From Lysobacter sp. MMG2 (lineage in GTDB: Bacteria > Pseudomonadota > Gammaproteobacteria > Xanthomonadales > Xanthomonadaceae), in NCBI RefSeq assembly GCF_016735495.2, contig NZ_JAERQY020000001.1, positions 1,302,001-1,366,000 on the forward strand: a DNA stretch of 64,000 nucleotides, given 5' to 3'. Each line of letters opens with the position of its first letter. Positions within the stretch are counted from its first letter, which is position 1. A program made the translations under genes and the position numbers. The notes under the pieces were generated by a model that was not told where the DNA came from, did not search any database, and saw nothing but the letters and a program-made list of their open reading frames with translations. This document shows positions 1-64,000 of this stretch, piece by piece.

Positions 1-34
1 CGGGGCTATGGGACAGATTGTAACCCAAAAACGA

Positions 35-427
35 TTAGCGCTTGGAGAACTGCGTAGCGCGGCGGGCCTTGTGCAGACCGACCTTCTTACGCTCGACTTC
101 ACGCGCGTCGCGGGTCATGAAGCCGGCCTTGCGCAGCTCGGACTTCAGGGTTTCGTCGTACTCGACCAGCGCGCGGGCGATGCCCAGGCGGATCGCACCG
201 GCCTGACCGGTGATGCCGCCGCCGGCGACGGTGACGACGACGTCGAACTTGTCGGTCGACTGGGTGAGTTCGAGCGGCTGGCGCACGATCATGCGCGCGG
301 TTTCGCGACCGAAGAACTCATCCAGCGGACGCTGGTTGACGGTGATGTTGCCAGCGCCCTTGCGCAGGAAAACGCGGGCGGTGGAGGACTTGCGGCGGCC
401 GGTGCCGTAGTTCTGCTGGAGTGCCAT
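35..427 (-). CDS. rpsI: 30S ribosomal protein S9
   Basis: Small-subunit ribosomal protein S9, which binds 16S rRNA in the head of the 30S subunit and reaches the P site with its basic C-terminal tail. The 130-residue product has the usual bacterial length. It begins with a short extension leading into the [15 protein letters not shown] motif, contains the [14 protein letters not shown] segment, and ends in the conserved basic [17 protein letters not shown] tail whose last residues contact P-site tRNA in the family. It lies 26 nt downstream of rplM on the same strand, the standard two-gene L13-S9 operon. Nothing is odd about it. Assignment is secure from sequence and context. Confidence 0.98.
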
Positions 428-453
428 GGGATGTCTCTAAGAAGGGGTCCGAA

Positions 454-882
454 TCAGAAGTCCAGCGGCTGCGGCTGCTGGGCGGCGTGCGGGTGCTCGG
501 AGCCCTTGTAGACCTTGAGCTTGCGGTACATGGCGCGGCCGAGCGGATTCTTCGGCAGCATGCCCTTCACGGCGATCTCGATGACGCGCTCGGGATGGCG
601 CTCAAGCGCCTGGGCGAGGGTCTCGGTCTTGAGGTTGCCGATATAGCCGGTGAAGCGGTGGTATTCCTTGTCCTGCAGCTTCTTGCCGGTAACGACGATC
701 TTCTCGGCGTTGATGACGACCAGGTAGTCGCCCGTGTCGACGTGCGGGGTGAACACCGGCTTGTGCTTGCCGCGCAGACGGCGGGCGAGCTCGGAAGCGA
801 GGCGGCCGAGGGTCTTGCCTTCGGCGTCTACGACGTACCAGTCACGCTGGACGGTCTCGTTCTTGGCGGTAAAAGTCTTCAT
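454..882 (-). CDS. rplM: 50S ribosomal protein L13
   Basis: Large-subunit ribosomal protein L13, an early-assembly 23S rRNA-binding protein. Starting at the ATG at 882 ([15 protein letters not shown]) gives 142 residues, the same length as in E. coli. An in-frame ATG at 936 would add 18 residues unlike anything in the family, so it is rejected. Conserved L13 features are the [20 protein letters not shown] segment, the [13 protein letters not shown] segment, and the [13 protein letters not shown] region near residue 110. It is the first gene of the operon with rpsI. A plausible sigma70-type promoter lies about 110 nt upstream of the start codon. Confidence 0.98.
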
Positions 883-993
883 GACTGGTCTTTTATGGTG
901 TTCCGGTCGGGCTGATTCCGTGAGGGTTTCCGGCAAGGCCGGACCGGCGGAATTTCGCCACGCGTTGTCGAGGGGGTAAAACGAAGAGGCGGA

Positions 994-1022
994 ATGATAG
1001 CCGGCCGGGCCGGCCGCCGCAA
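994..1022 (-). promoter_or_regulatory. Candidate sigma70 promoter for rplM-rpsI
   Basis: On the minus strand a TTGCGG -35 (1017-1022) and a TATCAT -10 (994-999) are separated by 17 nt. The -10 matches the consensus at five of six positions, the -35 only at TTG. It faces rplM with an untranslated leader of roughly 105 nt. The divergent Fe-S gene starts at 1054. This is a motif match only. Confidence 0.5.
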
Positions 1023-1053
1023 GTCGACCGCCCCGGGCCGCTAGAATCGCCGG

Positions 1054-2250
1054 ATGCCGCCCGCCACCCCGTCGCCCCGTCCCGCCGTGCCTGACCCGCT
1101 GGTGGCCCTGGCCGACCGTTGCGTGCAGTGCGGCCTGTGCCTGCCGGCCTGCCCCACGTATGGGGAGGCCCGGATCGAAGCCGAATCACCGCGCGGCCGC
1201 ATCGCCCTGGCGCGTGCGTGGGCGTTGGAGGCGGTGGAAGAGACCCCGGCCGGCGAGGCGCACCTGGACCACTGCCTGGGCTGCCGCAGCTGCGAGGCGG
1301 TTTGCCCGGCCGGCGTCCGCTACGGTGCCCTGCTCGTCGAAGCCCGTACCCGCCAGCGCAAGCGCCGCCCCGCGGGCCTGCGCCAGCACGCGATCGAGGC
1401 CCTGGCGGCCCGCCCGACCCTGCTGACCTTGATATTGCGCGTTTACGGCCTGCTGCACCCGCTCCTGCCCGCGGCCTGGCGCCCGCTTCCGGCGCCGCCA
1501 CCTCGCCCGTCCCGACAAGCCGCACCTGCCCCGTTCCCCGGCGACACCGCTCTCTTTGTCGGTTGCGCCGCCGACGCCTATGAATCCGAGGTGCGCGCGG
1601 CGGTGTCCCGCTGCCTTGCCCAGCTGGGGATACAGGTGAGCACGCCGGCCGGCCAGGGTTGCTGCGGCAGCCTGCACGCGCATGCCGGCAACGCGACCGG
1701 GGCCGCGGCGCTCCGCCAGCAGAACCTGCGCGCCTTCGCATCCGCCCGGACCGTCCTCACTTTCGCCAGCGGCTGCCATGAAGCCGTGGCCGAAGCGATG
1801 CCCGCTTCGACGCGCACCGTCGATGCGGTGGCGTTCCTCGCCGAGCAGCTCGCCGCACGCGCCGGCACCTGGCAATGGCGCACCGGCCGGGAGCGCATCG
1901 CCCTGCACCTGCCGTGCACCCAACGCAACGTCGTGCGTTCGGCGCCTTCGTTGCGCGCGCTGCTGTCCACGGTGCCGGAGCTGGAGGTGGTCGAACTCGA
2001 CGCCAACCTCGGCTGCTGCGGCGCATCGGGCACGCAGATGCTCGAAGACCCCGAGCGTGCCGCGTCCTTCCGCGCGCCCCTGCTGCGTCAACTCGCCGAG
2101 AGCGGCGCGACGCGGCTGCTCAGCGCGAACCTGGGCTGCCGGCTCCATCTCGCCAACGGCACGCGGATCCCGGTGCAGCATCCGCTGGTGTTCCTGGCCG
2201 AACGACTGGAGACCGTCCCTTCACCGCGTCCTCCTTCCGGCGACGCGTAA
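1054..2250 (+). CDS. GlcF-like (Fe-S)-binding oxidoreductase subunit
   Basis: A 398-residue protein with two N-terminal 4Fe-4S ferredoxin motifs ([12 protein letters not shown] from about residue 28, and [12 protein letters not shown] near residue 74), followed by two cysteine-rich CCG-type domains of the heterodisulfide-reductase/GlcF kind ([12 protein letters not shown] near 205 and [10 protein letters not shown] near 323). This layout is that of glycolate oxidase iron-sulfur subunit GlcF. No glcD or glcE gene is adjacent, so the electron donor is unknown and the specific substrate is not assigned. The start lies 9 nt after a weak CTAGAATCG segment. coq7 follows after only 9 nt, suggesting co-transcription. 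Other lactate or glycolate utilisation Fe-S proteins remain possible. Confidence 0.85.
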
Positions 2251-2259
2251 ACTTCCGCC

Positions 2260-2904
2260 ATGGACACGTCTCGCCAGCTCACCCCGCTCGACCGATTCCT
2301 TTCCGACACCCAGCGCGCGCTGGACACCGTGTTCGGCGCGCCCGGCGCGGAGCGCCCGAACCCCGCCCGCGACGTCGCCCAGATCGAACTCGACGAGGAC
2401 GAGCGCCGCCACGCCAGCGGCCTGATGCGCATCAACCACGTCGGCGAGGTCTGCGCGCAGGCGCTGTATTGCGGCCAGGCCGCAGTGGCGCGAGACGAGA
2501 CGACGCGCGCGCACCTGCTCGCCGCGGCGCAGGAGGAAACCGACCACCTGGCCTGGTGCGCCGACCGCCTGCGCGAACTCGACAGCCGCCCCAGCCTCCT
2601 CAATCCGCTCTGGTACACCGGCAGCTTCGCCATCGGCGCGCTCGCCGGCCTGCGCGGCGACGGCTGGAACCTGGGCTTCGTGGTGGAAACAGAGCGCCAG
2701 GTCGAGGCGCACATCGACGAGCACCTGGATTCGCTGCCCGCCGCCGACGCACGCAGCCGCGCGATCCTGGAAGTGATGAAGGCCGACGAGGCCCGCCACG
2801 CCGATCACGCCGAAGCCGCCGGCGCGCGCATCCTGCCGCCGCCGGTGCCGTCGCTGATGGCGGCGGCGTCGAAGGTGATGAAGGCAGTGGCGTACAGGTT
2901 GTAG
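2260..2904 (+). CDS. coq7: 3-demethoxyubiquinol 3-hydroxylase (Coq7)
   Basis: Di-iron monooxygenase of ubiquinone synthesis that hydroxylates 2-octaprenyl-3-methyl-6-methoxy-1,4-benzoquinol, acting at the inner membrane. The 214-residue length is normal for the family. The two ligand repeats are visible: MRINHVGE (Glu63) with QEETDH (Glu93, His96), then [10 protein letters not shown] and [12 protein letters not shown] in the second half. It follows the GlcF-like gene by 9 nt and is itself followed by a strong bidirectional hairpin terminator. The xanthomonads commonly use Coq7 rather than UbiF for this step (family knowledge). Confidence 0.95.
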
Positions 2905-2933
2905 TTCGGGGTTCGGGTCCGGGAATGGAGCAA

Positions 2934-2962
2934 CAAAAAGGCCCGCAGTGCGGGCCTTTTTG
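2934..2962. terminator. Bidirectional rho-independent terminator (coq7 / speD)
   Basis: A near-perfect inverted repeat AAAAAGGCCCGCA / TGCGGGCCTTTTT. The GC stem is flanked by an A-run on the left and a T-run on the right, so it presents a U-tract in both directions. It sits between the convergent ends of coq7 (stop at 2904) and speD (stop at 3022). Confidence 0.92.
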
Positions 2963-3021
2963 CTTTCGTTCCTGGCTCTTCGCTCGTGCGAATCCCCAAT
3001 CCCAAATCACGAATCCCGGCT

Positions 3022-3816
3022 TCAGTCAGCCAGATTGCGCCCGTGATAGAGCTCCTCGATCTCCCGCCGCAGGCGCGCTTCGATCTTCATGCGCTCCTTG
3101 AACGACAGGTTCTTGGCCTTCTCCTCGAACAGGTACGTGTCGAGGTCGAACTCCTTCAGGTGCATCTTCGTGTGGAAGATGTTTTCCTGGTAGACGTTCA
3201 CGTCGAGCATCTCGTAGCGCGACTTGATGTTCTTGGCCAGGTAGTCCTGGATCGAGTTGATCTTGTGGTCGATGTAGTGCTTCTTGCCCTTGATGTCGCG
3301 GGTGAAGCCGCGCACCCGGTAATCCATGATGACGATGTCGGATTCCAGGCTTTCGATCAGGTAATTCAGGGCCTTCAGCGGCGAAATCACGCCGCAGGTC
3401 GCCACGTCGATGTCGGCGCGGAAGGTCGCGATGCCGTTGTCCGGATGCGTCTCCGGATACGTGTGCACCGTGATGTGCGACTTGTCCATGTGTGCGACGA
3501 CCGCGTCGGAGATGATCTCCTTGCCGGCGTCCTTCTTGTCGATCACCGGCTCCTCGGAAATGAGGATCGTCACCGACGCGCCCTGCGGGTCGTAGTCCTG
3601 GCGGGCGATATTGAGGATGTTCGCGCCGATGATCTCGGCGACATCCGTCAGGATCTGGGTCAGGCGGTCGGCGTTGTACGCCTCGTCGATGTATTCGATG
3701 TAGCGACGACGCTCGTCCTCCGACGCCGCGAAGCAGACGTCGTAAATATTGAACGAGAGGGCCTTGGTGAGGTTGTTGAAACCTTGCAACCTCAGGCGAG
3801 GCAACGGCTTGACCAC
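3022..3816 (-). CDS. speD: S-adenosylmethionine decarboxylase proenzyme, E. coli class
   Basis: Pyruvoyl-dependent decarboxylase making decarboxylated SAM, the aminopropyl donor for spermidine. Starting at the GTG at 3816 (read as [18 protein letters not shown]) gives 264 residues, exactly the E. coli length. An ATG at 3948 would add 44 poorly conserved residues and is rejected. The self-cleavage serine that becomes the pyruvoyl group is in [12 protein letters not shown] (Ser113). [25 protein letters not shown] and [10 protein letters not shown] are family hallmarks. It is divergent from clp, with a 227-nt intergenic region that must hold both promoters. Polyamine synthesis in the cytoplasm is the expected role. 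Confidence 0.96.
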
Positions 3817-4043
3817 GGCAGTGAGATCCCGGTAGGGCGGCGGAGGGCCGCGATTATGAGGCACAAAGCCCCCCGGGGGAACGCGCCCGACCCGCGAGGC
3901 CATGCACGACGGCTCCCGGAGAAAGGGGCTGAATCGGATTGCCGTCACAGGTTAGAGTTCAGGGAGGGTGACGCGGTAGGGCGGATATTTGCCCAACGCG
4001 TTACTTCAGCCTAAGCTCGACCGATCACATAACCTTCACGCCC

Positions 4044-4733
4044 ATGTCCGCAAACCCGGCTGCAACCTCATCTGTCATGCGTCGCACCAACAGCCCGCTG
4101 CTGCCGGACGGTGCAACCATTGAACGCTTCCTGGCCCACTGCCACCGCCGCCGCTACCCCTCGCGGACCGACGTGTTCCGCCCGGGCGACCCGGCGAGCA
4201 CGCTGTACTACATCGTGTCCGGCTCGGTTTCGATAATCACCGAGGAGGAAGACGGCCGTGAGCTGGTGCTGGGCTACTTCGGCCCGGGCGAGTTCGTCGG
4301 CGAGCTGGGCCTGTTCATCGCCAGCGACCAGCGCGAAGTCATCCTGCGCACCCGCAGCACCTGCGAGCTGGCCGAGATCGGCCACGAGCGCCTCTACGAC
4401 CTGCTGCTGACCCGCCTGTCGCTGGACGCGCCCAAGCTGCTGTACGCCATCGGCGCGCAGATTTCCCGGCGTTTGCTCGATACCAGTAGGAAAGCCGGCC
4501 GCCTAGCATTCCTCGACGTCACCGACCGCATCGTCCGCGCCCTGCACGACCTGGCCAAAGAGCCCGAGGCCATGAGCCATCCGCAGGGCACCCAGATCCG
4601 CGTCTCGCGCCAGGAGCTCTCGCGCCTGGTGGGCTGCTCGCGCGAAATGGCCGGCCGCGTCCTCAAGAAGCTGCAGGCCGACGGCAAGCTGCACGCGCGC
4701 GGCAAAACGGTCGTCCTCTACGGCACCCGCTGA
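4044..4733 (+). CDS. clp: Crp-family global regulator Clp
   Basis: CAP-like protein of xanthomonads: an N-terminal cyclic-nucleotide-binding fold (about residues 30-140, with RPGDPASTLYYIVSGSVSI and FGPGEFVGELGLF) and a C-terminal winged helix (RVSRQELSRLVGCSREMAGRVLKKLQADG, about 188-215). In Xanthomonas and Lysobacter, Clp sits downstream of the DSF/RpfCG quorum system, is controlled by c-di-GMP, and regulates lytic enzymes, secretion and antibiotic synthesis (established for the family). The product is 229 residues, full length. It is divergent from speD, the usual xanthomonad neighbourhood. The GNAT gene starts 5 nt downstream. Confidence 0.95.
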   Translation: MSANPAATSSVMRRTNSPLLPDGATIERFLAHCHRRRYPSRTDVFRPGDPASTLYYIVSGSVSIITEEEDGRELVLGYFGPGEFVGELGLFIASDQREVILRTRSTCELAEIGHERLYDLLLTRLSLDAPKLLYAIGAQISRRLLDTSRKAGRLAFLDVTDRIVRALHDLAKEPEAMSHPQGTQIRVSRQELSRLVGCSREMAGRVLKKLQADGKLHARGKTVVLYGTR

Positions 4734-4738
4734 CGCGC

Positions 4739-5203
4739 GTGGGCCGTGCCACCGCACCCGACGAGGCCGCGACGCCAAGGGTGCGGTCGGCCGAACTGGG
4801 CGACGCCAGTGACGTCGCCCGGCTGCTCGGGGTGCTGGGTTACCCCTGCACCCGCGACGAGGCCGCCGAACGCATCGCCGTGGTCCGCCACGACCCGCGC
4901 CAGCATCTGCTGATCGCCGAAATCGACGGCGACGCCTGCGGCCTGATCTCGCTCTACACGCTCTACTCGGTCGTCCACGGCTGCGAACTGGCCCGCATCA
5001 CGGGCCTGGTGGTGCTGCCCGAACGCCAGGGCGCCGGCGTGGGCCGCCGGCTGCTGAAGGAGGTCGAGGCGATCTCGCGCCGCTGCGGCGTGCGCCGCAT
5101 CGAAGTGACCAGCAACGCCAGCCGCACCGACGCGCATGCGTTCTACCGCCAGTGCGGCTATCTCGACGGCTCGATGCGCTTCGTCAAGGCGCTCGGCGAC
5201 TGA
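4739..5203 (+). CDS. GNAT family N-acetyltransferase
   Basis: A 154-residue acetyltransferase of the GCN5 fold. The acetyl-CoA-binding motif A is visible as GLVVLPERQGAGVGRRLLKEVEA (pattern Q-x-x-G-x-G), followed by the typical beta5-alpha4 stretch NASRTDAHAFYRQCGY near the C terminus. The start chosen is the GTG at 4739, 5 nt after the clp stop, so it is probably co-transcribed with clp. The substrate cannot be deduced; amino-group acetylation of a small molecule or protein is expected. The protein is cytoplasmic with no signal peptide. Confidence 0.85.
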   Translation: MGRATAPDEAATPRVRSAELGDASDVARLLGVLGYPCTRDEAAERIAVVRHDPRQHLLIAEIDGDACGLISLYTLYSVVHGCELARITGLVVLPERQGAGVGRRLLKEVEAISRRCGVRRIEVTSNASRTDAHAFYRQCGYLDGSMRFVKALGD

Positions 5204-5228
5204 CTCACCATTCCAGGGGGGAATGACC

Positions 5229-5600
5229 ATGCAATGCCCGAAGTGCGACTCGACGATGCAGCCGCTCGACATTCCGTCCTCGCGTTCGCTGCGCTGCACG
5301 CAATGCCAGGGGCTGTGGGTGTCCGTGGGCGAGGAACGCGAACTGCACGCGCACGCCGACGGCGTGGACACCGGCGACATCGTCGTCGGCCAGCGCTACA
5401 ACCAGATCGACCGCATCACCTGCCCCAGCTGCCCGGACTGCCAGCTCATCCGCATGGTCGACGCCGCGCAGCCGCACATCTGGTTCGAGAGCTGCGGCGT
5501 CTGCTTCGGCCGCTTCTACGATGCCGGCGAACTGCGCGACAGCGCCGAGCACACCGTGATGGAATTCATCCGCGACCTGGACGCGCCCGAGCGCGTCTGA
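5229..5600 (+). CDS. Zinc-ribbon (zf-TFIIB type) protein
   Basis: A small cysteine-rich protein of about 123 residues. An N-terminal zinc ribbon CPKC...CTQCQGLWV resembles the zf-TFIIB family. A second set (CPSCPDC and CGVCFGRFYDAGEL) looks like a repeated ribbon. Two start codons lie close together at 5223 and 5229. The run AGGGGGG ending at about 5221 is correctly spaced for the ATG at 5229, so MQCPKC is preferred. It ends 12 nt before the convergent HAD gene. Its role is unknown; nucleic-acid or protein binding through zinc is an inference. Confidence 0.75.
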   Translation: MQCPKCDSTMQPLDIPSSRSLRCTQCQGLWVSVGEERELHAHADGVDTGDIVVGQRYNQIDRITCPSCPDCQLIRMVDAAQPHIWFESCGVCFGRFYDAGELRDSAEHTVMEFIRDLDAPERV

Positions 5601-5612
5601 GTCGCGCGGCGG

Positions 5613-6413
5613 TCAGCCCTTCACGGGCTCGCCGCCGCGATCCTTGCAACCCCAGTTGAGGATCGGCGTGCCCGGCGGCAACACGCGCCGGAACATCGCC
5701 ACGCGCCGACGCTTGGGATTGACCACCACGGGCTTGCGCGCGGCCTTGAGCAGCGGCAAGTCAGCGCTGCTATCGGAGTAGGCGGCCGCGATCTGGTCGT
5801 AGCCGGCATCCCAGATCATCCGCATCTTGTTCTGGTGATGGCAGTGCTCGACGGTGACCATGCCGCCCAGGAACGGCCCGCTGATGCTGCCGATCACCGG
5901 CAGATCCTCGTGCGCGACGAAGTCCAGGATCGCCCGCGCCAGTTCCGGCGACGCGCCGGTGGCGATGATCACGCGATCGCCGGCATCGCGGTGCTTCTGC
6001 AGCACCTTCAGCGCGATCGGCAGCAGGCGCGCGCGGATGTCCTTCGCGTGCGTGCGCACGTAGTGGTCGATCAGCCGGTCCATGTCGTGACGCCGGTGCG
6101 TGCCGATGGTGGCGATCCACAGGTACACGGAGATCGCGCTGCGGCGCGTCGGCAGCCAGGCGATCATCGGCAGCAGCAGCGGCGACAACGCGATCGACGC
6201 GGCCACGCGCGCCCAGTGGCGCTTGATCAGCCACAGCACCAGGTGGCTGCCCGAATCGCCATCGTAGAGCGTGTGATCGAAGTCGAACACGACCAGCGGC
6301 GCGTACGGCCGCTCGCCGCCCCTGCCCTCGCCCGCCGGCGCGACGGCCGCCGCGCCCGGCAGGTGCTCGACCCGCGCGCCCTCGACCCCCATGTTTCCGG
6401 CCGGCGCGTTCAT
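5613..6413 (-). CDS. HAD-superfamily IB hydrolase (phosphoserine phosphatase-like)
   Basis: A 266-residue HAD subfamily IB hydrolase. The catalytic motif I is [14 protein letters not shown] (nucleophile first Asp of DFDHT), motif II/III is VIIATGAS, and motif IV is [13 protein letters not shown] hydrophobic stretch ([16 protein letters not shown]) in the cap is typical of the membrane-associated PAP2-like/SerB-like branch. The start ATG at 6413 overlaps the trpC stop by 4 nt (ATGA), so it is the last gene of the trpG-D-ABM-C operon. The substrate is unknown; dephosphorylation of a small phosphoester is expected. Confidence 0.85.
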
Positions 6414-7201
6414 GTGGCGAACAGGCGTTGCAGCGCGGCGCCGGGCTCGGCTTCGCGCATGAAGGATTCGCCGACCAGGAACGTCTGCACGCCGGCCTCG
6501 CGCATCTTCGCCACGTCCGCCTGCGTGGCGATGCCGCTCTCCGTCACCAACGTGCGGTCGCGCGGCACGGCGTCGCGCAGCGCGAGCGTGGTGTCCAGCG
6601 AAACCTCGAACGTGCGCAGGTTGCGGTTGTTCACGCCGATCAGTTCGCAGTCGGTCTGCAGCGCGCGCTCGAGTTCGTCGATGTCGTGCACTTCCACCAG
6701 CACGTCCATGCCCAGTTCCATCGCCAGATTCGCCATCTCCACCATCGGGCCGTCTTCCAGCGCGGCGACGATCAGCAGGATGGCGTCGGCGCCGATCACC
6801 CGCGCCTCGTACACCTGGTACGGATCGATGGTGAAGTCCTTGCGCAGCACCGGCAGCGAGCACGCACCGCGCGCCTCGCCCAGGTAGAGGTTGCTGCCCT
6901 GGAAGAAGTCCACGTCGGTCAGCACCGACAGGCACGCCGCGCCGCCTTCTTCGTAGCTGCGCGCGATCTGCGCCGGGTTGAAGTCCTTGCGGATCAGGCC
7001 CTTCGACGGGCTGGCCTTCTTCACCTCGGCGATCACCGCCGCTTCGTTCGCGGCGTGCTTGCGGCGGATCGCCTCGACGAAGCCGCGCGTGGGCGGTTGC
7101 TGCAGCGCGCGCACGCGCATGTCGTCCAGCGGCCGCACGCGGCTGCGCTGCTGGATCTCCTCGGCCTTGCGGGCCAGGATGGTGTTGAGGATGTCGCTCA
7201 T
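6410..7201 (-). CDS. trpC: Indole-3-glycerol phosphate synthase
   Basis: TIM-barrel enzyme converting CdRP to indole-3-glycerol phosphate in tryptophan synthesis. The 263-residue product starts with [16 protein letters not shown]. It contains the signature [12 protein letters not shown] (catalytic Lys), [26 protein letters not shown] split over strands 4-5, and [18 protein letters not shown] and [14 protein letters not shown] near the end. It is not fused to trpF. The start overlaps the ABM gene stop by 4 nt and the stop overlaps the HAD start by 4 nt, so translation is probably coupled across three genes. Confidence 0.96.
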
Positions 7202-7557
7202 TCGTCGTGCTTGGGTGTCGTGTTCGGCTTGCCGTAGGCGCGTTCGACCTTGGCCACGCGCAGTTCGTAATGTTCGTACCAGTGCACGCGGCCATGGGCA
7301 CGCGTGGCGGCGTGTTCGGCGTGCTGGCGCCACGCCGCGATGGAGGCTTCGCTGTCCCAGTACGAGACGGTGATACCGAAGCCGTCCGCGCCGCGCGTGG
7401 ATTCCACGCCCAGATACCCGGGTTGCGATGCGGCCAGTTCGACCATGCGCTGCGCCGCCTCGCCGTAACCGGCGTCGTCTTCGCCATTGCGGCGCGACGA
7501 GAAGATCACCGCGTAGTACGGCGGCGACGGCAGCCGGGCGAACGCATCGTTCGTCAT
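7198..7557 (-). CDS. Antibiotic biosynthesis monooxygenase (ABM)-like protein inside the trp operon
   Basis: A 119-residue protein with an ABM/dimeric alpha-beta-barrel pattern: [12 protein letters not shown] at the N terminus, [17 protein letters not shown], and [24 protein letters not shown], the usual W-x-s-x-e-s-i-x-x-W segment. It overlaps trpD (4 nt) and trpC (4 nt), so it is an integral part of the operon. The family includes cofactor-free monooxygenases and haem-degrading enzymes, but many members have no known activity. No role in tryptophan synthesis is established. Protection from or turnover of a reactive intermediate is speculation. Confidence 0.8.
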
Positions 7558-8600
7558 GCGCCCACCGCTTCGCCGGCCAGTTCGCGCGTGGTCGCGACGA
7601 ACTCCTCCAGCTTGTGTTTCGCCGCGCCGGAGGCCAGCGCCGCACGTGCGCGCTCGATGCCTTCGGCGATGCTGTCGGCTACGCCGGCGGCGTAGATCGC
7701 CGCGCCGGCGTTGAGTGCAACGATCTCGCGCGGCAGGCCGGCTTCATTGTTCAGCGCCTGCATCAGCAGGACCTTGGATTCGGCCGCGTCGTTGACGCGC
7801 AAGTTGCGGCTGGCGGCCATGGCGATGCCGAAGTCTTCCGGGTGCACTTCGTACTCGCGCACCACGCCGTCGCGCAGTTCACCCACCAGGCTGCCGGCGC
7901 CGAGCGAAAGCTCGTCCATGCCGTCGCGGCCCCACACCACCAGCGCACGTTCCGCACCCAGCTCCTGCAGCACGCGCACCTGGATGCCGACCAGGTCCGG
8001 ATGGAACACGCCCATCAGGATGCTCGGCGCGCCGGCCGGATTGGTGAGCGGGCCGAGGATGTTGAAGATCGTGCGCACGCTCATCTCGCGGCGCACCGGC
8101 GCGACCACCTTCATCGCCGGATGATGCACCGGCGCGAACATGAAGCCGATGCCGCAGCGCTCGATGCAGCGCGCCACCTGCTCCGGCTGGAGCTCGATCG
8201 CCGCGCCCAGCGCTTCCAGCGCATCGGCGCTGCCGGACTTGGACGAGACGCTGCGATTGCCATGCTTGGCGACCTTCGCGCCCGCGGCGGCCACCACGAA
8301 CATGCTCGCCGTGGAAATATTGAACGTGTGCGCGCCGTCGCCGCCGGTGCCGACGATGTCGACCAGGTTCGCCCGATCGGCCACGTCGACCGGACGCGCG
8401 AACTCGCGCAGCACGGTCGCCGCGCCGGCGATCTCGCCGACGGTCTCCTTCTTCACGCGCAGGCCCGTGAGGATCGCCGCGGTCATCGTCGGCGACACCT
8501 CGCCGCGCATGATCATGCGCATCAGCTCGACCATCTCGTCGTGGAAGATCTCACGGTGCTCGATGGTGCGCTGGAGGGCTTCTTGCGGAGTGATGGGCAT
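7554..8600 (-). CDS. trpD: Anthranilate phosphoribosyltransferase
   Basis: Transfers phosphoribose from PRPP to anthranilate, the second step of tryptophan synthesis. The 348-residue length is typical. Signatures seen are [17 protein letters not shown] (PRPP/glycine loop), [21 protein letters not shown], and [11 protein letters not shown]. The start at 8600 ([18 protein letters not shown]) is the first credible one. trpG lies 108 nt upstream on the same strand. The stop overlaps the ABM gene by 4 nt. Confidence 0.97.
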
Positions 8601-8708
8601 GGGGGCGGAGGATTCGGGCGTCGGGGCGGGCGCGGATGCGGGGAAACCGGAACGATATCAGCTGCGGACGTGGCTTCGTTCCTTCGTGCCGCTCCGGGCC
8701 GCAGCAGG

Positions 8709-9299
8709 TCACCGTTCCAGGAAATTCTTCAGCAGCGCGTGGCCGTGTTCGGTGAGGATGGATTCGGGGTGGAACTGCACGCCTTCCACCGGGTGCTCGC
8801 GGTGGCGCAGGCCCATGATCTCGTCGAATTCCACCCGGCCGTCGGCGCCGTCGTCCTCGGTCCAGGCGGTGATCTCCAGGCAGTCGGGCAAGGTTTCCCG
8901 CGACACGACCAGCGAGTGGTAGCGCGTGGCCTCATAGCCGTCGGGCAGGCCGGCGAACACGCCCCGGCCTTCGTGGCGGATGCGCGAGGTCTTGCCGTGC
9001 ATGATCCGTTTGGCGCGCACCACATCGCCGCCGTAGGCCTGGCCCAGGCTCTGGTGGCCCAGGCACACGCCGAACACGGGAATGCGCGGGCCGAGTTCGC
9101 GGATCACGTCCACCGACACGCCCGCCTCGTTGGGCGTGCACGGGCCGGGCGAGACGACGATCCGCTCGGGGGCGAGCGCCTCGATCTGGGCGACGCTCAG
9201 CTCGTCGTTGCGGACCACCTTCACCTCTGCCCCGAGCGCCTGCAGGTACTGCACGAGGTTGTAGGTGAAGCTGTCGTAGTTATCGATCATCAACAGCAT
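8709..9299 (-). CDS. trpG: Anthranilate synthase component II (glutamine amidotransferase)
   Basis: Class-I glutamine amidotransferase supplying ammonia to TrpE. The 196-residue product shows the N-terminal [16 protein letters not shown], the oxyanion strand [11 protein letters not shown], the catalytic cysteine in [16 protein letters not shown] (Cys79) and the His-Glu pair in [14 protein letters not shown]. It could also serve p-aminobenzoate synthesis, as TrpG/PabA proteins often do. trpE lies about 3.8 kb away on the same strand. A 300-nt leader upstream contains a short reading frame rich in Trp codons. Confidence 0.95.
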
Positions 9300-9428
9300 C
9301 GGTGCGGGCTCGGGATTCGTCGGGGCACGGTGGCGAAGACGCGATTATCCCGCGCGGCGGCGGGCCGGCGGGAGCGTCGGGAAGGAGATGCGGCGGGGTG
9401 GAGCGCGGCGGCGTGGGCCGGCGGTGGA

Positions 9429-9554
9429 TCAGTGCGTGGGGCGGGAAACACTCGGCAGTTCCTCGGACGACGGGGACGGGCGGACGGTAGCCAACGGCCA
9501 CCATCGCCAACCCTGGTCGGCTTTGCGGAACTGCGGGAAGGAACGCACGGACAT
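9429..9554 (-). CDS. Putative Trp leader peptide upstream of trpG
   Basis: A 41-codon frame beginning MSVRSFPQFRKADQG and then W-R-W-W at codons 16-19. It ends 129 nt before trpG. A TACAGT -10-like box ends 6 nt before the ATG (9561-9566 on the plus strand), so the mRNA may begin at the start codon. The cluster of three Trp codons in an otherwise untranslated leader is the hallmark of ribosome-mediated control of trp genes. I could not find a classic terminator with a U-tract after it, so the mechanism is uncertain. A similar frame precedes trpE. Confidence 0.5.
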   Translation of the reverse strand: MSVRSFPQFRKADQGWRWWPLATVRPSPSSEELPSVSRPTH

Positions 9555-9599
9555 GGCCCTACTGTAGCGGCTCCACGCGCCCGACGCGACCGCCGTACC

Positions 9600-10964
9600 T
9601 CAGGCGGCGGGCCACCAGACCTGCACCCGCAGCCCGGGCGCACGGTCGAGCAGTTCGATCCGTCCGCCGTGCCGGTGCACGATCGCCCGCACGAGGCTCA
9701 AGCCCAGGCCGCTGCCCGGCGTGCCGCGATGCGATTCCAGGCGCTGGAAGCGGTCGAACACCCGTTCGCGGTCGGCTTCGGGAATGCCCGGCCCTTCGTC
9801 GTCGATGCACAACACCACGCCGCCGGGCCCCGCCTGCAACGACAGTGCGACTTCGCTGCCGGCCGGTGCGTACTTCAGCGCGTTGTCGAGCAGGTTCACC
9901 AGCATCTGGAAGAGCTGGTCGCGGTCGCCATGCACGCTTGCCGGTTCCAGCGAGGTGCGCAGGCGCACGCTGCGTTCGGCGCCGATGGGCGTGTACAGCT
10001 CGGCCGCATCGGCGGCCAGTGCGGACAGGTCCAGCACGGGACCGCTGCCCGCCGGCGGCTGGGCTTCGATGCGTGCAAGCCTCAGCAGCGCGCCGAAGGT
10101 GGTGAGCAGCTGGTCGGTCTCCTGCACGGCGCCGTCGAGTGCGGCGCGCTCCGGCGGCGTTGCGCCGGGCCGGTGGCGCAGATCCTCCAGGCGATTGCGC
10201 AATCGCGTGAGCGGCGTGCGCAGGTCGTGTGCGATGTGGTCGGTGGCGTGGCGCACACCGCCGAGCAGATCCTCGATCCGGTCGAGCATCGCGTTGAAGC
10301 GGCGACCGAGGCGATCGAACGCATCGCCGCTGCCGTCCAGCGGCACGCGCAGCCCGAGCTCGCCGCCGCCCACGCGCGCGGCGGTGAGGTCCAGGCTGCT
10401 CAGGCGTCGCGATACCCAGCGCGAAGTGAACCAACCCACTAGCACGCCCAGCGACGCGGCCACCGCCAGCGCCACCAGCGCCGTGCGCAGCATCAGATGC
10501 AGGAAACGGTCCTGCGATTGCAGGCGCAGCCCCGTGAGCAGCGTCTCGCCTCCCGGCAGCGGTTGCAGTTGCGCCAGCACGCGCATCGAATGCGCGCCAT
10601 CGCCCGGTGCGTCCGGATCCGCATGTTCGAATGTCGTCCAGCGTGCGCCTTTCGTGGCGCTCATCGCGGACACGTCGCCGATCTCGGCCTTGCCGTTGGC
10701 CGCGATCAACGCGTACACCGCATCCGGATCGTCCGGCGCATCGAGCCGGTCGCGCAGTTCCTGCGCCAGCGCCGCGCGTCCGCCATCGCGATACAGCTGC
10801 ATCAACCCGGCGGCGTCGGTACGCACCAGCTCGCGCGCGTCCTGCAGCAGCAGCGTCGATACCGCCACATACACGCCTGCGCCCAGCAGCACGAACGCCA
10901 GCAGGAACGAACCCGCCACCGCCAGGGCGAGCCGCGTGCTGGTGGAACGCAGCGGGCGGCTCAT
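9600..10964 (-). CDS. Two-component sensor histidine kinase
   Basis: A 454-residue membrane kinase. A first membrane segment spans about 11-39. A periplasmic sensor region of about 120 residues follows, then a second membrane segment at about 159-179 ending in W-F-T-S-R-W. After these come HAMP, a HisKA domain with the phospho-acceptor in HIAHDLRTPLTRLRNRL (His246), and a C-terminal HATPase with QLFQMLVNLLDNALKYA (N box), CIDDEGPGIPEADRERVFDRF (G1/F) and GSGLGLSLVRAI (G2). The start ATG at 10964 overlaps the regulator's stop by 4 nt. The signal is unknown. The adjacent Asr-like peptide hints at an envelope or acid stimulus, which is inference. Confidence 0.92.
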   Translation of the reverse strand: MSRPLRSTSTRLALAVAGSFLLAFVLLGAGVYVAVSTLLLQDARELVRTDAAGLMQLYRDGGRAALAQELRDRLDAPDDPDAVYALIAANGKAEIGDVSAMSATKGARWTTFEHADPDAPGDGAHSMRVLAQLQPLPGGETLLTGLRLQSQDRFLHLMLRTALVALAVAASLGVLVGWFTSRWVSRRLSSLDLTAARVGGGELGLRVPLDGSGDAFDRLGRRFNAMLDRIEDLLGGVRHATDHIAHDLRTPLTRLRNRLEDLRHRPGATPPERAALDGAVQETDQLLTTFGALLRLARIEAQPPAGSGPVLDLSALAADAAELYTPIGAERSVRLRTSLEPASVHGDRDQLFQMLVNLLDNALKYAPAGSEVALSLQAGPGGVVLCIDDEGPGIPEADRERVFDRFQRLESHRGTPGSGLGLSLVRAIVHRHGGRIELLDRAPGLRVQVWWPAA

Positions 10965-11638
10965 TCGCCCAGCCGGTAGCCGGCGCCGCGCACCGTGTGC
11001 AGCAGCGGGCGTTCGAATCCGTGGTCGATCTTCTGCCGCAGCCGGCTGATGTGCACGTCGATGACGTTGGTCTGCGGATCGAAATGGTAGTCCCACACCG
11101 CTTCCAGCAGCATCGTGCGCGTGACCACGCGGCCGGCCTGGCGCATCAGGTATTCGAGCAGGCGAAACTCGCGGGGCTGCAATTCGATGCGCTTGCCGTT
11201 GCGGCGCGCATCGCGGGCGAGCAGGTCCAGCTCCAGATCGTTCACCTGCAACCGCGTCGGCTCGCGCTGCGCATCGTCGCGATGACGACGCACGATGCTG
11301 TCCACGCGCGCGCTCAGTTCGGAATACGCGAACGGTTTGACGAGGTAATCGTCGGCGCCGGCACGCAATCCCTCGACGCGGTGATCGACTGCACCCAGCG
11401 CGGTGAGCAGCAGCAGCGGCGTGCGATTGCCTGCGCCGCGCAGCGTCTGCAGCAGGACCAGGCCGTCCAGTCCCGGCAGCATGCGGTCCAGGACGATCGC
11501 GTCGAAGGTCTCGGTGGTCGCCAGGAACAGGCCCTGCTTGCCGTCGCCGGCATGGTCGACGGTGTGCCCGTCCTCGCGCAGGCCCTTGTCGATGAAGGCG
11601 GCGGTGTGGGGATCGTCTTCGATCAGCAGGACGCGCAT
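10961..11638 (-). CDS. OmpR/PhoB-family response regulator
   Basis: A 225-residue regulator. The receiver domain (1-115) has the acidic pocket IEDD at the N terminus, the phosphorylation site in FDAIVLDRMLPGLDG (Asp51), the T of LLLLTALG and the Lys of DDYLVKPF. The C-terminal winged helix (about 130-223) carries ELQPREFRLLEYLMRQAGRVVTRTMLLEAVWDYHFDPQTN and the conserved end HISRLRQKID...IHTVRG-like GAGYRLGE. It is coupled to the downstream kinase by an ATGA overlap. Target genes are unknown. A terminator separates it from the small gene upstream, so it must have its own promoter near 11640-11660. Confidence 0.95.
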   Translation of the reverse strand: MRVLLIEDDPHTAAFIDKGLREDGHTVDHAGDGKQGLFLATTETFDAIVLDRMLPGLDGLVLLQTLRGAGNRTPLLLLTALGAVDHRVEGLRAGADDYLVKPFAYSELSARVDSIVRRHRDDAQREPTRLQVNDLELDLLARDARRNGKRIELQPREFRLLEYLMRQAGRVVTRTMLLEAVWDYHFDPQTNVIDVHISRLRQKIDHGFERPLLHTVRGAGYRLGE

Positions 11639-11655
11639 GGCAACTCCGGACGGCT

Positions 11656-11695
11656 GAAAAAGGATACCCCGCCGGTGCGCACCGACGGGGTATCC
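11656..11695 (-). terminator. Rho-independent terminator after the Asr-like gene
   Basis: Stem GGATACCCCG (11662-11671) pairs with CGGGGTATCC (11686-11695), with an inner CGGTGCGCACCG palindrome extending it. Read on the minus strand it is followed by a TTTTT tract (11656-11660 on the plus strand is A-rich). It ends transcription from the 59-codon gene before the response regulator. Confidence 0.85.
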
Positions 11696-11730
11696 GCCCG
11701 CGTTGCGCGGGCTCCGGGGATCGTCAGCGC

Positions 11731-11910
11731 TCAGCTCTTCTTGGCGTCGCTCTTGGTGGAAGCCGGGGCAGCCTCGGCCTTCTTGGCATGCTTGTGCTTG
11801 GAGACCGTGGTCTTGGCCGGCGCGGCCGGCGCAGTGGCCGGCGGAGCGGCCAGCGCGGAACCGGCCAGCGCGGTCAGGGCAACGGCGAACAGGGACTTGC
11901 GCAGGTTCAT
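11731..11910 (-). CDS. Small secreted Ala/Lys/His-rich protein, Asr-like
   Basis: A 59-residue protein too short for many gene callers. It has a clear signal peptide (MNLRKSLFAVALTALAGSALA, cleavage expected after ALA) and a low-complexity mature part of Ala, Pro, Lys, Thr and His with the segment APAKTTVSKHKHAKKAEAAP. This composition and wording resemble acid-shock protein Asr of enterobacteria, which is periplasmic and RstA/PhoB-controlled. An AAGGAG ribosome-binding site lies 7 nt before the ATG, and a strong terminator follows the stop. It lies immediately upstream of an OmpR-type two-component system, paralleling the Asr link to RstAB. Orthology is not proven. Confidence 0.75.
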   Translation of the reverse strand: MNLRKSLFAVALTALAGSALAAPPATAPAAPAKTTVSKHKHAKKAEAAPASTKSDAKKS

Positions 11911-12116
11911 GGGTGACTCCTTGGATAAGACGGGGATGACTTGGACGAGGGTTTCAACTCGGGCGGGGACTCGCTTCCCGACCGCAGGAACAGATTGCGC
12001 GCGCAGGGTTCTCCGCAGGATTTCCGGCGGATTAACTATCGGTAATGTTCGGGAGCGGTTTTGGAGGGCGGCGTTGGCGTGCTTCGCACACGCAGGCGCC
12101 CTTCGAACACGCAGGC
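11911..12116. other. Intergenic region upstream of the Asr-like gene
   Basis: About 200 nt without a supported gene. It must hold the promoter of the minus-strand Asr-like gene. Two copies of ACACGCAGGCG occur near 12088 and 12107, just before the REPIN. No other structure was recognised. Confidence 0.4.
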
Positions 12117-12215
12117 GTCATTCCCGCGAAGGCGGGAATCCAACCGTCAGTGCATCACGCCTTCCGGAGAGCGAAGAAGGTCGGGGCGTTGGATCCCCGC
12201 CTTCGCGGGGATGAC
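12117..12215. repeat. REPIN: paired inverted REP-like palindromes
   Basis: Two 28-bp units in inverted orientation, 12117-12144 and 12188-12215. They are identical except for two compensating changes (CATT/GGAAT in one, CATC/GGGAT in the other). Each unit is itself a hairpin of the form CCCGC-GAAG-GCGGG. The 43-bp spacer also has partial dyad symmetry. This is the layout of a REP doublet (REPIN), a short non-autonomous element dispersed by RAYT transposases in other genomes. It lies between the stops and starts of minus-strand genes and could add a transcript-end hairpin for the DUF4145-like gene. Confidence 0.85.
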
Positions 12216-12244
12216 GGCTTCAAACGCGGAGTCTGGCGACACTC

Positions 12245-12946
12245 TCACGCTGCCCCGCTGCCCCGACGCAACGGCACCGGCGCCGTGGCGATGCGCGCCT
12301 TCAGATCGCTCATCGTGCCGGGCAGCACCACCAGGTAGGTGATCAACTGCTCGGCCAGTTCCAGCAGCAGTTCCGCGGTGGCCTTGTCGATCGTCGCCTC
12401 GTCCTCGAACTGTCGCCCGAACGTCCCGCCCGGCGCGAGCAGTTGCGCGACGTCCTGCAGCGGACGCGACAGGTCCACGTCCTGCTGCAGCGCTTCGAGC
12501 TTGCGCGAGAGCGACAGGTCGCCCTTGTCTTCGGCGAGCATGCGCGCGGCCAGTCCGCCCAGCAGGTGGCGCACGACCAGCGAACTGGCGCCCCACTCGG
12601 CGCGGTTGTAGAGCTTCAGCGCCGACTCGTAACTGCGCGCCAGCGGCGCCGCCAGCGACTGCAGATGATCCACCCCCGCCATCGCCTCCCGCCCGCCCGG
12701 GCCGGGATGGCAGAACAGGCCGGCGTCCTTGCGGGTGCCGTCGCTCTCCAGCAGCTGGATGAAGAGCACCTCGCGTTCGCAACGCGCACATTCCAGCTCG
12801 CTCGCCGCCACTTGCCGGCCGTGTTCCTGCCAGGTGCTCGCCTCGAACACCGCCTCTTTGAGGCAATGGGGGCAGAGCATCTCGACCGTGCGAGGGAAGG
12901 TGTTCGAGAAACGGGACTGGACGAGAGCATCGTGGACCAGTTGCAT
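12245..12946 (-). CDS. DUF4145-like protein with zinc-ribbon N terminus
   Basis: A 233-residue cytoplasmic protein. The N-terminal part has two CxxC pairs (MLCPHCLKEAVF and ELECARCEREVLF), suggesting a zinc ribbon. The central and C-terminal parts are helical, with PLARSYESALKLYNRAEWGASSLVVRHLLGGLAARML resembling DUF4145-type domains often found in restriction or defence-related proteins. The ATG at 12946 is preceded by GAAGAGGAGG with good spacing, so it is preferred to an upstream ATG at 13036. It follows trpE by 147 nt on the same strand. Function unknown. Confidence 0.65.
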   Translation of the reverse strand: MQLVHDALVQSRFSNTFPRTVEMLCPHCLKEAVFEASTWQEHGRQVAASELECARCEREVLFIQLLESDGTRKDAGLFCHPGPGGREAMAGVDHLQSLAAPLARSYESALKLYNRAEWGASSLVVRHLLGGLAARMLAEDKGDLSLSRKLEALQQDVDLSRPLQDVAQLLAPGGTFGRQFEDEATIDKATAELLLELAEQLITYLVVLPGTMSDLKARIATAPVPLRRGSGAA

Positions 12947-13092
12947 GGCCGCCTCCTCTTCCCGCGGCGCTGCATCGCCGCCGTAGTCCGCAGTGAATAC
13001 CGCCGTTTGTGAATAAAACGTTGTGGCGGCGCGCATGCGGTCACGCGCGTGCGAGATGAAGGCGGCGTGGAGGCGGCTTTACGCGATCCTCG

Positions 13093-14580
13093 TCACAGTC
13101 CGCGTGCGGCCTGCGCCACCGCGCGAAACAGGGCCCGGCCCTTGTTCATCGTTTCTTCCCACTCCATCGCCGGATCGGAGTCGTAGACGATGCCCGCGCC
13201 GGCCTGCACGTACAGGCGCCCGTCCTGGATGACGGCGGTGCGGATCGCGATGGCGGTGTCGGCATCGCCGCTGCGGCCGGGCTCGCCCCAGCCGAGGTAA
13301 CCGATGGAACCGGCGTAGACGTTGCGCTTGATGGGCTCCAGTTCGCGGATCACTTCCAGCGCGCGGATCTTCGGCGCACCGCTGACGGTGCCGGCCGGGA
13401 ACGTCGCGCGCAGCACGTCGGCGTAACTCAGGCCCGGCTTCAACGTGCCGGTGACCTCGCTGACGATGTGCATGACGTGGCTGTAGCGTTCGATCACGAA
13501 CTGCTCGCCCACTTCCACCGTGCCGGCCTCGGACACACGACCGACGTCGTTGCGGCCCAGGTCGATCAGCATCAAGTGCTCGGCGCGTTCCTTCGGATCG
13601 GCCAGCAGCTCGGCTTCCAGCGCGGCGTCCTGCTCGGGCGTTTCGCCGCGCGGGCGGGTGCCGGCGATGGGGCGCACGGTGACATGGCCGTCCTGCAGGC
13701 GTACCAGGATCTCCGGCGAAGAGCCCACCACCTGCGTGCCGCCGACATCGAGGTAGTACATGTACGGCGACGGATTCAGCGCACGCAGCGCGCGGTAGAC
13801 ATCCACCGGACGCGCCTTGAAAGGCACCGACAGGCGCTGGCTCAACACGACCTGGAAGATGTCGCCGGCGCGGATGTATTCCTTCGATTTCTCCACCGCG
13901 TCGATGAAGCCCTCGCGGGTGAAGCCGGACACGAAATCGCCCTCGTCCAGCAGGCGGCCTTCCAGCGTTTCCGGATAGCCCGGCCCGCCCTGGCGCAGTC
14001 GGTGCACGAGTTCGTCCAGGCGGCGGTTCGCGCGCGCCATCGACCGCGGCTCCGACGGGTCGGCGTGGACGATCAGGTACAGCCGGCCCTTGAGGTTGTC
14101 GAACACCGCCAGCTCATCGCTCTGCATCAACAGGATGTCGGGCGTGCCGAGTTCGTCGGGCTTGTCGCTGCCGGCAAGCCGGGGCTCGATGTACTGGATG
14201 CACTCGAAGCCGAACCAGCCCACCAGCCCGCCGGTGAAGCCCGGCAGCCCCGGGATGTTGGGCACGCTGTGCATGGCGCGCAGGCGTTCGACTTCGGCGA
14301 AGGGATCGTCGACGAGGCGGCTTTCGATCAGCTCGCCGTCCTCGGTCACGAACAGCGTGTGCCCGGCGAACGCGTACACGCGCCGCGCCGGCAGGCCGAT
14401 GATCGAATAGCGGCCGAAGCGCTCGCCGCCTTCGACCGACTCGAACAGATAGGTGTGCGGGCCGTCGGCAAGCTTGAGGTAGACCGACAGCGGCGTGTCG
14501 AGGTCGCTCAGGACCTCGCGCACGACGGGAACGAGGGTGTGGCCGTCAGCGGTCTGCGGCTGGAAGGGATCGTTGGACAC
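13093..14580 (-). CDS. trpE: Anthranilate synthase component I
   Basis: Chorismate-utilising enzyme making anthranilate with TrpG. The start is the GTG at 14580 (read [19 protein letters not shown]), preceded by an AAGGAAA ribosome-binding site. The result is 495 residues, normal for the family. The N-terminal domain carries the feedback-site region [30 protein letters not shown] (LLES-like motif). The catalytic C-terminal half shows [29 protein letters not shown], and [18 protein letters not shown]. The first 35 nt are overlapped out of frame by a short Trp-containing frame that begins 115 nt upstream. trpG, D and C are a separate operon about 4 kb downstream. Confidence 0.97.
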
Positions 14581-14695
14581 GCAGCATTTCCTTGGAAGTC
14601 GACGAGAGGTGGGCAATGGCGGGCAGTCGCCATCGCCAACCCGCGCCGGCGCGGAAATGCGGGATCGTCCTGGAGGGTGCGGGCTCGCGGCTCAT
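14546..14695 (-). CDS. Putative Trp leader peptide overlapping trpE start
   Basis: A 49-codon frame starting [19 protein letters not shown], then W-R-W at codons 20-22. It runs through the trpE ribosome-binding site and stops 35 nt inside trpE in another frame. A TACAGT box (14703-14708 on the plus strand, minus orientation) ends 7 nt before its ATG, as in the trpG leader. The DNA GGGTTGGCGATGG is shared with the trpG leader. Because the frame crosses the trpE start, translation of the leader could control access to the trpE ribosome-binding site. This is inference. Confidence 0.45.
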
Positions 14696-14713
14696 CACCC
14701 GTACTGTACCGGC

Positions 14714-15658
14714 TCAGCGCAGCGGCAGGCGAGCCGTCGCCAGCAGCGGACAGTGTTCGGGCAGATGCATGCGCAGCCGCGCCGGCACGCAGGCGATCTC
14801 GAAACGCCGTGCCTGCACGGGCTCGCCGTCGAGGTTGAGGGCCATCGGCGTTTCGGCTTCGATGACGAGCGCGCGCATGCGGGCGCGCTCGCCCACGCGC
14901 TCCAGTGCCGCGCCGCGGCCTTCGCGCACGAGCGTGCCGACGGTGGTGGCCAGCTCGCCGGAGAGTTCGGGAATCACCGTCAGGTCGAGCAGGCCGTCGT
15001 CGATGCGCGCGTCCGGGCACAGGACCTGCCCGCCGCCGGCCTGGCGTCCGTTGCCCACGCCCAGTGCGATCAGTGCGCCGCGCCAGTCGAAGCCGTCCGC
15101 GTGCAGGTGCGCCACGATCGGTTCGATGCGGCCCACGCGCGCGATGCCCGTGACCAGATAGGCCAGGCCGCCGAGCAGCTTCTTCAGGCCGTCGTCGGTC
15201 TCCACGGTGACTTCGGTGCCGAAGCCGCCGCTGGCGAGGTTGGCGCACCAGTGGCGTTCGCCGTCGGCCGCCACACGCAACAGGTCGATCGCGTGGGGCG
15301 TGGTGCCGCGTATCAGTCGCAGGGCGTCGAGCGGTTCCTGCGGGATCGTCGCGGCAGTGGCGAAATCGTTCGCCGTGCCCAACGGCACGAGGCCGAGGGC
15401 GGGCAAGGCGTCGGCGTCTTCATCGCGATCGGCGAGCGCCGCGGCCACTTCGCCCAGCGTGCCGTCGCCGCCCGCGGCGATGACGCACGATGCGCCGTCG
15501 GCCAGGGCTTCATCGACGTGGCGCTTCGCATCGCCCCGCTCCCAGCTCACGCGCACGTCGAGCGCGACGCCGGCTTCGCGCATCGAGGCGACCGCCTCGC
15601 GCAACGCGTCGTCGGCCGCGGATTTTCCGTTGAGGAGCAAGCGCCAGTGATCGGCCAT
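14714..15658 (-). CDS. yegS: YegS/DAGK-family lipid kinase
   Basis: A 314-residue diacylglycerol-kinase-catalytic-domain protein. The nucleotide loop is [18 protein letters not shown] (GGDGT), followed by [15 protein letters not shown] (G-T-x-N-D). The C-terminal beta-sandwich half includes [27 protein letters not shown] and the NLDGEPV signature. The family phosphorylates lipids such as phosphatidylglycerol (YegS) at the membrane face. The natural substrate here is unknown. It is soluble with no signal peptide. Its stop is only 18 nt upstream of the trpE leader frame. Confidence 0.88.
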
Positions 15659-15773
15659 CGCGTCTGTGTTCGGGGACCAGCGCGCAGGCTACGCAATGCG
15701 GGCGCGAGCGGTCGTGAACATGCGATCTGCGTGCACGCGTGCGAAATCCCGGGACGCGTCACATCTCCGTCAT

Positions 15774-15873
15774 CGAAGATCGGGAGAATCAGAGTCCATC
15801 TTCAAGGACGACGGGCGGAGGCGGGATTGCCTCCAAGTATTCCGCGGCAGGCCAGCGATGGCCTGCCGTTTTG
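15774..15873 (+). ncRNA. Candidate small RNA with three hairpins and terminator
   Basis: In the 226-nt gap between the lipid kinase (minus, start 15658) and rraA (minus, stop 15885), the plus strand holds three successive stem-loops. They are GAAGAT/ATCTTC (15775-15780 and 15797-15802), GGAGGC/GCCTCC with a 6-nt loop (15816-15833), and a strong CGGCAGGCC/GGCCTGCCG stem (15845-15868) followed directly by TTTT. The U-tract orientation is plus, yet no plus-strand protein gene precedes it. The simplest reading is a free-standing RNA of about 100 nt. I see no convincing -35/-10 pair, so the 5' end is approximate. Confidence 0.5.
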
Positions 15874-15884
15874 CTTTGCGAAGA

Positions 15885-16358
15885 TCAGCGCAAATCGGTA
15901 TCGGCCACGACCACGCCGTCTTCGTCCGCGCACAGCCAGTCGCCCGCGCGGATGCGTACGCCGCCGAATTCCACGTCCACGTCGCGCTCGCCCGCGCCGA
16001 GCTTGTCGGTCTTGCGCGGGCAGGTGCCCAGCGCCTTCACGCCCAGGTCGATCACGCCAATGGCGTCGCTGTCGCGGATCACGCCGAACACCACCACGCC
16101 GGCCCAGTTGTTCTCCGCGGCCTTGGCGGCGAGCAGGTCGCCGAGCATCGCGCGGCGCGTGGAGCCGCCGCCGTCGATCACCAGCACGCGGCCCTGCCCC
16201 GGTTCCTCGACGGCTTCGCGAACACGCGAGTTGTCCTCGAATGCCTTGACCGTGCTGACCACGCCGTTGAACGCGATCCGGCCGCCGAAATCCATCAGCG
16301 GCAGATCGACGACGCGCACCTGCGCGTCGTGCAGGTCACACAGGTCGCAGGTCTTCAT
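15885..16358 (-). CDS. rraA: RraA-family protein (regulator of ribonuclease E activity A)
   Basis: A 157-residue protein of the RraA/HMG-aldolase fold, near the E. coli RraA length of 161. Typical segments are [16 protein letters not shown] (start region), [32 protein letters not shown] and [21 protein letters not shown]. In E. coli the trimer inhibits RNase E. Some homologues are instead 4-hydroxy-4-methyl-2-oxoglutarate aldolases, which these motifs do not exclude. The ATG overlaps the rpe stop by 4 nt, so the two are co-translated. Confidence 0.88.
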
Positions 16359-17029
16359 CCGCGCACCTTCGTCACGGCGTCCTTCATTCGCTTGATGACG
16401 TCGGCATAGTCGGAGGCATTGAAGATCGCCGAGCCGGCGACGAAGGTGTCGGCGCCCGCCGCGGCGATTTCGGCGATGTTGTCGGCCTTCACGCCGCCGT
16501 CGATCTCCAGGCGGATCGGCTTGCCGGTGGCGTTGATCTTCTCGCGCACGCGGCGCAGCTTCTCCAGCGCGGAGGGAATGAAGCTCTGGCCGCCGAAGCC
16601 GGGGTTGACCGACATCAGCAGCACCATGTCCAGCTCCTCCAGCACCCAGTCCAGCACGTCGATCGGCGTGGCGGGATTGAGCACGAGCCCGGCCTGGCAG
16701 CCGTGCGACTTGATGAGCTGGATCGTGCGGTGCACGTGCGCGCTGGCTTCGGGGTGGAAGCTGATCAGCGTGGCGCCGGCCTTGGCGAAGTCGGGCACAA
16801 TGCGGTCCACCGGTTCGACCATCAGGTGCACGTCGATCGGCGCGGTGACGCCGTGCTTGCGCAGCGCCTCGCACACCATCGGGCCGATGGTCAGGTTGGG
16901 GACGTAGTGGTTGTCCATCACGTCGAAGTGCACCCAGTCGGCACCGGCCTTGAGGACGTTGTCGACCTCCTCGCCGAGCTTGGCGAAGTTGGCCGAGAGG
17001 ATGGACGGGGCGATGACCGTGGATTGCAT
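16355..17029 (-). CDS. rpe: Ribulose-phosphate 3-epimerase
   Basis: TIM-barrel epimerase interconverting ribulose 5-phosphate and xylulose 5-phosphate in the pentose phosphate pathway. The 224-residue product starts at [19 protein letters not shown] (17029). Further in-frame ATG upstream would add non-conserved residues. Signatures are [23 protein letters not shown] (metal ligands), [23 protein letters not shown], and [29 protein letters not shown]. It is coupled to rraA by a 4-nt overlap. The J-domain gene ends 40 nt upstream on the same strand. Confidence 0.97.
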
Positions 17030-17069
17030 GAGGGAAGTCTCGGGAGCGGGGAGAACGGTGGAGCGGACG

Positions 17070-17405
17070 CTATCGACCACGACGCATCGTCTTGATGCGG
17101 TCGTAGGCCTGGTTGATCTCGCGCGCCTTGAGCTCGGCGTGCTCGCGCAGTTCGGCCGCGGCGCCGGCCATGCGGTCGGGGTGGTACTGGGCGATCAGGC
17201 GCCGGTAGGCCTGGTCGACCTCGGCATCGGTCGCATCCGACGTCAGGCCCAGCGCGGCATACGGGTTGTCCCGGCGCAGCTTGAACCAGTCGGTGTCGAA
17301 GGCATGGCCGATCAGCAGCCCGACCAGGGCCCCGAACAGCGGGTTGGTGCGGAACAGGGCGGCGCCCGCGAAGAAGCCGAGCAGCTTGCCGTACCAGCGT
17401 TTCAT
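17070..17405 (-). CDS. Small membrane-anchored J-domain protein
   Basis: A 111-residue protein. A glycine-rich hydrophobic N terminus ([12 protein letters not shown]...[15 protein letters not shown], residues 7-37) looks like the transmembrane/glycine-zipper anchor of DjlA. It is followed directly by a J domain ([36 protein letters not shown] at 75-77) to the C terminus. It lacks the central TerB-like domain of DjlA. It presumably recruits DnaK at the inner membrane. It is divergent from purC, with 134 nt between starts. Confidence 0.82.
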
Positions 17406-17539
17406 CGTCCTCCCGCGGGGTCGCGGCCGCCTGTTTAGGTCCATCGACAGTGTACCTGCACGCCGCCGCCGGCCGGCGTACACTGGCCGGCCCTGTCGCG
17501 CACGCGCGCGAGGCAAGGCGAGCGTCAGGCGGGGACTCC

Positions 17540-18484
17540 ATGCACCCATCGGGGATTCCTGCGTTGTCCACGACCCTGCTCCAGTCCGACCTTCCCGGCC
17601 TCCACCTGCGCCATCGCGGCAAGGTCCGCGACGTATTCGACCTGCCCGCCGACCGACTGCCCGCCGGCGCCGGCGAATGCCTGTTGATGGTCGCCACCGA
17701 CCGGCTCTCGGCCTTCGACGTGGTGCTGCCCGACCCGATCCCCGGCAAGGGCGAGATGCTCTGCCAGATCAGCAACTTCTGGTTCGGCAAGACCGAGCAC
17801 ATCATCCGCAACCACCTCACCGGCATCGACGTCGCTTCGGTCCTGCCGCAGGGCGTGGACGCCGCGCTGTACGGCAAGCGCGCGGTGGTGACCAAGCGCC
17901 TGAAGCCCGTGCCGGTGGAATGCATCGCGCGCGGCTACCTCATCGGCAGCGGCTGGAAGGACTACCAGCGCACCGGTCGCGTCAGCGGCATCGCCCTGCC
18001 CGACGGCCTGCGCCAGGCCGAGCAACTCGCCGAGCCGATCTTCACCCCGTCGACCAAGGCCGCCGTCGGCGACCATGACGAGAACATCGACTTCGACACC
18101 GCCGTGCGCACGGTCGGCGCAGACCTGGCCGAACAGGTGCGCGACGCGACGTTGCGCCTGTACAAGTTCGCCCGCGATTTCGCGGCCGAGCGCGGGATCA
18201 TCCTGGCCGACACCAAGTTCGAGTTTGGCCTGGATGCCGACGGCCGCCTGTACGTGATGGACGAGATGCTCACGCCGGACTCCTCGCGCTACTGGCCGGC
18301 CGATCAGTACGAAGTCGGCACCAGCCCGCCGAGCTACGACAAGCAGTTCGTGCGCGACTACCTGGAAACGCTGGACTGGAACAAGACGCCGCCGGGCCCG
18401 AACCTGCCGGCCGAGGTCATCGATCGCACGCGCGCGAAGTACGCCGAAGCGTTGATGAAGCTGGCGGGGATTTCGGTCGATTGA
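17540..18484 (+). CDS. purC: Phosphoribosylaminoimidazolesuccinocarboxamide synthase
   Basis: SAICAR synthetase of purine biosynthesis, joining aspartate to CAIR with ATP. The product is 314 residues, the long (yeast ADE1-like) form rather than the 237-residue E. coli form. Signatures are [53 protein letters not shown], and [24 protein letters not shown]. The ATG at 17540 is preceded by GGCGGGGA. It heads a probable operon with the DUF6714, SMR and DUF962 genes, all on the same strand with short gaps. Confidence 0.96.
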
Positions 18485-18488
18485 GCCC

Positions 18489-18968
18489 ATGAAGGAGCCG
18501 CCGATCTGCGAAGAGGCGGCACTGAGGGATCTGATCGCGGCGGCGTTCGGCGAGCGTCCGGATCCGCCGACGATCACGCTGCGCGGAAGCAATGCGCTGG
18601 ACGACTACGGGCCGCCTGCGCCGTGGGATGCGGCGCTCGACACGCCCGACGCGGCGTATCTCGAGGAAAACTGCTGGGGACAGCACCACCTCGACCCGGC
18701 GTCCTGGCGGCACTACCTGCCGATCCTCATGCGCCACGCGCTGGATCGATTCCGGGATCACGCTCCGTCGCCATCCACCGACACGCTGCTCTTCTCGCTG
18801 AGGCCGCCGGATCGCGTTCCTCCGCGATTCGCGACGCTCTCGCCCGAACAGGAGGCTGCGGTGTTGCAGTTCCTCGACCTGCTGGCCTTCGACCCCCGTT
18901 CGACGTACACGGACGATGCGATGACGGCACTGGAGGAATACTGGGCACCGGGCGCCACCTATCGCTGA
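18489..18968 (+). CDS. DUF6714-like protein
   Basis: A 159-residue cytoplasmic protein of unknown function. The pattern [53 protein letters not shown] and the C-terminal [13 protein letters not shown] are those of the DUF6714 family as I recall it. There is no signal peptide or metal motif. It begins 4 nt after the purC stop and ends 7 nt before the SMR gene, so it is co-transcribed. No role can be inferred from the neighbours. Confidence 0.7.
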
Positions 18969-18975
18969 GGCATCC

Positions 18976-19311
18976 ATGACCCCCGGCTACCTCTACCTCG
19001 CCATCGCGATCGCCGCCGAGGTCATCGCCACCAGCGCGCTCAAGGCCTCGAACGGCTTCACCCGACCCGGGCCCTCGCTGGTCGTCGCCGCCGGCTACGC
19101 GATCGCCTTCTACTTCCTCTCGCTCGTGCTCAGGACCGTGCCGGTCGGCGTGGCCTACGCGATCTGGTCGGGCGCCGGCATCGTCCTGATCGCCCTGATC
19201 GGCTGGGTCGTCCTTAAGCAGCCGCTGGACCTGCCCGCCCTGGCCGGGATCGGCCTCATTGTCGCCGGCGTGGCGGTGATCCAGTTATTCTCAAGGTCCT
19301 CCGCGCACTGA
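18976..19311 (+). CDS. SMR-family multidrug/quaternary ammonium efflux protein
   Basis: A 111-residue, four-helix small multidrug resistance protein very close to EmrE. The first helix has [12 protein letters not shown] with the essential membrane Glu (Glu15). Helix 3 has [20 protein letters not shown] (Tyr and Trp64 of the drug site), and the C terminus reads [13 protein letters not shown], resembling the EmrE end NLLSRSTPH. It acts as an antiparallel dimer exchanging protons for lipophilic cations in the inner membrane (family knowledge). Sub-family EmrE rather than Gdx/SugE is supported by the GFTR motif after helix 1. Confidence 0.93.
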
Positions 19312-19345
19312 GCGCGGACGTCCATGGGCCTTGGGAGGGGTCGCC

Positions 19346-19849
19346 ATGAACACCGCCACCGAATCGCACTCGTCCGTCGAACGCCCCATCGACCGCTGGT
19401 TCGCCCACTACTCGGCCGACCATCGCAATGCCACCAACCAGATGATCCATGTGATCTGCGTGCCCGCGATCCTGTGGAGCGTGATCGCGCTGCTGTGGTG
19501 CATCCCCGCACCGGGCACGTGGTTCAGCGCCGGCTTCTGGGCCGGCGCGGCGATGCTGGCCACCGTACTGTTCTACTACCGCGCCTCGCGCATGCTCGGC
19601 CTGGCCATGCTGGTGATGTACGTGCTGATGGGCCTGCTCACCAAGTGGATCCACGACAGCTTCGGCACCGCGACGCTGCTGTGGTTGGCCGTCGGCGTGT
19701 TCGTGGTGGCGTGGATCGGACAGTTCATCGGCCACAGCAAGCGCTTCGAGAACAAGCGCCCCAGCTTCCTCACCGACCTGACCTATCTGCTCATCGGTCC
19801 GGCGTGGGTGCTGTCCAAGCTGCTGCGCAAGGCCGGCATCCGCTACTGA
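19346..19849 (+). CDS. DUF962 / Mpo1-like membrane protein
   Basis: A 167-residue protein with about four membrane segments. The N-terminal DRWFAHYSADHRNATNQMIHVICVPAILWS is the Mpo1/YGL010w-type signature with the H-x(4)-N-x(4)-H pattern. In yeast, Mpo1 is an Fe(II)-dependent dioxygenase of 2-hydroxy fatty acid alpha-oxidation. Bacterial members are mostly uncharacterised. The ATG at 19346 follows GGGAGGGG with proper spacing, and is preferred to the ATG at 19331. It ends 7 nt before the convergent MBL gene. Confidence 0.85.
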   Translation: MNTATESHSSVERPIDRWFAHYSADHRNATNQMIHVICVPAILWSVIALLWCIPAPGTWFSAGFWAGAAMLATVLFYYRASRMLGLAMLVMYVLMGLLTKWIHDSFGTATLLWLAVGVFVVAWIGQFIGHSKRFENKRPSFLTDLTYLLIGPAWVLSKLLRKAGIRY

Positions 19850-19856
19850 GGCCAGG

Positions 19857-20624
19857 TCAGAGCCGGTAGTCCGCCGGCCCGACGAGGTCCACGCCGCACT
19901 CCAGGCCTTCGAGCCAGTCGAGGAAGCTCGCCATTTCCTCGCCGCGCATCGGCAGCCCGTGCTGCGGCACGATCATCGCAGGCGCAAGTTCGCGCACCAT
20001 CCGCGCCCACAGGCGCGTGACGCGATTGGACGCCATGTAGCGCCGATGGAAGCCTTCCATGCGCGGCACGTGCGCGTGGAAGTCGGTGACGAACGCATAC
20101 GGCGTGCGGCTGGGCACCATCGAGGCGCCGACGTCGCCTGAAAACAGGATCCGGCTGATCGGATCGAAGAAGCTGAAATTCCCCACCGAATGCATGAAGT
20201 GCGCCGGCAACGCGCGCACGAAGCTGTCGCCCATCGGGATGCGACCGCCTTCGTCGGGCAGCAGCAGGTAGCGGTCGCTTCCGGTATTGCGAAGGTAGCC
20301 CGGCACCACGTGCGGCACGAAACGGCCCCACAGCTTCGAGCACACCACGGTGGTGTTGGTGTAGAGCAGCCACTTGTCGACCGAACCGATGATGTCCGGG
20401 TCCTGGTGGGAACACAGCAACCAGGTCACATCGGTCGGCGCGACGAACTCGCCCATCGCCAGGATCAGCGGGTTGTAGAGCAGCGCACCGCCGGGATCCA
20501 GAAGCGCGTTGTGGGCGCCGTGCTGGATCAGGAACTGGTTGGCCTGTACGCCGTCGTCGCCGCGCACCAGATCGCTGAAGGCGATGCAACGGTGGCCGGG
20601 CTGGTCGAAAAGAATGGTCGCCAT
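19857..20624 (-). CDS. MBL-fold (flavodiiron ODP-like) protein
   Basis: A 255-residue metallo-beta-lactamase-fold protein resembling the oxygen-binding di-iron domain of flavodiiron proteins but without a flavodoxin domain. The ligand loop is CSHQDPDIIGS (His73, Asp75, Asp77), corresponding to H-x-E-x-D-H with the last His replaced by Ile. Later ligands are LPAHFMHSVGNFSFFDP, ILFSGDVGAS and IVPQHGLPM. The changed first motif may alter metal occupancy. Function is unknown; an oxygen- or redox-sensing role is inference. It is cytoplasmic and monocistronic. Confidence 0.8.
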   Translation of the reverse strand: MATILFDQPGHRCIAFSDLVRGDDGVQANQFLIQHGAHNALLDPGGALLYNPLILAMGEFVAPTDVTWLLCSHQDPDIIGSVDKWLLYTNTTVVCSKLWGRFVPHVVPGYLRNTGSDRYLLLPDEGGRIPMGDSFVRALPAHFMHSVGNFSFFDPISRILFSGDVGASMVPSRTPYAFVTDFHAHVPRMEGFHRRYMASNRVTRLWARMVRELAPAMIVPQHGLPMRGEEMASFLDWLEGLECGVDLVGPADYRL

Positions 20625-20705
20625 CGCGCCCCCAAAAACAACGGGACTCTAATGACGGCCGGAACCGAAGGTTTGAGGTGGATCAATTCTCGCCAAACGC
20701 GTGCG

Positions 20706-20735
20706 ATGCCGGAGCAGCAGGCGCCGCTCCGGCAT
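20706..20735. terminator. Hairpin after the DUF5339-like lipoprotein gene
   Basis: A perfect 10-bp stem ATGCCGGAGC / GCTCCGGCAT with a 10-nt loop, 14 nt beyond the stop of the minus-strand lipoprotein gene. It lacks a U-tract on either strand, so it may be a weak or rho-assisted transcript end rather than a classic terminator. Confidence 0.4.
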
Positions 20736-20748
20736 GCCCGTCAGCGGG

Positions 20749-21087
20749 TCACTCGCACTTGAGCATCGCGGCGGTTTGCGCGAACTGGTCGTTCGCGGCC
20801 TTGCACGACGGGACCAGGCTGGCCTTGTCGGGCGTGGCTTCCCACTGCGCCTTCGACTGGTCCAGCATCTGCTGGAACTGGGCCGCCGCCGCCTCGCCGC
20901 CCGACTTGGCCACGCAGGCCTTCACGCGGTTGATGTAGTCCTCGCACTCGGCGGGCAGGCCGGTGTTGGCGGGTGCAGCGGCGGCGGGGGCAGGCGTGGC
21001 GGTGGGGTTGGCGGCGTTGGTGTCTTCCTTCTTCGCGCAGGCGGTCAGCGCGAGGCCGCACATCAAGGTGATCAGCAGGTGCTTCAT
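20749..21087 (-). CDS. Small lipoprotein (DUF5339-like)
   Basis: A 112-residue lipoprotein. The signal peptide MKHLLITLMCGLALTAC has a lipobox L-T-A-C with lipidated Cys17. A Thr/Ala/Pro-rich linker follows. The compact C-terminal domain of about 70 residues holds three cysteines (PAECEDYINRVKACVAKSGG, and CKAANDQFAQTAAMLKCE), a pattern I associate with DUF5339. The residue after the lipid Cys is Ala, not Asp, so outer-membrane sorting is expected. Function unknown. It lies divergent from the DMT transporter gene with 208 nt between. Confidence 0.8.
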   Translation of the reverse strand: MKHLLITLMCGLALTACAKKEDTNAANPTATPAPAAAAPANTGLPAECEDYINRVKACVAKSGGEAAAAQFQQMLDQSKAQWEATPDKASLVPSCKAANDQFAQTAAMLKCE

Positions 21088-21295
21088 GGATTCTCCCGGG
21101 AGTGATGGAAATGCAGGACCGCCTGCGTGGCGTCGAACGACGGCGCAGACGACCCGCTTCACAGGCTGTGCGTGCCCGCCCCGCCCCTCCATCAGAGTCG
21201 TCTGGAAATTCCGCATGCGAAGCTGAAATACTCGCAGCGCGAAAGCGCTCTCCCCCGCCGCACGAACCTCCGTCGGCGCACCTCCCCAGCCCCCC

Positions 21296-22183
21296 ATGCC
21301 CGCCCGCGATCTCATCCTGGTCCTCATCGTCGTCCTGTCCTGGGCGGTGAACTTCCTCACCTCCGCGCTGGCGATGCGCGAGATCCCGCCGTTCCTGTTC
21401 ACCGCGCTGCGTTTCGCGCTGCTCGCGCTGCCGCTCATGTGGCTGGTCAAGCGACCGGCGCCGGGGCAGTGGCCGCGCCTGCTGGCGGTGTGCCTGTGCA
21501 TCGGCGTGCTGCATTTCGGGTTGAGCTTCACCGCGCTGAAGCTGGCCGGCGACCTCTCCTCGCCCGCGATCGTCATGCAGAGCTACGTGCCGATGACCAC
21601 GCTGCTGGCGTGGTGGTGGCTGGGCGAGCGCTTCGCATGGCGCACGGGATTGGCGATCGCGATCAGCTTCGCCGGCGTGCTGGTGCTGGGGTTCGATCCG
21701 ATGGTGCTCGACCATCCGATGTCGCTGCTGCTGATGCTGGTGTCGGCGGCGTTCCTGGCCATCGGCACGGTGCTGATGAAGGGCCTGCGCGACATGGACG
21801 TCTACAGCCAGCAGGGCTGGACGGCGGTGTTCAGCGTGCTGCCGTTGCTGGCGATCAGTGCCTGGCTGGAGCCGGGCGCGCTGGCGCGATTGCCGGAGGT
21901 GAGCTGGGTCGCGTGGACGGGCGCGGCTTACGCCGCGTTCGTGTCCTCGCTGCTCGGGCACGGTCTGTACTACGTGCTGGTGCAGCGTTACCCGGTCGCA
22001 CAGGTCACGCCGTGGCTGCTGCTGGTGCCGGTACTGGCGATCGGGCTCGGCATCGCGTTCTGGGGCGACCGGCCCGGCCCGCGGCTGTTGCTGGGCGGCG
22101 TGATGGTGCTGGGCGGCGTGCTGCTGATCGCACTGCGCGCACTGCGCCGCCAGCGGCCCGCGCCGGCGGCGGAAGAGATCTGA
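21296..22183 (+). CDS. EamA/DMT-family transporter
   Basis: A 295-residue protein with about ten membrane segments arranged as two EamA repeats. Repeat one includes VLSWAVNFLTSALAMREIPPFLFTALRFALLALPL and the SYVPMTTLLAWWWLGERF end. Repeat two begins at about residue 145 and ends TPWLLLVPVLAIGLGIAFWGDRPGPRLLLGGVMVLGGVLL. It resembles E. coli EamA (O-acetylserine/cysteine exporter) in layout. The substrate is not known. The start at 21296 lacks a strong ribosome-binding site and could be slightly off. Confidence 0.88.
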   Translation: MPARDLILVLIVVLSWAVNFLTSALAMREIPPFLFTALRFALLALPLMWLVKRPAPGQWPRLLAVCLCIGVLHFGLSFTALKLAGDLSSPAIVMQSYVPMTTLLAWWWLGERFAWRTGLAIAISFAGVLVLGFDPMVLDHPMSLLLMLVSAAFLAIGTVLMKGLRDMDVYSQQGWTAVFSVLPLLAISAWLEPGALARLPEVSWVAWTGAAYAAFVSSLLGHGLYYVLVQRYPVAQVTPWLLLVPVLAIGLGIAFWGDRPGPRLLLGGVMVLGGVLLIALRALRRQRPAPAAEEI

Positions 22184-22274
22184 CGCGCTTGCGGGAGCGG
22201 CGATGCGCCGAGCGCGCATCCGCACCGACGGCACGTAGAATCCGCTTCAAGGACGGAACCGATATCGCACGCCA

Positions 22275-23069
22275 ATGACTGGACCCGCTCGACACCGCAA
22301 AGGCCCGCTTCTTGCGGCCACGCTGTGCACCCTCGCCTTCGCACTCGCGTTGCCGACGTCGGCAATCGCGGCCACCACCTGCCCGCTGGCGGCCGCGCAG
22401 GCACCTGCATCGCCATCGCAGGCACCGCTGGCGCCCGAGGACCGAACCTGCCTGATCGATGCGCGCGCGCTTGGCGCGAAGCCGGTGCTTTATGACCTGC
22501 GCAGCCGGAGCGACTACGCGTCCTTCCACATCCCCGACGCGCAACACGCCAGCGTGGCCGAAGTGTCCCGCCTGCTTCGCGACCGTCCCGGCGCGGTCGT
22601 GCTTTACGACGGCGGCAAGTTCCGCTCCGACGCCTTCCTGCTGTGCAAGCGCCTGCGCGATGAAGGCCTGAAGAATTTCAGGATCATCGACGGCGGCATC
22701 GCCGCGTGGGCGCAGGTGCAGCGTCGTGCGGAACGACTGGAAGTGAGCCGCCTGTCCGATGCGGAAGTATCGGCCGCGCTGTCGGACCGCAACGTTTCCG
22801 CGGTCGCGCTGAGCGACGGCTATGCCCCGGTGCTGTCCGAACACCGGATCCGGCAGGCCACCAAAGGCTCGACCGGAAGGAAGGTCCTGATCGCGGACAC
22901 CTTCATCCCGAGCGCACGGCTGGAAGCGTCACTGGATGGCAAAGGCGGGCCGGTGCTGTACTGGACCGGCGACCGCGATCGACTCGTCGCCCTGATCCAT
23001 ACGCACCTGCGCCAGGACCAGAAGCGGACCGCCGGTCCCGCGCAGTCAACCGCCTGCAGCGCGCTGTGA
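22275..23069 (+). CDS. Exported rhodanese-like protein lacking the catalytic cysteine
   Basis: A 264-residue protein with an N-terminal signal sequence (basic start, hydrophobic LLAATLCTLAFALALPTSAIA, cleavage after AIA). A rhodanese fold follows: VLYDLRSRSDYASFHIPDAQHASVAEV, the active-site loop VLYDGGKFRSDAFLLCKRL, and IIDGGIAAWAQV. In active rhodaneses the loop begins with a Cys six residues before the invariant R-S. Here that position is Asp112, so sulfurtransferase activity is not expected. A second, divergent domain follows (to about 245). The last 24 nt overlap the convergent pseudopilin gene. Periplasmic protein-protein recognition is a possible role. Confidence 0.75.
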   Translation: MTGPARHRKGPLLAATLCTLAFALALPTSAIAATTCPLAAAQAPASPSQAPLAPEDRTCLIDARALGAKPVLYDLRSRSDYASFHIPDAQHASVAEVSRLLRDRPGAVVLYDGGKFRSDAFLLCKRLRDEGLKNFRIIDGGIAAWAQVQRRAERLEVSRLSDAEVSAALSDRNVSAVALSDGYAPVLSEHRIRQATKGSTGRKVLIADTFIPSARLEASLDGKGGPVLYWTGDRDRLVALIHTHLRQDQKRTAGPAQSTACSAL

Positions 23070-23555
23070 TGACGGCGGCCGGCCCGGCAGGCGCATTTCG
23101 GCCGGGACGGGACTCGCCCTGAACACCCAGTCGGCGTAACGCAGCGCGTTCTCGAAGTCCGCGTCATCCGGATCGAAGCCGGAGACCTTCAGCGGGACGC
23201 GTTCGGACAACGAGTGGACGCCCACGATGGCCCCCTGCTCCAGCACCAGGCCCCACTCCGCCTTGCCGGTCAGGGGGTCGGCGTAGATCTTGCGCAGGTG
23301 GCGCTGGTTGCGGCCCATGCGACGGTCGAGCAACAACTCTTCGAGCGTGCGCGGATAAGCACGCGGCATCCCGGCATCGCGATAGCGGATGATCGCGCGC
23401 CTGAACTCGTCGCCGATGCGCAGCAGCTCGGCCTCGTTGGAACGGACCCGGTCGATGTGCTGGATGCTTGCCAGCGCCAGCGCCGAGACCGCCATCAACG
23501 CCAGCAGGAACAGCAGGAACAGGTAGGCGAATCCCGACTGCCGTCGCACGGTCAC
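23046..23555 (-). CDS. Atypical minor pseudopilin-like protein
   Basis: A 169-residue protein, last gene of the secretion block. A short basic leader RRQSG is followed by F-A-Y-L-F and a long hydrophobic helix, as in type IV prepilins. Residue 5 after the cleavage site is Phe instead of the usual Glu, as in GspK-type tip pseudopilins, but it is much shorter than GspK. The mature part carries EELLLDRRMGRNQRHLRKIYADPLTGKAEWGLV, a GspG-like C-terminal pattern. The GTG start at 23555 overlaps the upstream stop by GTGA. It likely caps or initiates the pseudopilus (inference). Confidence 0.72.
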   Translation of the reverse strand: MTVRRQSGFAYLFLLFLLALMAVSALALASIQHIDRVRSNEAELLRIGDEFRRAIIRYRDAGMPRAYPRTLEELLLDRRMGRNQRHLRKIYADPLTGKAEWGLVLEQGAIVGVHSLSERVPLKVSGFDPDDADFENALRYADWVFRASPVPAEMRLPGRPPSSQRAAGG

Positions 23556-23932
23556 AGTTCCGCGTAAGCCACGCCATCGGGCGTTGCGCCCTGCGCACCG
23601 CTGCGGACGTCGACGATGCCATCGACCTCGCCTTCGGGATCGTCCACCAGCACCCAGCTCTGCGCGCTTTCGCTGACCGGATCCATCGGCACGCCCTTGA
23701 GGTAATTGGCTTCCACCAACGCCTGCAGCGATTCGGGATAGACGCCCTTGTCCTCGTAATACCGGTCCAGGCTCGCGCGCAGGATGCGCAGGTTTTCCTT
23801 GAGCGCGGTCAGGCGGGCCGTCTGCACCGACGCCTGGTAGCGCGGCATGGCAATCGTCACCAGCGCGGCGATGATCGCCATCACCACCAGCAGTTCGATC
23901 AGGCTGAATCCACGTCGACGCGAAGCATCCAT
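23552..23932 (-). CDS. GspG/GspH-like pseudopilin
   Basis: A 126-residue type II secretion pseudopilin. The prepilin peptidase site is RRRG|FSLIELLVVMAIIAALVTIAMPRY, with Glu5 present. The globular part includes RYYEDKGVYPESLQALVEANYLKGVPMDPVSESAQSW, the standard GspG fold region. It overlaps the next gene by 4 nt and follows the preceding pseudopilin by 3 nt. It would be inserted in the inner membrane, cleaved and N-methylated by PilD, whose gene is not in this window. Confidence 0.9.
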   Translation of the reverse strand: MDASRRRGFSLIELLVVMAIIAALVTIAMPRYQASVQTARLTALKENLRILRASLDRYYEDKGVYPESLQALVEANYLKGVPMDPVSESAQSWVLVDDPEGEVDGIVDVRSGAQGATPDGVAYAEL

Positions 23933-23935
23933 CGC

Positions 23936-24415
23936 TCACCAGTCCTTGTAGGCAACACCGTTGAGACCGACGCCGTCGGAAAGACTGTGCACGTCGAACA
24001 CGTCATCGCCGGGAGCCGGATCGTCGGGAGGACTGTCGTAACTGCGCAGGCCCCAGGTGTCCTCCGGCGATGCTTCGCTTCCCGCGTAGAACGGGTCGCG
24101 CGGCAAACGCCGCAGGAAGTACAGCTGTTTGCGCTCCGGCGTGCTCACGTCCTCCACGCCTTCCACCAGCACCGTGAGGTCCGGCGGATAGCCGCTGGCG
24201 CCGCTTTCGACCTCGACCCTGCCCTGCTCGGCCGCGCGCTTGTAGCGATCGATCGCACCGCGGATCTGCGCCAGCGCGGTGCGCAGCTCGGCCTCGCGGT
24301 AGCGCTGCGTCGCCATGCGCGCCGCCGGCACCGCGATGAGCAGCAGCACCGCCATGATGGCGAGCGACGCCATCAGTTCGATGAAGCTGAAACCCGCGGC
24401 GCGGCGCCGGCTCAT
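23936..24415 (-). CDS. GspG-like pseudopilin
   Basis: A 159-residue prepilin-type protein. Leader MSRRRAAG, then F-S-F-I-E with Glu5 and a hydrophobic helix to about residue 32. RYREAELRTALAQIRGAIDRYKRAAEQG and RKQLYFLRRLPRDPF follow the GspG plan. The C-terminal region has an acidic loop DSPPDDPAPGDDVFDVHS that may bind calcium, as the GspG C-terminal loop does (inference). The start overlaps the secretin stop by 4 nt. Confidence 0.88.
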   Translation of the reverse strand: MSRRRAAGFSFIELMASLAIMAVLLLIAVPAARMATQRYREAELRTALAQIRGAIDRYKRAAEQGRVEVESGASGYPPDLTVLVEGVEDVSTPERKQLYFLRRLPRDPFYAGSEASPEDTWGLRSYDSPPDDPAPGDDVFDVHSLSDGVGLNGVAYKDW

Positions 24416-26718
24416 CGGACCTTGATCGCGACGCCGGCGGTGCGCGCAGGCCCGACCTGTTCCGGCGCGGGCGTGGCCGACAGCACGCGCACGTCGGTGC
24501 GGTCGGCCGCGGCCAGCGCCTTGAAGTTGATCTGCAGCAACGTGCCCTGGCCCGATACCGCCGTGCCCTGACGGGTCGCGGTGGCGACGATCTTTCCGTC
24601 CGACAGGTTCACCTGCTGCGTCAGCGTGCTCTGGCCGCCGCCCTGCGACATGAACATGCCTTCCTCGATGCCGACCACCTGCAGCACCTTGGGATCGAAA
24701 CCGATCAGCACGGGGAGCTGCTCGATCGCCTTCAACGCGCTGATGTTGAGCACCGCCGTGAACTGTTCGCCGGCGCGCACCTCGCCGGGCACTGCCCAGT
24801 CCAGCAGGACGTTGGACGAAGGCGGCAAGGGCTGCGCCTGCGCGGGCGCATCGGACGGCAGCGCCGACGGAACGGCGGCGCCCGGTGACGCCGCGCCCGC
24901 GCCGGTCGGCGCCGTCGCGGCAGGCGCCTGGGCTTCCGGCTCGGCCGGCGGCGGCGCGCCATTGCGGCCACGCAGATACGAAGCCGTGCCGCTCTCGAAC
25001 TCCATCTCGTCCAGCCCGGCATGACGCACGCCACGGACCAGGCGCGGCCGGATCGACAGCACGATCTCGGTGTTCTGAACGTCGTCCTTCTGCGTGCCGA
25101 AGATGCGGTTGAGGATCGGGAAGCGCGAGATGAACGGCCAGCCGTTGGCGACCTGTCGATCCTCCTTGTTGATCAGGCCGGCGAGGATCTGCATCTCGCC
25201 GTCCTTCAGGCGCAGCACGGTCTGCGCGTTGCGCGTGCCGATCTGGTAGGACAGCGTGCCCGACTTGGTCACGATCTCGCGCACCAGGTTGCTGACCTCC
25301 AGGCTCACCTTGATCGAAACCTCGTCGCCGGCATAGACGGCGGGCTCGACCTCGAGCTTCAGGCCCACGTCCACGTAGTTGACCGTTTCCGACACGAAGC
25401 CCGTCGAAGTGGACGTGGAGGTGATCACCGGCACCTTGTCGCCGATGAGGATGCTCGCCTTCTCCTTGCTCTTCACGCGGATCTTCGGATTGGCGAGGAT
25501 CTTCGCGTCCGAGCGTTCGTCGTGCAGCTTCACCGTGGCATTGGGCACGGTGGCGAAGATCGAATCGGAGTTGAGGTTGCGCAGCTGGCTGATCGGCAAT
25601 GCGGTGTTGGTCTGCCCCGGCCCGACCACGGAGAACGCGATCTCGTCCGGCAGGCTGATGCCCATGTCGAGCAGCGAAGAGCGCTTGACCTCCAGCACTT
25701 CCACATCGAGCACCACCTCCGGTTCGCCAATGTCCTGCAGCGCGACCAGGCGTTCGGCCAGGCGGATGGCGTCCGGGCTGTCGCGCATCACCAGCATGTT
25801 GAGCTTCTCGTCGACGACGAGGTTCTCGCTCTTGAGGATGGTCTTGAGCGTTTCCGCCACGGTCTTGGCCTGCGCATTGGCCAGGTAGAACGTGCGGATG
25901 TTGAGCTGGCGGTAATCGCTGATCTTCTGCGGCGTGCGCGGAAAGACCATCACCGAGTTGTTGTTGAGCGGCCGCGTTTCCAGGTTCGTCGACAGGCCGA
26001 TCATGCGGATGGCCTCGTCCAGCGGCGTCTTGCGCAGGAACACGGTGACTTTCAGGTCCGGGCGGATGTCCTGGTCGTAGACGAAGTTGATGCCCGACGC
26101 GTTGGACAGCACTTCGAACGCGGTCTTCACCGGCACATCGCGGAACTCGAGCGTGACGGGCTTGCGGAACTGCTCGCCGAGGGTGTCCTCCCGGGCCTTC
26201 TTGCTCGCCACCGCGGTGCGGATGCGGTCCAGGCTGTTCTGCGCGCGCAGGTTGTCCGGCGCTTCGGCCAGCACGTCGCGCACGCGCTCCTCGGCCTGGT
26301 CCAGCTCACCGGCGGCAATCAGCTCGTCGATCTTCATCAACTCTTCGTTGTGCCGACGCATCGCCGCCAGGCGACGCAGCCATTCCTGCGCCGCGCTGTT
26401 GCCGGGCTCGATCTGCAGGATGGTCTGATACGCGCCCTCGGCCTGCGCGAAATTGCCCTGCTGGCGCGCGCGCTCGCCGTCGCGGAACAGGGTCTCCAGG
26501 GCAAGGCGCTTCTTGAACAGATACTGCTGGCGGTAGCGCACATCGTGGGGACTGGCCGCGGAGACGGCCTCGTACTGGGCGACCGCCTGCACGTAGTCGC
26601 CGTCCTCGAACAAGCGGTCGGCCTTGCGGAACTGTCCCGCCGCGCCACAGCCGGCCAGCAGCACGGCGGCCGCCAGCACCAGCATTCCCCGCGCGCGACG
26701 CGCATAACGTGTGTGCAT
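24412..26718 (-). CDS. Lipoprotein secretin (GspD/MshL-like) with C-terminal cohesin-like domain
   Basis: A 768-residue outer-membrane channel subunit. Order: lipoprotein signal with lipobox LLAGC (Cys24); TPR-like helical repeats (about 30-165); STN domain (188-240, VTLEFRDVPVKTAFEVLSNASGI); secretin N1-type domain (270-335); secretin core (about 390-560, VGLKLEVEPAVYAGDEVSIK and LLINKEDR-like LAGLINKEDRQVANGWPF). An Ala/Pro-rich linker (585-638) then leads to a beta-sandwich (640-768, GEQFTAVLNISALKAIEQLPVLIGFDPKVLQVVGI) that looks like a cohesin. The ATG at 26718 has GAGG upstream; the ATG at 26733 is an alternative. The N-terminal TPR plus terminal cohesin differ from classical GspD. Confidence 0.92.
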   Translation of the reverse strand: MHTRYARRARGMLVLAAAVLLAGCGAAGQFRKADRLFEDGDYVQAVAQYEAVSAASPHDVRYRQQYLFKKRLALETLFRDGERARQQGNFAQAEGAYQTILQIEPGNSAAQEWLRRLAAMRRHNEELMKIDELIAAGELDQAEERVRDVLAEAPDNLRAQNSLDRIRTAVASKKAREDTLGEQFRKPVTLEFRDVPVKTAFEVLSNASGINFVYDQDIRPDLKVTVFLRKTPLDEAIRMIGLSTNLETRPLNNNSVMVFPRTPQKISDYRQLNIRTFYLANAQAKTVAETLKTILKSENLVVDEKLNMLVMRDSPDAIRLAERLVALQDIGEPEVVLDVEVLEVKRSSLLDMGISLPDEIAFSVVGPGQTNTALPISQLRNLNSDSIFATVPNATVKLHDERSDAKILANPKIRVKSKEKASILIGDKVPVITSTSTSTGFVSETVNYVDVGLKLEVEPAVYAGDEVSIKVSLEVSNLVREIVTKSGTLSYQIGTRNAQTVLRLKDGEMQILAGLINKEDRQVANGWPFISRFPILNRIFGTQKDDVQNTEIVLSIRPRLVRGVRHAGLDEMEFESGTASYLRGRNGAPPPAEPEAQAPAATAPTGAGAASPGAAVPSALPSDAPAQAQPLPPSSNVLLDWAVPGEVRAGEQFTAVLNISALKAIEQLPVLIGFDPKVLQVVGIEEGMFMSQGGGQSTLTQQVNLSDGKIVATATRQGTAVSGQGTLLQINFKALAAADRTDVRVLSATPAPEQVGPARTAGVAIKVR

Positions 26719-26729
26719 CCTTACCTCGA

Positions 26730-27221
26730 TCATTCCAGCAGCGCGGGGTCGCTCACGGCATAGCGCCGCGATTCCCCCGTGGGCATATAGGTGAAGTTGG
26801 CGAAGCCGCCGCCGATCTCGTCGAAGCGGTACAGGTCTTCGACCATCTCGGTGCGCTTGAGCGTGTAGCTGGTGTCGTTCCATTCCACGAACACGTGGGG
26901 CACCGACCCGGACTGCATCCAGCCCAGCACTTTCAGGTCGGCCGGCGCGGCGGCAACGGGGGCCGCAGGCGCAGCTGGCGCGGGTACGGGTGTCGGCGGC
27001 GCGGCGTCAGCCGCGAACAACGCAGCGGGGAACGCATCGCTCTCGCGCTCCTGCACCGTGGGCAGTTCGGACTTGCGTTGCGCGCGCGCGATCGGGGCCG
27101 TCGTCGTGCGCACCGGCGCCGCTTCCACCGTCGTGGTGTCGGCCGGCGACTCGCCGCCGAACAGCGCCAGCGCCGCCAGGACGATCGACGAATACGCCAT
27201 TGGCCGGAAGTAGCGCTTCAC
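26730..27221 (-). CDS. PilP/GspC-position inner-membrane protein
   Basis: A 163-residue protein. The GTG start at 27221 overlaps the upstream stop (GTGA), giving MKRYFRPMAYSSIVLAALALFGG, a single membrane anchor. An Ala/Pro-rich linker (about 85-110) leads to a small beta domain LKVLGWMQSGSVPHVFVEWNDTSYTLKR...ANFTYMPTGESRRYAV. The layout (TM, proline linker, small beta domain contacting the secretin) is that of GspC/PilP. Sequence similarity is too weak for a firm name. It ends just before the secretin start, the usual PilP-PilQ order. Confidence 0.65.
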   Translation of the reverse strand: MKRYFRPMAYSSIVLAALALFGGESPADTTTVEAAPVRTTTAPIARAQRKSELPTVQERESDAFPAALFAADAAPPTPVPAPAAPAAPVAAAPADLKVLGWMQSGSVPHVFVEWNDTSYTLKRTEMVEDLYRFDEIGGGFANFTYMPTGESRRYAVSDPALLE

Positions 27222-27781
27222 GGCGCCTGATCTCCCTCGCTTGCCGGCGTGGTCAGCGCGACGGCGACCTGCAGCTCCGCGGTGACCAGCGGATCGCCGG
27301 GCTGCTCGCGTTCCAGGCGCAGTCGGGCGATGTAGAGCGAGCGGTCCGAGGCCTGCAATGCCGCCAGCGCCTTGGCGATCTCGCTCCACGGCGCCTTGAG
27401 CGTGAACACCGCCGTCTGCCGCACGAAGCCCGCGTCGTCGACGTTCTCGAACTTGAAGCGGATCTGCTCCGGCGCCACTGCCGCCGAGCTGAGGGCATCG
27501 AGGATGCGGCGGTTGATGTGGAAACGCTGCGAGAGCTCCGGCAACGGCAGGGCATCGTCGGGAGCCTGCTGGGCGATCGCTTGCGGTGCGGCGCGAAGCG
27601 CTTCCAGGCGTGCGCTCAGGGCCTGCTCGGTACGGTGCAAACGCAGGGCGTCCAGCGCGAGCGAGAGCATCAGGCCCAGCGCGACGACGGCTCCGGCCAC
27701 CGCCAACACGAACACCGCACCGTGGCGAAGGTAGCCACGGTTGAGCGCCCACACCAGTTTCCGCGGGTCTACTGCGCCCAT
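27218..27781 (-). CDS. PilO/GspM-like inner-membrane protein
   Basis: A 187-residue bitopic protein. The cytoplasmic N terminus MGAVDPRKLVWALNRG is followed by one membrane helix (about 22-45), a coiled-coil start (LHRTEQALSARLEALRAA) and a periplasmic ferredoxin-like region ending SLYIARLRLEREQPGDPLVTAELQVAVAL. The motif S-L-Y-I-A-x-L-R-L followed by a final beta strand is like PilO. It overlaps the upstream gene by 13 nt. It should form the alignment complex with the PilN- and PilP-like neighbours. Confidence 0.7.
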   Translation of the reverse strand: MGAVDPRKLVWALNRGYLRHGAVFVLAVAGAVVALGLMLSLALDALRLHRTEQALSARLEALRAAPQAIAQQAPDDALPLPELSQRFHINRRILDALSSAAVAPEQIRFKFENVDDAGFVRQTAVFTLKAPWSEIAKALAALQASDRSLYIARLRLEREQPGDPLVTAELQVAVALTTPASEGDQAP

Positions 27782-28284
27782 CGCGCGCTCACTTCGAAAT
27801 GGATGCCGCCGTTCTTGCGCTCCAGCAACAGCAGCCGCACGTCGTGCAGCCCGTGCCCGCGCGCCTGCAATGCCTCCGCGTAGGCGTTCGCTTCGGCCGA
27901 ATCGCCGGCATGTCCGGTGATGCGGATCGCGGCGGTGGTTGCGTTGACGTCCACGCCCAGCAGGCGCACCGCGCCCTTGGCGGGAACGATCTCCTGCAGC
28001 AGCTTCACCCAGTCGCGATTGAGCAGCGCGATCTGCGACTGGAGCTGACGCACCTGTGTCGCACTGCGCTGTTCGCTCGGCGGAGCGCGACGCGGAGTCG
28101 CCGCCGGGCGGCGCTGCATCGCTTTGTCCAGTTGCCGTTCGCGATGCTGCAATCGTGCGTCCACGCCGGAGCGCGCATAAGCGAGCACGCCGATTGTCAG
28201 CACGACGCATGCGAGCAGAGCGCACGCCAGGGCACCCGGCCGCTGCGCCCCCAGGCGCCATTCGATCCGCGGCAGAAGACTCAT
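27769..28284 (-). CDS. PilN/GspL-like inner-membrane protein
   Basis: A 171-residue bitopic protein. It has a short N terminus, one membrane helix (PGALACALLACVVLTIGVLAYA, about 17-38), and a coiled coil with HRERQLDKAMQRR and QVRQLQSQIALLN. A periplasmic ferredoxin-like domain follows with GVDVNATTAAIRITGHAGDSAEANAYAEALQARG. PilN and GspL periplasmic domains have this plan. The start at 28284 overlaps the upstream stop by ATGA; an ATG at 28290 is possible. Part of the alignment complex by position. Confidence 0.7.
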   Translation of the reverse strand: MSLLPRIEWRLGAQRPGALACALLACVVLTIGVLAYARSGVDARLQHRERQLDKAMQRRPAATPRRAPPSEQRSATQVRQLQSQIALLNRDWVKLLQEIVPAKGAVRLLGVDVNATTAAIRITGHAGDSAEANAYAEALQARGHGLHDVRLLLLERKNGGIHFEVSARWAQ

Positions 28285-29039
28285 GCGCATGCGGCCACCA
28301 GTGCATGACCGGCCGATGCCGGCGCATCGCCTTGAACGGGCAACAGCGTGCCGGCGAACGCGTCCGGCGGCGCGGCCGAACCCAGCCAATGCAACGCGTT
28401 GTCGTCGGCAAACGCGAAACGCTTGCGCGACAGCCACAGCGTCGCATCAGCCAGCCCGTGCCCCTGCGCGGACAGGGTTTCCACCTGCACCAGCCGGCCC
28501 CGCTCCAGGGTGATGCCGGTGATGCCGTCGTCCTCGGCATATGCGAGCAGCGCGCTCGCCGTCGATGCGAGCGTGCCACCGTAGCGCCGCAGCACCGGCA
28601 CCACGCTGGCGACCGTGGACTGCACGCGGCCGCCGCCGGTCTGCAGCGCGTTGCGCACGGTTTCGACCAGCGCGCGCGGATAGGCGACCGCGGGCACCGG
28701 CTGCCCGTAAGCGGGCCAGTCGATCTCGACGTGGTGCGAGGTGTCGCTTACTTCGTGTCCGGCGAACATCGCCATCACCGATGCGCGGATCGACGCGCCG
28801 GTGAAACAGTCCGACACCCACGGCGCGACGAGGAAGCGGCACAGCCGCGCCGACAGCACCAGGCGCACCGTGCCGATCGCCTTGAAGTGCGTCGACAGCG
28901 TCTGCACGATGCGCGCCCACTCCGCCGCATCGGGTTCGCCACCGCCGTGCTCGCCGGCGATCGCGCCGCCCGCGTCGCCGGGTCGCAGGGCGACCCACGT
29001 GGTGCTGGCGACGTAGAGGTGGATGGGAGGGCTTGGCAC
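28281..29039 (-). CDS. PilM-position protein of the secretion operon
   Basis: A 252-residue soluble protein without membrane segment or signal peptide. It lies where pilM or the GspL cytoplasmic domain would be, directly after gspE and before the PilN-like gene. I see no clear actin-like nucleotide motif, so it may be a degenerate PilM. There are GAIAGEHGGGEPDAAEWARIVQTL, RLVLSARLCRFLVAPWVSDCFTG and a C-terminal RLVQVETLSAQGHGLADATLWLSRKRFAF, the latter weakly like the second ribonuclease-H-fold subdomain of PilM. The start GTG at 29039 is inferred from a GGAG upstream and is not certain. Confidence 0.55.
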   Translation of the reverse strand: MPSPPIHLYVASTTWVALRPGDAGGAIAGEHGGGEPDAAEWARIVQTLSTHFKAIGTVRLVLSARLCRFLVAPWVSDCFTGASIRASVMAMFAGHEVSDTSHHVEIDWPAYGQPVPAVAYPRALVETVRNALQTGGGRVQSTVASVVPVLRRYGGTLASTASALLAYAEDDGITGITLERGRLVQVETLSAQGHGLADATLWLSRKRFAFADDNALHWLGSAAPPDAFAGTLLPVQGDAPASAGHALVAACA

Positions 29040-29044
29040 GACGA

Positions 29045-30736
29045 TTACTCCGCGAAGGTGACGCGGTTGACTTCGGCCAGGGTGGTGTCGCCCCGGAAGA
29101 ACAGATCCAGCGCGACCGCACGCAGACTTCCGCCGCCTTGTCGCGCTGCGGCCGCGCGCAATGCGGTCACGGGCGCCTTGGTGGCCACCAGCTCGCGCAG
29201 CGTGTCGTTCATCACCAGGTACTCGGCGACCACGCGGCGGCCCTTGTAACCGGTGCCACGGCAATGGCCGCAGCCGCGCCCGCAGCGCAACGGCTTGCCG
29301 ACCAGTTCACCAGCGTCCAGCCCGGACATCGCCAGCGTTTCCGCATCGGGCTGATAGGCGTGCGCGCACTCGGTGCAGTTCACGCGCAGCAGGCGCTGCG
29401 CCCACACGCCCACCAGCGCGGACGCCATGCTGTACGGGTCCACGCCCATGTGCAGCAGTCGCCCGACCACGTCGAACACGTTGTTCGCATGCACGGTGGT
29501 GAGCACCAGGTGGCCGGTCAGCGCCGCCTGCACGGCGATCTGCGCCGTGTCCTCGTCGCGGATTTCGCCCACCATGATTTTGTCCGGGTCGTGACGCAGG
29601 ATCGAACGCAGACCGCGCGCGAACGTCAGTCCCTTCTTCTCGTTGACCGGAATCTGCAGCACGCCCGGCAGCTGGTACTCCACCGGGTCTTCGATGGTGA
29701 TGATGTTCTCGTGGCCGCTGTTGATCTCGTCGATGGCGGCGTACAGCGTGGTGGTCTTGCCCGAGCCGGTCGGGCCGGTCACCAGCACCATGCCGTAGGG
29801 CTGGGCGACCAGCCTGCGCAGCGTCGAAAGCGCATCGGGCGCCAGGTCCAGGTCGGCCAACTGCAGCATCTGGTCGCGACTGCCCGTCAGCGTGCTGCGG
29901 TCGAGCAGACGCAGCACGGCGTCCTCGCCGTGGATGCTGGGCATGATCGACACACGAAAGTCCACCTGCCCGTCGCGCACCTTGACGCGGAAGCGGCCGT
30001 CCTGCGGCACGCGCCGCTCGGCGATGTCGAGCTCGGACATCACCTTGATGCGCGAAATGATCCGCTGCGCGGTGTCCGCGCCGCTGACGTCCGACACCGG
30101 CACCAGCACGCCGTCGATGCGGAACTTCACGCTCATGCCCACGGGCGTGGACTTGAGGTGGATGTCCGAAGCTTCCTGTTTGAGCGCGTCGTACAGGATG
30201 GAGCTGACCACGCGCACGACCGGGCTGGCGTCGGCCTCGATCTTCTCCAGCGACAGCAGCTCGTCTTCGCCGACGGCATCGACGGTGCCCAGGCCGCCGA
30301 CGCTGCCTTCGGTCGCACGCACCGTCTGCTCGGCCTGGGCCAGGTACGCGCGCAGTTCGTCCAGATGCGCCAGCCGCAGGGCGCAAGGCTCGCGGATCGC
30401 GGACTGCGCCCATTGCACGGTGTCTTCCGCGAACGGATCGGCCAGCACCAGGCTCAGCCCGCGCTGCGGATCGCGCAGCACCACGCAATCGCGACGCGCG
30501 CATTCCACGTAGGCGGCGACGTCGAAGTCCGGCGTGGCCGCGTACAACTCCACGGACGGCATCGGCTCGACGCCGGACAACTCGCCCAGCAGCACGGTGA
30601 ACATCGCAGCGTCCAGCGCGAGTTCGTCCTGCAGCATCGGCAGCCACGACTGTCCGGCCGTCAGCGCGCGCGTGCGCACGTCGCGCACCTGGTCGACGCG
30701 CAGTTCCGGCCGCGGCGGAGTGACGTCCACGTTCAC
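29045..30736 (-). CDS. gspE: GspE/PilB-type secretion ATPase
   Basis: A 563-residue hexameric motor ATPase driving pseudopilus assembly, cytoplasmic. An N-terminal domain (1-170) is followed by the GspE core: SDIHLKSTPVGMSVKFRIDGVL (N2 domain), Walker A GPTGSGKTTT (321-330), the Asp box ITIEDPVEYQLPGVLQI, Walker B DPDKIMVGEIRD, and the His box HLVLTTVHANNVFDVVGRLLHMG. A four-cysteine zinc motif follows (CTEC and CGRGCGHCRGTGYKGR), typical of GspE/PilB. The GTG start at 30736 overlaps the gspF stop (GTGA). It is complete and apparently functional. Confidence 0.95.
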   Translation of the reverse strand: MNVDVTPPRPELRVDQVRDVRTRALTAGQSWLPMLQDELALDAAMFTVLLGELSGVEPMPSVELYAATPDFDVAAYVECARRDCVVLRDPQRGLSLVLADPFAEDTVQWAQSAIREPCALRLAHLDELRAYLAQAEQTVRATEGSVGGLGTVDAVGEDELLSLEKIEADASPVVRVVSSILYDALKQEASDIHLKSTPVGMSVKFRIDGVLVPVSDVSGADTAQRIISRIKVMSELDIAERRVPQDGRFRVKVRDGQVDFRVSIMPSIHGEDAVLRLLDRSTLTGSRDQMLQLADLDLAPDALSTLRRLVAQPYGMVLVTGPTGSGKTTTLYAAIDEINSGHENIITIEDPVEYQLPGVLQIPVNEKKGLTFARGLRSILRHDPDKIMVGEIRDEDTAQIAVQAALTGHLVLTTVHANNVFDVVGRLLHMGVDPYSMASALVGVWAQRLLRVNCTECAHAYQPDAETLAMSGLDAGELVGKPLRCGRGCGHCRGTGYKGRRVVAEYLVMNDTLRELVATKAPVTALRAAAARQGGGSLRAVALDLFFRGDTTLAEVNRVTFAE

Positions 30737-31914
30737 CGGCCCACGCTCCCCACCAGATCGAAGATCGGCGAATACATCATCAGCACGATCGCGCCGATCA
30801 CCAGGCCGATGACCGACATCAGCAACGGTTCGAACAGACGCGAGAAGGTATCGACCTTGCGGTCCAGCGCGATGTCCAGGAAGTTGGCGAGCTTGCCGCT
30901 CATCTCCGCCAGCGCGCCGCCGCGCTCGCCCACGCGCAGCAGGCTTTCGGCGATCGGCGGTATCAGGCTGGTGCCGGCCAGGGATTCGGTGAACATCTGG
31001 CCCGCGCGCAGTCGCGTGATGGCCAGCGCGAGTTCGTCCGACTGCGCAGGCGTAACGATGCCGCGCGCCATGTCCATCGCCTGCACGAGCGGGATGCCGC
31101 TGTCGAGCAGCAGCGCCAGCGTGCGGTACAGGCGCGACAGGCCCATGGTGACGAAGATGTCGGACAGGACCGGAACGCGCGTCGCCTGCGCCAGCGCCGC
31201 GCGACGTCCGCGCTCGGTCGCCACCAGCCACGCGCAGCCCGCGGCGGCGGCGGCCAGCAATGCACCCGACAGCACCGGGTGTTGCTGGATGAACTCGCCC
31301 ACCCGCAGCAGCACGGCCGTCGCGCCGCCGGCCGGACGCCCGCTGCCCTCCAGGATCACGCTGAACTTGGGCAGCACGTAGGCGACCAGGAACAGGATCA
31401 CCGCGCCGCCCACGCCCATCAGCAGTAGCGGATAGATGGCGCTGGCCGCGACCTTGCGCTTGATCTGGTTGATCTTGGCGTCGTAGGCGAGATAGCGGTC
31501 CAGCGTGTCCGCCAGACCGCCGCTGGTTTCGCTGGCCGCGACGCCGGCGATCAGCACCGGCGGAAACAACAGGCCTTCGCGCGCCATCGCCTGCGACAGC
31601 GGGACGCCTTCGCGCAGGCCGCCGAGCAGACGGCCCAGCACCTGCCGGAAGCCGGCGTTGGCTTCCTTGCGTTCCAGTGCCTCCATGGCCTCGACCACGT
31701 TGAGGCCCGCGCGCAACAGCGTCAGCAGTTCCTGCAGGAAGACCGTGGGGGAATACGACACCCGCGCCGGTGCACGCCGTTCCATCACCGGCTCGATGCG
31801 CAACACGCGCCCGCCCATGCGCAGCGCCTTGGCGGTGGCGGCGCCGATCGAATCCGCCTCCACGTCCAGCCACTGCGACTGCCCAGCGATGGAAACCAAC
31901 ACCCGATGCTTCAC
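30733..31914 (-). CDS. gspF: GspF/PilC-type inner-membrane platform protein
   Basis: A 393-residue platform protein with two T2SSF repeats. Repeat one runs from FLQELLTLLRAGLNVVEAMEAL through LFPPVLIAGVAASETSGGLADTLDRY and a membrane helix at about 165-190. Repeat two runs from MGLSRLYRTLALLLDSGIPLVQAMDMARGIV to LIPPIAESLLRVGERGGALAEMSGKLANF, ending with a helix VIGLVIGAIVLMMYSPIF. An N-terminal small beta domain (1-45) is typical. It is coupled to gspE. A 225-nt gap separates it from the pseudopilin gene upstream. Confidence 0.95.
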   Translation of the reverse strand: MKHRVLVSIAGQSQWLDVEADSIGAATAKALRMGGRVLRIEPVMERRAPARVSYSPTVFLQELLTLLRAGLNVVEAMEALERKEANAGFRQVLGRLLGGLREGVPLSQAMAREGLLFPPVLIAGVAASETSGGLADTLDRYLAYDAKINQIKRKVAASAIYPLLLMGVGGAVILFLVAYVLPKFSVILEGSGRPAGGATAVLLRVGEFIQQHPVLSGALLAAAAAGCAWLVATERGRRAALAQATRVPVLSDIFVTMGLSRLYRTLALLLDSGIPLVQAMDMARGIVTPAQSDELALAITRLRAGQMFTESLAGTSLIPPIAESLLRVGERGGALAEMSGKLANFLDIALDRKVDTFSRLFEPLLMSVIGLVIGAIVLMMYSPIFDLVGSVGR

Positions 31915-32139
31915 GAACCGACCTTCATTGGCGCGTCCTTCGGACGCCTATGCCCCTGCCTGGCGACCACCGCCGCGCGTGCCATGGCACGCATCACGGC
32001 GGGCCCGCCGGATGCCGTGCCTGTACCCGCGCAACGATGGTTCCCCCCGTTCCGTCATTCCCGTGATCCGCGTCCGGCATCCCCATCGCCGTTGTCGCGA
32101 CCCACGTTTCCCCTTGCTCTTGTTGTGGTTGGCCTTCCC
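31915..32139. other. 225-nt gap between gspF and the major pseudopilin gene
   Basis: The only sizeable gap within the secretion half of the block. I see no hairpin with a U-tract, no promoter pair that I trust, and no coding frame. It could carry a processing site, or a weak promoter for gspF onward. Confidence 0.3.
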
Positions 32140-32571
32140 TTAGCCTTCGCTATCGACACCGATGTCGGCGTCATCGCCTTCGCCGCCCGGTCGTCCGTCC
32201 TTGCCGTACGAAAACAGGTCGTAGTCCCCCGACGTGCCCGGCACGCGGTACACGTACGCATTCCCCCACGGATCGGGCGGCACGCGGCCTTGCAGGTAAG
32301 GACCGTTCCACTTCTTCTCGCCTTCCGGACGCGTCGTCAGCGACGACAGGCCCAGCTCCGATGATGGGAAGTGGCCCGTATCGAGCCAGTAGGCGTCGAT
32401 CGCCTTGCGCAGCGCATCGATCTGCCCGAGCGCAGCGGTGCGCTCGGACTTGCCGATCTGCTGGAAGTAGCGCGGCGCGACATAGGCCACCAGCACGCCG
32501 ATGATCACCACCACTACCAGCAGTTCCAGCAGCGTGAAGCCCGCCGCTGCACGGCGCATTCCCTTGCCCAT
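32140..32571 (-). CDS. gspG: Major pseudopilin GspG
   Basis: A 143-residue major pseudopilin. Leader MGKGMRRAAAG then F-T-L-L-E-L-L-V-V-V (Glu5 present), hydrophobic helix, and the classic GspG body: RYFQQIGKSERTAALGQIDALRKAIDAYWLDTGHFPSS, LTTRPEGEKKWNGPYLQGRVPPDPWGNAYVYRVPGTSGDYDLFSYGKDGRPGGEGDDADIG, which includes the calcium-binding loop. The start at 32571 has GAGGGG 6 nt upstream and overlaps the stop of the giant FN3 gene by one base (TGATG), so the two are translationally linked. Confidence 0.96.
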   Translation of the reverse strand: MGKGMRRAAAGFTLLELLVVVVIIGVLVAYVAPRYFQQIGKSERTAALGQIDALRKAIDAYWLDTGHFPSSELGLSSLTTRPEGEKKWNGPYLQGRVPPDPWGNAYVYRVPGTSGDYDLFSYGKDGRPGGEGDDADIGVDSEG

Positions 32572-35500
32572 CACCATCCCCTCAAGATCCACGACAACGG
32601 CGGCTGCTGGCTGCCCAGATCGGTCTGGCCGACCAGGATGATGTCCTGGCTGCTGACCACCGATTCGTTCTGGTCGACCGCGCCGTAGGTCAGTGCCCCC
32701 CAGAGCACTGTGAAGCCAGGTGCCTTGTCCACGATCGCGAACACACCCCCCACGCGTGGGCCGATGTTAGTCAACACGGGGCGGTAGCGGTAGGTCCACA
32801 AACCGGTCAACCAGTCACGCTTCTTGCTCACCAGCTGGTAGCTGGTGATCGCCAGGCCCATGTTGATGTCGAAGTCCTGGTTGACCACGGTGCCGTTGAC
32901 GGGCGCGGCCGAGACGCCGATGTAGTCCGGATCGACGCTCACCGCCTTGCCGACGGTCACCGTGATGGGCTGGTCGCCGTCGCGCACCTTGTCGTGCACG
33001 GCCACCACCGTCACCGACTGCGGCGTGGACCAGTTGGCCGGCGTGAACACCAGCTCGCGCGGCATGACATAGGCCTCGCTTGCGTCGTTGACGCTGACCG
33101 GCACCGTGACTTCCGCCGTCGGCGCACGCCCCAGGCTCACCGCGATGCTGCCGGTGTCCTTGCCTTCGCGCAGGTTCATGCTCGTTCGCGGCGTGGCGAC
33201 GATCGTGCCCTGCTGCGCGGGCGACGGCACCACCACCTTGCCCGGCGCATAGGCGCGGCCCATGCCCTTGTCGTCGTAGATCACGCCGTAGATCGAGTAC
33301 ACGCCCGGCGGCACACCCGCGGTGTTCCAGGCGTAGGTGCCCGAATGCGTACCTGCGTCCTGGCGCAGGCCGTCGACGATCCGCGTGCCGGCGTAACCCG
33401 AGCCGGCGGCGTCGTAATACAACGCCACGGTCGGTTCGATCGCCGGACCGCTGCCTTCCCAGGCGATCACCGGGCTGCCGTCGCGTGCATCGACCAGCGT
33501 CGCCGGCTTGGACAGCGCGATGGTCGGCGCGACGTAGGTGCCGGTGCTGACGAACAACGTCATCGTCGGCGACCACGCACTCGCGGCACCGGATGCGTCT
33601 TCCGCGCGCACACGCCAGTAATGCGTGGCCTTGTCCGCCAGCGCGCCGCTGGACTGCCAGCTCAGGCCGGTGACCAGACCGCTCGATACCAGCGCCTGCA
33701 ACGCGCTGTCGCGATAGACCTCGAAGCGGTAGCGCAGCAGGTCGCCGTCCGGATCGGTCGCGGGATGCGACTCGAAGGTCGGATGCAGGGTCGAGACCCA
33801 TGCACCGGCACCCGGGTTGGCCGGCACCGGCGTGCCCGGCGCTTCGTTGACCGCGTTCATGCGGAACTCGCCGCCGGCCCATGCGCTTTCCGTGCGACCG
33901 TCGCTGGCCTTCACGCGCCAGAAGTAGCGCGTGTTCTCGACCAGTTCCGACGCCGTCCAGCGCGTCGTGCCGTCGCTGCCGGCGGCGATCGCATCGGACG
34001 CGCGGCGGTTGGAGGAATCGAACGTGCTGACCGTGTCGATCTCGAAGCGGTAGGTCAGCGCATCACCGTCGACGTCGTTCGCATTGGCGGCCACCAGCAT
34101 CGCGTTGCCCGCGGTGGTGACGTCCACGCCGTTGACCGGGCTGACCGGCGACGGCTCGGACGGCGCCGCATTGCCGGTGTGCACGGTGAACGGACGCAGC
34201 GGCGTCATCGTCTGCGCGCCGTGCTCGTCGGTGGCGATCGCACGCCAGTAGTACGTCGCGTGGTTGGCCAACGGCACCTGCACGGTCCAGGACGTCGTGC
34301 CGCTCGCATCCGGCGCCAGGCCGGCCACGGCGTCGTGGCGCTGCGCCAGCGTGGCGTCGGTGAACACTTCGAACGCATACGTGATGGCATCACCATCGCG
34401 GTCCTGCGCATTGGTCAACGACAGGATCGGCGTCAGCGCATCGACTTCCGTACCGGCCGCCGGCGCGGTCAGGTTGAAGCTGTCCGGCGCATCGTTGAAC
34501 AGATTGACGAAGAACGAGCCTTCCACCCAGGCGCTGTTGATGTCGCCCTCGGCGAGCGCCCGCGCGCGCCAGTAGTAGTGGCGGTTGTCGTCCAGGTCAT
34601 CGGACGGCTGCCAGCCGGTCGGCTGACCGGAGACCGGGTTCTCGACCACGGTGCCTTCGCCGAGCTTCTCGGTCATCGCCGCGTCGGCGTACAGCTCGAA
34701 GTGCACGTTGCGCGTGGGATCGTTGCTCGCCTCGCCCGTCACCACCTGCAACTGCGGACGCAGCGCCGGCACTTCGGCACCGGCCAGCGGCGCGAACAGC
34801 ACCGGAATCGCCGGGCCCGGCGGCGGTTCTTTCGATTCCACGCGGATCTTCGCCGAACGCGTGCCCGACAGACTGCCGTCGCTGGCGAGGTAGTTGATGA
34901 GGTAATCGCCCGCCTGCCCCACGGCCGGAACCCAGTCGAAAATGCCGAGGCCACCGCCCTGGTCGACGAAGGTCGCGCCCGTCGGCAACGGTTCGGCCGC
35001 CAACGTCACCGAGCGGCCCATCGGGCTGGAGGCTTCCACCAGGAAGCCTATCTGATCGCCTTCCTTCACCACGCGATCCGGGATGAACTGCAGCACCGGC
35101 GGCTTGGGATCGCTCGACAGCTCGTTGAACGCGACTTCATAGGTGCCCGGCGAGTTCACGTCGAACACGTTGAACCAGTACTCCCACTGCTTCGTATCGG
35201 CGTTCTTGGTCTTCGACAGCCACACGTTCTCGACCGCCATCGCCTTGGCGTCGGCGCGCATCACCGGGCCCAGCGCCTTCTGCCCGCGGTACGGGTCCGG
35301 CTTGCGCACGTAGAAGAAGCCCTGCGTCGGCGGCAGCGTCAGTCGATAACCGCCACCGGCCGCGACCAGGCCGGCCTCGTTGGAACGGTCGGTGACTTCG
35401 CTATCCGGACCGGCCGACTCGTAGACCTTGAGCGCGGTGCCGTCGAGCGCCAGGAAGTCGCGCACGAAGTCGCGCCCCGGCAGGTCCACGCGCACGTCGC

Positions 35501-36428
35501 GCAGCAGCAGGTGCGCATTGGTCGCCTGCAACAGCGAGGTCAGCGCGCCGCCCAGTTCGTCGGAATGCGTGAAAGTCGCCGTGAAGTCGACGAACTTGCC
35601 GGCGATGTTGCTCTCCATCTGCCAGCGGCCCATCTTGCTGCTGCTGGACGCAATGTCGCCGAAGTTGATCAGCAGCGAATTGCTTGCCGGCAGGTCCTGC
35701 ACGTAGCTGCCGATGATGACGAAGCTGATCGGCAGGCCCTGCGCGTTCTCGATGATGCGCGGCTGCGCCGAGTTGATCTTCAGTTCCTTCGCCGCGGCCA
35801 TGCCCGAGTTCTTCACGCGCACGCCCAGCGTGTACGGTTCCGGCGCCTCGATCTCGGCGGTCATCGGATCGTCCGCGATCACGTCGCGGGTCAGGAAGTA
35901 GTCCAGCGTCAGCGACGGCAGCGGCTTGACCGTGATCGCGTCCGGGTTCAACTCCAGCACGTGCGTCTCGGTGCCGAAGCGGTAGCGCAACGTCGCGCCC
36001 ACCAGGTAGCGCTTGCCGAACGGCGTGGTCCCGGCCGCACCGGGCGCCGGGATCAGCATCCAGTTCACCGACGCCGTGGTGCTGCCCGCGACCTGTCCGC
36101 TGCCGGTGGTGTTGTCGATGTTCTGCTTCTGCGTCTGGCGCAGGAAGAACTTCGCACTGAGGTCGTTGGGGTCCTGCGTGATCGGCACGGGAAGCCCGGT
36201 CTCATCGGTGACCTTCACCTCCACCAGCACTTCCGTCAGCGGCGTGACCGGCAGCGAGTTGGTGATCCGAAGCTCGGCGTCGAACGCCTGCCGCTCCAGC
36301 GTCAGCTCCTGCTTGATCTCGATCTTGACGCGCGCGCATACGGTCTCCTGTGCGTGCGCGGGTGCGCATGCAAGCAGGCCAAGCCACAACGCCAACGCGC
36401 CCCAGGCGCCCATCCGTGTTGTCTGCAC
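32571..36428 (-). CDS. Large exported FN3/Ig-domain surface protein
   Basis: A 1285-residue protein. The GTG start at 36428 (read MQTTRMGAWGALALWLGLLA) gives a signal peptide cleaved after AHA, and is preceded by GGAAGGAA. The body is a string of beta-sandwich domains. A putative Ig segment around residue 500 (LPTGATFVDQGGGLGIFDWVPAVGQAGDYLI) is followed by four FN3-like repeats with the recurring DGDxxTYxFEV...YYWRVRA pattern (about 590-1050). A Calx-beta-like segment comes next (MNLREGKDTGSIAVSLGRAPTAEVTVPVSV). No LPXTG, autotransporter or T1SS signal was seen. Its tight coupling to gspG suggests it is a substrate or an extracellular part of the machine. Confidence 0.8.
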   Translation of the reverse strand: MQTTRMGAWGALALWLGLLACAPAHAQETVCARVKIEIKQELTLERQAFDAELRITNSLPVTPLTEVLVEVKVTDETGLPVPITQDPNDLSAKFFLRQTQKQNIDNTTGSGQVAGSTTASVNWMLIPAPGAAGTTPFGKRYLVGATLRYRFGTETHVLELNPDAITVKPLPSLTLDYFLTRDVIADDPMTAEIEAPEPYTLGVRVKNSGMAAAKELKINSAQPRIIENAQGLPISFVIIGSYVQDLPASNSLLINFGDIASSSSKMGRWQMESNIAGKFVDFTATFTHSDELGGALTSLLQATNAHLLLRDVRVDLPGRDFVRDFLALDGTALKVYESAGPDSEVTDRSNEAGLVAAGGGYRLTLPPTQGFFYVRKPDPYRGQKALGPVMRADAKAMAVENVWLSKTKNADTKQWEYWFNVFDVNSPGTYEVAFNELSSDPKPPVLQFIPDRVVKEGDQIGFLVEASSPMGRSVTLAAEPLPTGATFVDQGGGLGIFDWVPAVGQAGDYLINYLASDGSLSGTRSAKIRVESKEPPPGPAIPVLFAPLAGAEVPALRPQLQVVTGEASNDPTRNVHFELYADAAMTEKLGEGTVVENPVSGQPTGWQPSDDLDDNRHYYWRARALAEGDINSAWVEGSFFVNLFNDAPDSFNLTAPAAGTEVDALTPILSLTNAQDRDGDAITYAFEVFTDATLAQRHDAVAGLAPDASGTTSWTVQVPLANHATYYWRAIATDEHGAQTMTPLRPFTVHTGNAAPSEPSPVSPVNGVDVTTAGNAMLVAANANDVDGDALTYRFEIDTVSTFDSSNRRASDAIAAGSDGTTRWTASELVENTRYFWRVKASDGRTESAWAGGEFRMNAVNEAPGTPVPANPGAGAWVSTLHPTFESHPATDPDGDLLRYRFEVYRDSALQALVSSGLVTGLSWQSSGALADKATHYWRVRAEDASGAASAWSPTMTLFVSTGTYVAPTIALSKPATLVDARDGSPVIAWEGSGPAIEPTVALYYDAAGSGYAGTRIVDGLRQDAGTHSGTYAWNTAGVPPGVYSIYGVIYDDKGMGRAYAPGKVVVPSPAQQGTIVATPRTSMNLREGKDTGSIAVSLGRAPTAEVTVPVSVNDASEAYVMPRELVFTPANWSTPQSVTVVAVHDKVRDGDQPITVTVGKAVSVDPDYIGVSAAPVNGTVVNQDFDINMGLAITSYQLVSKKRDWLTGLWTYRYRPVLTNIGPRVGGVFAIVDKAPGFTVLWGALTYGAVDQNESVVSSQDIILVGQTDLGSQQPPLSWILRGW

Positions 36429-36613
36429 GTGTTCCTTCCCCTGAACAGCTACTTCCGTGATTGCATAGGGCAGCCTTGCCAAGACCACCTTCCCCCTGCT
36501 CGGCTTCCATCCCGCCGAGTTGCCTCTGACACCGTCTTCACCGGCGACACACCTCATCCCCGCCGAGTCCCTGTGCCTGTCAGCGTCTTGGTGAAGTCGC
36601 CCCAAAAAGCCGG
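36429..36613. other. 185-nt gap between the immunity gene and the FN3 gene
   Basis: No coding frame is supported. The region is C-rich on the plus strand. I see no classic terminator. It separates the RHS-immunity pair from the FN3-gspG part and could contain an internal promoter. Confidence 0.3.
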
Positions 36614-37264
36614 CTATCCCCCTGAACGTCCGGATCTCATTGACTCTTCCAATGTGGCTAACGTGGACTCGAGCGGAGACCCCGCCGCAAGCGCAACGGC
36701 CGACTCCAATGCCGACCCAGCCTTGGAGTCGCCGACCATTCTGAAAATGATCGCCGCGTAAGCGAGTCGCTGAGCCTCATGCATGGGAAACACCTGGCGG
36801 TATTCGCGAGGAACGTCCGAGAGGAACTCCGCGACCGCCAACTGCGAGGGAAACAGGCGAAGGAACGGAAGAGCCAGGCCCTCGATAGCAGCGCGCAGGT
36901 CCTCGCTCAAGCGGTCATCGGGCGCATGGCCCGAATCCTCGGCGGTCACGCTCCACCACTTGTCCTTGTGGTCCGGGCTCAACATGCCCAGACGGCTTCC
37001 TACGCAGCAGTCAACGATCTTCGGATTCTTTGGGTCTGGGCGGTTGGCAAACATGGAGATCACACCCGGGATATGGACTCCACAGTTCATCGTGAAATCC
37101 AGGGCGGACGCATTGCTCCATTGACTGCGCTGTAAGTCGACTATGTACGAAATGCAGCCTTCCTTCCGCTCATACACATAGCGCCGCTTCTTGAAACCAT
37201 GCACAGCCAGGACCGGAGTGATTCCGGCCTTAATAATTTGATCAAACCTGGTATCGAGATTCAT
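36614..37264 (-). CDS. DUF4304-type putative immunity protein
   Basis: A 216-residue cytoplasmic protein immediately downstream of the RHS toxin end, with one base between the stop and its ATG. The N-terminal half fits DUF4304: FDQIIKAGITPVLAVHGFKKRRYVYERKEGCISYIVDLQRSQWSNASALDFTMNCGVHI. DUF4304 proteins are commonly encoded after polymorphic toxins. Base composition is lower in GC than the neighbours, as usual for exchangeable toxin-immunity modules. Binding to the RHS C-terminal nuclease is inferred from position. Confidence 0.8.
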   Translation of the reverse strand: MNLDTRFDQIIKAGITPVLAVHGFKKRRYVYERKEGCISYIVDLQRSQWSNASALDFTMNCGVHIPGVISMFANRPDPKNPKIVDCCVGSRLGMLSPDHKDKWWSVTAEDSGHAPDDRLSEDLRAAIEGLALPFLRLFPSQLAVAEFLSDVPREYRQVFPMHEAQRLAYAAIIFRMVGDSKAGSALESAVALAAGSPLESTLATLEESMRSGRSGG

Positions 37265-37265
37265 A

Positions 37266-40200
37266 TCAGTAGTAAACAACTCGTCCACGCTTGCCGGTCG
37301 CACGTTCGTATGCGTCAAGTTGCTGCCGTCCAGCTCGACGGCCACTAGGCGTGTTCGGCTTGAGTTCGATAGGCCGACCGGACCTGTCCAGTGCATCGGG
37401 AACAACCTTCTTTCCGGTCTTCGGATCGACCAAATGCTGCGGCTCAGACTGCCATCCTTCCTTGGCTTTAACCTTGTCGGCGAACTCGCGGTGCTTCTGC
37501 CGACCGTTTGCCGCGGCATCCCGAACCTTCGGATTCCGCGAGCCCTTGCCCTTGCACATTACGTTATGTGCAAGGACTCCATCTTCGCCAACGTAGAACG
37601 TGTGGGAATCGGCTACTTCCAGGTTGTAGACCGCAACCGTCTCTTTCCGCTGTTCTACGCGCAGTATCCCGACAGTGGCCAGCTTGCCGTCTGGCCCCTT
37701 CACATCGAGCTGCCCTCCCGCCAGCAGCAGCTGAGCTGCGCGCCAGCCGTCGGGAGTATGCAACGGGTGACCGCCCGTCACTTCAAGTTGCTTACCCGAG
37801 CTCAACCACAGCGTCACGATCGTCTGCTCGTGATGCGACAGGATCAGGTTGGTGACTTCCTCAACCTGTGTCTCTTCCGCCCATTCCGAGTAGGCCAGGA
37901 CTTTGTCCCCTGGCCGCAGGTCCTCGATCCGCCTCAGCCCTCCGGGCGTCGCGACTTCGGTGGCGCCGGGGAAACTGTTGAACAGACTGTTCCATAGACC
38001 CTGCACACCACCCCAAAGCGCAGCGAGCTTCTTGCACGGAATCGGAACCAGGCTCCAGAGGCAATCCTTGAGGCAGTCCGTTACATCGATGTCGCAGGGG
38101 TTGTTGATCAGGTCCGAAACGCCATCCACGACGGCACATTCGACCAGGCAGGTAGCGTACCGCCCGGCCGCGGCCCTTGCCGCGTTCCAGCCAATCGGCA
38201 CCAGCATGAACGCCTCGCCCGTCGGGTCGATCCGATTGGTTGGCGAGTGCCCTGTGTATGCATAGAAGTTCGGACCGCCATCGAACCCGATGGGATCCTC
38301 AGTGATGTAACGACCAACCTCAGCCTCGTAATAGCGTCGCTGGTTGTAATGCAGCGAAGTCTCGGCATCGAAGTATTGCCCCGGAAAACGCCACGGCTGC
38401 GTGATCTGGGCTCCTGCCGCGATCTTCGCCGTACCGAATGCGGTGTAGTCGTTGGCGGACCATACGATTCCGCCTTCACGGTTGGTGACGCGCCAGGGCG
38501 TGCCAAGGTGGTCGTTATGGTAGTAGTAGTAGTCGCCGTCGGCCCGCTGAAACAGCGGATAGGTCGAATAAGTGCCACTCGGATCCCATCCGTAGCCGCG
38601 AATGACGCTGCCATCTGCAGCCACTTCGGCAAGCAGGCCTTCCTCTGCCTGAAGGAAAAGCGTCTTACCCGGGATCGAGCCGGCTCGATCGACAAACACC
38701 TCCTTTGCCAGGCGATTGTCGAAGGGGTCGTACGCGTAAGTGGCGACCAGTGCATTGGCGCCGTCGCGAACTTCGACCAGGCGGTTGAAGCCATCGTAGA
38801 CATAGCGGGTTGTCCGGAATGGCTCACTCAGCCGCGCATCGACCTTCCGGATGAGATTGCCGGCGCTGTCGTAGTCATAGCTGACATCACCGCGGCGCTG
38901 GAGACGATTGGCGTCGTCGTACTCCCAAGTGCCCGATATCGTGCTTTGTTGCTCACGATTACCGGCCTTGTCTATGACATACGTCTCGCTGCCCCCCCCG
39001 ATGAACTGCGCATCAGTCTTGACCAGGCGAACGGCCTCGTCGTACTCGAACTGCGTGATCTTGCCGTCTGTCTCTCGACTGCCCAGCTCACGCAGCTTTC
39101 CGAATCGATTTTCCAGCTCGAACAAAGTGGCCTGACTCGGACTCTTCACGCGCAGCCGCGTGAGACCGAGAAGCCCATCCCGCTCCATCTCTTGAACCGT
39201 GCCACCGGGCAGCACTACTTTCTTCGGCGCGAGCCAGCTCCACTCGGTGACACTGATCGACCCCTCGCCAGGAATCTCGACCCGGCTCAGCTGGTCGTTC
39301 TTGTCGTACGAGTACGTCAGCGTGATCCCGTCCGGGCCTGTGTAGGTCTTTACCTGGTCGTTCGCGTAGTAGGTGTAACGACGGCTAAGGCTTACCCCAT
39401 CGACCTGAACTGTCTCGCCGAGCAGGCGGTCCGCGTCGTCATATTCCAGAACGCTGCTGGCACGGCCCGTCGTCCAGCCGCTCAGGTTTCCGGCTGCATC
39501 CCATTGATAGGAGTGCGCCCCTTGCAATGAACCGTCAGTGCCAAACGCTTGGCTTTGCTCAAGACGTTGTGCTGCATCATGCTGATACTTGACCGTGACA
39601 CCGTTGGGGCGATGCATCTCGACCAGGTTTCCGGCATCGTCGTAGACGTAGCGAGTCGTCTGGTCGAGCGCGTTGGTTTCGCTAACCAGAAGGCCACGGC
39701 CGTCGTAGGCCATCCGTGTGACCTTCTGCCTCGGGTTAGTGAAGCTCACCAAGTTGTTGCGATGGTCATACCCGAACTTAACCGTCGCGCCGATTTCACT
39801 GATCGCCGACACCATTCGACCGAGCCCGTCATACTCGAACGACCGGGTGTGCCCATTGGGGTCGGTTTGCGTCCGGACGCGACCAACAGCGTCATAGGTC
39901 CAACCGATGGTCAGAGAGTCGTCTGGAAGCACCTCGGTCTGCAGCGAGGGTCGCTTCCGGTCGTCGTATCGAAACAGCCTCTGAAAGGTGGGATACGTGA
40001 TCTTTCCCGGTTGCCGTCCACCCCGATCGGCGCCATCGCCCTCGACATAATCGAGCAGCGTCTCGTAGTTCTCGCCATCTTTGAGCTTTGTCAGCCGCCC
40101 GAACGCGTCATATGAGAACCCCGCGGTCTGCCCGATCGGGTCGCTCGATGCGGAGAGGCGACCCGCAACATCGAAGCGATCGCTGTATGTCTCGCCATAG

Positions 40201-42200
40201 TGGTTGGCGATGCTGGATTCGCGCCCGGCGGCGTCATAACCGATTCGCGTGATCTTTCCCCGCGCGTCGGTGATGGTCAGCGGAAGGTCCGTTCGGTCAT
40301 ATGTGTAGGTGACCGTGTGTTGGTTCGGGTCCGTCTCCGTCAACAGGTTGCCGTGGACGTCGTAGGTATACGCCCACTGATGATTAAGCGGATTCGTCGC
40401 CTTGGTCAGGTTGCCTTGGCTGTCGTACTCATACGTCCACCGCTTTCCCTCACCATCGAGCACTTCGCTGACATTGCCGTTATCGTCGCGCGTCATGCGC
40501 ACTTCGGTGTCGACGTCGGTAGACCCGTCAGGATTCGATCCGCCCTTGCGCCGGATCAGCTCGGCTTCGCCTCGCGCGTTGTAGACGTACTCTGTGACCT
40601 GCTCTTCCGGTCGACCTGCGGCTGCCTTGACGTCGAGCAGATTGCCGCGACCGTCCCAGCGGTTGCGCCAGATCGTGCCGGCTTCGTCGGTGAATTCACG
40701 GACGTCGGTGGAGCCCGCCTCATAGGCGTAGCTCTTCGAAGTCCCGTCGGCGTACGCGATCCGGGTAACTTCGTCGAAGTTGTCCCGCTGGATCTGCGTA
40801 CTGCCGTTGCGCTCATCGATGTAGGTTATCGAGCGGCCGCTTCCCGTCGAGGTCATCAGCGCTTTGCCATTGGCCTCGCGAGTGACAGGGCGACCTTCCT
40901 GGTCGAAACGGAAGGTCTCGATCTTGCGGCCGCCCTCAGTCTGGGGGTACCTGACCGTGATGCTGAACTCTTTCTTCAGCTTGTCGTAGCCGTAGTCGAA
41001 CTCCGTGAGGCCTCCGTCGGGCGCCTTGACTCGGCCCATGCGCGCGGTGACCCCATATCCGATCTCGGTGACGCGACCTTCTGCGTCGGTCACCTTGGTG
41101 ACCTTGCGGCGCGTGTCGACGAGCAGCATCGCCGCGCTTGAGGCGCGTGCACCGATGGGCGCGCCGGACCCGCCGCTATCTGGCGCACCGAACGATCCGT
41201 TGTAGTCGTAGGCCGGCGAATCGAGCGAGCCGTAGTCGAACGAAGTCGTGTTGCCGCGCGCGTCGACGACATTACGAAGGCGGCCGTCGCCGTCGTACTG
41301 GTACTTCACGCGACGGATGCTGCCGTCCAGCGGCGTGTGGTCGCGCACTTCGGTAATGAAGTCCGCGCTGCCGTTGGAGTACAGCAACGTGAAGACGGTA
41401 CGACCGTTGTCGTCCAGGATCCGCTCGACCTGTCCGTGGCTGCCGTACTGGAACCACACCCTGACGTTGTTTCGATCGCCGTAGCTGGTGATGCGGCCGA
41501 TGTTGTCGTATTCGATCCAGGATCCGCTGCGGTCGATCCACCGGAAACCGTTGACCAGGGTGGTGGGCGTACCGCCGGCCCCGGGCTTTCCGGGCGCAGG
41601 ATGCGCGTCGGCACCATTGCTCGCCGGCAACACCGGCACCGACTGCGGACGCACGACGAAGCGCGGATGCTTGCTGCTCACCCACGAAGTGCCGTCGGTA
41701 CTGCGGCTGAAACCCACACCATTGCGTGCAACGAACTCGGCGGCGTGGGGGTCGGGCACCGGCCGTCCCTCCAGATCGCGCCCGAAGAACGGATCGTTCG
41801 GAATGCGCGTCTGCTGGACTTCGTTCTCCGGATTGCCGATGGCGATGGCACTGCCTGAACTGGCGGTGTTATCGCAACTGCTGACGCCGTCGACCACCGT
41901 GCAACTGAAGAAGGCGCCCATCGAGGGGTACATCGCCTTGTTGTACGAAGGACGCCCCAGGCCCGACCATTGGCGATTGAACACCCACTGCTTGCCGTCG
42001 TAGTCGCGGTTGATGCGCACGTAGCCGCCGGGCACCTTCACGCTCAGGTCGTCCTGCTCAATGAAGAAATCGCCGTTGCGATTGCCAAGCCCCATCCAGC
42101 CATTGCTGCCAAGCGGGAACTGCGTCTGCGCATGAGCGCTGAACGTCGCGACAAACAACACCAGCGTCGCCAGCAACTTGCGGCCCAGATTCGTGAGCAT
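37266..42200 (-). CDS. RHS-repeat polymorphic toxin with Hint domain and PD-(D/E)XK-like tip
   Basis: A 1644-residue exported RHS protein. A signal peptide (MLTNLGRKLLATLVLFVATFSAHA) is followed by an N-terminal plug-like region to about 330, then a long array of YD repeats (many G-x-x-x-x-x-Y-D-x-x-G-R-L patterns) to about 1200. The RHS core comes next (HNDHLGTPWRVTN, HYNQRRYYEAEVGRYITEDPIG, YAYTGHSPTNRIDPTG, to about 1331), and a Cys-rich helical linker follows. Hint domain at 1409-1546 starts SFPGATEVATPGG and ends GVLAHN. The final 98 residues (1547-1644) contain VVPDALD...PIELKPN, a D-x(9)-E-x-K nuclease signature. The start at 42200 is preferred over an ATG 18 nt upstream. Confidence 0.9.
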   Translation of the reverse strand: MLTNLGRKLLATLVLFVATFSAHAQTQFPLGSNGWMGLGNRNGDFFIEQDDLSVKVPGGYVRINRDYDGKQWVFNRQWSGLGRPSYNKAMYPSMGAFFSCTVVDGVSSCDNTASSGSAIAIGNPENEVQQTRIPNDPFFGRDLEGRPVPDPHAAEFVARNGVGFSRSTDGTSWVSSKHPRFVVRPQSVPVLPASNGADAHPAPGKPGAGGTPTTLVNGFRWIDRSGSWIEYDNIGRITSYGDRNNVRVWFQYGSHGQVERILDDNGRTVFTLLYSNGSADFITEVRDHTPLDGSIRRVKYQYDGDGRLRNVVDARGNTTSFDYGSLDSPAYDYNGSFGAPDSGGSGAPIGARASSAAMLLVDTRRKVTKVTDAEGRVTEIGYGVTARMGRVKAPDGGLTEFDYGYDKLKKEFSITVRYPQTEGGRKIETFRFDQEGRPVTREANGKALMTSTGSGRSITYIDERNGSTQIQRDNFDEVTRIAYADGTSKSYAYEAGSTDVREFTDEAGTIWRNRWDGRGNLLDVKAAAGRPEEQVTEYVYNARGEAELIRRKGGSNPDGSTDVDTEVRMTRDDNGNVSEVLDGEGKRWTYEYDSQGNLTKATNPLNHQWAYTYDVHGNLLTETDPNQHTVTYTYDRTDLPLTITDARGKITRIGYDAAGRESSIANHYGETYSDRFDVAGRLSASSDPIGQTAGFSYDAFGRLTKLKDGENYETLLDYVEGDGADRGGRQPGKITYPTFQRLFRYDDRKRPSLQTEVLPDDSLTIGWTYDAVGRVRTQTDPNGHTRSFEYDGLGRMVSAISEIGATVKFGYDHRNNLVSFTNPRQKVTRMAYDGRGLLVSETNALDQTTRYVYDDAGNLVEMHRPNGVTVKYQHDAAQRLEQSQAFGTDGSLQGAHSYQWDAAGNLSGWTTGRASSVLEYDDADRLLGETVQVDGVSLSRRYTYYANDQVKTYTGPDGITLTYSYDKNDQLSRVEIPGEGSISVTEWSWLAPKKVVLPGGTVQEMERDGLLGLTRLRVKSPSQATLFELENRFGKLRELGSRETDGKITQFEYDEAVRLVKTDAQFIGGGSETYVIDKAGNREQQSTISGTWEYDDANRLQRRGDVSYDYDSAGNLIRKVDARLSEPFRTTRYVYDGFNRLVEVRDGANALVATYAYDPFDNRLAKEVFVDRAGSIPGKTLFLQAEEGLLAEVAADGSVIRGYGWDPSGTYSTYPLFQRADGDYYYYHNDHLGTPWRVTNREGGIVWSANDYTAFGTAKIAAGAQITQPWRFPGQYFDAETSLHYNQRRYYEAEVGRYITEDPIGFDGGPNFYAYTGHSPTNRIDPTGEAFMLVPIGWNAARAAAGRYATCLVECAVVDGVSDLINNPCDIDVTDCLKDCLWSLVPIPCKKLAALWGGVQGLWNSLFNSFPGATEVATPGGLRRIEDLRPGDKVLAYSEWAEETQVEEVTNLILSHHEQTIVTLWLSSGKQLEVTGGHPLHTPDGWRAAQLLLAGGQLDVKGPDGKLATVGILRVEQRKETVAVYNLEVADSHTFYVGEDGVLAHNVMCKGKGSRNPKVRDAAANGRQKHREFADKVKAKEGWQSEPQHLVDPKTGKKVVPDALDRSGRPIELKPNTPSGRRAGRQQLDAYERATGKRGRVVYY

Positions 42201-42265
42201 CCCTTCTTTCCCTTCCATCGTTCGTTCGCGCCCACGCGCGGGCGTCTGCATCCAGCGGGGCGGCA

Positions 42266-45200
42266 TCATTCGCCGCCCTCCTTGTCGTCGTTGCCACCGG
42301 GGTTGTCGCAATCGCCGGAGCCCTTGGCGCACAGCGGTACGCCCGGTATGCCGCCGTAACCCGGGCCACCGGAGCCACCCCAACCACCGCCGCCCACACC
42401 GCCTCCGCCCGGGCTTGGCGCAGGCGTTCCCACCGGGCATGCGCTGCGGTCGACGTAGAACCAGTTGGCGGCGGAACCGCAGTTCTCACTCATCACGCCG
42501 TTGGCGCAGACGTAGCGACAGCTCACCGGATAGCGGACTGTGTAGGTGTAGCAACCCGGTGTGCCGCTGACGCTGCCGCCCGGGGCGGTGCTCGAGCCGT
42601 TGCCGCCGGTGCCGGTTCCAGCATCGATGCCGCCGGGGCCGTCGCCACCACCAGAGCCGCCATCGTCGCCGCCGTCGTCTCCACCACCGCCGTCGCCACC
42701 ACCGCCGGCACCGCCACCGTAGTAGCCATACGGACGCAGCGCGATCACGCGATACGGCAGACGCACGCGCTGCTTGGCTTCCAGGCTCGTCGGCGGCTGC
42801 ACCAGGAACTCGAAGCGGTAGTACTGATCGGCGCCCGGCGGGCGAGCCACCACGTTGTCGGCGCGAATCAGGCCATAGTTGGTCAGCACCAGCTCGCCCT
42901 GGAACACTTCGCCCGGCGCCATCTTCGGCAGGTTGATGCTGGTGGGCTGCATGACCACCACCGGCGCGGGAACGTCGGTTTCAAACGTCGCGTTGAGCGT
43001 GATCTCGTAACGGTCCTCGATGGTGATTTCGCGCACCGACCATTCGACCTGGATCAGGCTGTATTCCAGGAACACCGACTGGTTCACCGTCAGGCCCGGC
43101 TTGACCGAGACGCGGCCGCCGGCTTCCTGGTGGTTCTGCGCGCTGGCCTTGAAGCGGTAGCTGCCGGCCGGCAGGTTCTGGAAATAGGCCTCGCCGTAGG
43201 CGTCCGTCCGCAGTTCGAAGCTCTGGCTGACCACCGCCTCGTTCTGCAGGAAGATGCGCGCGCCCGCCAGGCCCGGGATCAGGTTGCCGTTCTTGTCGCG
43301 CGTGGCGGTGTAGATGTCGGACGCCTTGAACAGCAGGCTGCCGATGCCCGACTGCGTGACCGAGACGAACACGTTGACGGTCTCGGCCGGCAGGTTGGCG
43401 CCGGAGACTCGCAGCACGAACTCGTGGATGCCTTCGGCGACGTTGGCGTCCGGTGCGACGTTGACGTCGACCGTGCGCTTCTCGCCGACGCCGATACTGC
43501 CCAGCGCGCGGCCCGAGGCCAGCGTGATCCAGGCCGGCGCCGCGTTGCCGCTCTTGTCGAGCAGGTCCACGACCACCTCGCTCATCGCGACGAAGCCCTT
43601 GTTCTCGAACACGACCTGCTCGAGCGCCGTCTGTCCGCGCGCAAGGCCCGCTTCGACGTAGTTCGGCGTGGCGTACAGCGCCGGCTTGGCCTCGGTCAGC
43701 GTGTAGTCGACGTTGAGCAGCGCCAGCGGCGTCGCGCCGGAGCCATCGCTCACCACCGCCAGCACCACGCGCCCGCTCGGCGCGGTCGTGTTGTCGCCCG
43801 ACACGCTCACCGGCAGGGAAAGGTCCTGCTTGGGCGCGATGCTGATCGGATCCGGCAGCAGCACCTTGATGCCCGCCGCCAGCGTGCCACTGGGCTGGTA
43901 TTCCGGCGCGTAGATCACGCGCAGGTTGCTGGCCTGCGAACCGGTGCCCGAACGCGCGCGGAAGTCGATGCGATAGGCGTAGTTGCGCGGCACCGTCAGC
44001 TTGAACGGCGTCGGCGTGATCTGGATGCGGTTGATCGTGAAGCTGGCGTGCTCCGGACGGTCGGTCATGTCCGGATGGATCGCGCCCACGCGGTAGCGAC
44101 CGGCGTCGGTCAGCGTCGGCTTGAAGACGTAGCGGAAGCCGCCTTCCGCGTCGGTCATCACGTCGGTCAGGCGCTCGAAGCCTTCCTGGTTCAACGCGAT
44201 CTTCAACGGTGCGTTGGGCACCGGCGCCTGCGAGGCGCGATCGACGGCGCGGCCGCGGATCGTGATATCGCCGGTGCCGAAGGAGACCACCGGATCGACG
44301 GAGGTGATCTCGCCGGAGTACGGCGTTTCCACCAGATCCACCGCGCGTTCGCTGCCCATGCCCGGGATCGCCACTTCTTCGGCCTGGCCGGTGCTGTAAC
44401 GCAGCTTGTCGACCTCCAGCTTCAGGCGCACGCGATCGGGCGCGCTTGCGGGCACGGGCATCTGGAACACGTCGGACACGTAGCGCTGGCCCGGTGCGAT
44501 GCGCGCCACCGTCTGACCCTGCGCCAGCGTGATCACGCCCGCGCCCGTGGCCTGGCGGTACGGCACTGTGCTGAGCAGGTTGCCGTCGTTGTCCATCAGC
44601 TTCAGGCGAAGCTCGTTGGAGGCGTCGCGACCGGAGTTGCGCGCGGTGAGCAGTTCGACTTCGACGTCGGAGGTGTTCTCCACCGTCAGGCGCACCTTGC
44701 CGGTGGCGCCGCGCGTGAAGCCTTCCGCATCCAGTCCGACGACGAGCGCGCTGTCGACCACCGACGCCTGCTGATCGCGGCCGATGCGCATGCGCTCGCC
44801 TTCGCTGGCTTCGTTCTCCAGCAGCAGCGTCAGTGCGGCCGGATTCGGCAGGTCCGGATAACCGCCCACCACCAGCGGCACCACCTTGGTGGCGTTGCCG
44901 CCCAGGGCGAAGGCTTCCGAGCGGAACTCGCGCGCACCGACCTTCGCCACGACCTTGGCCACGTTGAGCGCCGCCGACGACAGGTTGGTCACCTGCACGT
45001 TGAGGCGGTTCATCACGTTGCGCTTGAGCGGCAGGCCACCGACCACCTGCAGCGAGGCGTTCGGCAGGAGGATCTCGCGCGCCATGCGCACGCCGTTGGC
45101 GTCGACGGCTTCCACCGTGTAGCGGCGCTCGCCGCCGGTGTAGCCGGTGTCGGTGAGCGTGGTCGCGGTGATCGGCTGCGTCGTGAGCTTGAAGCGCGCT

Positions 45201-48200
45201 TCGCCTTCACCGACGTAGACGTCGTAGCCCGTCGCGCCGCTGCCGTTCGGCGTCCAGGCCAGCACCGGCAATGCGGTGCCGAGCTGATCGACGTGCAGCG
45301 TCTTGACCGGCAGCAGGCTGAAGTTGAGGTAGACCGAGTTGGAGATCGCCGATTCGTTGCCGGCCGCGTCGAGCGCGGTCACGACGTAGGCGTGTTCGTC
45401 CTGCGACGGCACCGCATCCACCACCTGCGTGGTCTTGATGTTCTGCTTGAGCGGCGTCAGGCCGGCGACCGAGGTGATCGTCGCCGTCGCCGCGCGGTAC
45501 AGGCGATAGCTTGCCGGCGCGGTGCCGACCGGCGGCTGCCACGTCGCCAGCACGCCCTGCGGAATCAGGCTCAGCGCGAGGTTCTGCGGTGCGCCCGGTG
45601 CGGTGCGGCTGGTGGTGACCTGCGCGACGGACGACTGGCCGCTCAGCGTTTCCTGGCCGTTGGAGGTGCGCACCGATGCGACGGTGTAGCGATACAGGCC
45701 ATCGATCGTCGTGCTGTCGGTCGTCTGCGCCTGCGTGGCACGGACGCGCTCGACCAGCGCCGGTTCGCCCGGTGCCTGGCGGTAGATCTGGTAAGCCGTC
45801 GCGCCTTCGACCGCCTGCCACTGCAGGCGCACCTGGCCCGCCGGCAGCGCCGATGCGGTGACACCGAGCGGTACGTTCAGCGCCGGCAACTCGCCCTGAT
45901 AGACCTGGGCTTCGTTGGCGGCGGTGACGCGGCTGGACGTATTGCCCAGTGCGTCCTCGGACTGGTGGCTCAGGCTCAGCAGTTCCGGCGAAGCCTGACC
46001 GGCATCGGCCGGCAGCTCGAAGCGCACGCGCCAGGTCTGTGCATCGATGCGCTCCGGCGCACCGGTCGCGACCGGCGTGCGGCCATTGCCGGAAAGCTGG
46101 TAGCGCACCACCGGTGTCTTGCCGGCAGGCAGCGCCTCGCTGAAGTTCAGCGTCGCGGTGATCTCGCGATCGGCATCGGCCTTGATCGGCGCCTGCGGAT
46201 CCAGCGCGATCTGCACCAGCTCCGGCCCGACGGTGTCGATGCGCAGCGAACCGCCCTCGCGCACGTCCACGCCACGGTTGCCGACCAGGTCGCGCGCCGA
46301 GAACAGCACGTTGGCCACGCCGCTGCCCGCACCGGAGGCCAGCGTCAGCGTGCCTTCGTAATGCGTGTCGTCGCGCTTGATCAGGTCCACCGGAACCGGC
46401 AGGCCGCCTTCGGGCACGATGCTGAAGTACGGCGTGCCGACGAGCGGCTCGCTCACGGTGACGCGCAAGTCCACGCGGCCCTGGCCGTAGGTCTGGGTGT
46501 TGGCGTCGTAGGCACCTTGCGGCGTGTATTCCACGCGCTCGGCGGCCGGCGGCGTGCGGTCGATGGTGGCGTTGGCGATGTTGGTCGGCGCGCTCGGCGT
46601 GCCGGCCGCATTCACCGCGACCACGCGGTAGAAGTACTGGCCGTCCGCCGCCGGTGCGTCCTCGTAGGCGATGGCCGAGGCGGTGAGTCGAACCAGCTTC
46701 TGCGCTTCGCCGATGGCGGCGAACTCGTTGCCTGCGCGGTAGATCTCGTGCGCGACGACGTTGGTGTCGCTGGCCGCGGCCCAGGTCAGGCGGATCTTTC
46801 CGCCCGTCATCGGCGCGGCCGCAAGGCCCGATGGCGCCGACGGGACGGTCACGTCCAGCGTCACTCTCACCACTGCGGACAGCGCGCTGGTGCCGTGCTG
46901 GTCAGTCGCGGTGGCGCGCAGCTGGTTCTCGCCCGGGACCAGGGTCACCGGCGCGGCGAAGCGGCCATCGCTGCCGGCGGTCACGGCGTCGCCCGCGGCG
47001 ACGTCGTTGATCAGCACCTGCACGCTGCTGCCCGCCTTCGCATTGCCGGACACGGTCAGGGCCGCGTTGCGCGTGACCAGGCCGTTGGCGGGCTGCGTCA
47101 GCGTCGGCGCCGCAGGCGGCGCATGCGCGACGGTGATCGAATACGTCACCGTGTTCTGGTTGGCCAGCGAGTCGAACGCGCGCAGCGCCAGCGCATGCAC
47201 GCCGTTGGCGACATTGGCAAGGTCGAGCAGCGCGGTGTACTGGCTGGTGCCCGTCGCGGTGGCGACGACCACGCCGTCGAGCAGCAACTCGATGCGCGAA
47301 ATCGCGCTGCGGTCGCTCGCGGTGAGGGCGAGCGTGCTGTTGCCAGTGAAGGTCATGCCATCGGCCAGTGCGATGCCGTTGGCCTTGATGTTGCCCAGCT
47401 GCGGGCCTTCGACGTCCGGCACCGGCGCGCCGTGCGAGACGGTCACGGTGATGCTGTGTTCGGCCACGCGGCCGGCTTCGTCGGTGGCGATCGCCTTGAG
47501 CACGTAGTTGCCGTCGGACACGCTGTCGGTGTTCCAGGCGTACGCATACGGCGCGGTGGTGTCGGTGGCGAGCACCGTCGTGTCGCGCAGGATCTGCACC
47601 TGGCGAACGCCGGAGACGTCGCTTGCGTTGACTTCGATGTCGACCGATTCGCTGATCAGGCTGCCCGCGGCGGGATTGGCGATGGCCACCTGCGGCGGCT
47701 GCGTGTCGATGAGCACGCCGCCGGCGAGCGTCGCCGTGACGACGGCGCCGGTAGGATCGCGGAACTGCGCGTGCAGCGTCTTGCGACCGTCGCCGGCGGA
47801 AACGTCGAACTCCACGTTCGCGCGGCCGTCGGTGAGCGGCTGGAAGGCCACGCCGGTGAACGCGTTGTTCTCGGCGAGGCGGAACTCGGTGGCATTCACG
47901 CACGACAGTTCCAGCGCGATGCGGCGCTGTTCGAAGTACGTCGCCGGCGCGGCAAGCCGCACGGTCGGATTGATGAGCGGCACGGCCGTGAGGAAGCTGG
48001 CGTAGTTCACGCCGGCCGAAACGGCGTCGCCCTGTCCGGCGGGATTGCCGGCGGCGTCGCGCGGCCCGGTCGAATGTCCCCACCAGTTGCCGGTTGCCTG
48101 GACCGGCGTCGTCGGCCAGCGATTGACGACGGCCTGTTCGCGATTGCCGGCGAACTGCGTGGACCCGATCGTGGGCGCGCTGTTGCGTTCCACATCCAGG

Positions 48201-48706
48201 CCAACGCCGTTACGCAAGAAGCTGGAGCCGGTGATCGCGGGCGACGCACCTTCGAGCAGGCGCAGGCCGTTCGTGTTGTCCGTCACCTGCAGGTATTTCA
48301 GCGTCGGACTCACACCGCGCAGCGTGAACGCGGCGCGGCCCTCGTCGCCACCGGCGTAGCGGATGCGCAGGTCCTCGAACGTGAGCGCGCCAAAGGCCTG
48401 CGCCGATTTCTCGATGCGCACGCCCTGCCAGTCGCCCGCGGCCGGAACGCCCTGGCCGGTGCCGGCCTGTCCGCCGACGCTGTCGTCCTTGTCGCTGGTC
48501 AGCGCCACGCCCTTGCCGGCCGCAAGCTTGTCGCGCACGACCAGTTGCGCGTCGTCACCGAACTTCACCACCACGCCGTCGCCCAGCGTGAGGTCCGCGG
48601 CGCCGGTCGTCCACGGCATGCAGGCCAACAAGGCCATGCACACGGTGCCGATGGCGCGCCGCGAACCACGACGCAACTTCCTGCTGGTGTGTTCGGATTG
48701 ACTCAT
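42266..48706 (-). CDS. Giant exported Ig/FN3/carboxypeptidase-regulatory-like surface protein
   Basis: A 2146-residue protein. Signal sequence to about residue 37 (VCMALLACMPWTTGAA). A right-handed beta-helix-like domain follows at about 40-240 (LTLGDGVVVKFGDDAQLVVRDKL, NGLRLLEGASPAITGSSFLRNG). Next come bacterial Ig-like domains with DTQPPQVAIANPAAGSLI, FN3-like domains with PSGLAAAPMTGGKIRLTW, and more Ig-like units. A CarboxypepD-regulatory-like unit is near the end (LAGARIFLQNEAVVSQSFELRTDAYGEAYFQNLPAG). The C terminus is a Gly/Asp-rich stretch around a Cys-rich segment (about 2000-2146). No known anchor was identified. It is 65 nt upstream of the RHS gene. Confidence 0.8.
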   Translation of the reverse strand: MSQSEHTSRKLRRGSRRAIGTVCMALLACMPWTTGAADLTLGDGVVVKFGDDAQLVVRDKLAAGKGVALTSDKDDSVGGQAGTGQGVPAAGDWQGVRIEKSAQAFGALTFEDLRIRYAGGDEGRAAFTLRGVSPTLKYLQVTDNTNGLRLLEGASPAITGSSFLRNGVGLDVERNSAPTIGSTQFAGNREQAVVNRWPTTPVQATGNWWGHSTGPRDAAGNPAGQGDAVSAGVNYASFLTAVPLINPTVRLAAPATYFEQRRIALELSCVNATEFRLAENNAFTGVAFQPLTDGRANVEFDVSAGDGRKTLHAQFRDPTGAVVTATLAGGVLIDTQPPQVAIANPAAGSLISESVDIEVNASDVSGVRQVQILRDTTVLATDTTAPYAYAWNTDSVSDGNYVLKAIATDEAGRVAEHSITVTVSHGAPVPDVEGPQLGNIKANGIALADGMTFTGNSTLALTASDRSAISRIELLLDGVVVATATGTSQYTALLDLANVANGVHALALRAFDSLANQNTVTYSITVAHAPPAAPTLTQPANGLVTRNAALTVSGNAKAGSSVQVLINDVAAGDAVTAGSDGRFAAPVTLVPGENQLRATATDQHGTSALSAVVRVTLDVTVPSAPSGLAAAPMTGGKIRLTWAAASDTNVVAHEIYRAGNEFAAIGEAQKLVRLTASAIAYEDAPAADGQYFYRVVAVNAAGTPSAPTNIANATIDRTPPAAERVEYTPQGAYDANTQTYGQGRVDLRVTVSEPLVGTPYFSIVPEGGLPVPVDLIKRDDTHYEGTLTLASGAGSGVANVLFSARDLVGNRGVDVREGGSLRIDTVGPELVQIALDPQAPIKADADREITATLNFSEALPAGKTPVVRYQLSGNGRTPVATGAPERIDAQTWRVRFELPADAGQASPELLSLSHQSEDALGNTSSRVTAANEAQVYQGELPALNVPLGVTASALPAGQVRLQWQAVEGATAYQIYRQAPGEPALVERVRATQAQTTDSTTIDGLYRYTVASVRTSNGQETLSGQSSVAQVTTSRTAPGAPQNLALSLIPQGVLATWQPPVGTAPASYRLYRAATATITSVAGLTPLKQNIKTTQVVDAVPSQDEHAYVVTALDAAGNESAISNSVYLNFSLLPVKTLHVDQLGTALPVLAWTPNGSGATGYDVYVGEGEARFKLTTQPITATTLTDTGYTGGERRYTVEAVDANGVRMAREILLPNASLQVVGGLPLKRNVMNRLNVQVTNLSSAALNVAKVVAKVGAREFRSEAFALGGNATKVVPLVVGGYPDLPNPAALTLLLENEASEGERMRIGRDQQASVVDSALVVGLDAEGFTRGATGKVRLTVENTSDVEVELLTARNSGRDASNELRLKLMDNDGNLLSTVPYRQATGAGVITLAQGQTVARIAPGQRYVSDVFQMPVPASAPDRVRLKLEVDKLRYSTGQAEEVAIPGMGSERAVDLVETPYSGEITSVDPVVSFGTGDITIRGRAVDRASQAPVPNAPLKIALNQEGFERLTDVMTDAEGGFRYVFKPTLTDAGRYRVGAIHPDMTDRPEHASFTINRIQITPTPFKLTVPRNYAYRIDFRARSGTGSQASNLRVIYAPEYQPSGTLAAGIKVLLPDPISIAPKQDLSLPVSVSGDNTTAPSGRVVLAVVSDGSGATPLALLNVDYTLTEAKPALYATPNYVEAGLARGQTALEQVVFENKGFVAMSEVVVDLLDKSGNAAPAWITLASGRALGSIGVGEKRTVDVNVAPDANVAEGIHEFVLRVSGANLPAETVNVFVSVTQSGIGSLLFKASDIYTATRDKNGNLIPGLAGARIFLQNEAVVSQSFELRTDAYGEAYFQNLPAGSYRFKASAQNHQEAGGRVSVKPGLTVNQSVFLEYSLIQVEWSVREITIEDRYEITLNATFETDVPAPVVVMQPTSINLPKMAPGEVFQGELVLTNYGLIRADNVVARPPGADQYYRFEFLVQPPTSLEAKQRVRLPYRVIALRPYGYYGGGAGGGGDGGGGDDGGDDGGSGGGDGPGGIDAGTGTGGNGSSTAPGGSVSGTPGCYTYTVRYPVSCRYVCANGVMSENCGSAANWFYVDRSACPVGTPAPSPGGGGVGGGGWGGSGGPGYGGIPGVPLCAKGSGDCDNPGGNDDKEGGE

Positions 48707-48758
48707 GGTGACCGCACGTCCCTGCCTGCGTTGTTTCCAGCTGCCGATGCCGGTTGCT

Positions 48759-50306
48759 TCAACCCTTGAAGCCGATCTCGCTCAATGCCTCGTAAGGCAG
48801 GTCGAACGATTTGCCGCTGTCGGTGATGAGCCTCGCGCGCGCGCCGCCGTGCAGCGCCACGGTCACCTCCACCTTTTCCACGCGCTCGTTCTGCGCAAGT
48901 CGCGAGAGCTTCTCGCGCAGCGCTTCGTCTTCCAGCGCGGCGATGACGACGGTGTAGGTGGTGGTGGCCTGCAACGTGCTCGATCCACGTGGCAGCGTCA
49001 CGGAGACCTGCGCGGTTCCCGCTGCCGTGGTTCCGGTGATGGCGGGGCTGATCGCCTCGCTGGGCGTTCCGGACGCCGGCACGATGCGCAACTGCACCGT
49101 GTTGCCGACGGGCACGTTGGTGGTCTCGAATCCGACCACCACCGGACCGGTCGTGGTGTCCGGCAGGTTCACGTCGTTGGTGCCCGTGGGAACCGCCGCG
49201 ACGGCCTGGCCGGCGACGGAGGAAATACGCAACGCCGGCGCATTGGCGATGAACACCGGGCCGATGTCGCCGCGCACGTAGGTGGGCTGCGACGTGCCGT
49301 TGTAGGTGACCGATTCGCCTTCGATGCGGATGCGACCTTCGGAGCCGCCGTAGACGCTCCTGCCGTCGTAGCCGCAGTACTGGCGCCGGTTGCCGTTGTA
49401 GTTGATGCAGCCGCCGGACGCATAGACCGTGCCGTTGCCTGCGACGGTGGTTGCGACCAGTCGGATCGCGCCGCCGGAACCGCCCGCGCCCTGACCGCCG
49501 GCACCGGTGCCTCCATGTCCTGCACCATCGCCGCCCGTCGCGTCGACGCTGCCGGTAATCCTCAGCGTGCCCGACGACGCGATCAGGATCGCGCCACCAC
49601 CGCCGCCGCCGCCGGAACCGGGATAGTTGGTGCCGCCCCGGCCACCACCGCCGCCGGAACCACCCACCAGCGGCTGCAGCAGCGTCGAGCCGTACGAGAG
49701 GCCCGCGGGACCGTAGTTCGCGGCGCACTGGTGCGTGGTGTAGTACTTGTAGGCGTTGTTGGCGTAGCCGCCGCCCGTGCCGACGTACTTGTAGTAGCCA
49801 CCCGCGGGCGTGCAGCCGTCGCCGCCTTCGATACCGCCCGGACCACCGCCCGGCCCGAGTCCGGCACCACCGCGGATGATCTCCACGCGTTGCTGCGCAT
49901 CGCCGCCGCCGCCGCGACCACCGCGGAAGCCGCCCGGGCCACCCTCGCCCGGCAAGGCGTCATCGGCCTGGGCGCCATTGCCGTAAGTGCCGGTCGGCTT
50001 TCCATCCTCGCCGCGCACGTCGATCGTGCCGGCGATGGTCACATCACCGCTGGCCAGGATGTACACCGGCGTGTTGGCGGCATTGCGCTTGAACTTGACG
50101 CTGACGCCGACGGGAATGTTGATGGTGGTGTAGTTGAGGATGCCCGACGGCGGCAGCTGGATCTCGGTGCTGGCCGTCGGATTGAGCACGCCGTCGGCAC
50201 CGGTGCTGCCGCTGTCGAACGCGGCCCATGCCGTCGGCGCGAAGAGCGCCGCGACGAGCGCCATCGCCAACGACGCCTGCGTCGGCGCGCGGAACTGCTG
50301 ATTCAT
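48759..50306 (-). CDS. Exported glycine-rich beta-helix-like protein, copy 1
   Basis: A 515-residue protein with a signal peptide (MNQQFRAPTQASLAMALVAALF, cleavage after AWA). The N-terminal part is SGSTGADGVLNPTASTEI followed by AGDVTIAGTIDVRG-like strands. Long Gly-rich loops follow (GGPGGFRGGRGGGGDAQ, GGSGGGGGRGGTNYPGSGG), which suggest a Gly-lined beta-helix. The C-terminal 60 residues end LSRLAQNERVEKVEVTVAL and then PYEALSEIGFKG. It is a close tandem paralogue of the next gene. GGAG lies 6 nt upstream of the ATG. No enzymatic motif was seen. Matrix or filament-sheath function is inference. Confidence 0.8.
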   Translation of the reverse strand: MNQQFRAPTQASLAMALVAALFAPTAWAAFDSGSTGADGVLNPTASTEIQLPPSGILNYTTINIPVGVSVKFKRNAANTPVYILASGDVTIAGTIDVRGEDGKPTGTYGNGAQADDALPGEGGPGGFRGGRGGGGDAQQRVEIIRGGAGLGPGGGPGGIEGGDGCTPAGGYYKYVGTGGGYANNAYKYYTTHQCAANYGPAGLSYGSTLLQPLVGGSGGGGGRGGTNYPGSGGGGGGGAILIASSGTLRITGSVDATGGDGAGHGGTGAGGQGAGGSGGAIRLVATTVAGNGTVYASGGCINYNGNRRQYCGYDGRSVYGGSEGRIRIEGESVTYNGTSQPTYVRGDIGPVFIANAPALRISSVAGQAVAAVPTGTNDVNLPDTTTGPVVVGFETTNVPVGNTVQLRIVPASGTPSEAISPAITGTTAAGTAQVSVTLPRGSSTLQATTTYTVVIAALEDEALREKLSRLAQNERVEKVEVTVALHGGARARLITDSGKSFDLPYEALSEIGFKG

Positions 50307-50379
50307 GGGGTAGCTCCTGTTACGCGCATGCGATGCGGCGGCTTGCGGGTGTCGGGTGGTGATCTCGGCCATGGTCTGC

Positions 50380-51924
50380 TCAGCCCTTGAACCCGATCGC
50401 GCTCAGCGCGGCGTACGGCATCTCGAACGTCTGTCCGCTGCCGGTGATCAACTTCGCGCGCGCACCGCCTTCCAGCGCGACGGTCACTTCGACCTTCTCG
50501 ACGCGTTCGTTCTGCGCCAGGCGCGACAACCGTTCGCTGAGCGCTTCGTCCTGCAGCGAGGCGACGGTGACCGTGTAGGTCGTCGTGGCCTGCAATGCGC
50601 TGGGCCCCTGCGGCAGCGTCACCGACGCGTCGGCCGTGGCCGCCGCGGTGCTTCCGACAAGCGCGCCACTGACCGCCGCGCTGGGCGTGCCGTAAGCGGG
50701 CACGACGCGCAACTGGATCGTGTTGCCCAGCGGCACGTTGGTGGTTTCGAACGCCACCACCACCGGGCCTGTCGTGGACGCCGGCAGCGTCACGTCGTTG
50801 GTGCCGGTCGGCACCGCCGGCACGGCCTGGCCGGCCACGGAGGAAATGCGCAGCGAAGGCACACTGGTGAGGAACACTGCGCCGATCTCGCCGCGAACGT
50901 AGGCCGGCGAGGACGTACCGCTGTAGGTGATGGACTCGCCTTCGATGCGGATGCGCCCTTCGGAGCCGCCCCACTCGTCGCTGCGTCCGGTGGCACCGCA
51001 TCGCTGGCGTCGCGCATTGTTGTAGTTGATGCAGCCGCCCGCAGCGAGAAGCGAGCCCGTACCGGCCACCGTCGTGGCGATCAGTCGGATGCCGCCGCCC
51101 GAACCGCCCGCACCCTGACCGCCGACGCCCGTGCCGGTGACACCACCGCCGTCGCCACCGGTCGCGTCGACGCTACCGGTGACGCGCAATGTTCCAGAGG
51201 AGGCGATCAGCACGGCACCACCGCCGCCACCGCCGCCCGAGCCGGGATAGTTGGTGCCGCCGCGCCCACCACCACCGCCTGAGCCGCCCACCATGGGCTG
51301 CATGAGCGCCGAGCCGTAGGGGTCGGCTGCGGGCGTGGTCATCGTGCAGTGATACATGTAGACCTTGAGCGCCTTGCTCGCGTAAGCACCACCAATGCCG
51401 GCGTACTTGTAGTGACCCGTGGTGGCGTTGCAGCCATCGGCTCCCTCGACACCACCCGCACCACCACCCGGCCCCAGGCCACCACCGCCGCGGATGATCG
51501 CCGCACGCTGCTGCGTGTCGTCGCGTCCACCGCGTCCGCCTTCGAAGCCGCCGGGACCGCCTTCGCCGGGAATGCCGTCGTCGCCCTGCGCGCCGTCGCC
51601 GTAGGTGCCCGCGTGCTTCGCATCCGCGCCGCGGACGTCGATCGTGCCGGCGATGGTCACGTCACCCGACGCCAGGATGTACACCGGCGTGTTCGCGGCA
51701 TTGCGCTTGAACTTGACGGTGACACCGGTCGGGATGTTGACCGTCGTGTAGTTGAGGATGCCCGACGGCGGCAACTCGATCTCGGTGTTGACCGTCGGAT
51801 TCAGGACCCCGTCGGCGCCGGTGCTTCCGCTGTTGAAAGCGGCCCAGGACGTCGGCGCGAAGAGCGCCACGACGAGCGCAGTCGCCAACGATGCGCGCGT
51901 CGGCAGTCGGAGAGGCTGATTCAT
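50380..51924 (-). CDS. Exported glycine-rich beta-helix-like protein, copy 2
   Basis: A 514-residue paralogue of the downstream copy, with the same signal peptide type (MNQPLRLPTRASLATALVVALF), the same GSTGADGVLNPTVNTEIELPPS start, the same Gly-rich middle and the same C-terminal tail (LSRLAQNERVEKVEVTVAL, PYAALSAIGFKG). Divergence is concentrated in the Tyr/Thr/Cys-rich insert near residues 190-220 and in the segment after GGCINYN. The intergenic sequences before both copies are also similar in layout. Probably a tandem duplication with the two products exported together. Confidence 0.8.
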   Translation of the reverse strand: MNQPLRLPTRASLATALVVALFAPTSWAAFNSGSTGADGVLNPTVNTEIELPPSGILNYTTVNIPTGVTVKFKRNAANTPVYILASGDVTIAGTIDVRGADAKHAGTYGDGAQGDDGIPGEGGPGGFEGGRGGRDDTQQRAAIIRGGGGLGPGGGAGGVEGADGCNATTGHYKYAGIGGAYASKALKVYMYHCTMTTPAADPYGSALMQPMVGGSGGGGGRGGTNYPGSGGGGGGGAVLIASSGTLRVTGSVDATGGDGGGVTGTGVGGQGAGGSGGGIRLIATTVAGTGSLLAAGGCINYNNARRQRCGATGRSDEWGGSEGRIRIEGESITYSGTSSPAYVRGEIGAVFLTSVPSLRISSVAGQAVPAVPTGTNDVTLPASTTGPVVVAFETTNVPLGNTIQLRVVPAYGTPSAAVSGALVGSTAAATADASVTLPQGPSALQATTTYTVTVASLQDEALSERLSRLAQNERVEKVEVTVALEGGARAKLITGSGQTFEMPYAALSAIGFKG

Positions 51925-52070
51925 GGTGTAGCTCCTTGAACGGGTATGCGTTGCGTCGTGCTGGGATGAGATGTCGCCCGCGGCATGCGGCGCGGACCGG
52001 GCATCGCGGCAATGCGCGTCGCGCATGCCGCATGGGCCGCCGGATTCGTGGGCGCTTGAACGGTGCAGGG

Positions 52071-55000
52071 TCATGGGCCGGCCACCACGGTGAGGGTGTT
52101 GGCCACGCTCGGTGTCGCGGACGTCACGCCACCGGGCACCTTCAGCTGCAGCACGCGCTGCCCCGTCGTCGCGCCCGCGGCGATGTGCACGGTGACCTTC
52201 AACTGTTCGCCCGTTGCGTCCTGCGACCACACCGGCGCGCCGACCTGCGTGAATCCGTCGGCCGGAGTGAAGACCGCACCAGTGACGCCGGCGAGGTCGC
52301 GGCCACGCACGGTCAACGTCACGGTCTCGCCCGTGTTGAGCACGATCGGCGAAACCGAATCCATCGACGGCACGCGTCCGATGCCGAACGAGGCCAACGC
52401 GCCGGACTGCCAGACGACCTCACCGCTGCTCGTGCGCAGGCGCAGGCGGCGCGAGCCCAGGGCCGCGTCCTGCGCGACGCTGACCGGAACATCGAGTTCG
52501 GTGCCCGACGCATTGGCCGACACCGTGCCGAACAGGATGCCGGCGCTCGGCACGGCTTCCACCGACGTCACCTGTCCCAGATCGACGCCATGGATGCGCA
52601 GCGTGTCGGAGACGCCCTGCAGCCAGCCATCGGCCGACTTGCCGCGCGCCACACTGCCCACCAGCAGGCCGACGGTGTTCGCGGTCGGCATCAGGTCGAC
52701 CGGCTGCGGCGGCAACGGCTCTTCGATCACCATCACGCCCACGGTCGGTGCGATCAACGCACCGTCGTAGGTCTGGCTCTGGCCCGCGCCGACGCGCACT
52801 CCGACCGCCGGCGACATGATCGCCGGGTAGGCAGGACCGGTCTGCGCGGCCAGCACCACCGTGTTCGCAGGCGACGCTTCGGCAGCGGAATCGCCGGCGG
52901 CCGTCGTCACGATCAACTTGCGCGGGCCCGTGGTGGCCGCAGCGTCCACCTGCACGGCGAAGGCCAGCGTGTTGCCGCCGTCGCTCGCGGTGAACGGACG
53001 GATCACGGTGATGCCCGCGGCCGGCACGAAGCGCACGTCGACCACGTTGTCGAGGTAACGGCCACGCACGGTCAGCGTCTGCGCCGTGCCGCCCAGTGTC
53101 AGCACCTGCGGCGCGATGGATTCGACCATCGGCGGCGGCGTGGACACGAGGAACGCACCGTCGTTGACGTTGGCAAAGGCCATCGGGCCTGCCGGCGTGG
53201 CGAGCACCAGGCGGCGCAGGCCGAGCACCGCGTCGGCGGCCACGGTCACCGGGAAGGTCAGCTCGCTGCCATCGCCCGCGACGGTCGGCGTGCCCACCGT
53301 GAGTCCCGTCGCCGGCACGAACGACACCGCGTTGACGTCCTGCAATCCCTGTCCCTGCACCTTCACCGTGACGGTCGAACCCACGATGCCGGTGCGCGGC
53401 GTCACGCCGGTGGCGCTGGCGCCCACGACCACGCCCAGGTGCTGCATCAGCACCGGCACGATCTGCTGCGGATCCGGTGCGCGTTCGCCCACGCTCACGC
53501 CGACCAGCGGCGCGGTCCACGCATACGTGGACTCGATGGCGCCCACCACGTGCAGCGTGTTGGCGCTGGTGGCGTCGGCCGGACTGGTGCCGGTGACGCT
53601 GGACACCTGCATGGCCCGCGAACCCAGCGCGGCAGTGGAACCGACATGCACCATGGCCGTCAGCTCCGTGCCGTCGGCATTGATCACCGGCTGCGCGTCG
53701 ATCTCGATGTCGCTGCCCGGCGTGACGCTCAGCTTCGCGTCACGCAGGTTGCGACCGCGCACGACCATGGACACCGTCGAGTTGCGGGTGACGGTGATCG
53801 GCGAGATCGAGTCGATCCTGGGCAGGCCCGCCGCCAGGTACACGGTCCCGCTGGCCGCGTTGGCGAACGCGAGCAGCGAACCATTGTTGTCGCGCACGAC
53901 CACACGCCTCGGGCCGCTCTCGGCATCGCCGGTCGTCGTCACCGGCACGCTCAGGGACGTTCCATCCGGCGACACCGTTGCGGCGCCCAGCGTGAGTCCG
54001 TCCGCAGGCACGATCGAAACCAGCGAGCCTGCGGGGATCGCGGCGCCGAGGATCTGCAGGTTCTGCGTCGTGCCCGCGGTCCAGCCATTGGGAACGACGT
54101 CGCCCAGCACCGCACCGACGCCCACGCCAACGAGGCTGTTGGGCTTGGTCTCGCGTGTTTCGCCGCCCACCGGACCACCGGCGACGGTGACACCCACCGG
54201 CGGGGCGTAACTGGTGTTGATGCCACGGAAATCAGGCGTGATGAAGATCGGCGTCGAGCTGTTGCCCAGCGTGGCCGACTGCGCGATCAGCGTGACCGAA
54301 CCCTGCACCAGCGGCGTGATCGTCACGCGCGCGGTGAGCTGGCCCGCGGCGATGGTGAGCGATGCCGGAGTGACCGTGGCCTTGGCCGGATCGGACACCG
54401 AGAAGTTGATGGTGTGGTCGCGGATATCCGCCTTGGACAGACGCAGCGTGATGTCGTGCGCCTTGTTGTCCGGCGGCATCGCGATCGGCGTCGGTTCGAA
54501 ACTCACCGTCGGCGGCACCGGCATCTGCACGGTGAGGTTCACCGAGTTCGACAGCAGCGGCGGACTGCCGCCGGCCGGATGCGGATTGCGCACCTGCAGC
54601 GGCAGCACCGCGGCGGCGCTCTGGTTCGGGAGCGTGGCGCGCAGTTCGCCGCCACTTACGTACTGCGTCGGAAGTCCGGCCGAGTTGACCAGCACTTCCG
54701 ACTGCGCGCTGAAGTTGCGCCCGGTGACGACGATTTCCGAAACGCCCACGCCCGCGATCACGGTCGCGGGCACGATCTGCGTCACCGCCGGGATCGGCGG
54801 CGTCACGGTGAGTGCATTGGGCAACACGAGTTCGCCGGCGTCCACGCGCAGCGACAGCGCGGCGGGCCCCAGCGCCGCATCGGCATTGGCCTTGAGCTGG
54901 AAGCTCAAGCGCGACGAGGAGCCGCCGCTGATCGGCGTCACCGTCAGGCCGCTGTTGTCGACCGCCCCTGCCGCAAAGCCATCCAGGCGCACGCCATCGA

Positions 55001-55733
55001 CCGCCACGGACACGGTCTGTCCCTGTTCGATGGTGGCCGGCGTGATCTGCGATACCGCAGGCGAGCGGCCCACCGAAACGGTGCCGCTACGCACCACGTA
55101 CGGAATGCCCGACAGGTTCCACTTGACGCTGCCGACGATGTCACCGGCCGGCACTTCGATGCCGTTGACATCGTTTCCGCTGGCCTTGTTGCCGACACCG
55201 GAGGGCGAAGCCGCCAGGTCGATGCTGATCGCAGGGCCCTGGCTGTTGCGGATGTCCAGGTAGTTCAGCACCGGCGAAGCACCGTTCACCACCAGGCCGC
55301 GTCCGTGCTCGAAACGTACATGCTCAAGACGCGTGGTGGCGGTGGCGCCCGGTCCGAACGTCCAGGTGCCGTAGTCGCCGGCGGCCGGCGCCTGTCCGCG
55401 CAGTGTCTTGACGGAAAGCACGCGGATCGGCTGCGTCACGGTGCCGAGCGCGCGGAGGCTGCCCGCCTGCACGTTCACGCTCGCACCGGCTTCCATGTAC
55501 ACCGTTACGCCCGCGTCGATGGTGAGCGTCGCGGCGCTCTGCACCAGCAGGTTGCCCGACACCACGTACGGACTGTTGGCAAGCGTCCAGCGCGCATCGG
55601 TGGCGATGGAACCGCTCACCGCCGTCTCGGCGCGGGAGTTCGGAGCGAAGGCGAGCGACAGCGTCGCCATCATGAGCAGCACAAGCAGTCGCCAGAGCGG
55701 AACGGCACGCGCCGGCCCCGCGCCTTGCGTCAT
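52071..55733 (-). CDS. Large exported IPT/TIG-repeat protein
   Basis: A 1220-residue protein, first gene of the block. A signal peptide follows the start at 55733 (WRLLVLLMMATLSLAFAPNSRA; a longer frame from 55802 is possible). A beta-helix-like part lies at about 45-190 (LLVQSAATLTIDAGVTVYMEAGASVNVQAG). At least six IPT/TIG-like Ig domains with the recurring SISPITVTRNSTVSMVVRGRNL pattern follow, interspersed with a V-G-V-x-V-G signature (GVGVGAVLGDVVPNGW, PLVGVSVG, AVGVRVGAG). The signature repeats at each domain boundary and is not typical of IPT proteins. No anchor was found. It is likely secreted or surface-exposed. Confidence 0.8.
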   Translation of the reverse strand: MTQGAGPARAVPLWRLLVLLMMATLSLAFAPNSRAETAVSGSIATDARWTLANSPYVVSGNLLVQSAATLTIDAGVTVYMEAGASVNVQAGSLRALGTVTQPIRVLSVKTLRGQAPAAGDYGTWTFGPGATATTRLEHVRFEHGRGLVVNGASPVLNYLDIRNSQGPAISIDLAASPSGVGNKASGNDVNGIEVPAGDIVGSVKWNLSGIPYVVRSGTVSVGRSPAVSQITPATIEQGQTVSVAVDGVRLDGFAAGAVDNSGLTVTPISGGSSSRLSFQLKANADAALGPAALSLRVDAGELVLPNALTVTPPIPAVTQIVPATVIAGVGVSEIVVTGRNFSAQSEVLVNSAGLPTQYVSGGELRATLPNQSAAAVLPLQVRNPHPAGGSPPLLSNSVNLTVQMPVPPTVSFEPTPIAMPPDNKAHDITLRLSKADIRDHTINFSVSDPAKATVTPASLTIAAGQLTARVTITPLVQGSVTLIAQSATLGNSSTPIFITPDFRGINTSYAPPVGVTVAGGPVGGETRETKPNSLVGVGVGAVLGDVVPNGWTAGTTQNLQILGAAIPAGSLVSIVPADGLTLGAATVSPDGTSLSVPVTTTGDAESGPRRVVVRDNNGSLLAFANAASGTVYLAAGLPRIDSISPITVTRNSTVSMVVRGRNLRDAKLSVTPGSDIEIDAQPVINADGTELTAMVHVGSTAALGSRAMQVSSVTGTSPADATSANTLHVVGAIESTYAWTAPLVGVSVGERAPDPQQIVPVLMQHLGVVVGASATGVTPRTGIVGSTVTVKVQGQGLQDVNAVSFVPATGLTVGTPTVAGDGSELTFPVTVAADAVLGLRRLVLATPAGPMAFANVNDGAFLVSTPPPMVESIAPQVLTLGGTAQTLTVRGRYLDNVVDVRFVPAAGITVIRPFTASDGGNTLAFAVQVDAAATTGPRKLIVTTAAGDSAAEASPANTVVLAAQTGPAYPAIMSPAVGVRVGAGQSQTYDGALIAPTVGVMVIEEPLPPQPVDLMPTANTVGLLVGSVARGKSADGWLQGVSDTLRIHGVDLGQVTSVEAVPSAGILFGTVSANASGTELDVPVSVAQDAALGSRRLRLRTSSGEVVWQSGALASFGIGRVPSMDSVSPIVLNTGETVTLTVRGRDLAGVTGAVFTPADGFTQVGAPVWSQDATGEQLKVTVHIAAGATTGQRVLQLKVPGGVTSATPSVANTLTVVAGP

Positions 55734-56046
55734 CTCGACGAAGTCACGGGTTCCGGACGCACGCGCACGCGCGCAGCCTGGCCTCTCAGGACAGAGCGGC
55801 ATGGTGGATTGGGCTCGAGTGCGCGATCAGCGACGAGGCGCGCGCGAACGCGACGCTTCGTTGCCGAGCGGAATGCTGTGGTATTCGGAAGCGACGATAC
55901 GGGCCTGATCGAGGCGCTGGGACCAGCGCAAGGCCGCACTACACCAGGCGCCGAGGGCGCCGGACTGCTGAAAATCCATTCATTCCCCCTAAATCCGTTT
56001 ATTCCGGCATGCGCCCGGAAACCCCTTCCCTGGCGTTGCGGGTCCG

Positions 56047-56076
56047 ATCATAAACAGGGCTCGATCGGTTTTGCAA
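56047..56076 (-). promoter_or_regulatory. Candidate promoter of the surface/secretion block
   Basis: Minus-strand TTGCAA (56071-56076) as -35 and TATGAT (56047-56052) as -10, separated by 18 nt. The -10 matches consensus at five positions and the -35 at four. It is the best promoter-like pair in the gap and faces the IPT gene. Confidence 0.5.
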
Positions 56077-56087
56077 TCCACTGCAAA
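56070..56087. promoter_or_regulatory. Palindromic operator-like site TTTGCA-N6-TGCAAA
   Basis: A perfect 6-bp inverted repeat with a 6-nt spacer, covering the -35 hexamer of the candidate promoter. Such a position suits a repressor, or an activator at class II distance. It does not match the Clp/Crp consensus TGTGA-N6-TCACA. Confidence 0.45.
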
Positions 56088-56309
56088 CGATCAGGATGAT
56101 CCTCGTCACAAATTCGGAACGCGAGCCATCCGGCCGCGCTCGCGCGACGGACTGCATCCGCCAGCGGCGATGCAGTACGCGTTCCCGACATCGCCAAGAA
56201 GCAGCCACTGGCGGCATGCGAACGAGCAACGCGTGCGAGATCGCAACGCGTTCGGCCTTCAATTCCTGTGAGGCAGCGGGCGCTTGCACACGCACGCGGC
56301 GCAGATCCG

Positions 56310-57182
56310 TCAGCTTTCTTCGGGTCGCGGCTGGAACATCTGCGCACGCGGATGGAACCTGCGCGGCGCGTAACCGAAATCGCGCTGCGCCGGTGCGATG
56401 TCGAACGTGAGATCGCTGCGCATGCGGCGCACCGCGGCTTCGCCGAGCCCGGTGCCGCGTCCGCTCAGCTGCGCGGCGAACAGCGCGGCACTGAACAACG
56501 GCGAAGGCAATTCGACCAGCTTCGGCGGCGGCGTCAGCGAGGCGAGCACGCGCGCCACCATGTCGCGGTAGCTCAGCGTCTCGCCGCCCGGCAATGCGTA
56601 GGTACGTCCATGTGTGGCCGCCTGCGATGCGCAGGCAAAGGCCGCCGATGCAAGATCGTCCGCATGCACCGGCTGACGCAGGCCGTTCGCACCGCGCGGC
56701 AGCGGGAAATAACCCCAGCGCTGCGCAAGCTGTGCGATGCGTGTGAGCGTGGCATCGCGACCGGCTCCGTAAATGAGCGTGGGCCGAAGCAAGGTCGCCG
56801 CCGCATCGCGCTTGTGCGCGGTGGACAGGACGAGCTCCTCGCCTTCGCGCAGGCGACGCGCGACATCGCGCTCGGCCGCATCCGCCGAACCGCGCTTCAC
56901 CTCCACGCTGGTGGAACCGAAGGCGATCACGCGCGGGCACTCGATCGCGCTGCCCGCGAACCACTGTGCGAAGCCGTCCAGCGGCCCGCAACTGAAGATG
57001 GCGTCCACGCGTGCGGGCACGGCCGGCATCGCGTCGAGTTCGCCGCGCAACCAGTGCAGGCCGGGCTCGTCGGTGTGCATGCCGCGCGAGAGCGCCGTGA
57101 CGCGCCAGCCATCGCCCAGGAGCATGCCCAGCAGTGGAAAGCCGATCTGTCCGGTCGCGCCGAACACCAGTGCATGCCGCAT
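56310..57182 (-). CDS. NAD(P)-dependent epimerase/dehydratase (extended-SDR-like)
   Basis: A 290-residue Rossmann-fold protein. The dinucleotide motif is at the N terminus (ALVFGATGQIGFPLLGMLL). Substrate-domain features include LRPTLIYGAGRD, where the Y-x-x-x-K of classical SDRs is replaced, and the PVHADDLASAAF motif typical of extended SDRs. The catalytic lysine is not evident, as in several NAD-dependent epimerase-like regulators. Substrate unknown. It ends at the regulatory gap of the secretion block and is 3 nt downstream of nhaA, so it is probably co-transcribed with it. Confidence 0.8.
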   Translation of the reverse strand: MRHALVFGATGQIGFPLLGMLLGDGWRVTALSRGMHTDEPGLHWLRGELDAMPAVPARVDAIFSCGPLDGFAQWFAGSAIECPRVIAFGSTSVEVKRGSADAAERDVARRLREGEELVLSTAHKRDAAATLLRPTLIYGAGRDATLTRIAQLAQRWGYFPLPRGANGLRQPVHADDLASAAFACASQAATHGRTYALPGGETLSYRDMVARVLASLTPPPKLVELPSPLFSAALFAAQLSGRGTGLGEAAVRRMRSDLTFDIAPAQRDFGYAPRRFHPRAQMFQPRPEES

Positions 57183-57185
57183 CGT

Positions 57186-58415
57186 TCAGTCCACTCTTGT
57201 CATCGGGGGCAGCGTCATGCGCAACCATATCCAGCCGGCGAGCGCCGACACGAGCGAGGCCAGCAACACGCCCAGCACGGCCGCGTCGTAGAGGTGCGGA
57301 TCGCGATAGGCGAGCGAAGCGATGAACAGGCTCATCGTGAAACCGATGCCGCACATCAGCCCGAGGCCGAGCATCGCGCGCAAGCCCATGCCGTCCGGGA
57401 ACCGCGCCCAGCCCAGCGCGCGCATCAGCATCGCCGCGCCGACGATGCCCACCGGCTTGCCGACCACCAGGCCAAGCAGCACGCCCATCGGCAACGGTGC
57501 GAACACGTCGTCCAGTGCCATGCCTTCCAGCACGAGCCCTGCGTTGACGAAGGCGAACAACGGCAGGATCGCGTACGCGACCCACGGATGCAGCGCGTGC
57601 TCTAGCGACTCCAGCGGTGAACGCGCGACGCCTTCGCGCGAACCGTGCGGCACCATCAACCCGGTGACCACGCCGGCCAGCGTCGCGTGCACTCCGGACT
57701 TGAGCACGCACACCCACAGCACCGTGCCCAGCATCAGGTACGGCGCCAGGCGCCTGACGCCACGCCGATTGAGCAGCCACATGCCGGCGATCGCCGCGGC
57801 CGCCCACACCAGCGCCGTCGTCGACAATCCGTGCGAATAGAACAGCGCGATGATGACGATGGCGATGAGATCGTCGACCACCGCGATCGTCGACAGCAAC
57901 AGCTTCATGCCCGTTGGCACGCGCGAGCCGAGCAGCGCGAGCACGCCGAGCGCGAAGGCGATGTCCGTCGCCGTGGGCACGCCCCAGCCGCGCAGCGCCT
58001 GCGCATCGCCGCGGTTCAACGCGAAGAACAGCAACGCCGGAACGACGACACCGGCGGTCGCGCACACCATCGGCAACACCAGCTGCGAGCGACTGGCGAG
58101 CTGTCCGCTGAGCGCCTCGCGCTTGATCTCCAGCGCGACCAGCAGGAAGAACACGGCCATCAGGCCGTCGTTGATCCACAGCAACAGCGGCTTGGCGATG
58201 TCGAACGCGCCGATGCGCACTTCCACGGGCAGTTGCCGGAACGCCTCGTACGCCGGCGACAGCGGCGAGTTGGCCGCGGCCATCGCCAACACCGCGGCGG
58301 CGATCAGGACGATGCCGCCGGCCGCCTCCAGGCGGAAGAACTCCCGCAGCGCGCGCACGCCGCGCGGAGACGGTGTGATCGGCCCGGAGGCGGAAGGAGG
58401 AAGGGTCTGCGTCAT
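57186..58415 (-). CDS. nhaA: Na+/H+ antiporter NhaA
   Basis: A 409-residue, 12-helix antiporter exporting Na+ for H+ at alkaline pH. Signatures: PTATDIAFALGVLALLGSRVPTGMKLLL (TDIAF), then AVVDDLIAIVIIALFYS with the Asp pair of the ion site, and PVGIVGAAMLMRALGWARFPDG near the C terminus. The first helix is preceded by a Pro-rich N terminus. A very short gap to the SDR gene suggests one operon. It is complete. Confidence 0.95.
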   Translation of the reverse strand: MTQTLPPSASGPITPSPRGVRALREFFRLEAAGGIVLIAAAVLAMAAANSPLSPAYEAFRQLPVEVRIGAFDIAKPLLLWINDGLMAVFFLLVALEIKREALSGQLASRSQLVLPMVCATAGVVVPALLFFALNRGDAQALRGWGVPTATDIAFALGVLALLGSRVPTGMKLLLSTIAVVDDLIAIVIIALFYSHGLSTTALVWAAAAIAGMWLLNRRGVRRLAPYLMLGTVLWVCVLKSGVHATLAGVVTGLMVPHGSREGVARSPLESLEHALHPWVAYAILPLFAFVNAGLVLEGMALDDVFAPLPMGVLLGLVVGKPVGIVGAAMLMRALGWARFPDGMGLRAMLGLGLMCGIGFTMSLFIASLAYRDPHLYDAAVLGVLLASLVSALAGWIWLRMTLPPMTRVD

Positions 58416-58449
58416 CGGCCCAGTATATCGGCCGCGATGCGCGGCCCCG

Positions 58450-59403
58450 TCAGTACATGGTCAGCAGTTCGAACGCGACCCACGCGAAGAACGCGATCAA
58501 CAGGCCCGCGCCCTCGCCCTTGCTAATGTGCAGGTCGCCGCGCAGCATCGGGTAGAGCATCAGCGCGAACACGCCGGCCGCGGGCAGTTCGAACATCACG
58601 AACGATTCGGGCAGCGCCATGGAGCCTCCGATCGCCGCCATGCCGCCGATCACCACGAGCAGGTTGAACAGGCTCGAACCGATCACATGGCCCACCACGA
58701 TGTCGCCATGCCCCTTGCGCGCGGCGGAGATGGCGGCGGCCATTTCCGGCAGCGCGGTGCCGATGGCCACCGGCAGCAGGCCGGTGAGCAGTGGCGCCAT
58801 GCCGATGCCCTCGCCGATCGTCGGTGCACTGCGCACGATCATGCGCGAGCCGAAGTAGAGCAGCACCGCCGCGATCGCGAAGCGGATGATGTTGAGCCAC
58901 AGATCGGTGCTGGTGCGTGCGAAGGCGGCGATCGCATCTTGCAATTCGGGCGATTCACGACGCGTGCGCGCTGCGGCGAACATCACCACCGCCACGAAGG
59001 CCACGAGCAGGAGCATGCCCTCGATCCGCGACAGCCTGCCGTCGAAACCCAGCACGATGGTCAGCAGCGTGCCGAGCAGCAACACCAGCAGCAGCGGCGA
59101 GAGTGCGCGCCAGCGCACGGTCAGCGGCGCGACCAGCGCGGCCGCGCCGAGCGTCAGGCCGAAGTTGGCGACGTTGCTGCCCACCGCGTTGCCCAGCGCC
59201 AGCGCGGGCTGATGGCGCACGACTGCCTGCAGGTTGACCGCCAGCTCCGGCAGCGACGTGCCGAAGGCGACCAGCACCAATCCGGCAACGAAGGGCGAGG
59301 CCCCCAGGCGCTGGGCCAGCCCCGACGCGCCCTTCACGATCGAGTCGCCCCCCAGTGCCAGCAGCACCAGCCCCAGTACGAACCAGCCAATGGCCTCGAG
59401 CAT
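58450..59403 (-). CDS. Calcium/sodium antiporter (CaCA, YrbG-like)
   Basis: A 317-residue membrane protein with the two inverted alpha-repeats of the CaCA superfamily: GNAVGSNVANFGLTLGAAAL in the first half and GHVIGSSLFNLLVVIGGMAA in the second, with FVAGLVLVAFGTSLPELAVNL and LLPVAIGTALPEMAAAI as the partner Glu-containing helices. The start at 59403 follows GGAGGGG; the ATG at 59418 is rejected. YrbG-type proteins exchange Na+ or H+ for Ca2+. It is upstream of nhaA by 34 nt. Confidence 0.9.
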   Translation of the reverse strand: MLEAIGWFVLGLVLLALGGDSIVKGASGLAQRLGASPFVAGLVLVAFGTSLPELAVNLQAVVRHQPALALGNAVGSNVANFGLTLGAAALVAPLTVRWRALSPLLLVLLLGTLLTIVLGFDGRLSRIEGMLLLVAFVAVVMFAAARTRRESPELQDAIAAFARTSTDLWLNIIRFAIAAVLLYFGSRMIVRSAPTIGEGIGMAPLLTGLLPVAIGTALPEMAAAISAARKGHGDIVVGHVIGSSLFNLLVVIGGMAAIGGSMALPESFVMFELPAAGVFALMLYPMLRGDLHISKGEGAGLLIAFFAWVAFELLTMY

Positions 59404-59473
59404 CGTGTCCCCCTCCACGTCTCACTCCCTCGATTCTAAGCCCGGGCCGCCCTGCCGCGCCCAGCACCGTGTC

Positions 59474-60103
59474 TCAGGAGCAACCTTCCACATAGTCCAC
59501 CTGCGGCGGCTCGCCGATTCGCCACGTGGTGACGCGGCCCGACGCATCGGTCTCGAACAGCACCACGCCCGCGCCTCCGTCCGGATTGGGAACGCGCAGG
59601 TACTTCCCGCCCTCGACGTATTTGTGGTTCTGCACCTGCACGTGCCCTGCGTACAGTTGCTCGATCTGCTGCGTGCTCATGCCCACGCGCCCGCCGCCGG
59701 GCGCCTCGATGTCCTCGGCGTTGACGTCCATGCGCACGAAGCGCTGGTCTTCGAACATGAAGGCGATGCGGTAGCCGCGTTGCGTGCGCGGTTGCGGCAT
59801 GAGGTAGTAGCAGCCCTGCGGCGTGTCGGGCTTCATGCCGCCCAGTTCACGGCCCCAGGCCATGCGCAGTTGTTCTTCGGTCGAGCCGAACGGCGCGGGG
59901 CCGAAGCCCGCGAAGCCGATCACACCGGGGGCCGGCATGGCGCCGTTGGCGGCGCCGGGCGGCGGCGGCGGCGTTCCGCTGGACGGTTGCGAGGCCGGCT
60001 CCACCGCCGGCGCGGGCGTGGCGACGTCCGGCGTGCGTGCAGGCCCGCGGTCACCGCAGGCCGACAGCACCAGGAGCAAGGCCGTCGCAGTCGCCACCCT
60101 CAT
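59474..60103 (-). CDS. Uncharacterised lipoprotein
   Basis: A 209-residue lipoprotein. Signal MRVATATALLLVLSAC, lipobox LVLSAC with Cys16, then a Pro/Ala linker (about 20-60) and a globular domain. The latter includes GFAGFGPAPFGSTEEQLRMAWGREL, YYLMPQPRTQRGYRIAFMFEDQRFVRMDV and GVVLFETDASGRVTTWRIG. The repeated FGxTxxxxxxAWG pattern recalls small periplasmic domains used as inhibitors or chaperones, but I do not recognise the family. GGAG 8 nt upstream supports the start. Monocistronic. Confidence 0.75.
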   Translation of the reverse strand: MRVATATALLLVLSACGDRGPARTPDVATPAPAVEPASQPSSGTPPPPPGAANGAMPAPGVIGFAGFGPAPFGSTEEQLRMAWGRELGGMKPDTPQGCYYLMPQPRTQRGYRIAFMFEDQRFVRMDVNAEDIEAPGGGRVGMSTQQIEQLYAGHVQVQNHKYVEGGKYLRVPNPDGGAGVVLFETDASGRVTTWRIGEPPQVDYVEGCS

Positions 60104-60183
60104 CACGCACGCTCCATGCACGGCACCGGGCCGGTCGGGCAGCCTAGCTCCGCACCGCGTTAACGCAACGCAAACGCGCCCGC

Positions 60184-61485
60184 TCAGGCCTTCGCGTCGA
60201 AGTGCTTCTTCAGCCCGGCCCAGCACGCCTGGTAATCGCGCTGGCGATGCGCGGCATCGAGGGCCTGCTTCGTCGGACGGATCACCGCGCGCGTCTCGAA
60301 CATGAAGGCCATCGTGTCCTGGACCACGTCCGGCTTGGACAGATCGGCCGCACTGGCCTTCTCGAACGTCGCCGCGTCCGGACCGTGGCCGGTCATGGAG
60401 TTGTGCAGCGACGCACCGCCCGGCACGAAGCCTTCGGCCTTGGCGTCATAGGCGCCGTGCACCAGGCCCATGAACTCGCTGGCGATGTTGCGGTGGAACC
60501 ACGGCGGGCGGAACGTGTCCTGCGCGACCAGCCAGCGCGGCGGGAAGATCACGAAATCCAGGTTGCTCGTGCCCGCCGTGTCGCTGGGCGAATGCAGCAC
60601 GAGGAAGATCGACGGATCGGGGTGGTCGTAGCTGATCGATCCGATGGTGTTGAAGTGGCGCAGGTCGTACTTGGACGGCGCGTAGTTGCCGTGCCAGGCG
60701 ACCACGTCGATCGGCGAGTGACCGATGTGCGCGCGCCACAGGTGGCCCTGGAATTTGGCGATCAGCTCGAAGTCGCCTTCGACATCTTCGTAGGCCGCGT
60801 TCGGCGTGAGGAAATCACGCGGGTTCGCCAGCCCGTTGGAGCCGATCGGCCCCAGGTCCGGCAGGCGAAGCATCGCGCCGAAGTTCTCGCACACGTAGCC
60901 GCGCGCCTCGCCGTCGGGCAGCGTCACCGCGAAGCGGATGCCGCGCGGGATCACCGCGATTTCCTGCGGCTCCACGTCGAGCACGCCCAGTTCGGTCTCG
61001 ATGTGCAGGCGGCCCTGCTGCGGCACGATCAGCAGCTCGCCGTCGGCGTCGTAGAACCAGCGGCCCTGCATGTCGCGATTGGCGGCATACAGGTGGATGC
61101 CCACGCCGCCCTGCGCAGCGGGCGAACCGTTGCCGGCCATGGTGAACAGACCGTCGACGAAATCCGCGCCGCCAGCGGGCATCGGCATCGGGCTCCAGCG
61201 CAGCTGGTCGGGCGAGACCGGCGCGTCGCCGAAGTCATTGTGGAAATGCGCCTGCGCGTAGGCTTCAAATGCGCCGTGCATCGCGGCGGGGCGGATGCGA
61301 TACAACCAGCTGCGGCGGTTCGCATGGCGCGGCGCGGTGAACGCGGTGCCCGAGACCTGTTCCGCATAGAGCCCGTGCGCTACGCGCTGTGGCGAGTTGC
61401 GCCCGACCGGCAGCGCGCCGGCCACCGCCTCCGTCGCGAACTCGTTGCCGAAACCGGATTGGTAGCCGTTGCTGGTGATGGTCAT
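60184..61485 (-). CDS. hmgA: Homogentisate 1,2-dioxygenase
   Basis: Fe(II) dioxygenase cleaving homogentisate to maleylacetoacetate in tyrosine degradation. The 433-residue product begins [20 protein letters not shown], the family start. [55 protein letters not shown] and the iron-site region [29 protein letters not shown] with [15 protein letters not shown] are all present. It is downstream of hppD, and the two are separated by a DUF559 element. Confidence 0.97.
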
Positions 61486-61496
61486 GTCGGAGCCTT

Positions 61497-61895
61497 TTAA
61501 GCCCCTCTCCCATCGGGAGAGGGGTTGGGGTGAGGGGCGGCGGAGCGGCATGCGTTCCAGATCGCTTCGATGACAGCGTCGGTCTGCTGCAGCACTTCGT
61601 TGTCCCAGAAGCGAAACACCGTGAAGCCTTGCGATTCGATGAAACGGGTGCGGGTCAAATCTGTCTGGTACGAATGCTGCGAGCCGTCAAGCTCGATGAC
61701 AAGCATCGCGGTCAAGCAGACGAAGTCCACGACATAGGGAGGAATCGGATACTGGCGCCGGAACTTGAAACCGGGAAGCTGGTTGTTTCGCAGCCCTCGC
61801 CAGATCACGCGCTGGGCATCCGTGGCCGACGCTCGGAGGGATCGCGCCCTGCGCAACGTGTCCGTCGGCAATTTCGCCCTCTGACGGTCTTCCAT
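61497..61895 (-). CDS. DUF559 nuclease-like protein bracketed by inverted repeats
   Basis: A 132-residue protein of the DUF559 family (Vsr-like endonuclease fold). The pattern is [58 protein letters not shown] with [22 protein letters not shown]-x-x-x-I-x-P-Y-x-V-D-F and E-x-D-G-x-x-H are catalytic-type motifs. The last dozen codons ([12 protein letters not shown]) are encoded by the left inverted repeat. The ATG at 61895 is just inside the right repeat. The start at 61943 would be encoded by the repeat itself and is rejected. The arrangement looks like a small mobile unit. Confidence 0.85.
61501..61540 (+). repeat. 40-bp inverted repeat, left copy
   Basis: Left terminal unit with a CCTCTCCC/GGGAGAGG hairpin and a GGTTGGGGTGAGGGG tail. 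It matches the right copy at 61899-61938 in inverted orientation at 37 of 40 positions. It lies at the hmgA side and encodes the tail of the DUF559 protein. Confidence 0.9.
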
Positions 61896-61898
61896 GCT

Positions 61899-61938
61899 CC
61901 ACCCCTCACCCCAACCCCTCTCCCGTCGGGAGAGGGGC
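61899..61938 (-). repeat. 40-bp inverted repeat, right copy
   Basis: Right terminal unit, the reverse complement of the left one at 37 of 40 positions, just upstream of the DUF559 start codon and 14 nt from the hppD stop. Sequences of this type (palindrome plus GGGTTGGGGTGAGGG) are widely dispersed in Xanthomonadaceae by my recollection. Confidence 0.9.
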
Positions 61939-61952
61939 TTCAAAGCACTTAC

Positions 61953-63047
61953 TTACAGCACGCCGCGCCGCATCTGATCGCGCTCGATGCTCTCGAACAG
62001 CGCCTGGAAGTTGCCTTCGCCGAAGCCTTCGTTGCCCTTGCGCTGGATGATCTCGAAGAAGATCGGGCCGATCGCGTTCTGGGTGAAGATCTGCAGCAGC
62101 TTGCGCTGGTGGGTTTCCGGATCGGCGTCGATCAGGATCTTGTTCTTCTGCAGGCGCGGCACGTCCTCGCCGTGGTTGGGCACGCGTTGGTCGACCACGT
62201 CGAAATACGTGTCCGGCGTGTCGAGGAACGCCACGCCTTGCTCGCGCATCGCCTCGACGGTGTCGTAGATATTGTCGGTGAAGCAGGCGATGTGCTGGAT
62301 GCCCTCGCCCTTGTAGGCGTCGAGGTATTCGTTGATCTGCGACTTGGGATCGTTCGACTCGTTGAGCGGGATGCGCACGATGCCGTCCGGCGCGGTCATC
62401 GCCTTGGACACCAGACCCGTCTTCACGCCCTTGATGTCGAAGTAGCGGATCTCGCGGAAGTTGAACAGACGCTCGTAGTAGTCCGACCACTTCTGCATGT
62501 TGCCGAAGTACAGGTTGTGCGTGAGGTGGTCGATGAAGGTCAGGCCGAAGCCCTTCGGATCCGCCTCGGCGCCCTGCACCGGCAGGTAGTCGCCTTCGTA
62601 GATGGAGCCGTTGTCGCCGTAGCGGTCGACCAGGTACAGCATGCAGTCGCCGATGCCCTTCACCACGGGCGCGGCGACCGCGCGGCTGGCGGCCTTGTCG
62701 GTGATGGCTTCGCCGCCGTTGCCGACCACGGTGTCGAACACCTTCTGCGCGGATTCCTTGAAGCGGATCGCGAAGCCGCAGGCGCTGGGGCCGTGCTTGG
62801 CGGCGAAGTCGGCCGCGAAGCTGTCCGGGTCCTCGTTGACCAGGAAGTTCACGCCACCCTGGCGGTAGACCGTGATCGGCCGGGTCTTGTGGCGCAGCAC
62901 GGCGGTGAAGCCGAGCTTGCGGAAATAGTCGTGCAGGGCCTCGCCCTGACCCGCCGGGGCGGCAAACTCGACGAACTCGAAGCCGTCGATGCCGAGCGGG
63001 TTCTCGAACGTGGTGACCTGCATGCCGAGGTTGGGCTGCGCATTCAT
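61953..63047 (-). CDS. hppD: 4-hydroxyphenylpyruvate dioxygenase
   Basis: Converts 4-hydroxyphenylpyruvate to homogentisate (tyrosine degradation; also pyomelanin precursor). The 364-residue product has two vicinal-oxygen-chelate domains. The iron ligands are visible as His174 (FIDHLTHNLYFGNM), His252 (GIQHIACFTDNI) and Glu332 (IGPIFFEIIQRKGNEGFGEGNF), the hallmark C-terminal motif. It is divergently transcribed from a MarR-family gene. Its promoter spacer is occupied by a palindrome. hmgA follows beyond the DUF559 element. Confidence 0.97.
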   Translation of the reverse strand: MNAQPNLGMQVTTFENPLGIDGFEFVEFAAPAGQGEALHDYFRKLGFTAVLRHKTRPITVYRQGGVNFLVNEDPDSFAADFAAKHGPSACGFAIRFKESAQKVFDTVVGNGGEAITDKAASRAVAAPVVKGIGDCMLYLVDRYGDNGSIYEGDYLPVQGAEADPKGFGLTFIDHLTHNLYFGNMQKWSDYYERLFNFREIRYFDIKGVKTGLVSKAMTAPDGIVRIPLNESNDPKSQINEYLDAYKGEGIQHIACFTDNIYDTVEAMREQGVAFLDTPDTYFDVVDQRVPNHGEDVPRLQKNKILIDADPETHQRKLLQIFTQNAIGPIFFEIIQRKGNEGFGEGNFQALFESIERDQMRRGVL

Positions 63048-63118
63048 GGCATTGTTCTCTGATGGCGGCCCGGCTGATGGGGGACGGACTTCCGGCCCGG
63101 GCCAATTCGGAAACGACT

Positions 63119-63147
63119 TTTATAGTTTCACCTGAAACCATAATCAA
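63119..63147 (-). promoter_or_regulatory. hppD promoter
   Basis: Minus-strand -35 TTGATT (63142-63147) and -10 TATAAA (63119-63124) with exactly 17 nt between. Matches are four and five of six. The spacer is the palindrome below. Transcription would start near 63112, 65 nt before the hppD ATG. Confidence 0.75.
63121..63142. promoter_or_regulatory. MarR-type operator between hppD and the MarR gene
   Basis: An imperfect palindrome TATAGTTTCA-CC-TGAAACCATA, with GTTTCA/TGAAAC perfect and nine of ten arm positions symmetric. It fills the hppD promoter spacer, so a bound dimer should block RNA polymerase. It lies 19 nt before the MarR start, so autoregulation is likely. Confidence 0.7.
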
Positions 63148-63160
63148 GGCATACCGCACC

Positions 63161-63664
63161 ATGAATGCGCGCGACCCCGGATTTCCCAGGCTGGGCCAGA
63201 CCCTGCCCGCCCACGCCCAGCTGGACCTGGAGCACTTCCTGCCCTACCGGCTGTCGGTGCTCAGCAACCGCGTCAGCGGCACGATCGCGCGCATCTACAC
63301 CGAGCGCTTCCAGCTCAGCATCACCGAATGGCGGGTCATGGCGGTGCTGGGGCGCTACCCGGGCCTGTCGGCCAACGAGGTGGCCCAGCGCACGGCCATG
63401 GACAAGGTGGCGGTTAGCCGCGCCGTCGCGCGCCTGCTCGAAGCCGGTCGGCTGGATCGCGAAATCCACGGCGACGACCGGCGCCGGTCGGTGCTGAAGC
63501 TGTCCGAGGGCGGCTACAGGATCTACGACGAGGTCGCGCCGCTGGCGCTGGCCTTCGAGCGCAGGCTGCTGGAGGGCATCGACGACGCCGAGCGCGCCGC
63601 GCTGTTCCGCCTGCTGGACCGGCTGGATGAGCTGGAGCTGCAGGCGGAAACCCAGTCGGGCTAG
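63161..63664 (+). CDS. MarR-family transcriptional regulator of tyrosine degradation
   Basis: A 167-residue winged-helix regulator. The MarR fold is visible: RLSVLSNRVSGTIARIYTERFQLSITEWRVMAVLGRYPGLSANEVAQRTAMDKVAVSRAVARLLEAGRLDREIHGDDRRRSVLKLSEGG, with the recognition helix at about 78-95 and the D-x-R-R wing. The start at 63161 is preferred over 63062, which gives an unconserved N terminus. It is divergent from hppD, and the shared intergenic region holds a palindrome. Regulation by a tyrosine-pathway ligand such as homogentisate or 4-hydroxyphenylpyruvate is inference. Confidence 0.88.
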   Translation: MNARDPGFPRLGQTLPAHAQLDLEHFLPYRLSVLSNRVSGTIARIYTERFQLSITEWRVMAVLGRYPGLSANEVAQRTAMDKVAVSRAVARLLEAGRLDREIHGDDRRRSVLKLSEGGYRIYDEVAPLALAFERRLLEGIDDAERAALFRLLDRLDELELQAETQSG

Positions 63665-63692
63665 AGGCGCGCGACTGACGCGTCGCGCCGCC

Positions 63693-63989
63693 TCAGGCGT
63701 GCACGATGGCGTTCACGCGCCATGCGGGGAATTCGGAGCCGACCGTCGGCGGATCGATCCAGCCGCACGCCACCAGGCCGTCGTCGCTGCCGGCCTCGCA
63801 CAGATAGACCGCGACTGCGCCGCGCTGCTGTTCGGTGCGCACCAACGCCCAGCCGGCGGGCAGCGTGCGTTCGTCGCGCAGGTACTCCGCTTCCACGTAC
63901 GGGGTTGCGTTCGCCTCCAGGATCTCGCGTCCGGCCGATGACGCCAGCGCGGTCACCGTCGCGATTTCCGCGTGCAACTGCGGCGGCAC
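63693..63989 (-). CDS. Unidentified protein, possibly truncated by the window edge
   Basis: 98 residues from a GTG at 63989, in a frame that remains open to the end of the window, so the true start may lie outside. The C-terminal half (ERTLPAGWALVRTEQQRGAVAVYLCEAGSDDGLVACGWIDPPTVGSEFPAWRVNAIVHA) looks like a compact beta-rich domain with no motif that I recognise. No signal peptide was visible. It is convergent with the MarR gene, 28 nt apart. Confidence 0.5.
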   Translation of the reverse strand: MPPQLHAEIATVTALASSAGREILEANATPYVEAEYLRDERTLPAGWALVRTEQQRGAVAVYLCEAGSDDGLVACGWIDPPTVGSEFPAWRVNAIVHA

Positions 63990-64000
63990 CGGCGGGCGTT

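What the first reader, a model, noticed from the sequence alone, without database searches (positions are those of the whole stretch)
23046..55733. A 33-kb co-directional block joins a T2SS/T4P-like machine to giant surface proteins and an RHS toxin
All seventeen genes from the IPT protein to the last pseudopilin are on the minus strand, mostly with overlaps or gaps under 250 nt. The first half encodes very large exported beta-repeat proteins. The second half encodes GspG, GspF, GspE, four alignment-type proteins, a secretin and three pseudopilins. Canonical T2SS operons lack such cargo genes and contain GspC-M in a different order; the PilM-N-O-P-like order before the secretin is more like MSHA/T4P. 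I infer a dedicated exporter that builds a surface matrix or filament from its own operon-encoded cargo and may deliver the RHS toxin. I do not recognise this combination as a characterised system.
Basis: partly seen in the sequence, partly recalled or inferred. Interest (0 to 1): 0.88.

Follow-up and report, generated by a model that had tools for sequence, protein, structure and literature searches.

The report
Portable toxin-and-secretion island in Lysobacter
A 34-kb block of DNA that appears to have moved as one piece between soil bacteria carries its own protein-export machine together with a variable toxin, an immunity-type gene beside it and several very large exported proteins, which looks like a self-contained weapon kit that we could not find described.

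Summary
The window is Lysobacter. The block is real and co-directional: 18 minus-strand genes (an immunity-type gene was missed) plus a convergent rhodanese-like gene. It is a discrete insertion, about 22191-56309: 10 of 10 other species of the genus examined have the two flanking genes abutting. One of these, L. arvi, carries the same block at another site; Burkholderiales, including an Eleftheria terrae replicon, carry the same order. The machine is an 11-gene T2SS/type IV pilus hybrid (GspG-F-E, PilM-N-O-P-like, TPR/cohesin secretin, three pseudopilins), distinct from the genome's canonical T2SS and PilB. Elsewhere this machine family sits beside other loads (chitinase in two Lysobacter, MnxG in Pseudomonas). 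Machines with this RHS/FN3/BIG load form one GspE clade (10 of 10 tested, moderate support), and 7 of 7 full-length FN3 homologues in 399 genomes lie 1.8-9 kb from that GspE. The RHS protein is a polymorphic toxin with exchanged tips. Best reading: a mobile islet encoding a dedicated T2SS-like exporter for an RHS toxin plus surface scaffold. Against a strict machine-cargo bond: related FN3/BIG/RHS sets occur without the machine. Export and toxicity are untested.

The parts
22191..56309 (.). whole inserted unit (about 34.1 kb; ends good to some 15 nt)
   Evidence: in 10 of 10 other-species genomes of the genus examined the flanking genes 21296-22183 (+) and 56310-57167 (-) abut; alignments of five, base-level junctions of four
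56047..56076 (-). promoter-like site (TTGCAA-18-TATGAT) before the first gene
   Evidence: consensus scan: 1 found, 0.1 expected in shuffles; the same two hexamers are readable in L. arvi
52071..55733 (-). IPT: large exported protein, IPT/TIG domain
   Evidence: PF01833 4e-7; signal-peptide-like start read by eye; 77% in L. arvi; named IPT/TIG in E. terrae
50380..51924 (-). GlyA: glycine-rich exported protein
   Evidence: no Pfam match; 86% in L. arvi; 78% nucleotide identity to GlyB's counterpart in the same-species genome
48759..50306 (-). GlyB: glycine-rich exported protein
   Evidence: no Pfam match; 86% in L. arvi
42266..48706 (-). BIG: 2146-aa exported protein with bacterial Ig, fn3 and CarboxypepD_reg domains
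   Evidence: Pfam; 89% in L. arvi; relatives in Burkholderiales
37266..42269 (-). RHS polymorphic toxin: signal-peptide-like start, RHS core, PT-HINT, Tox-REase-9-like tip
   Evidence: tips differ among relatives
36614..37264 (-). immunity-type protein (DUF4304), starting 1 nt after the RHS stop
   Evidence: PF14137 1.3e-16, on a slightly longer frame; start and gap
32571..36428 (-). FN3: 1285-aa exported multi-Ig protein; its N-terminal region 24-440 recurs in other large proteins
32140..32577 (-). GspG-type major pseudopilin
   Evidence: TIGR01710 157.8 bits, cut-off 88.85
30733..31914 (-). GspF/PilC-type inner-membrane platform
   Evidence: PF00482; below the NCBIfam cut-offs listed
29045..30736 (-). 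GspE/PilB-type ATPase of a distinct clade
   Evidence: PF00437 7.3e-123; trees
28281..29039 (-). protein in the PilM position; no sequence match; confident AF2 model
   Evidence: conserved position; pLDDT 83, pTM 0.82; no relevant Pfam or PDB match
27769..28290 (-). PilN-like
   Evidence: window protein matches nothing; PF05137 among family members
27218..27799 (-). PilO/GspM-like (start uncertain, 27715 to 27799)
   Evidence: PF04350, PF10741 and PF04612 among family members
26730..27200 (-). PilP-like
   Evidence: conserved position; weak profile match to PilP 2ivw (E 0.037)
24412..26733 (-). secretin with lipobox-like start, TPR, STN, secretin and C-terminal cohesin domain
23936..24415 (-). 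pseudopilin 1
   Evidence: N_methyl
23552..23932 (-). pseudopilin 2
   Evidence: N_methyl, weak T2SSG
23046..23555 (-). pseudopilin 3 (divergent)
   Evidence: no Pfam match; found in the family by profile
22275..23069 (+). rhodanese-like protein with signal-peptide-like start, convergent and inside the insertion
   Evidence: PF00581 4.3e-9; L. arvi counterpart read by eye; co-directional rhodanese-like gene after the pseudopilins in E. terrae

Best explanation
The 34-kb block is a horizontally transferred islet that encodes a dedicated, non-canonical T2SS-like exporter and its load. Proposed working: (1) one promoter before IPT drives the run (inferred). (2) IPT, GlyA, GlyB, BIG, FN3 and RHS enter the periplasm through Sec (signal-peptide-like starts seen). 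(3) The ATPase and GspF, with the genome's single prepilin peptidase, assemble a short GspG pseudopilus on a PilMNOP-like platform and push the folded cargo through the cohesin-tailed secretin (inferred from the families). (4) The Ig- and glycine-rich giants stay at or near the surface as a scaffold that holds the RHS shell; its HINT-preceded nuclease-type tip reaches competing bacteria, while the DUF4304 protein, encoded directly behind it, protects the producer and its kin (inferred). Shown: gene content, insertion as one unit, presence at unrelated sites, co-inheritance of load and machine, tip exchange. Not shown: secretion, location, killing, immunity.
For: Flanks abut in 10 of 10 other species of the genus; 8 of these 10 have no GspE of this family at E 1e-100, one has only a chitinase-type machine, and one, L. 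arvi (G149 = G628), has the block at another site with unrelated flanks. Same order on an E. terrae replicon, and whole or shortened in G150, G193, G314, G368, G501, G399, G188. 7 of 7 full-length FN3 homologues among 399 genomes lie 1.8-9 kb from a GspE of this kind on the same strand, although only 86 of 399 genomes have one. The 10 cargo-bearing GspE are one side of a branch (88/76; 86% of 200 bootstrap trees; 0 of 500 shuffles as low). An RHS core gene lies within 10 kb of GspE in 8 of 80 family loci, 0.71 expected (p 3e-7); without the three cargo-module genomes 6 of 77, 0.67 expected (p 4e-5). Tips by Pfam: REase-9-like, Tae4, HNH, LHH, EHHH, unknown (several below cut-off). Precedent: the RHS bacteriocin Bcn-A loses activity in a T2SS secretin (xpsD) mutant (PMC7259588, passages).
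Against: Related FN3(N-terminal)/BIG/RHS sets occur without this machine beside them (5 of 5 loci opened; the N-terminal type is in 10 of 399 genomes, none of them with this GspE at E 1e-120). Of the 20 load-bearing genomes searched, 10 with the machine and 10 without, 19 have a canonical GspE over the cut-off, so another T2SS could export the load. Most machines of the family have other or no evident cargo. The PilM-like protein has no sequence match and its fold could not be compared. Support joining the Lysobacter pair to the Burkholderiales is moderate. An immunity-type family was recognised beside the RHS gene only in the window (DUF4304) and, by annotation, E. terrae (ankyrin); in G150, G314 and G188 the called gene after RHS is one shared small protein, not a variable one. 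No experiment.
Confidence: 0.62

Rival explanations
1. The load is exported by the genome's canonical T2SS (or another route); the hybrid machine is an unrelated pseudopilus-type device that was linked by chance and is carried along.
For: Load sets without this machine exist, and 19 of the 20 load-bearing genomes searched have a canonical GspE over the cut-off. Bcn-A of Xanthomonas depends on the ordinary Xps secretin (PMC7259588, passages).
Against: 7 of 7 full-length FN3 sit beside this machine. The load-bearing machines form one GspE clade, load and machine are found together at unrelated sites, and the FN3 and GspG genes overlap by 7 nt. Other branches of the machine also sit beside secreted enzymes.
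Confidence: 0.22
2. The giants are a surface matrix or adhesion layer made for the producer's own biofilm; the RHS protein is structural or a kin-recognition part rather than a weapon.
For: Most of the coding length of the load is Ig- and glycine-rich exported protein. Giant proteins that share the FN3 N-terminal region occur without an RHS gene in the stretches opened.
Against: The RHS tips fall in different nuclease and amidase families while the core is kept; RHS is in all five machine-less sets opened.
Confidence: 0.12
3. A silent or decaying island: transferred but not expressed or functional in this host.
For: Absent at this site from 10 other species of the genus; Variovorax G151 carries a rearranged, probably broken copy.
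Against: All 19 frames are open in the window. The same-species genome has the block at 99.3-99.6% identity. 17 of the 18 minus-strand genes have open counterparts in L. arvi; the DUF4304 place holds other small genes.
Confidence: 0.04

Closest known systems
Canonical type II secretion system (Gsp/Xps)
   Same: GspG equivalog cut-off met; GspE, GspF and secretin homologues; presumed Sec-then-secretin route
   Different: GspE, GspF and GspD score far below equivalog cut-offs (479/630, 212/424, 112/351 bits); in place of one GspL there are PilM-position and PilN-like proteins; no GspC match; large exported proteins in the same run; separate GspE clade
Type IVa pilus (PilB-C, PilMNOPQ)
   Same: M-N-O-P-secretin order; PilN and PilO Pfam matches in family members; weak PilP match
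   Different: PilB and PilQ cut-offs not met (446/675, 129/284 bits); no PilT/PilU in the block; major subunit is GspG-type
RHS polymorphic toxins, including Xanthomonas Bcn-A (PMC7259588) and the Sec/T2SS class of Zhang et al. 2012 (PMC3482391); passages of both seen
   Same: signal-peptide-like start, RHS core, HINT, exchanged C-terminal tips, adjacent immunity-type gene; Bcn-A activity needs a T2SS secretin
   Different: here the toxin is packaged with an exporter and five giant or glycine-rich exported proteins in one mobile unit
[quoted passage not shown] title seen only in reference lists)
   Same: in Pseudomonas the machine of this family directly follows an mnxG-type gene run (MnxG match 1.7e-61)
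   Different: whether that published pathway is this gene set could not be checked (paper not held); the neighbour is an oxidase, not a toxin set

Membership tests
canonical T2SS | GspG major pseudopilin | tested here: met
   TIGR01710 157.8 bits over 88.85
canonical T2SS | GspE equivalog | tested here: not met
   479.2 bits, cut-off 630.25; separate branch, SH-aLRT 100 in a quick tree
canonical T2SS | GspD equivalog | tested here: not met
   112.4 bits, cut-off 351.35
canonical T2SS | GspC, single-chain GspL, GspM | tested here: not met
   the window's M, N, O and P proteins have no Pfam match; 48 family members (12 of each) gave PilN 9, PilO 5, T2SSM_b 4, T2SSM 1 and no T2SSC or GspL model; so GspM-like in part, GspC and GspL not found
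type IVa pilus | PilB and PilQ models | tested here: not met
   446.3/675.65 and 129.1/284.35 bits
type IVa pilus | PilM-N-O-P-secretin order | tested here: inconclusive
   order fits; N and O by Pfam in relatives, P weak, M by position and AF2 model only
MSHA pilus | MshL secretin | tested here: not met
   82.1 bits, cut-off 250.2
RHS polymorphic toxin | Rhs_assc_core | tested here: met
   TIGR03696 79.8 bits over 32.5
RHS polymorphic toxin | conserved core with exchanged tips | tested here: met
   L. arvi has a Tae4 tip, G314 LHH; among the nine proteins compared some tips keep partial likeness (G193-G501 31 of 66 aligned residues, HINT end included)
RHS polymorphic toxin | toxic tip neutralised by the neighbour | not testable with these tools
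   no experiment; Tox-REase-9 is below its Pfam cut-off (24.9/27.3), but GxxxH, E, D and ELKP of the published motif are readable; the published YxxE is not clearly there
T6SS-delivered Rhs | PAAR/VgrG part | tested here: not met
   no such Pfam match in the RHS protein
Tc (TcdB/TcaC) toxin | SpvB/TcdB domains | tested here: not met
   no such Pfam match in the RHS protein

The most novel reading that the evidence does not exclude
A separate, mobile class of toxin-delivery system: a clade of T2SS/T4P-hybrid machines that exports one multi-protein surface weapon (IPT, glycine-rich, BIG and FN3 scaffold plus exchangeable RHS tip with immunity) and passes as one islet between Lysobacter and Burkholderiales. 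It would be the T2SS counterpart of T6SS- and T5SS-delivered polymorphic toxins, within a wider family of 'one machine, one adjacent cargo' exporters.
Probability: 0.35. Interest if true: 0.9.

Novelty: new variant of a known kind. Interest (0 to 1): 0.78.

Why it matters
Sec-exported RHS toxins are filed under 'T2SS' as the default pathway, without a signature exporter gene in the neighbourhood (Table 1 passage of PMC3482391). Here exporter, toxin, immunity-type gene and candidate scaffold are in one portable unit, with natural empty sites in ten sister species, so both secretion and antagonism become testable by clean deletions. The wider machine family, with lineage-specific neighbours (chitinase, MnxG, nuclease), offers a way to study how a T2SS-like machine recognises its substrate, which I recall as a long-open question.

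Tried and rejected
Considered and rejected: MSHA or T4aP membership (cut-offs not met); T6SS or Tc delivery (no PAAR, VgrG, SpvB or TcdB match in the RHS protein); a chance run of genes (synteny and empty sites); an integrase- or tRNA-borne island (no tRNA in the window; longest direct repeat between the two edges 11 nt; no integrase or transposase model among the Pfam matches of the block, though GlyA, GlyB, pseudopilin 3 and the M, N, O and P proteins match nothing). Led nowhere: PDB profile of the PilM-position family; Pfam on GlyA and GlyB; literature searches for the combination found no description; a search for gene names of the published Mn-factor pathway found nothing of use.

Rows dropped before counts: one search dropped two short GspE rows (L207, L208) and used 92 of the remaining 160; one search used the 10 cargo rows and 58 others, sampled by locus number plus chosen extras, not all. 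In one search, of 21 FN3 hits, 7 were full length, 10 N-terminal only, 1 a C-terminal piece at a contig end (G261) and 3 weak hits in ORFs above 7000 aa; only the 7 enter '7 of 7'. Five of the ten N-terminal loci were opened. In one search the broken Variovorax copy (G151) was left out, and of G193's two RHS genes one was compared. In one search the eight near RHS genes were assigned by me from contig coordinates and from the in-locus hits; three further loci with YD-repeat pieces but no core match nearby (L041, L061, L085) were not counted.
Full report
OBSERVATION. The window lies in a 4.17-Mb genome of 10 contigs. L. arvi is in the same genus group: its genome G149 is the genome G628 of the genus search. 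Searches confirm the block on the minus strand. Pfam gives IPT/TIG; bacterial Ig, fn3 and CarboxypepD_reg in the 2146-aa protein; RHS repeats, PT-HINT and a Tox-REase-9-like tip; DUF4304; Ig-type domains in FN3; T2SSG, T2SSF, T2SSE; and a TPR-STN-secretin-cohesin protein. The 17 gaps run from -31 to 225 nt and 8 are overlaps with the starts chosen. The DUF4304 start lies 1 nt after the RHS stop (TGA-T-ATG).

THE MACHINE. Among system-specific NCBIfam models only GspG's cut-off is met; ATPase, platform and secretin score below the GspE, PilB, GspF, GspD, PilQ and MshL cut-offs. The order G-F-E-M-N-O-P-D-pp-pp-pp recurs in most of the 80 best GTDB loci, chiefly Betaproteobacteria and Pseudomonas, with losses at contig ends. 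In the Pseudomonas loci no GspF or GspG was found at that place. Family members match PilN (9 of 48 proteins scanned, 12 of each family pooled), PilO (5), T2SSM_b (4) and T2SSM (1); the P family weakly matches PilP (E 0.037). The M family has no relevant match, but its AF2 model is confident (pLDDT 83); its strand and helix order is what I would expect of an actin-like fold, by eye only, because the fold search was off. All 17 secretins scanned have STN, Secretin_N and Secretin, 9 of 17 also Cohesin. In a GspE tree of 92 rows the family is a 47-row branch with SH-aLRT 100, apart from canonical GspE and PilB-type rows; it is a quick tree with long branches flagged. The genome also has a canonical GspE (690 bits, over the cut-off), a PilB-type ATPase, and one prepilin-peptidase match close to it, which the island machine would have to share.

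ONE INSERTED UNIT. Twelve genomes of the genus were examined. The window's genome and a same-species genome (G631, 99.3-99.6% nucleotide identity over the block) have the block here. In the other 10 of 10 the EamA-type gene (21296-22183) and the epimerase-type gene (56310-57167) abut, with further neighbours on both sides in the same order. In the five aligned, left homology ends at 22181-22193 and right homology begins at 56310 (three) or 56326 (two); base-level junctions of four are. A GspE search at E 1e-100 finds the family in 4 of the 12: own, same species, G129 (chitinase-type only) and L. arvi. L. arvi thus has this site empty and the block elsewhere, between unrelated genes: homology runs from 22377 to 56077 at 80-88% nucleotide identity, except 36456-40954 (most of the RHS core and tip and the DUF4304 gene), which has no match over 150 nt. 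The unit runs from a promoter-like site to a rhodanese-like gene. I found no integrase or flanking repeat, so how it moves is unknown.

RECURRENCE ELSEWHERE. Among 399 genomes drawn from the family of Roseateles cellulosilyticus (G150), FN3 has 21 hits and this GspE is in 86 genomes. Of the 21, 7 are full length, and 7 of 7 are on the same contig and strand as GspE, 1.8-9 kb away. G193 and G314 have IPT, glycine-rich, BIG, RHS, FN3 and machine (G193 with a second RHS gene between FN3 and GspG); G150, G368 and G501 have BIG, RHS, FN3 and machine; G399 and G188 are cut by contig ends; Variovorax G151 is rearranged. In G150 and G314 my gene caller splits RHS in two. In 72,556 plasmid records FN3 has 4 matches at E 1e-30 and one covers over 80% of it: Eleftheria terrae, whose 784-kb replicon carries, as annotated, IPT/TIG, hypothetical, Ig-like, RHS, ankyrin, hypothetical (the FN3 match), GspG, F, E, three hypotheticals, cohesin, three pseudopilin-type proteins, rhodanese, transglutaminase. 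In a careful tree of 68 rows the 10 cargo-bearing GspE are one side of a branch (88/76, 86% of 200 bootstrap trees, 0 of 500 shuffles as low); E. terrae is not in that tree.

OTHER CARGO. A congener (G129) and a second machine of L. arvi have a GH18 chitinase directly upstream of GspG, 78% alike. In Pseudomonas the seventh co-directional gene upstream of GspE matches MnxG (PDB 9bxa, 1.7e-61), and this gene clusters in 10 of 80 loci, nine Pseudomonas and one Azoarcus. A Pseudoduganella locus (L050) has a lamin-tail/endonuclease protein that clusters with two Duganella ones. Other loci have upstream genes that I did not examine or that look like ordinary genes. RHS cores lie within 10 kb of GspE in 8 of 80 loci, 0.71 expected.

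AGAINST A STRICT BOND. Ten of 399 genomes carry an FN3 N-terminal relative (ORFs of about 1000-1660 aa) and none of the ten has this GspE at E 1e-120. Five were opened: 5 of 5 have BIG and RHS relatives beside it, 2 of 5 an IPT relative, none an adjacent machine of this family; in G449 a GspE/GspF-type pair further along the 60 kb falls with the PilB-type rows. Of 20 load-bearing genomes searched, 10 of each kind, 19 have a canonical GspE over the cut-off. The load can therefore exist without the machine, perhaps served by the ordinary T2SS. Methylomonas plasmids match only the FN3 N-terminal part; in the one opened it lies beside rhodanese and transglutaminase genes, and no machine or RHS gene is annotated in the stretch.

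TOXIN. Window against L. arvi RHS: 80-91% alike over residues 101-400, 39-59% over 501-1300, nothing aligned after 1500, while FN3, BIG and GspE are 92, 89 and 91%. Tips by Pfam: window PT-HINT plus Tox-REase-9 (below cut-off); L. arvi Tae4; G150 HINT plus HNH (below cut-off); G314 HINT plus LHH; G368 HINT plus EHHH (below cut-off); G193 and G501 HINT plus unknown; G399 and G188 unknown; machine-less G246 phospholipase A2-like (below cut-off). G368 and G501 cores are 90% alike over the stretch compared; G193 and G501 tips keep 31 of 66 aligned residues, HINT end included. The RHS-FN3 gap is 0.85-1.9 kb in the eight loci measured. What fills it: DUF4304 in the window, genes of 149 and 81 aa in L. 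arvi, an ankyrin protein in E. terrae, a shared 130-133-aa protein in G150, G314 and G188 (61-99% alike) and a shared 73-96-aa one in G368 and G501 (86%); so an immunity gene is recognised by family only in the first and, by annotation, in E. terrae. The published Tox-REase-9 record lists GxxxH, E, D, ELKP, HINT, RHS repeats and export 'T2SS' (PMC3482391, passages); that paper uses T2SS for the Sec default. Bcn-A, an RHS bacteriocin of Xanthomonas, loses activity in an xpsD mutant (PMC7259588, passages).

JUDGEMENT (my odds). Island and co-inheritance: about 0.95. RHS as an antibacterial-type polymorphic toxin: about 0.85. Island machine exports at least part of the load: about 0.7. All of it acting as one surface weapon: about 0.35-0.4. 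The type IV filament superfamily is known to hold many unassigned 'generic' systems (PMC6668835, passages), so the machine is a variant of a known kind; the packaging with a polymorphic toxin and giants is what I did not find in print (searches; open-licence PMC only). That GspL corresponds to PilM plus PilN, that one prepilin peptidase can serve several systems, and the signal-peptide and lipobox calls are recalled knowledge applied by eye.

Noticed in passing
L259 (second machine of L. arvi); L009 (congener G129): A machine of the same family with a GH18 chitinase directly upstream of GspG, 78% alike between the two genomes.
   Followed up: partly
L069 and nine other loci (L043, L046, L079, L082, L083, L086-L089): In Pseudomonas (and one Azoarcus) the machine directly follows an mnxG-type gene run (MnxG match in L069, SCO- and SurA-like genes by eye); the adjacency was not mentioned in the passages read.
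   Followed up: partly
L113, L114, L115 (G478, G229, G536): ORFs above 7000 aa that match the FN3 N-terminal region; in G478 and G536 the machine lies about 65 kb away on the same contig.
   Followed up: no
L261 (Methylomonas koyamae plasmid, mobilizable): FN3 N-terminal relative with rhodanese, transglutaminase and a neighbouring annotated beta-helix protein of about 4660 aa on a MOBH plasmid.
   Followed up: no
L085 and L119 (Variovorax, G151): FN3 and RHS pieces on opposite strands beside an otherwise conserved machine: a rearranged, probably broken copy of the load.
   Followed up: no
L020 (G157): Four RHS core matches in a row on one contig, divergent from the machine.
   Followed up: no
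Burkholderiales loci G150, G314, G188 (after RHS): A shared 130-133-aa protein with a hydrophobic start follows the RHS gene: perhaps a partner of the toxin rather than its immunity protein.
   Followed up: partly
window 36300-42300: G+C is 0.55-0.66 across RHS and its immunity-type gene, against about 0.68 around, in line with exchange of this part.
   Followed up: partly
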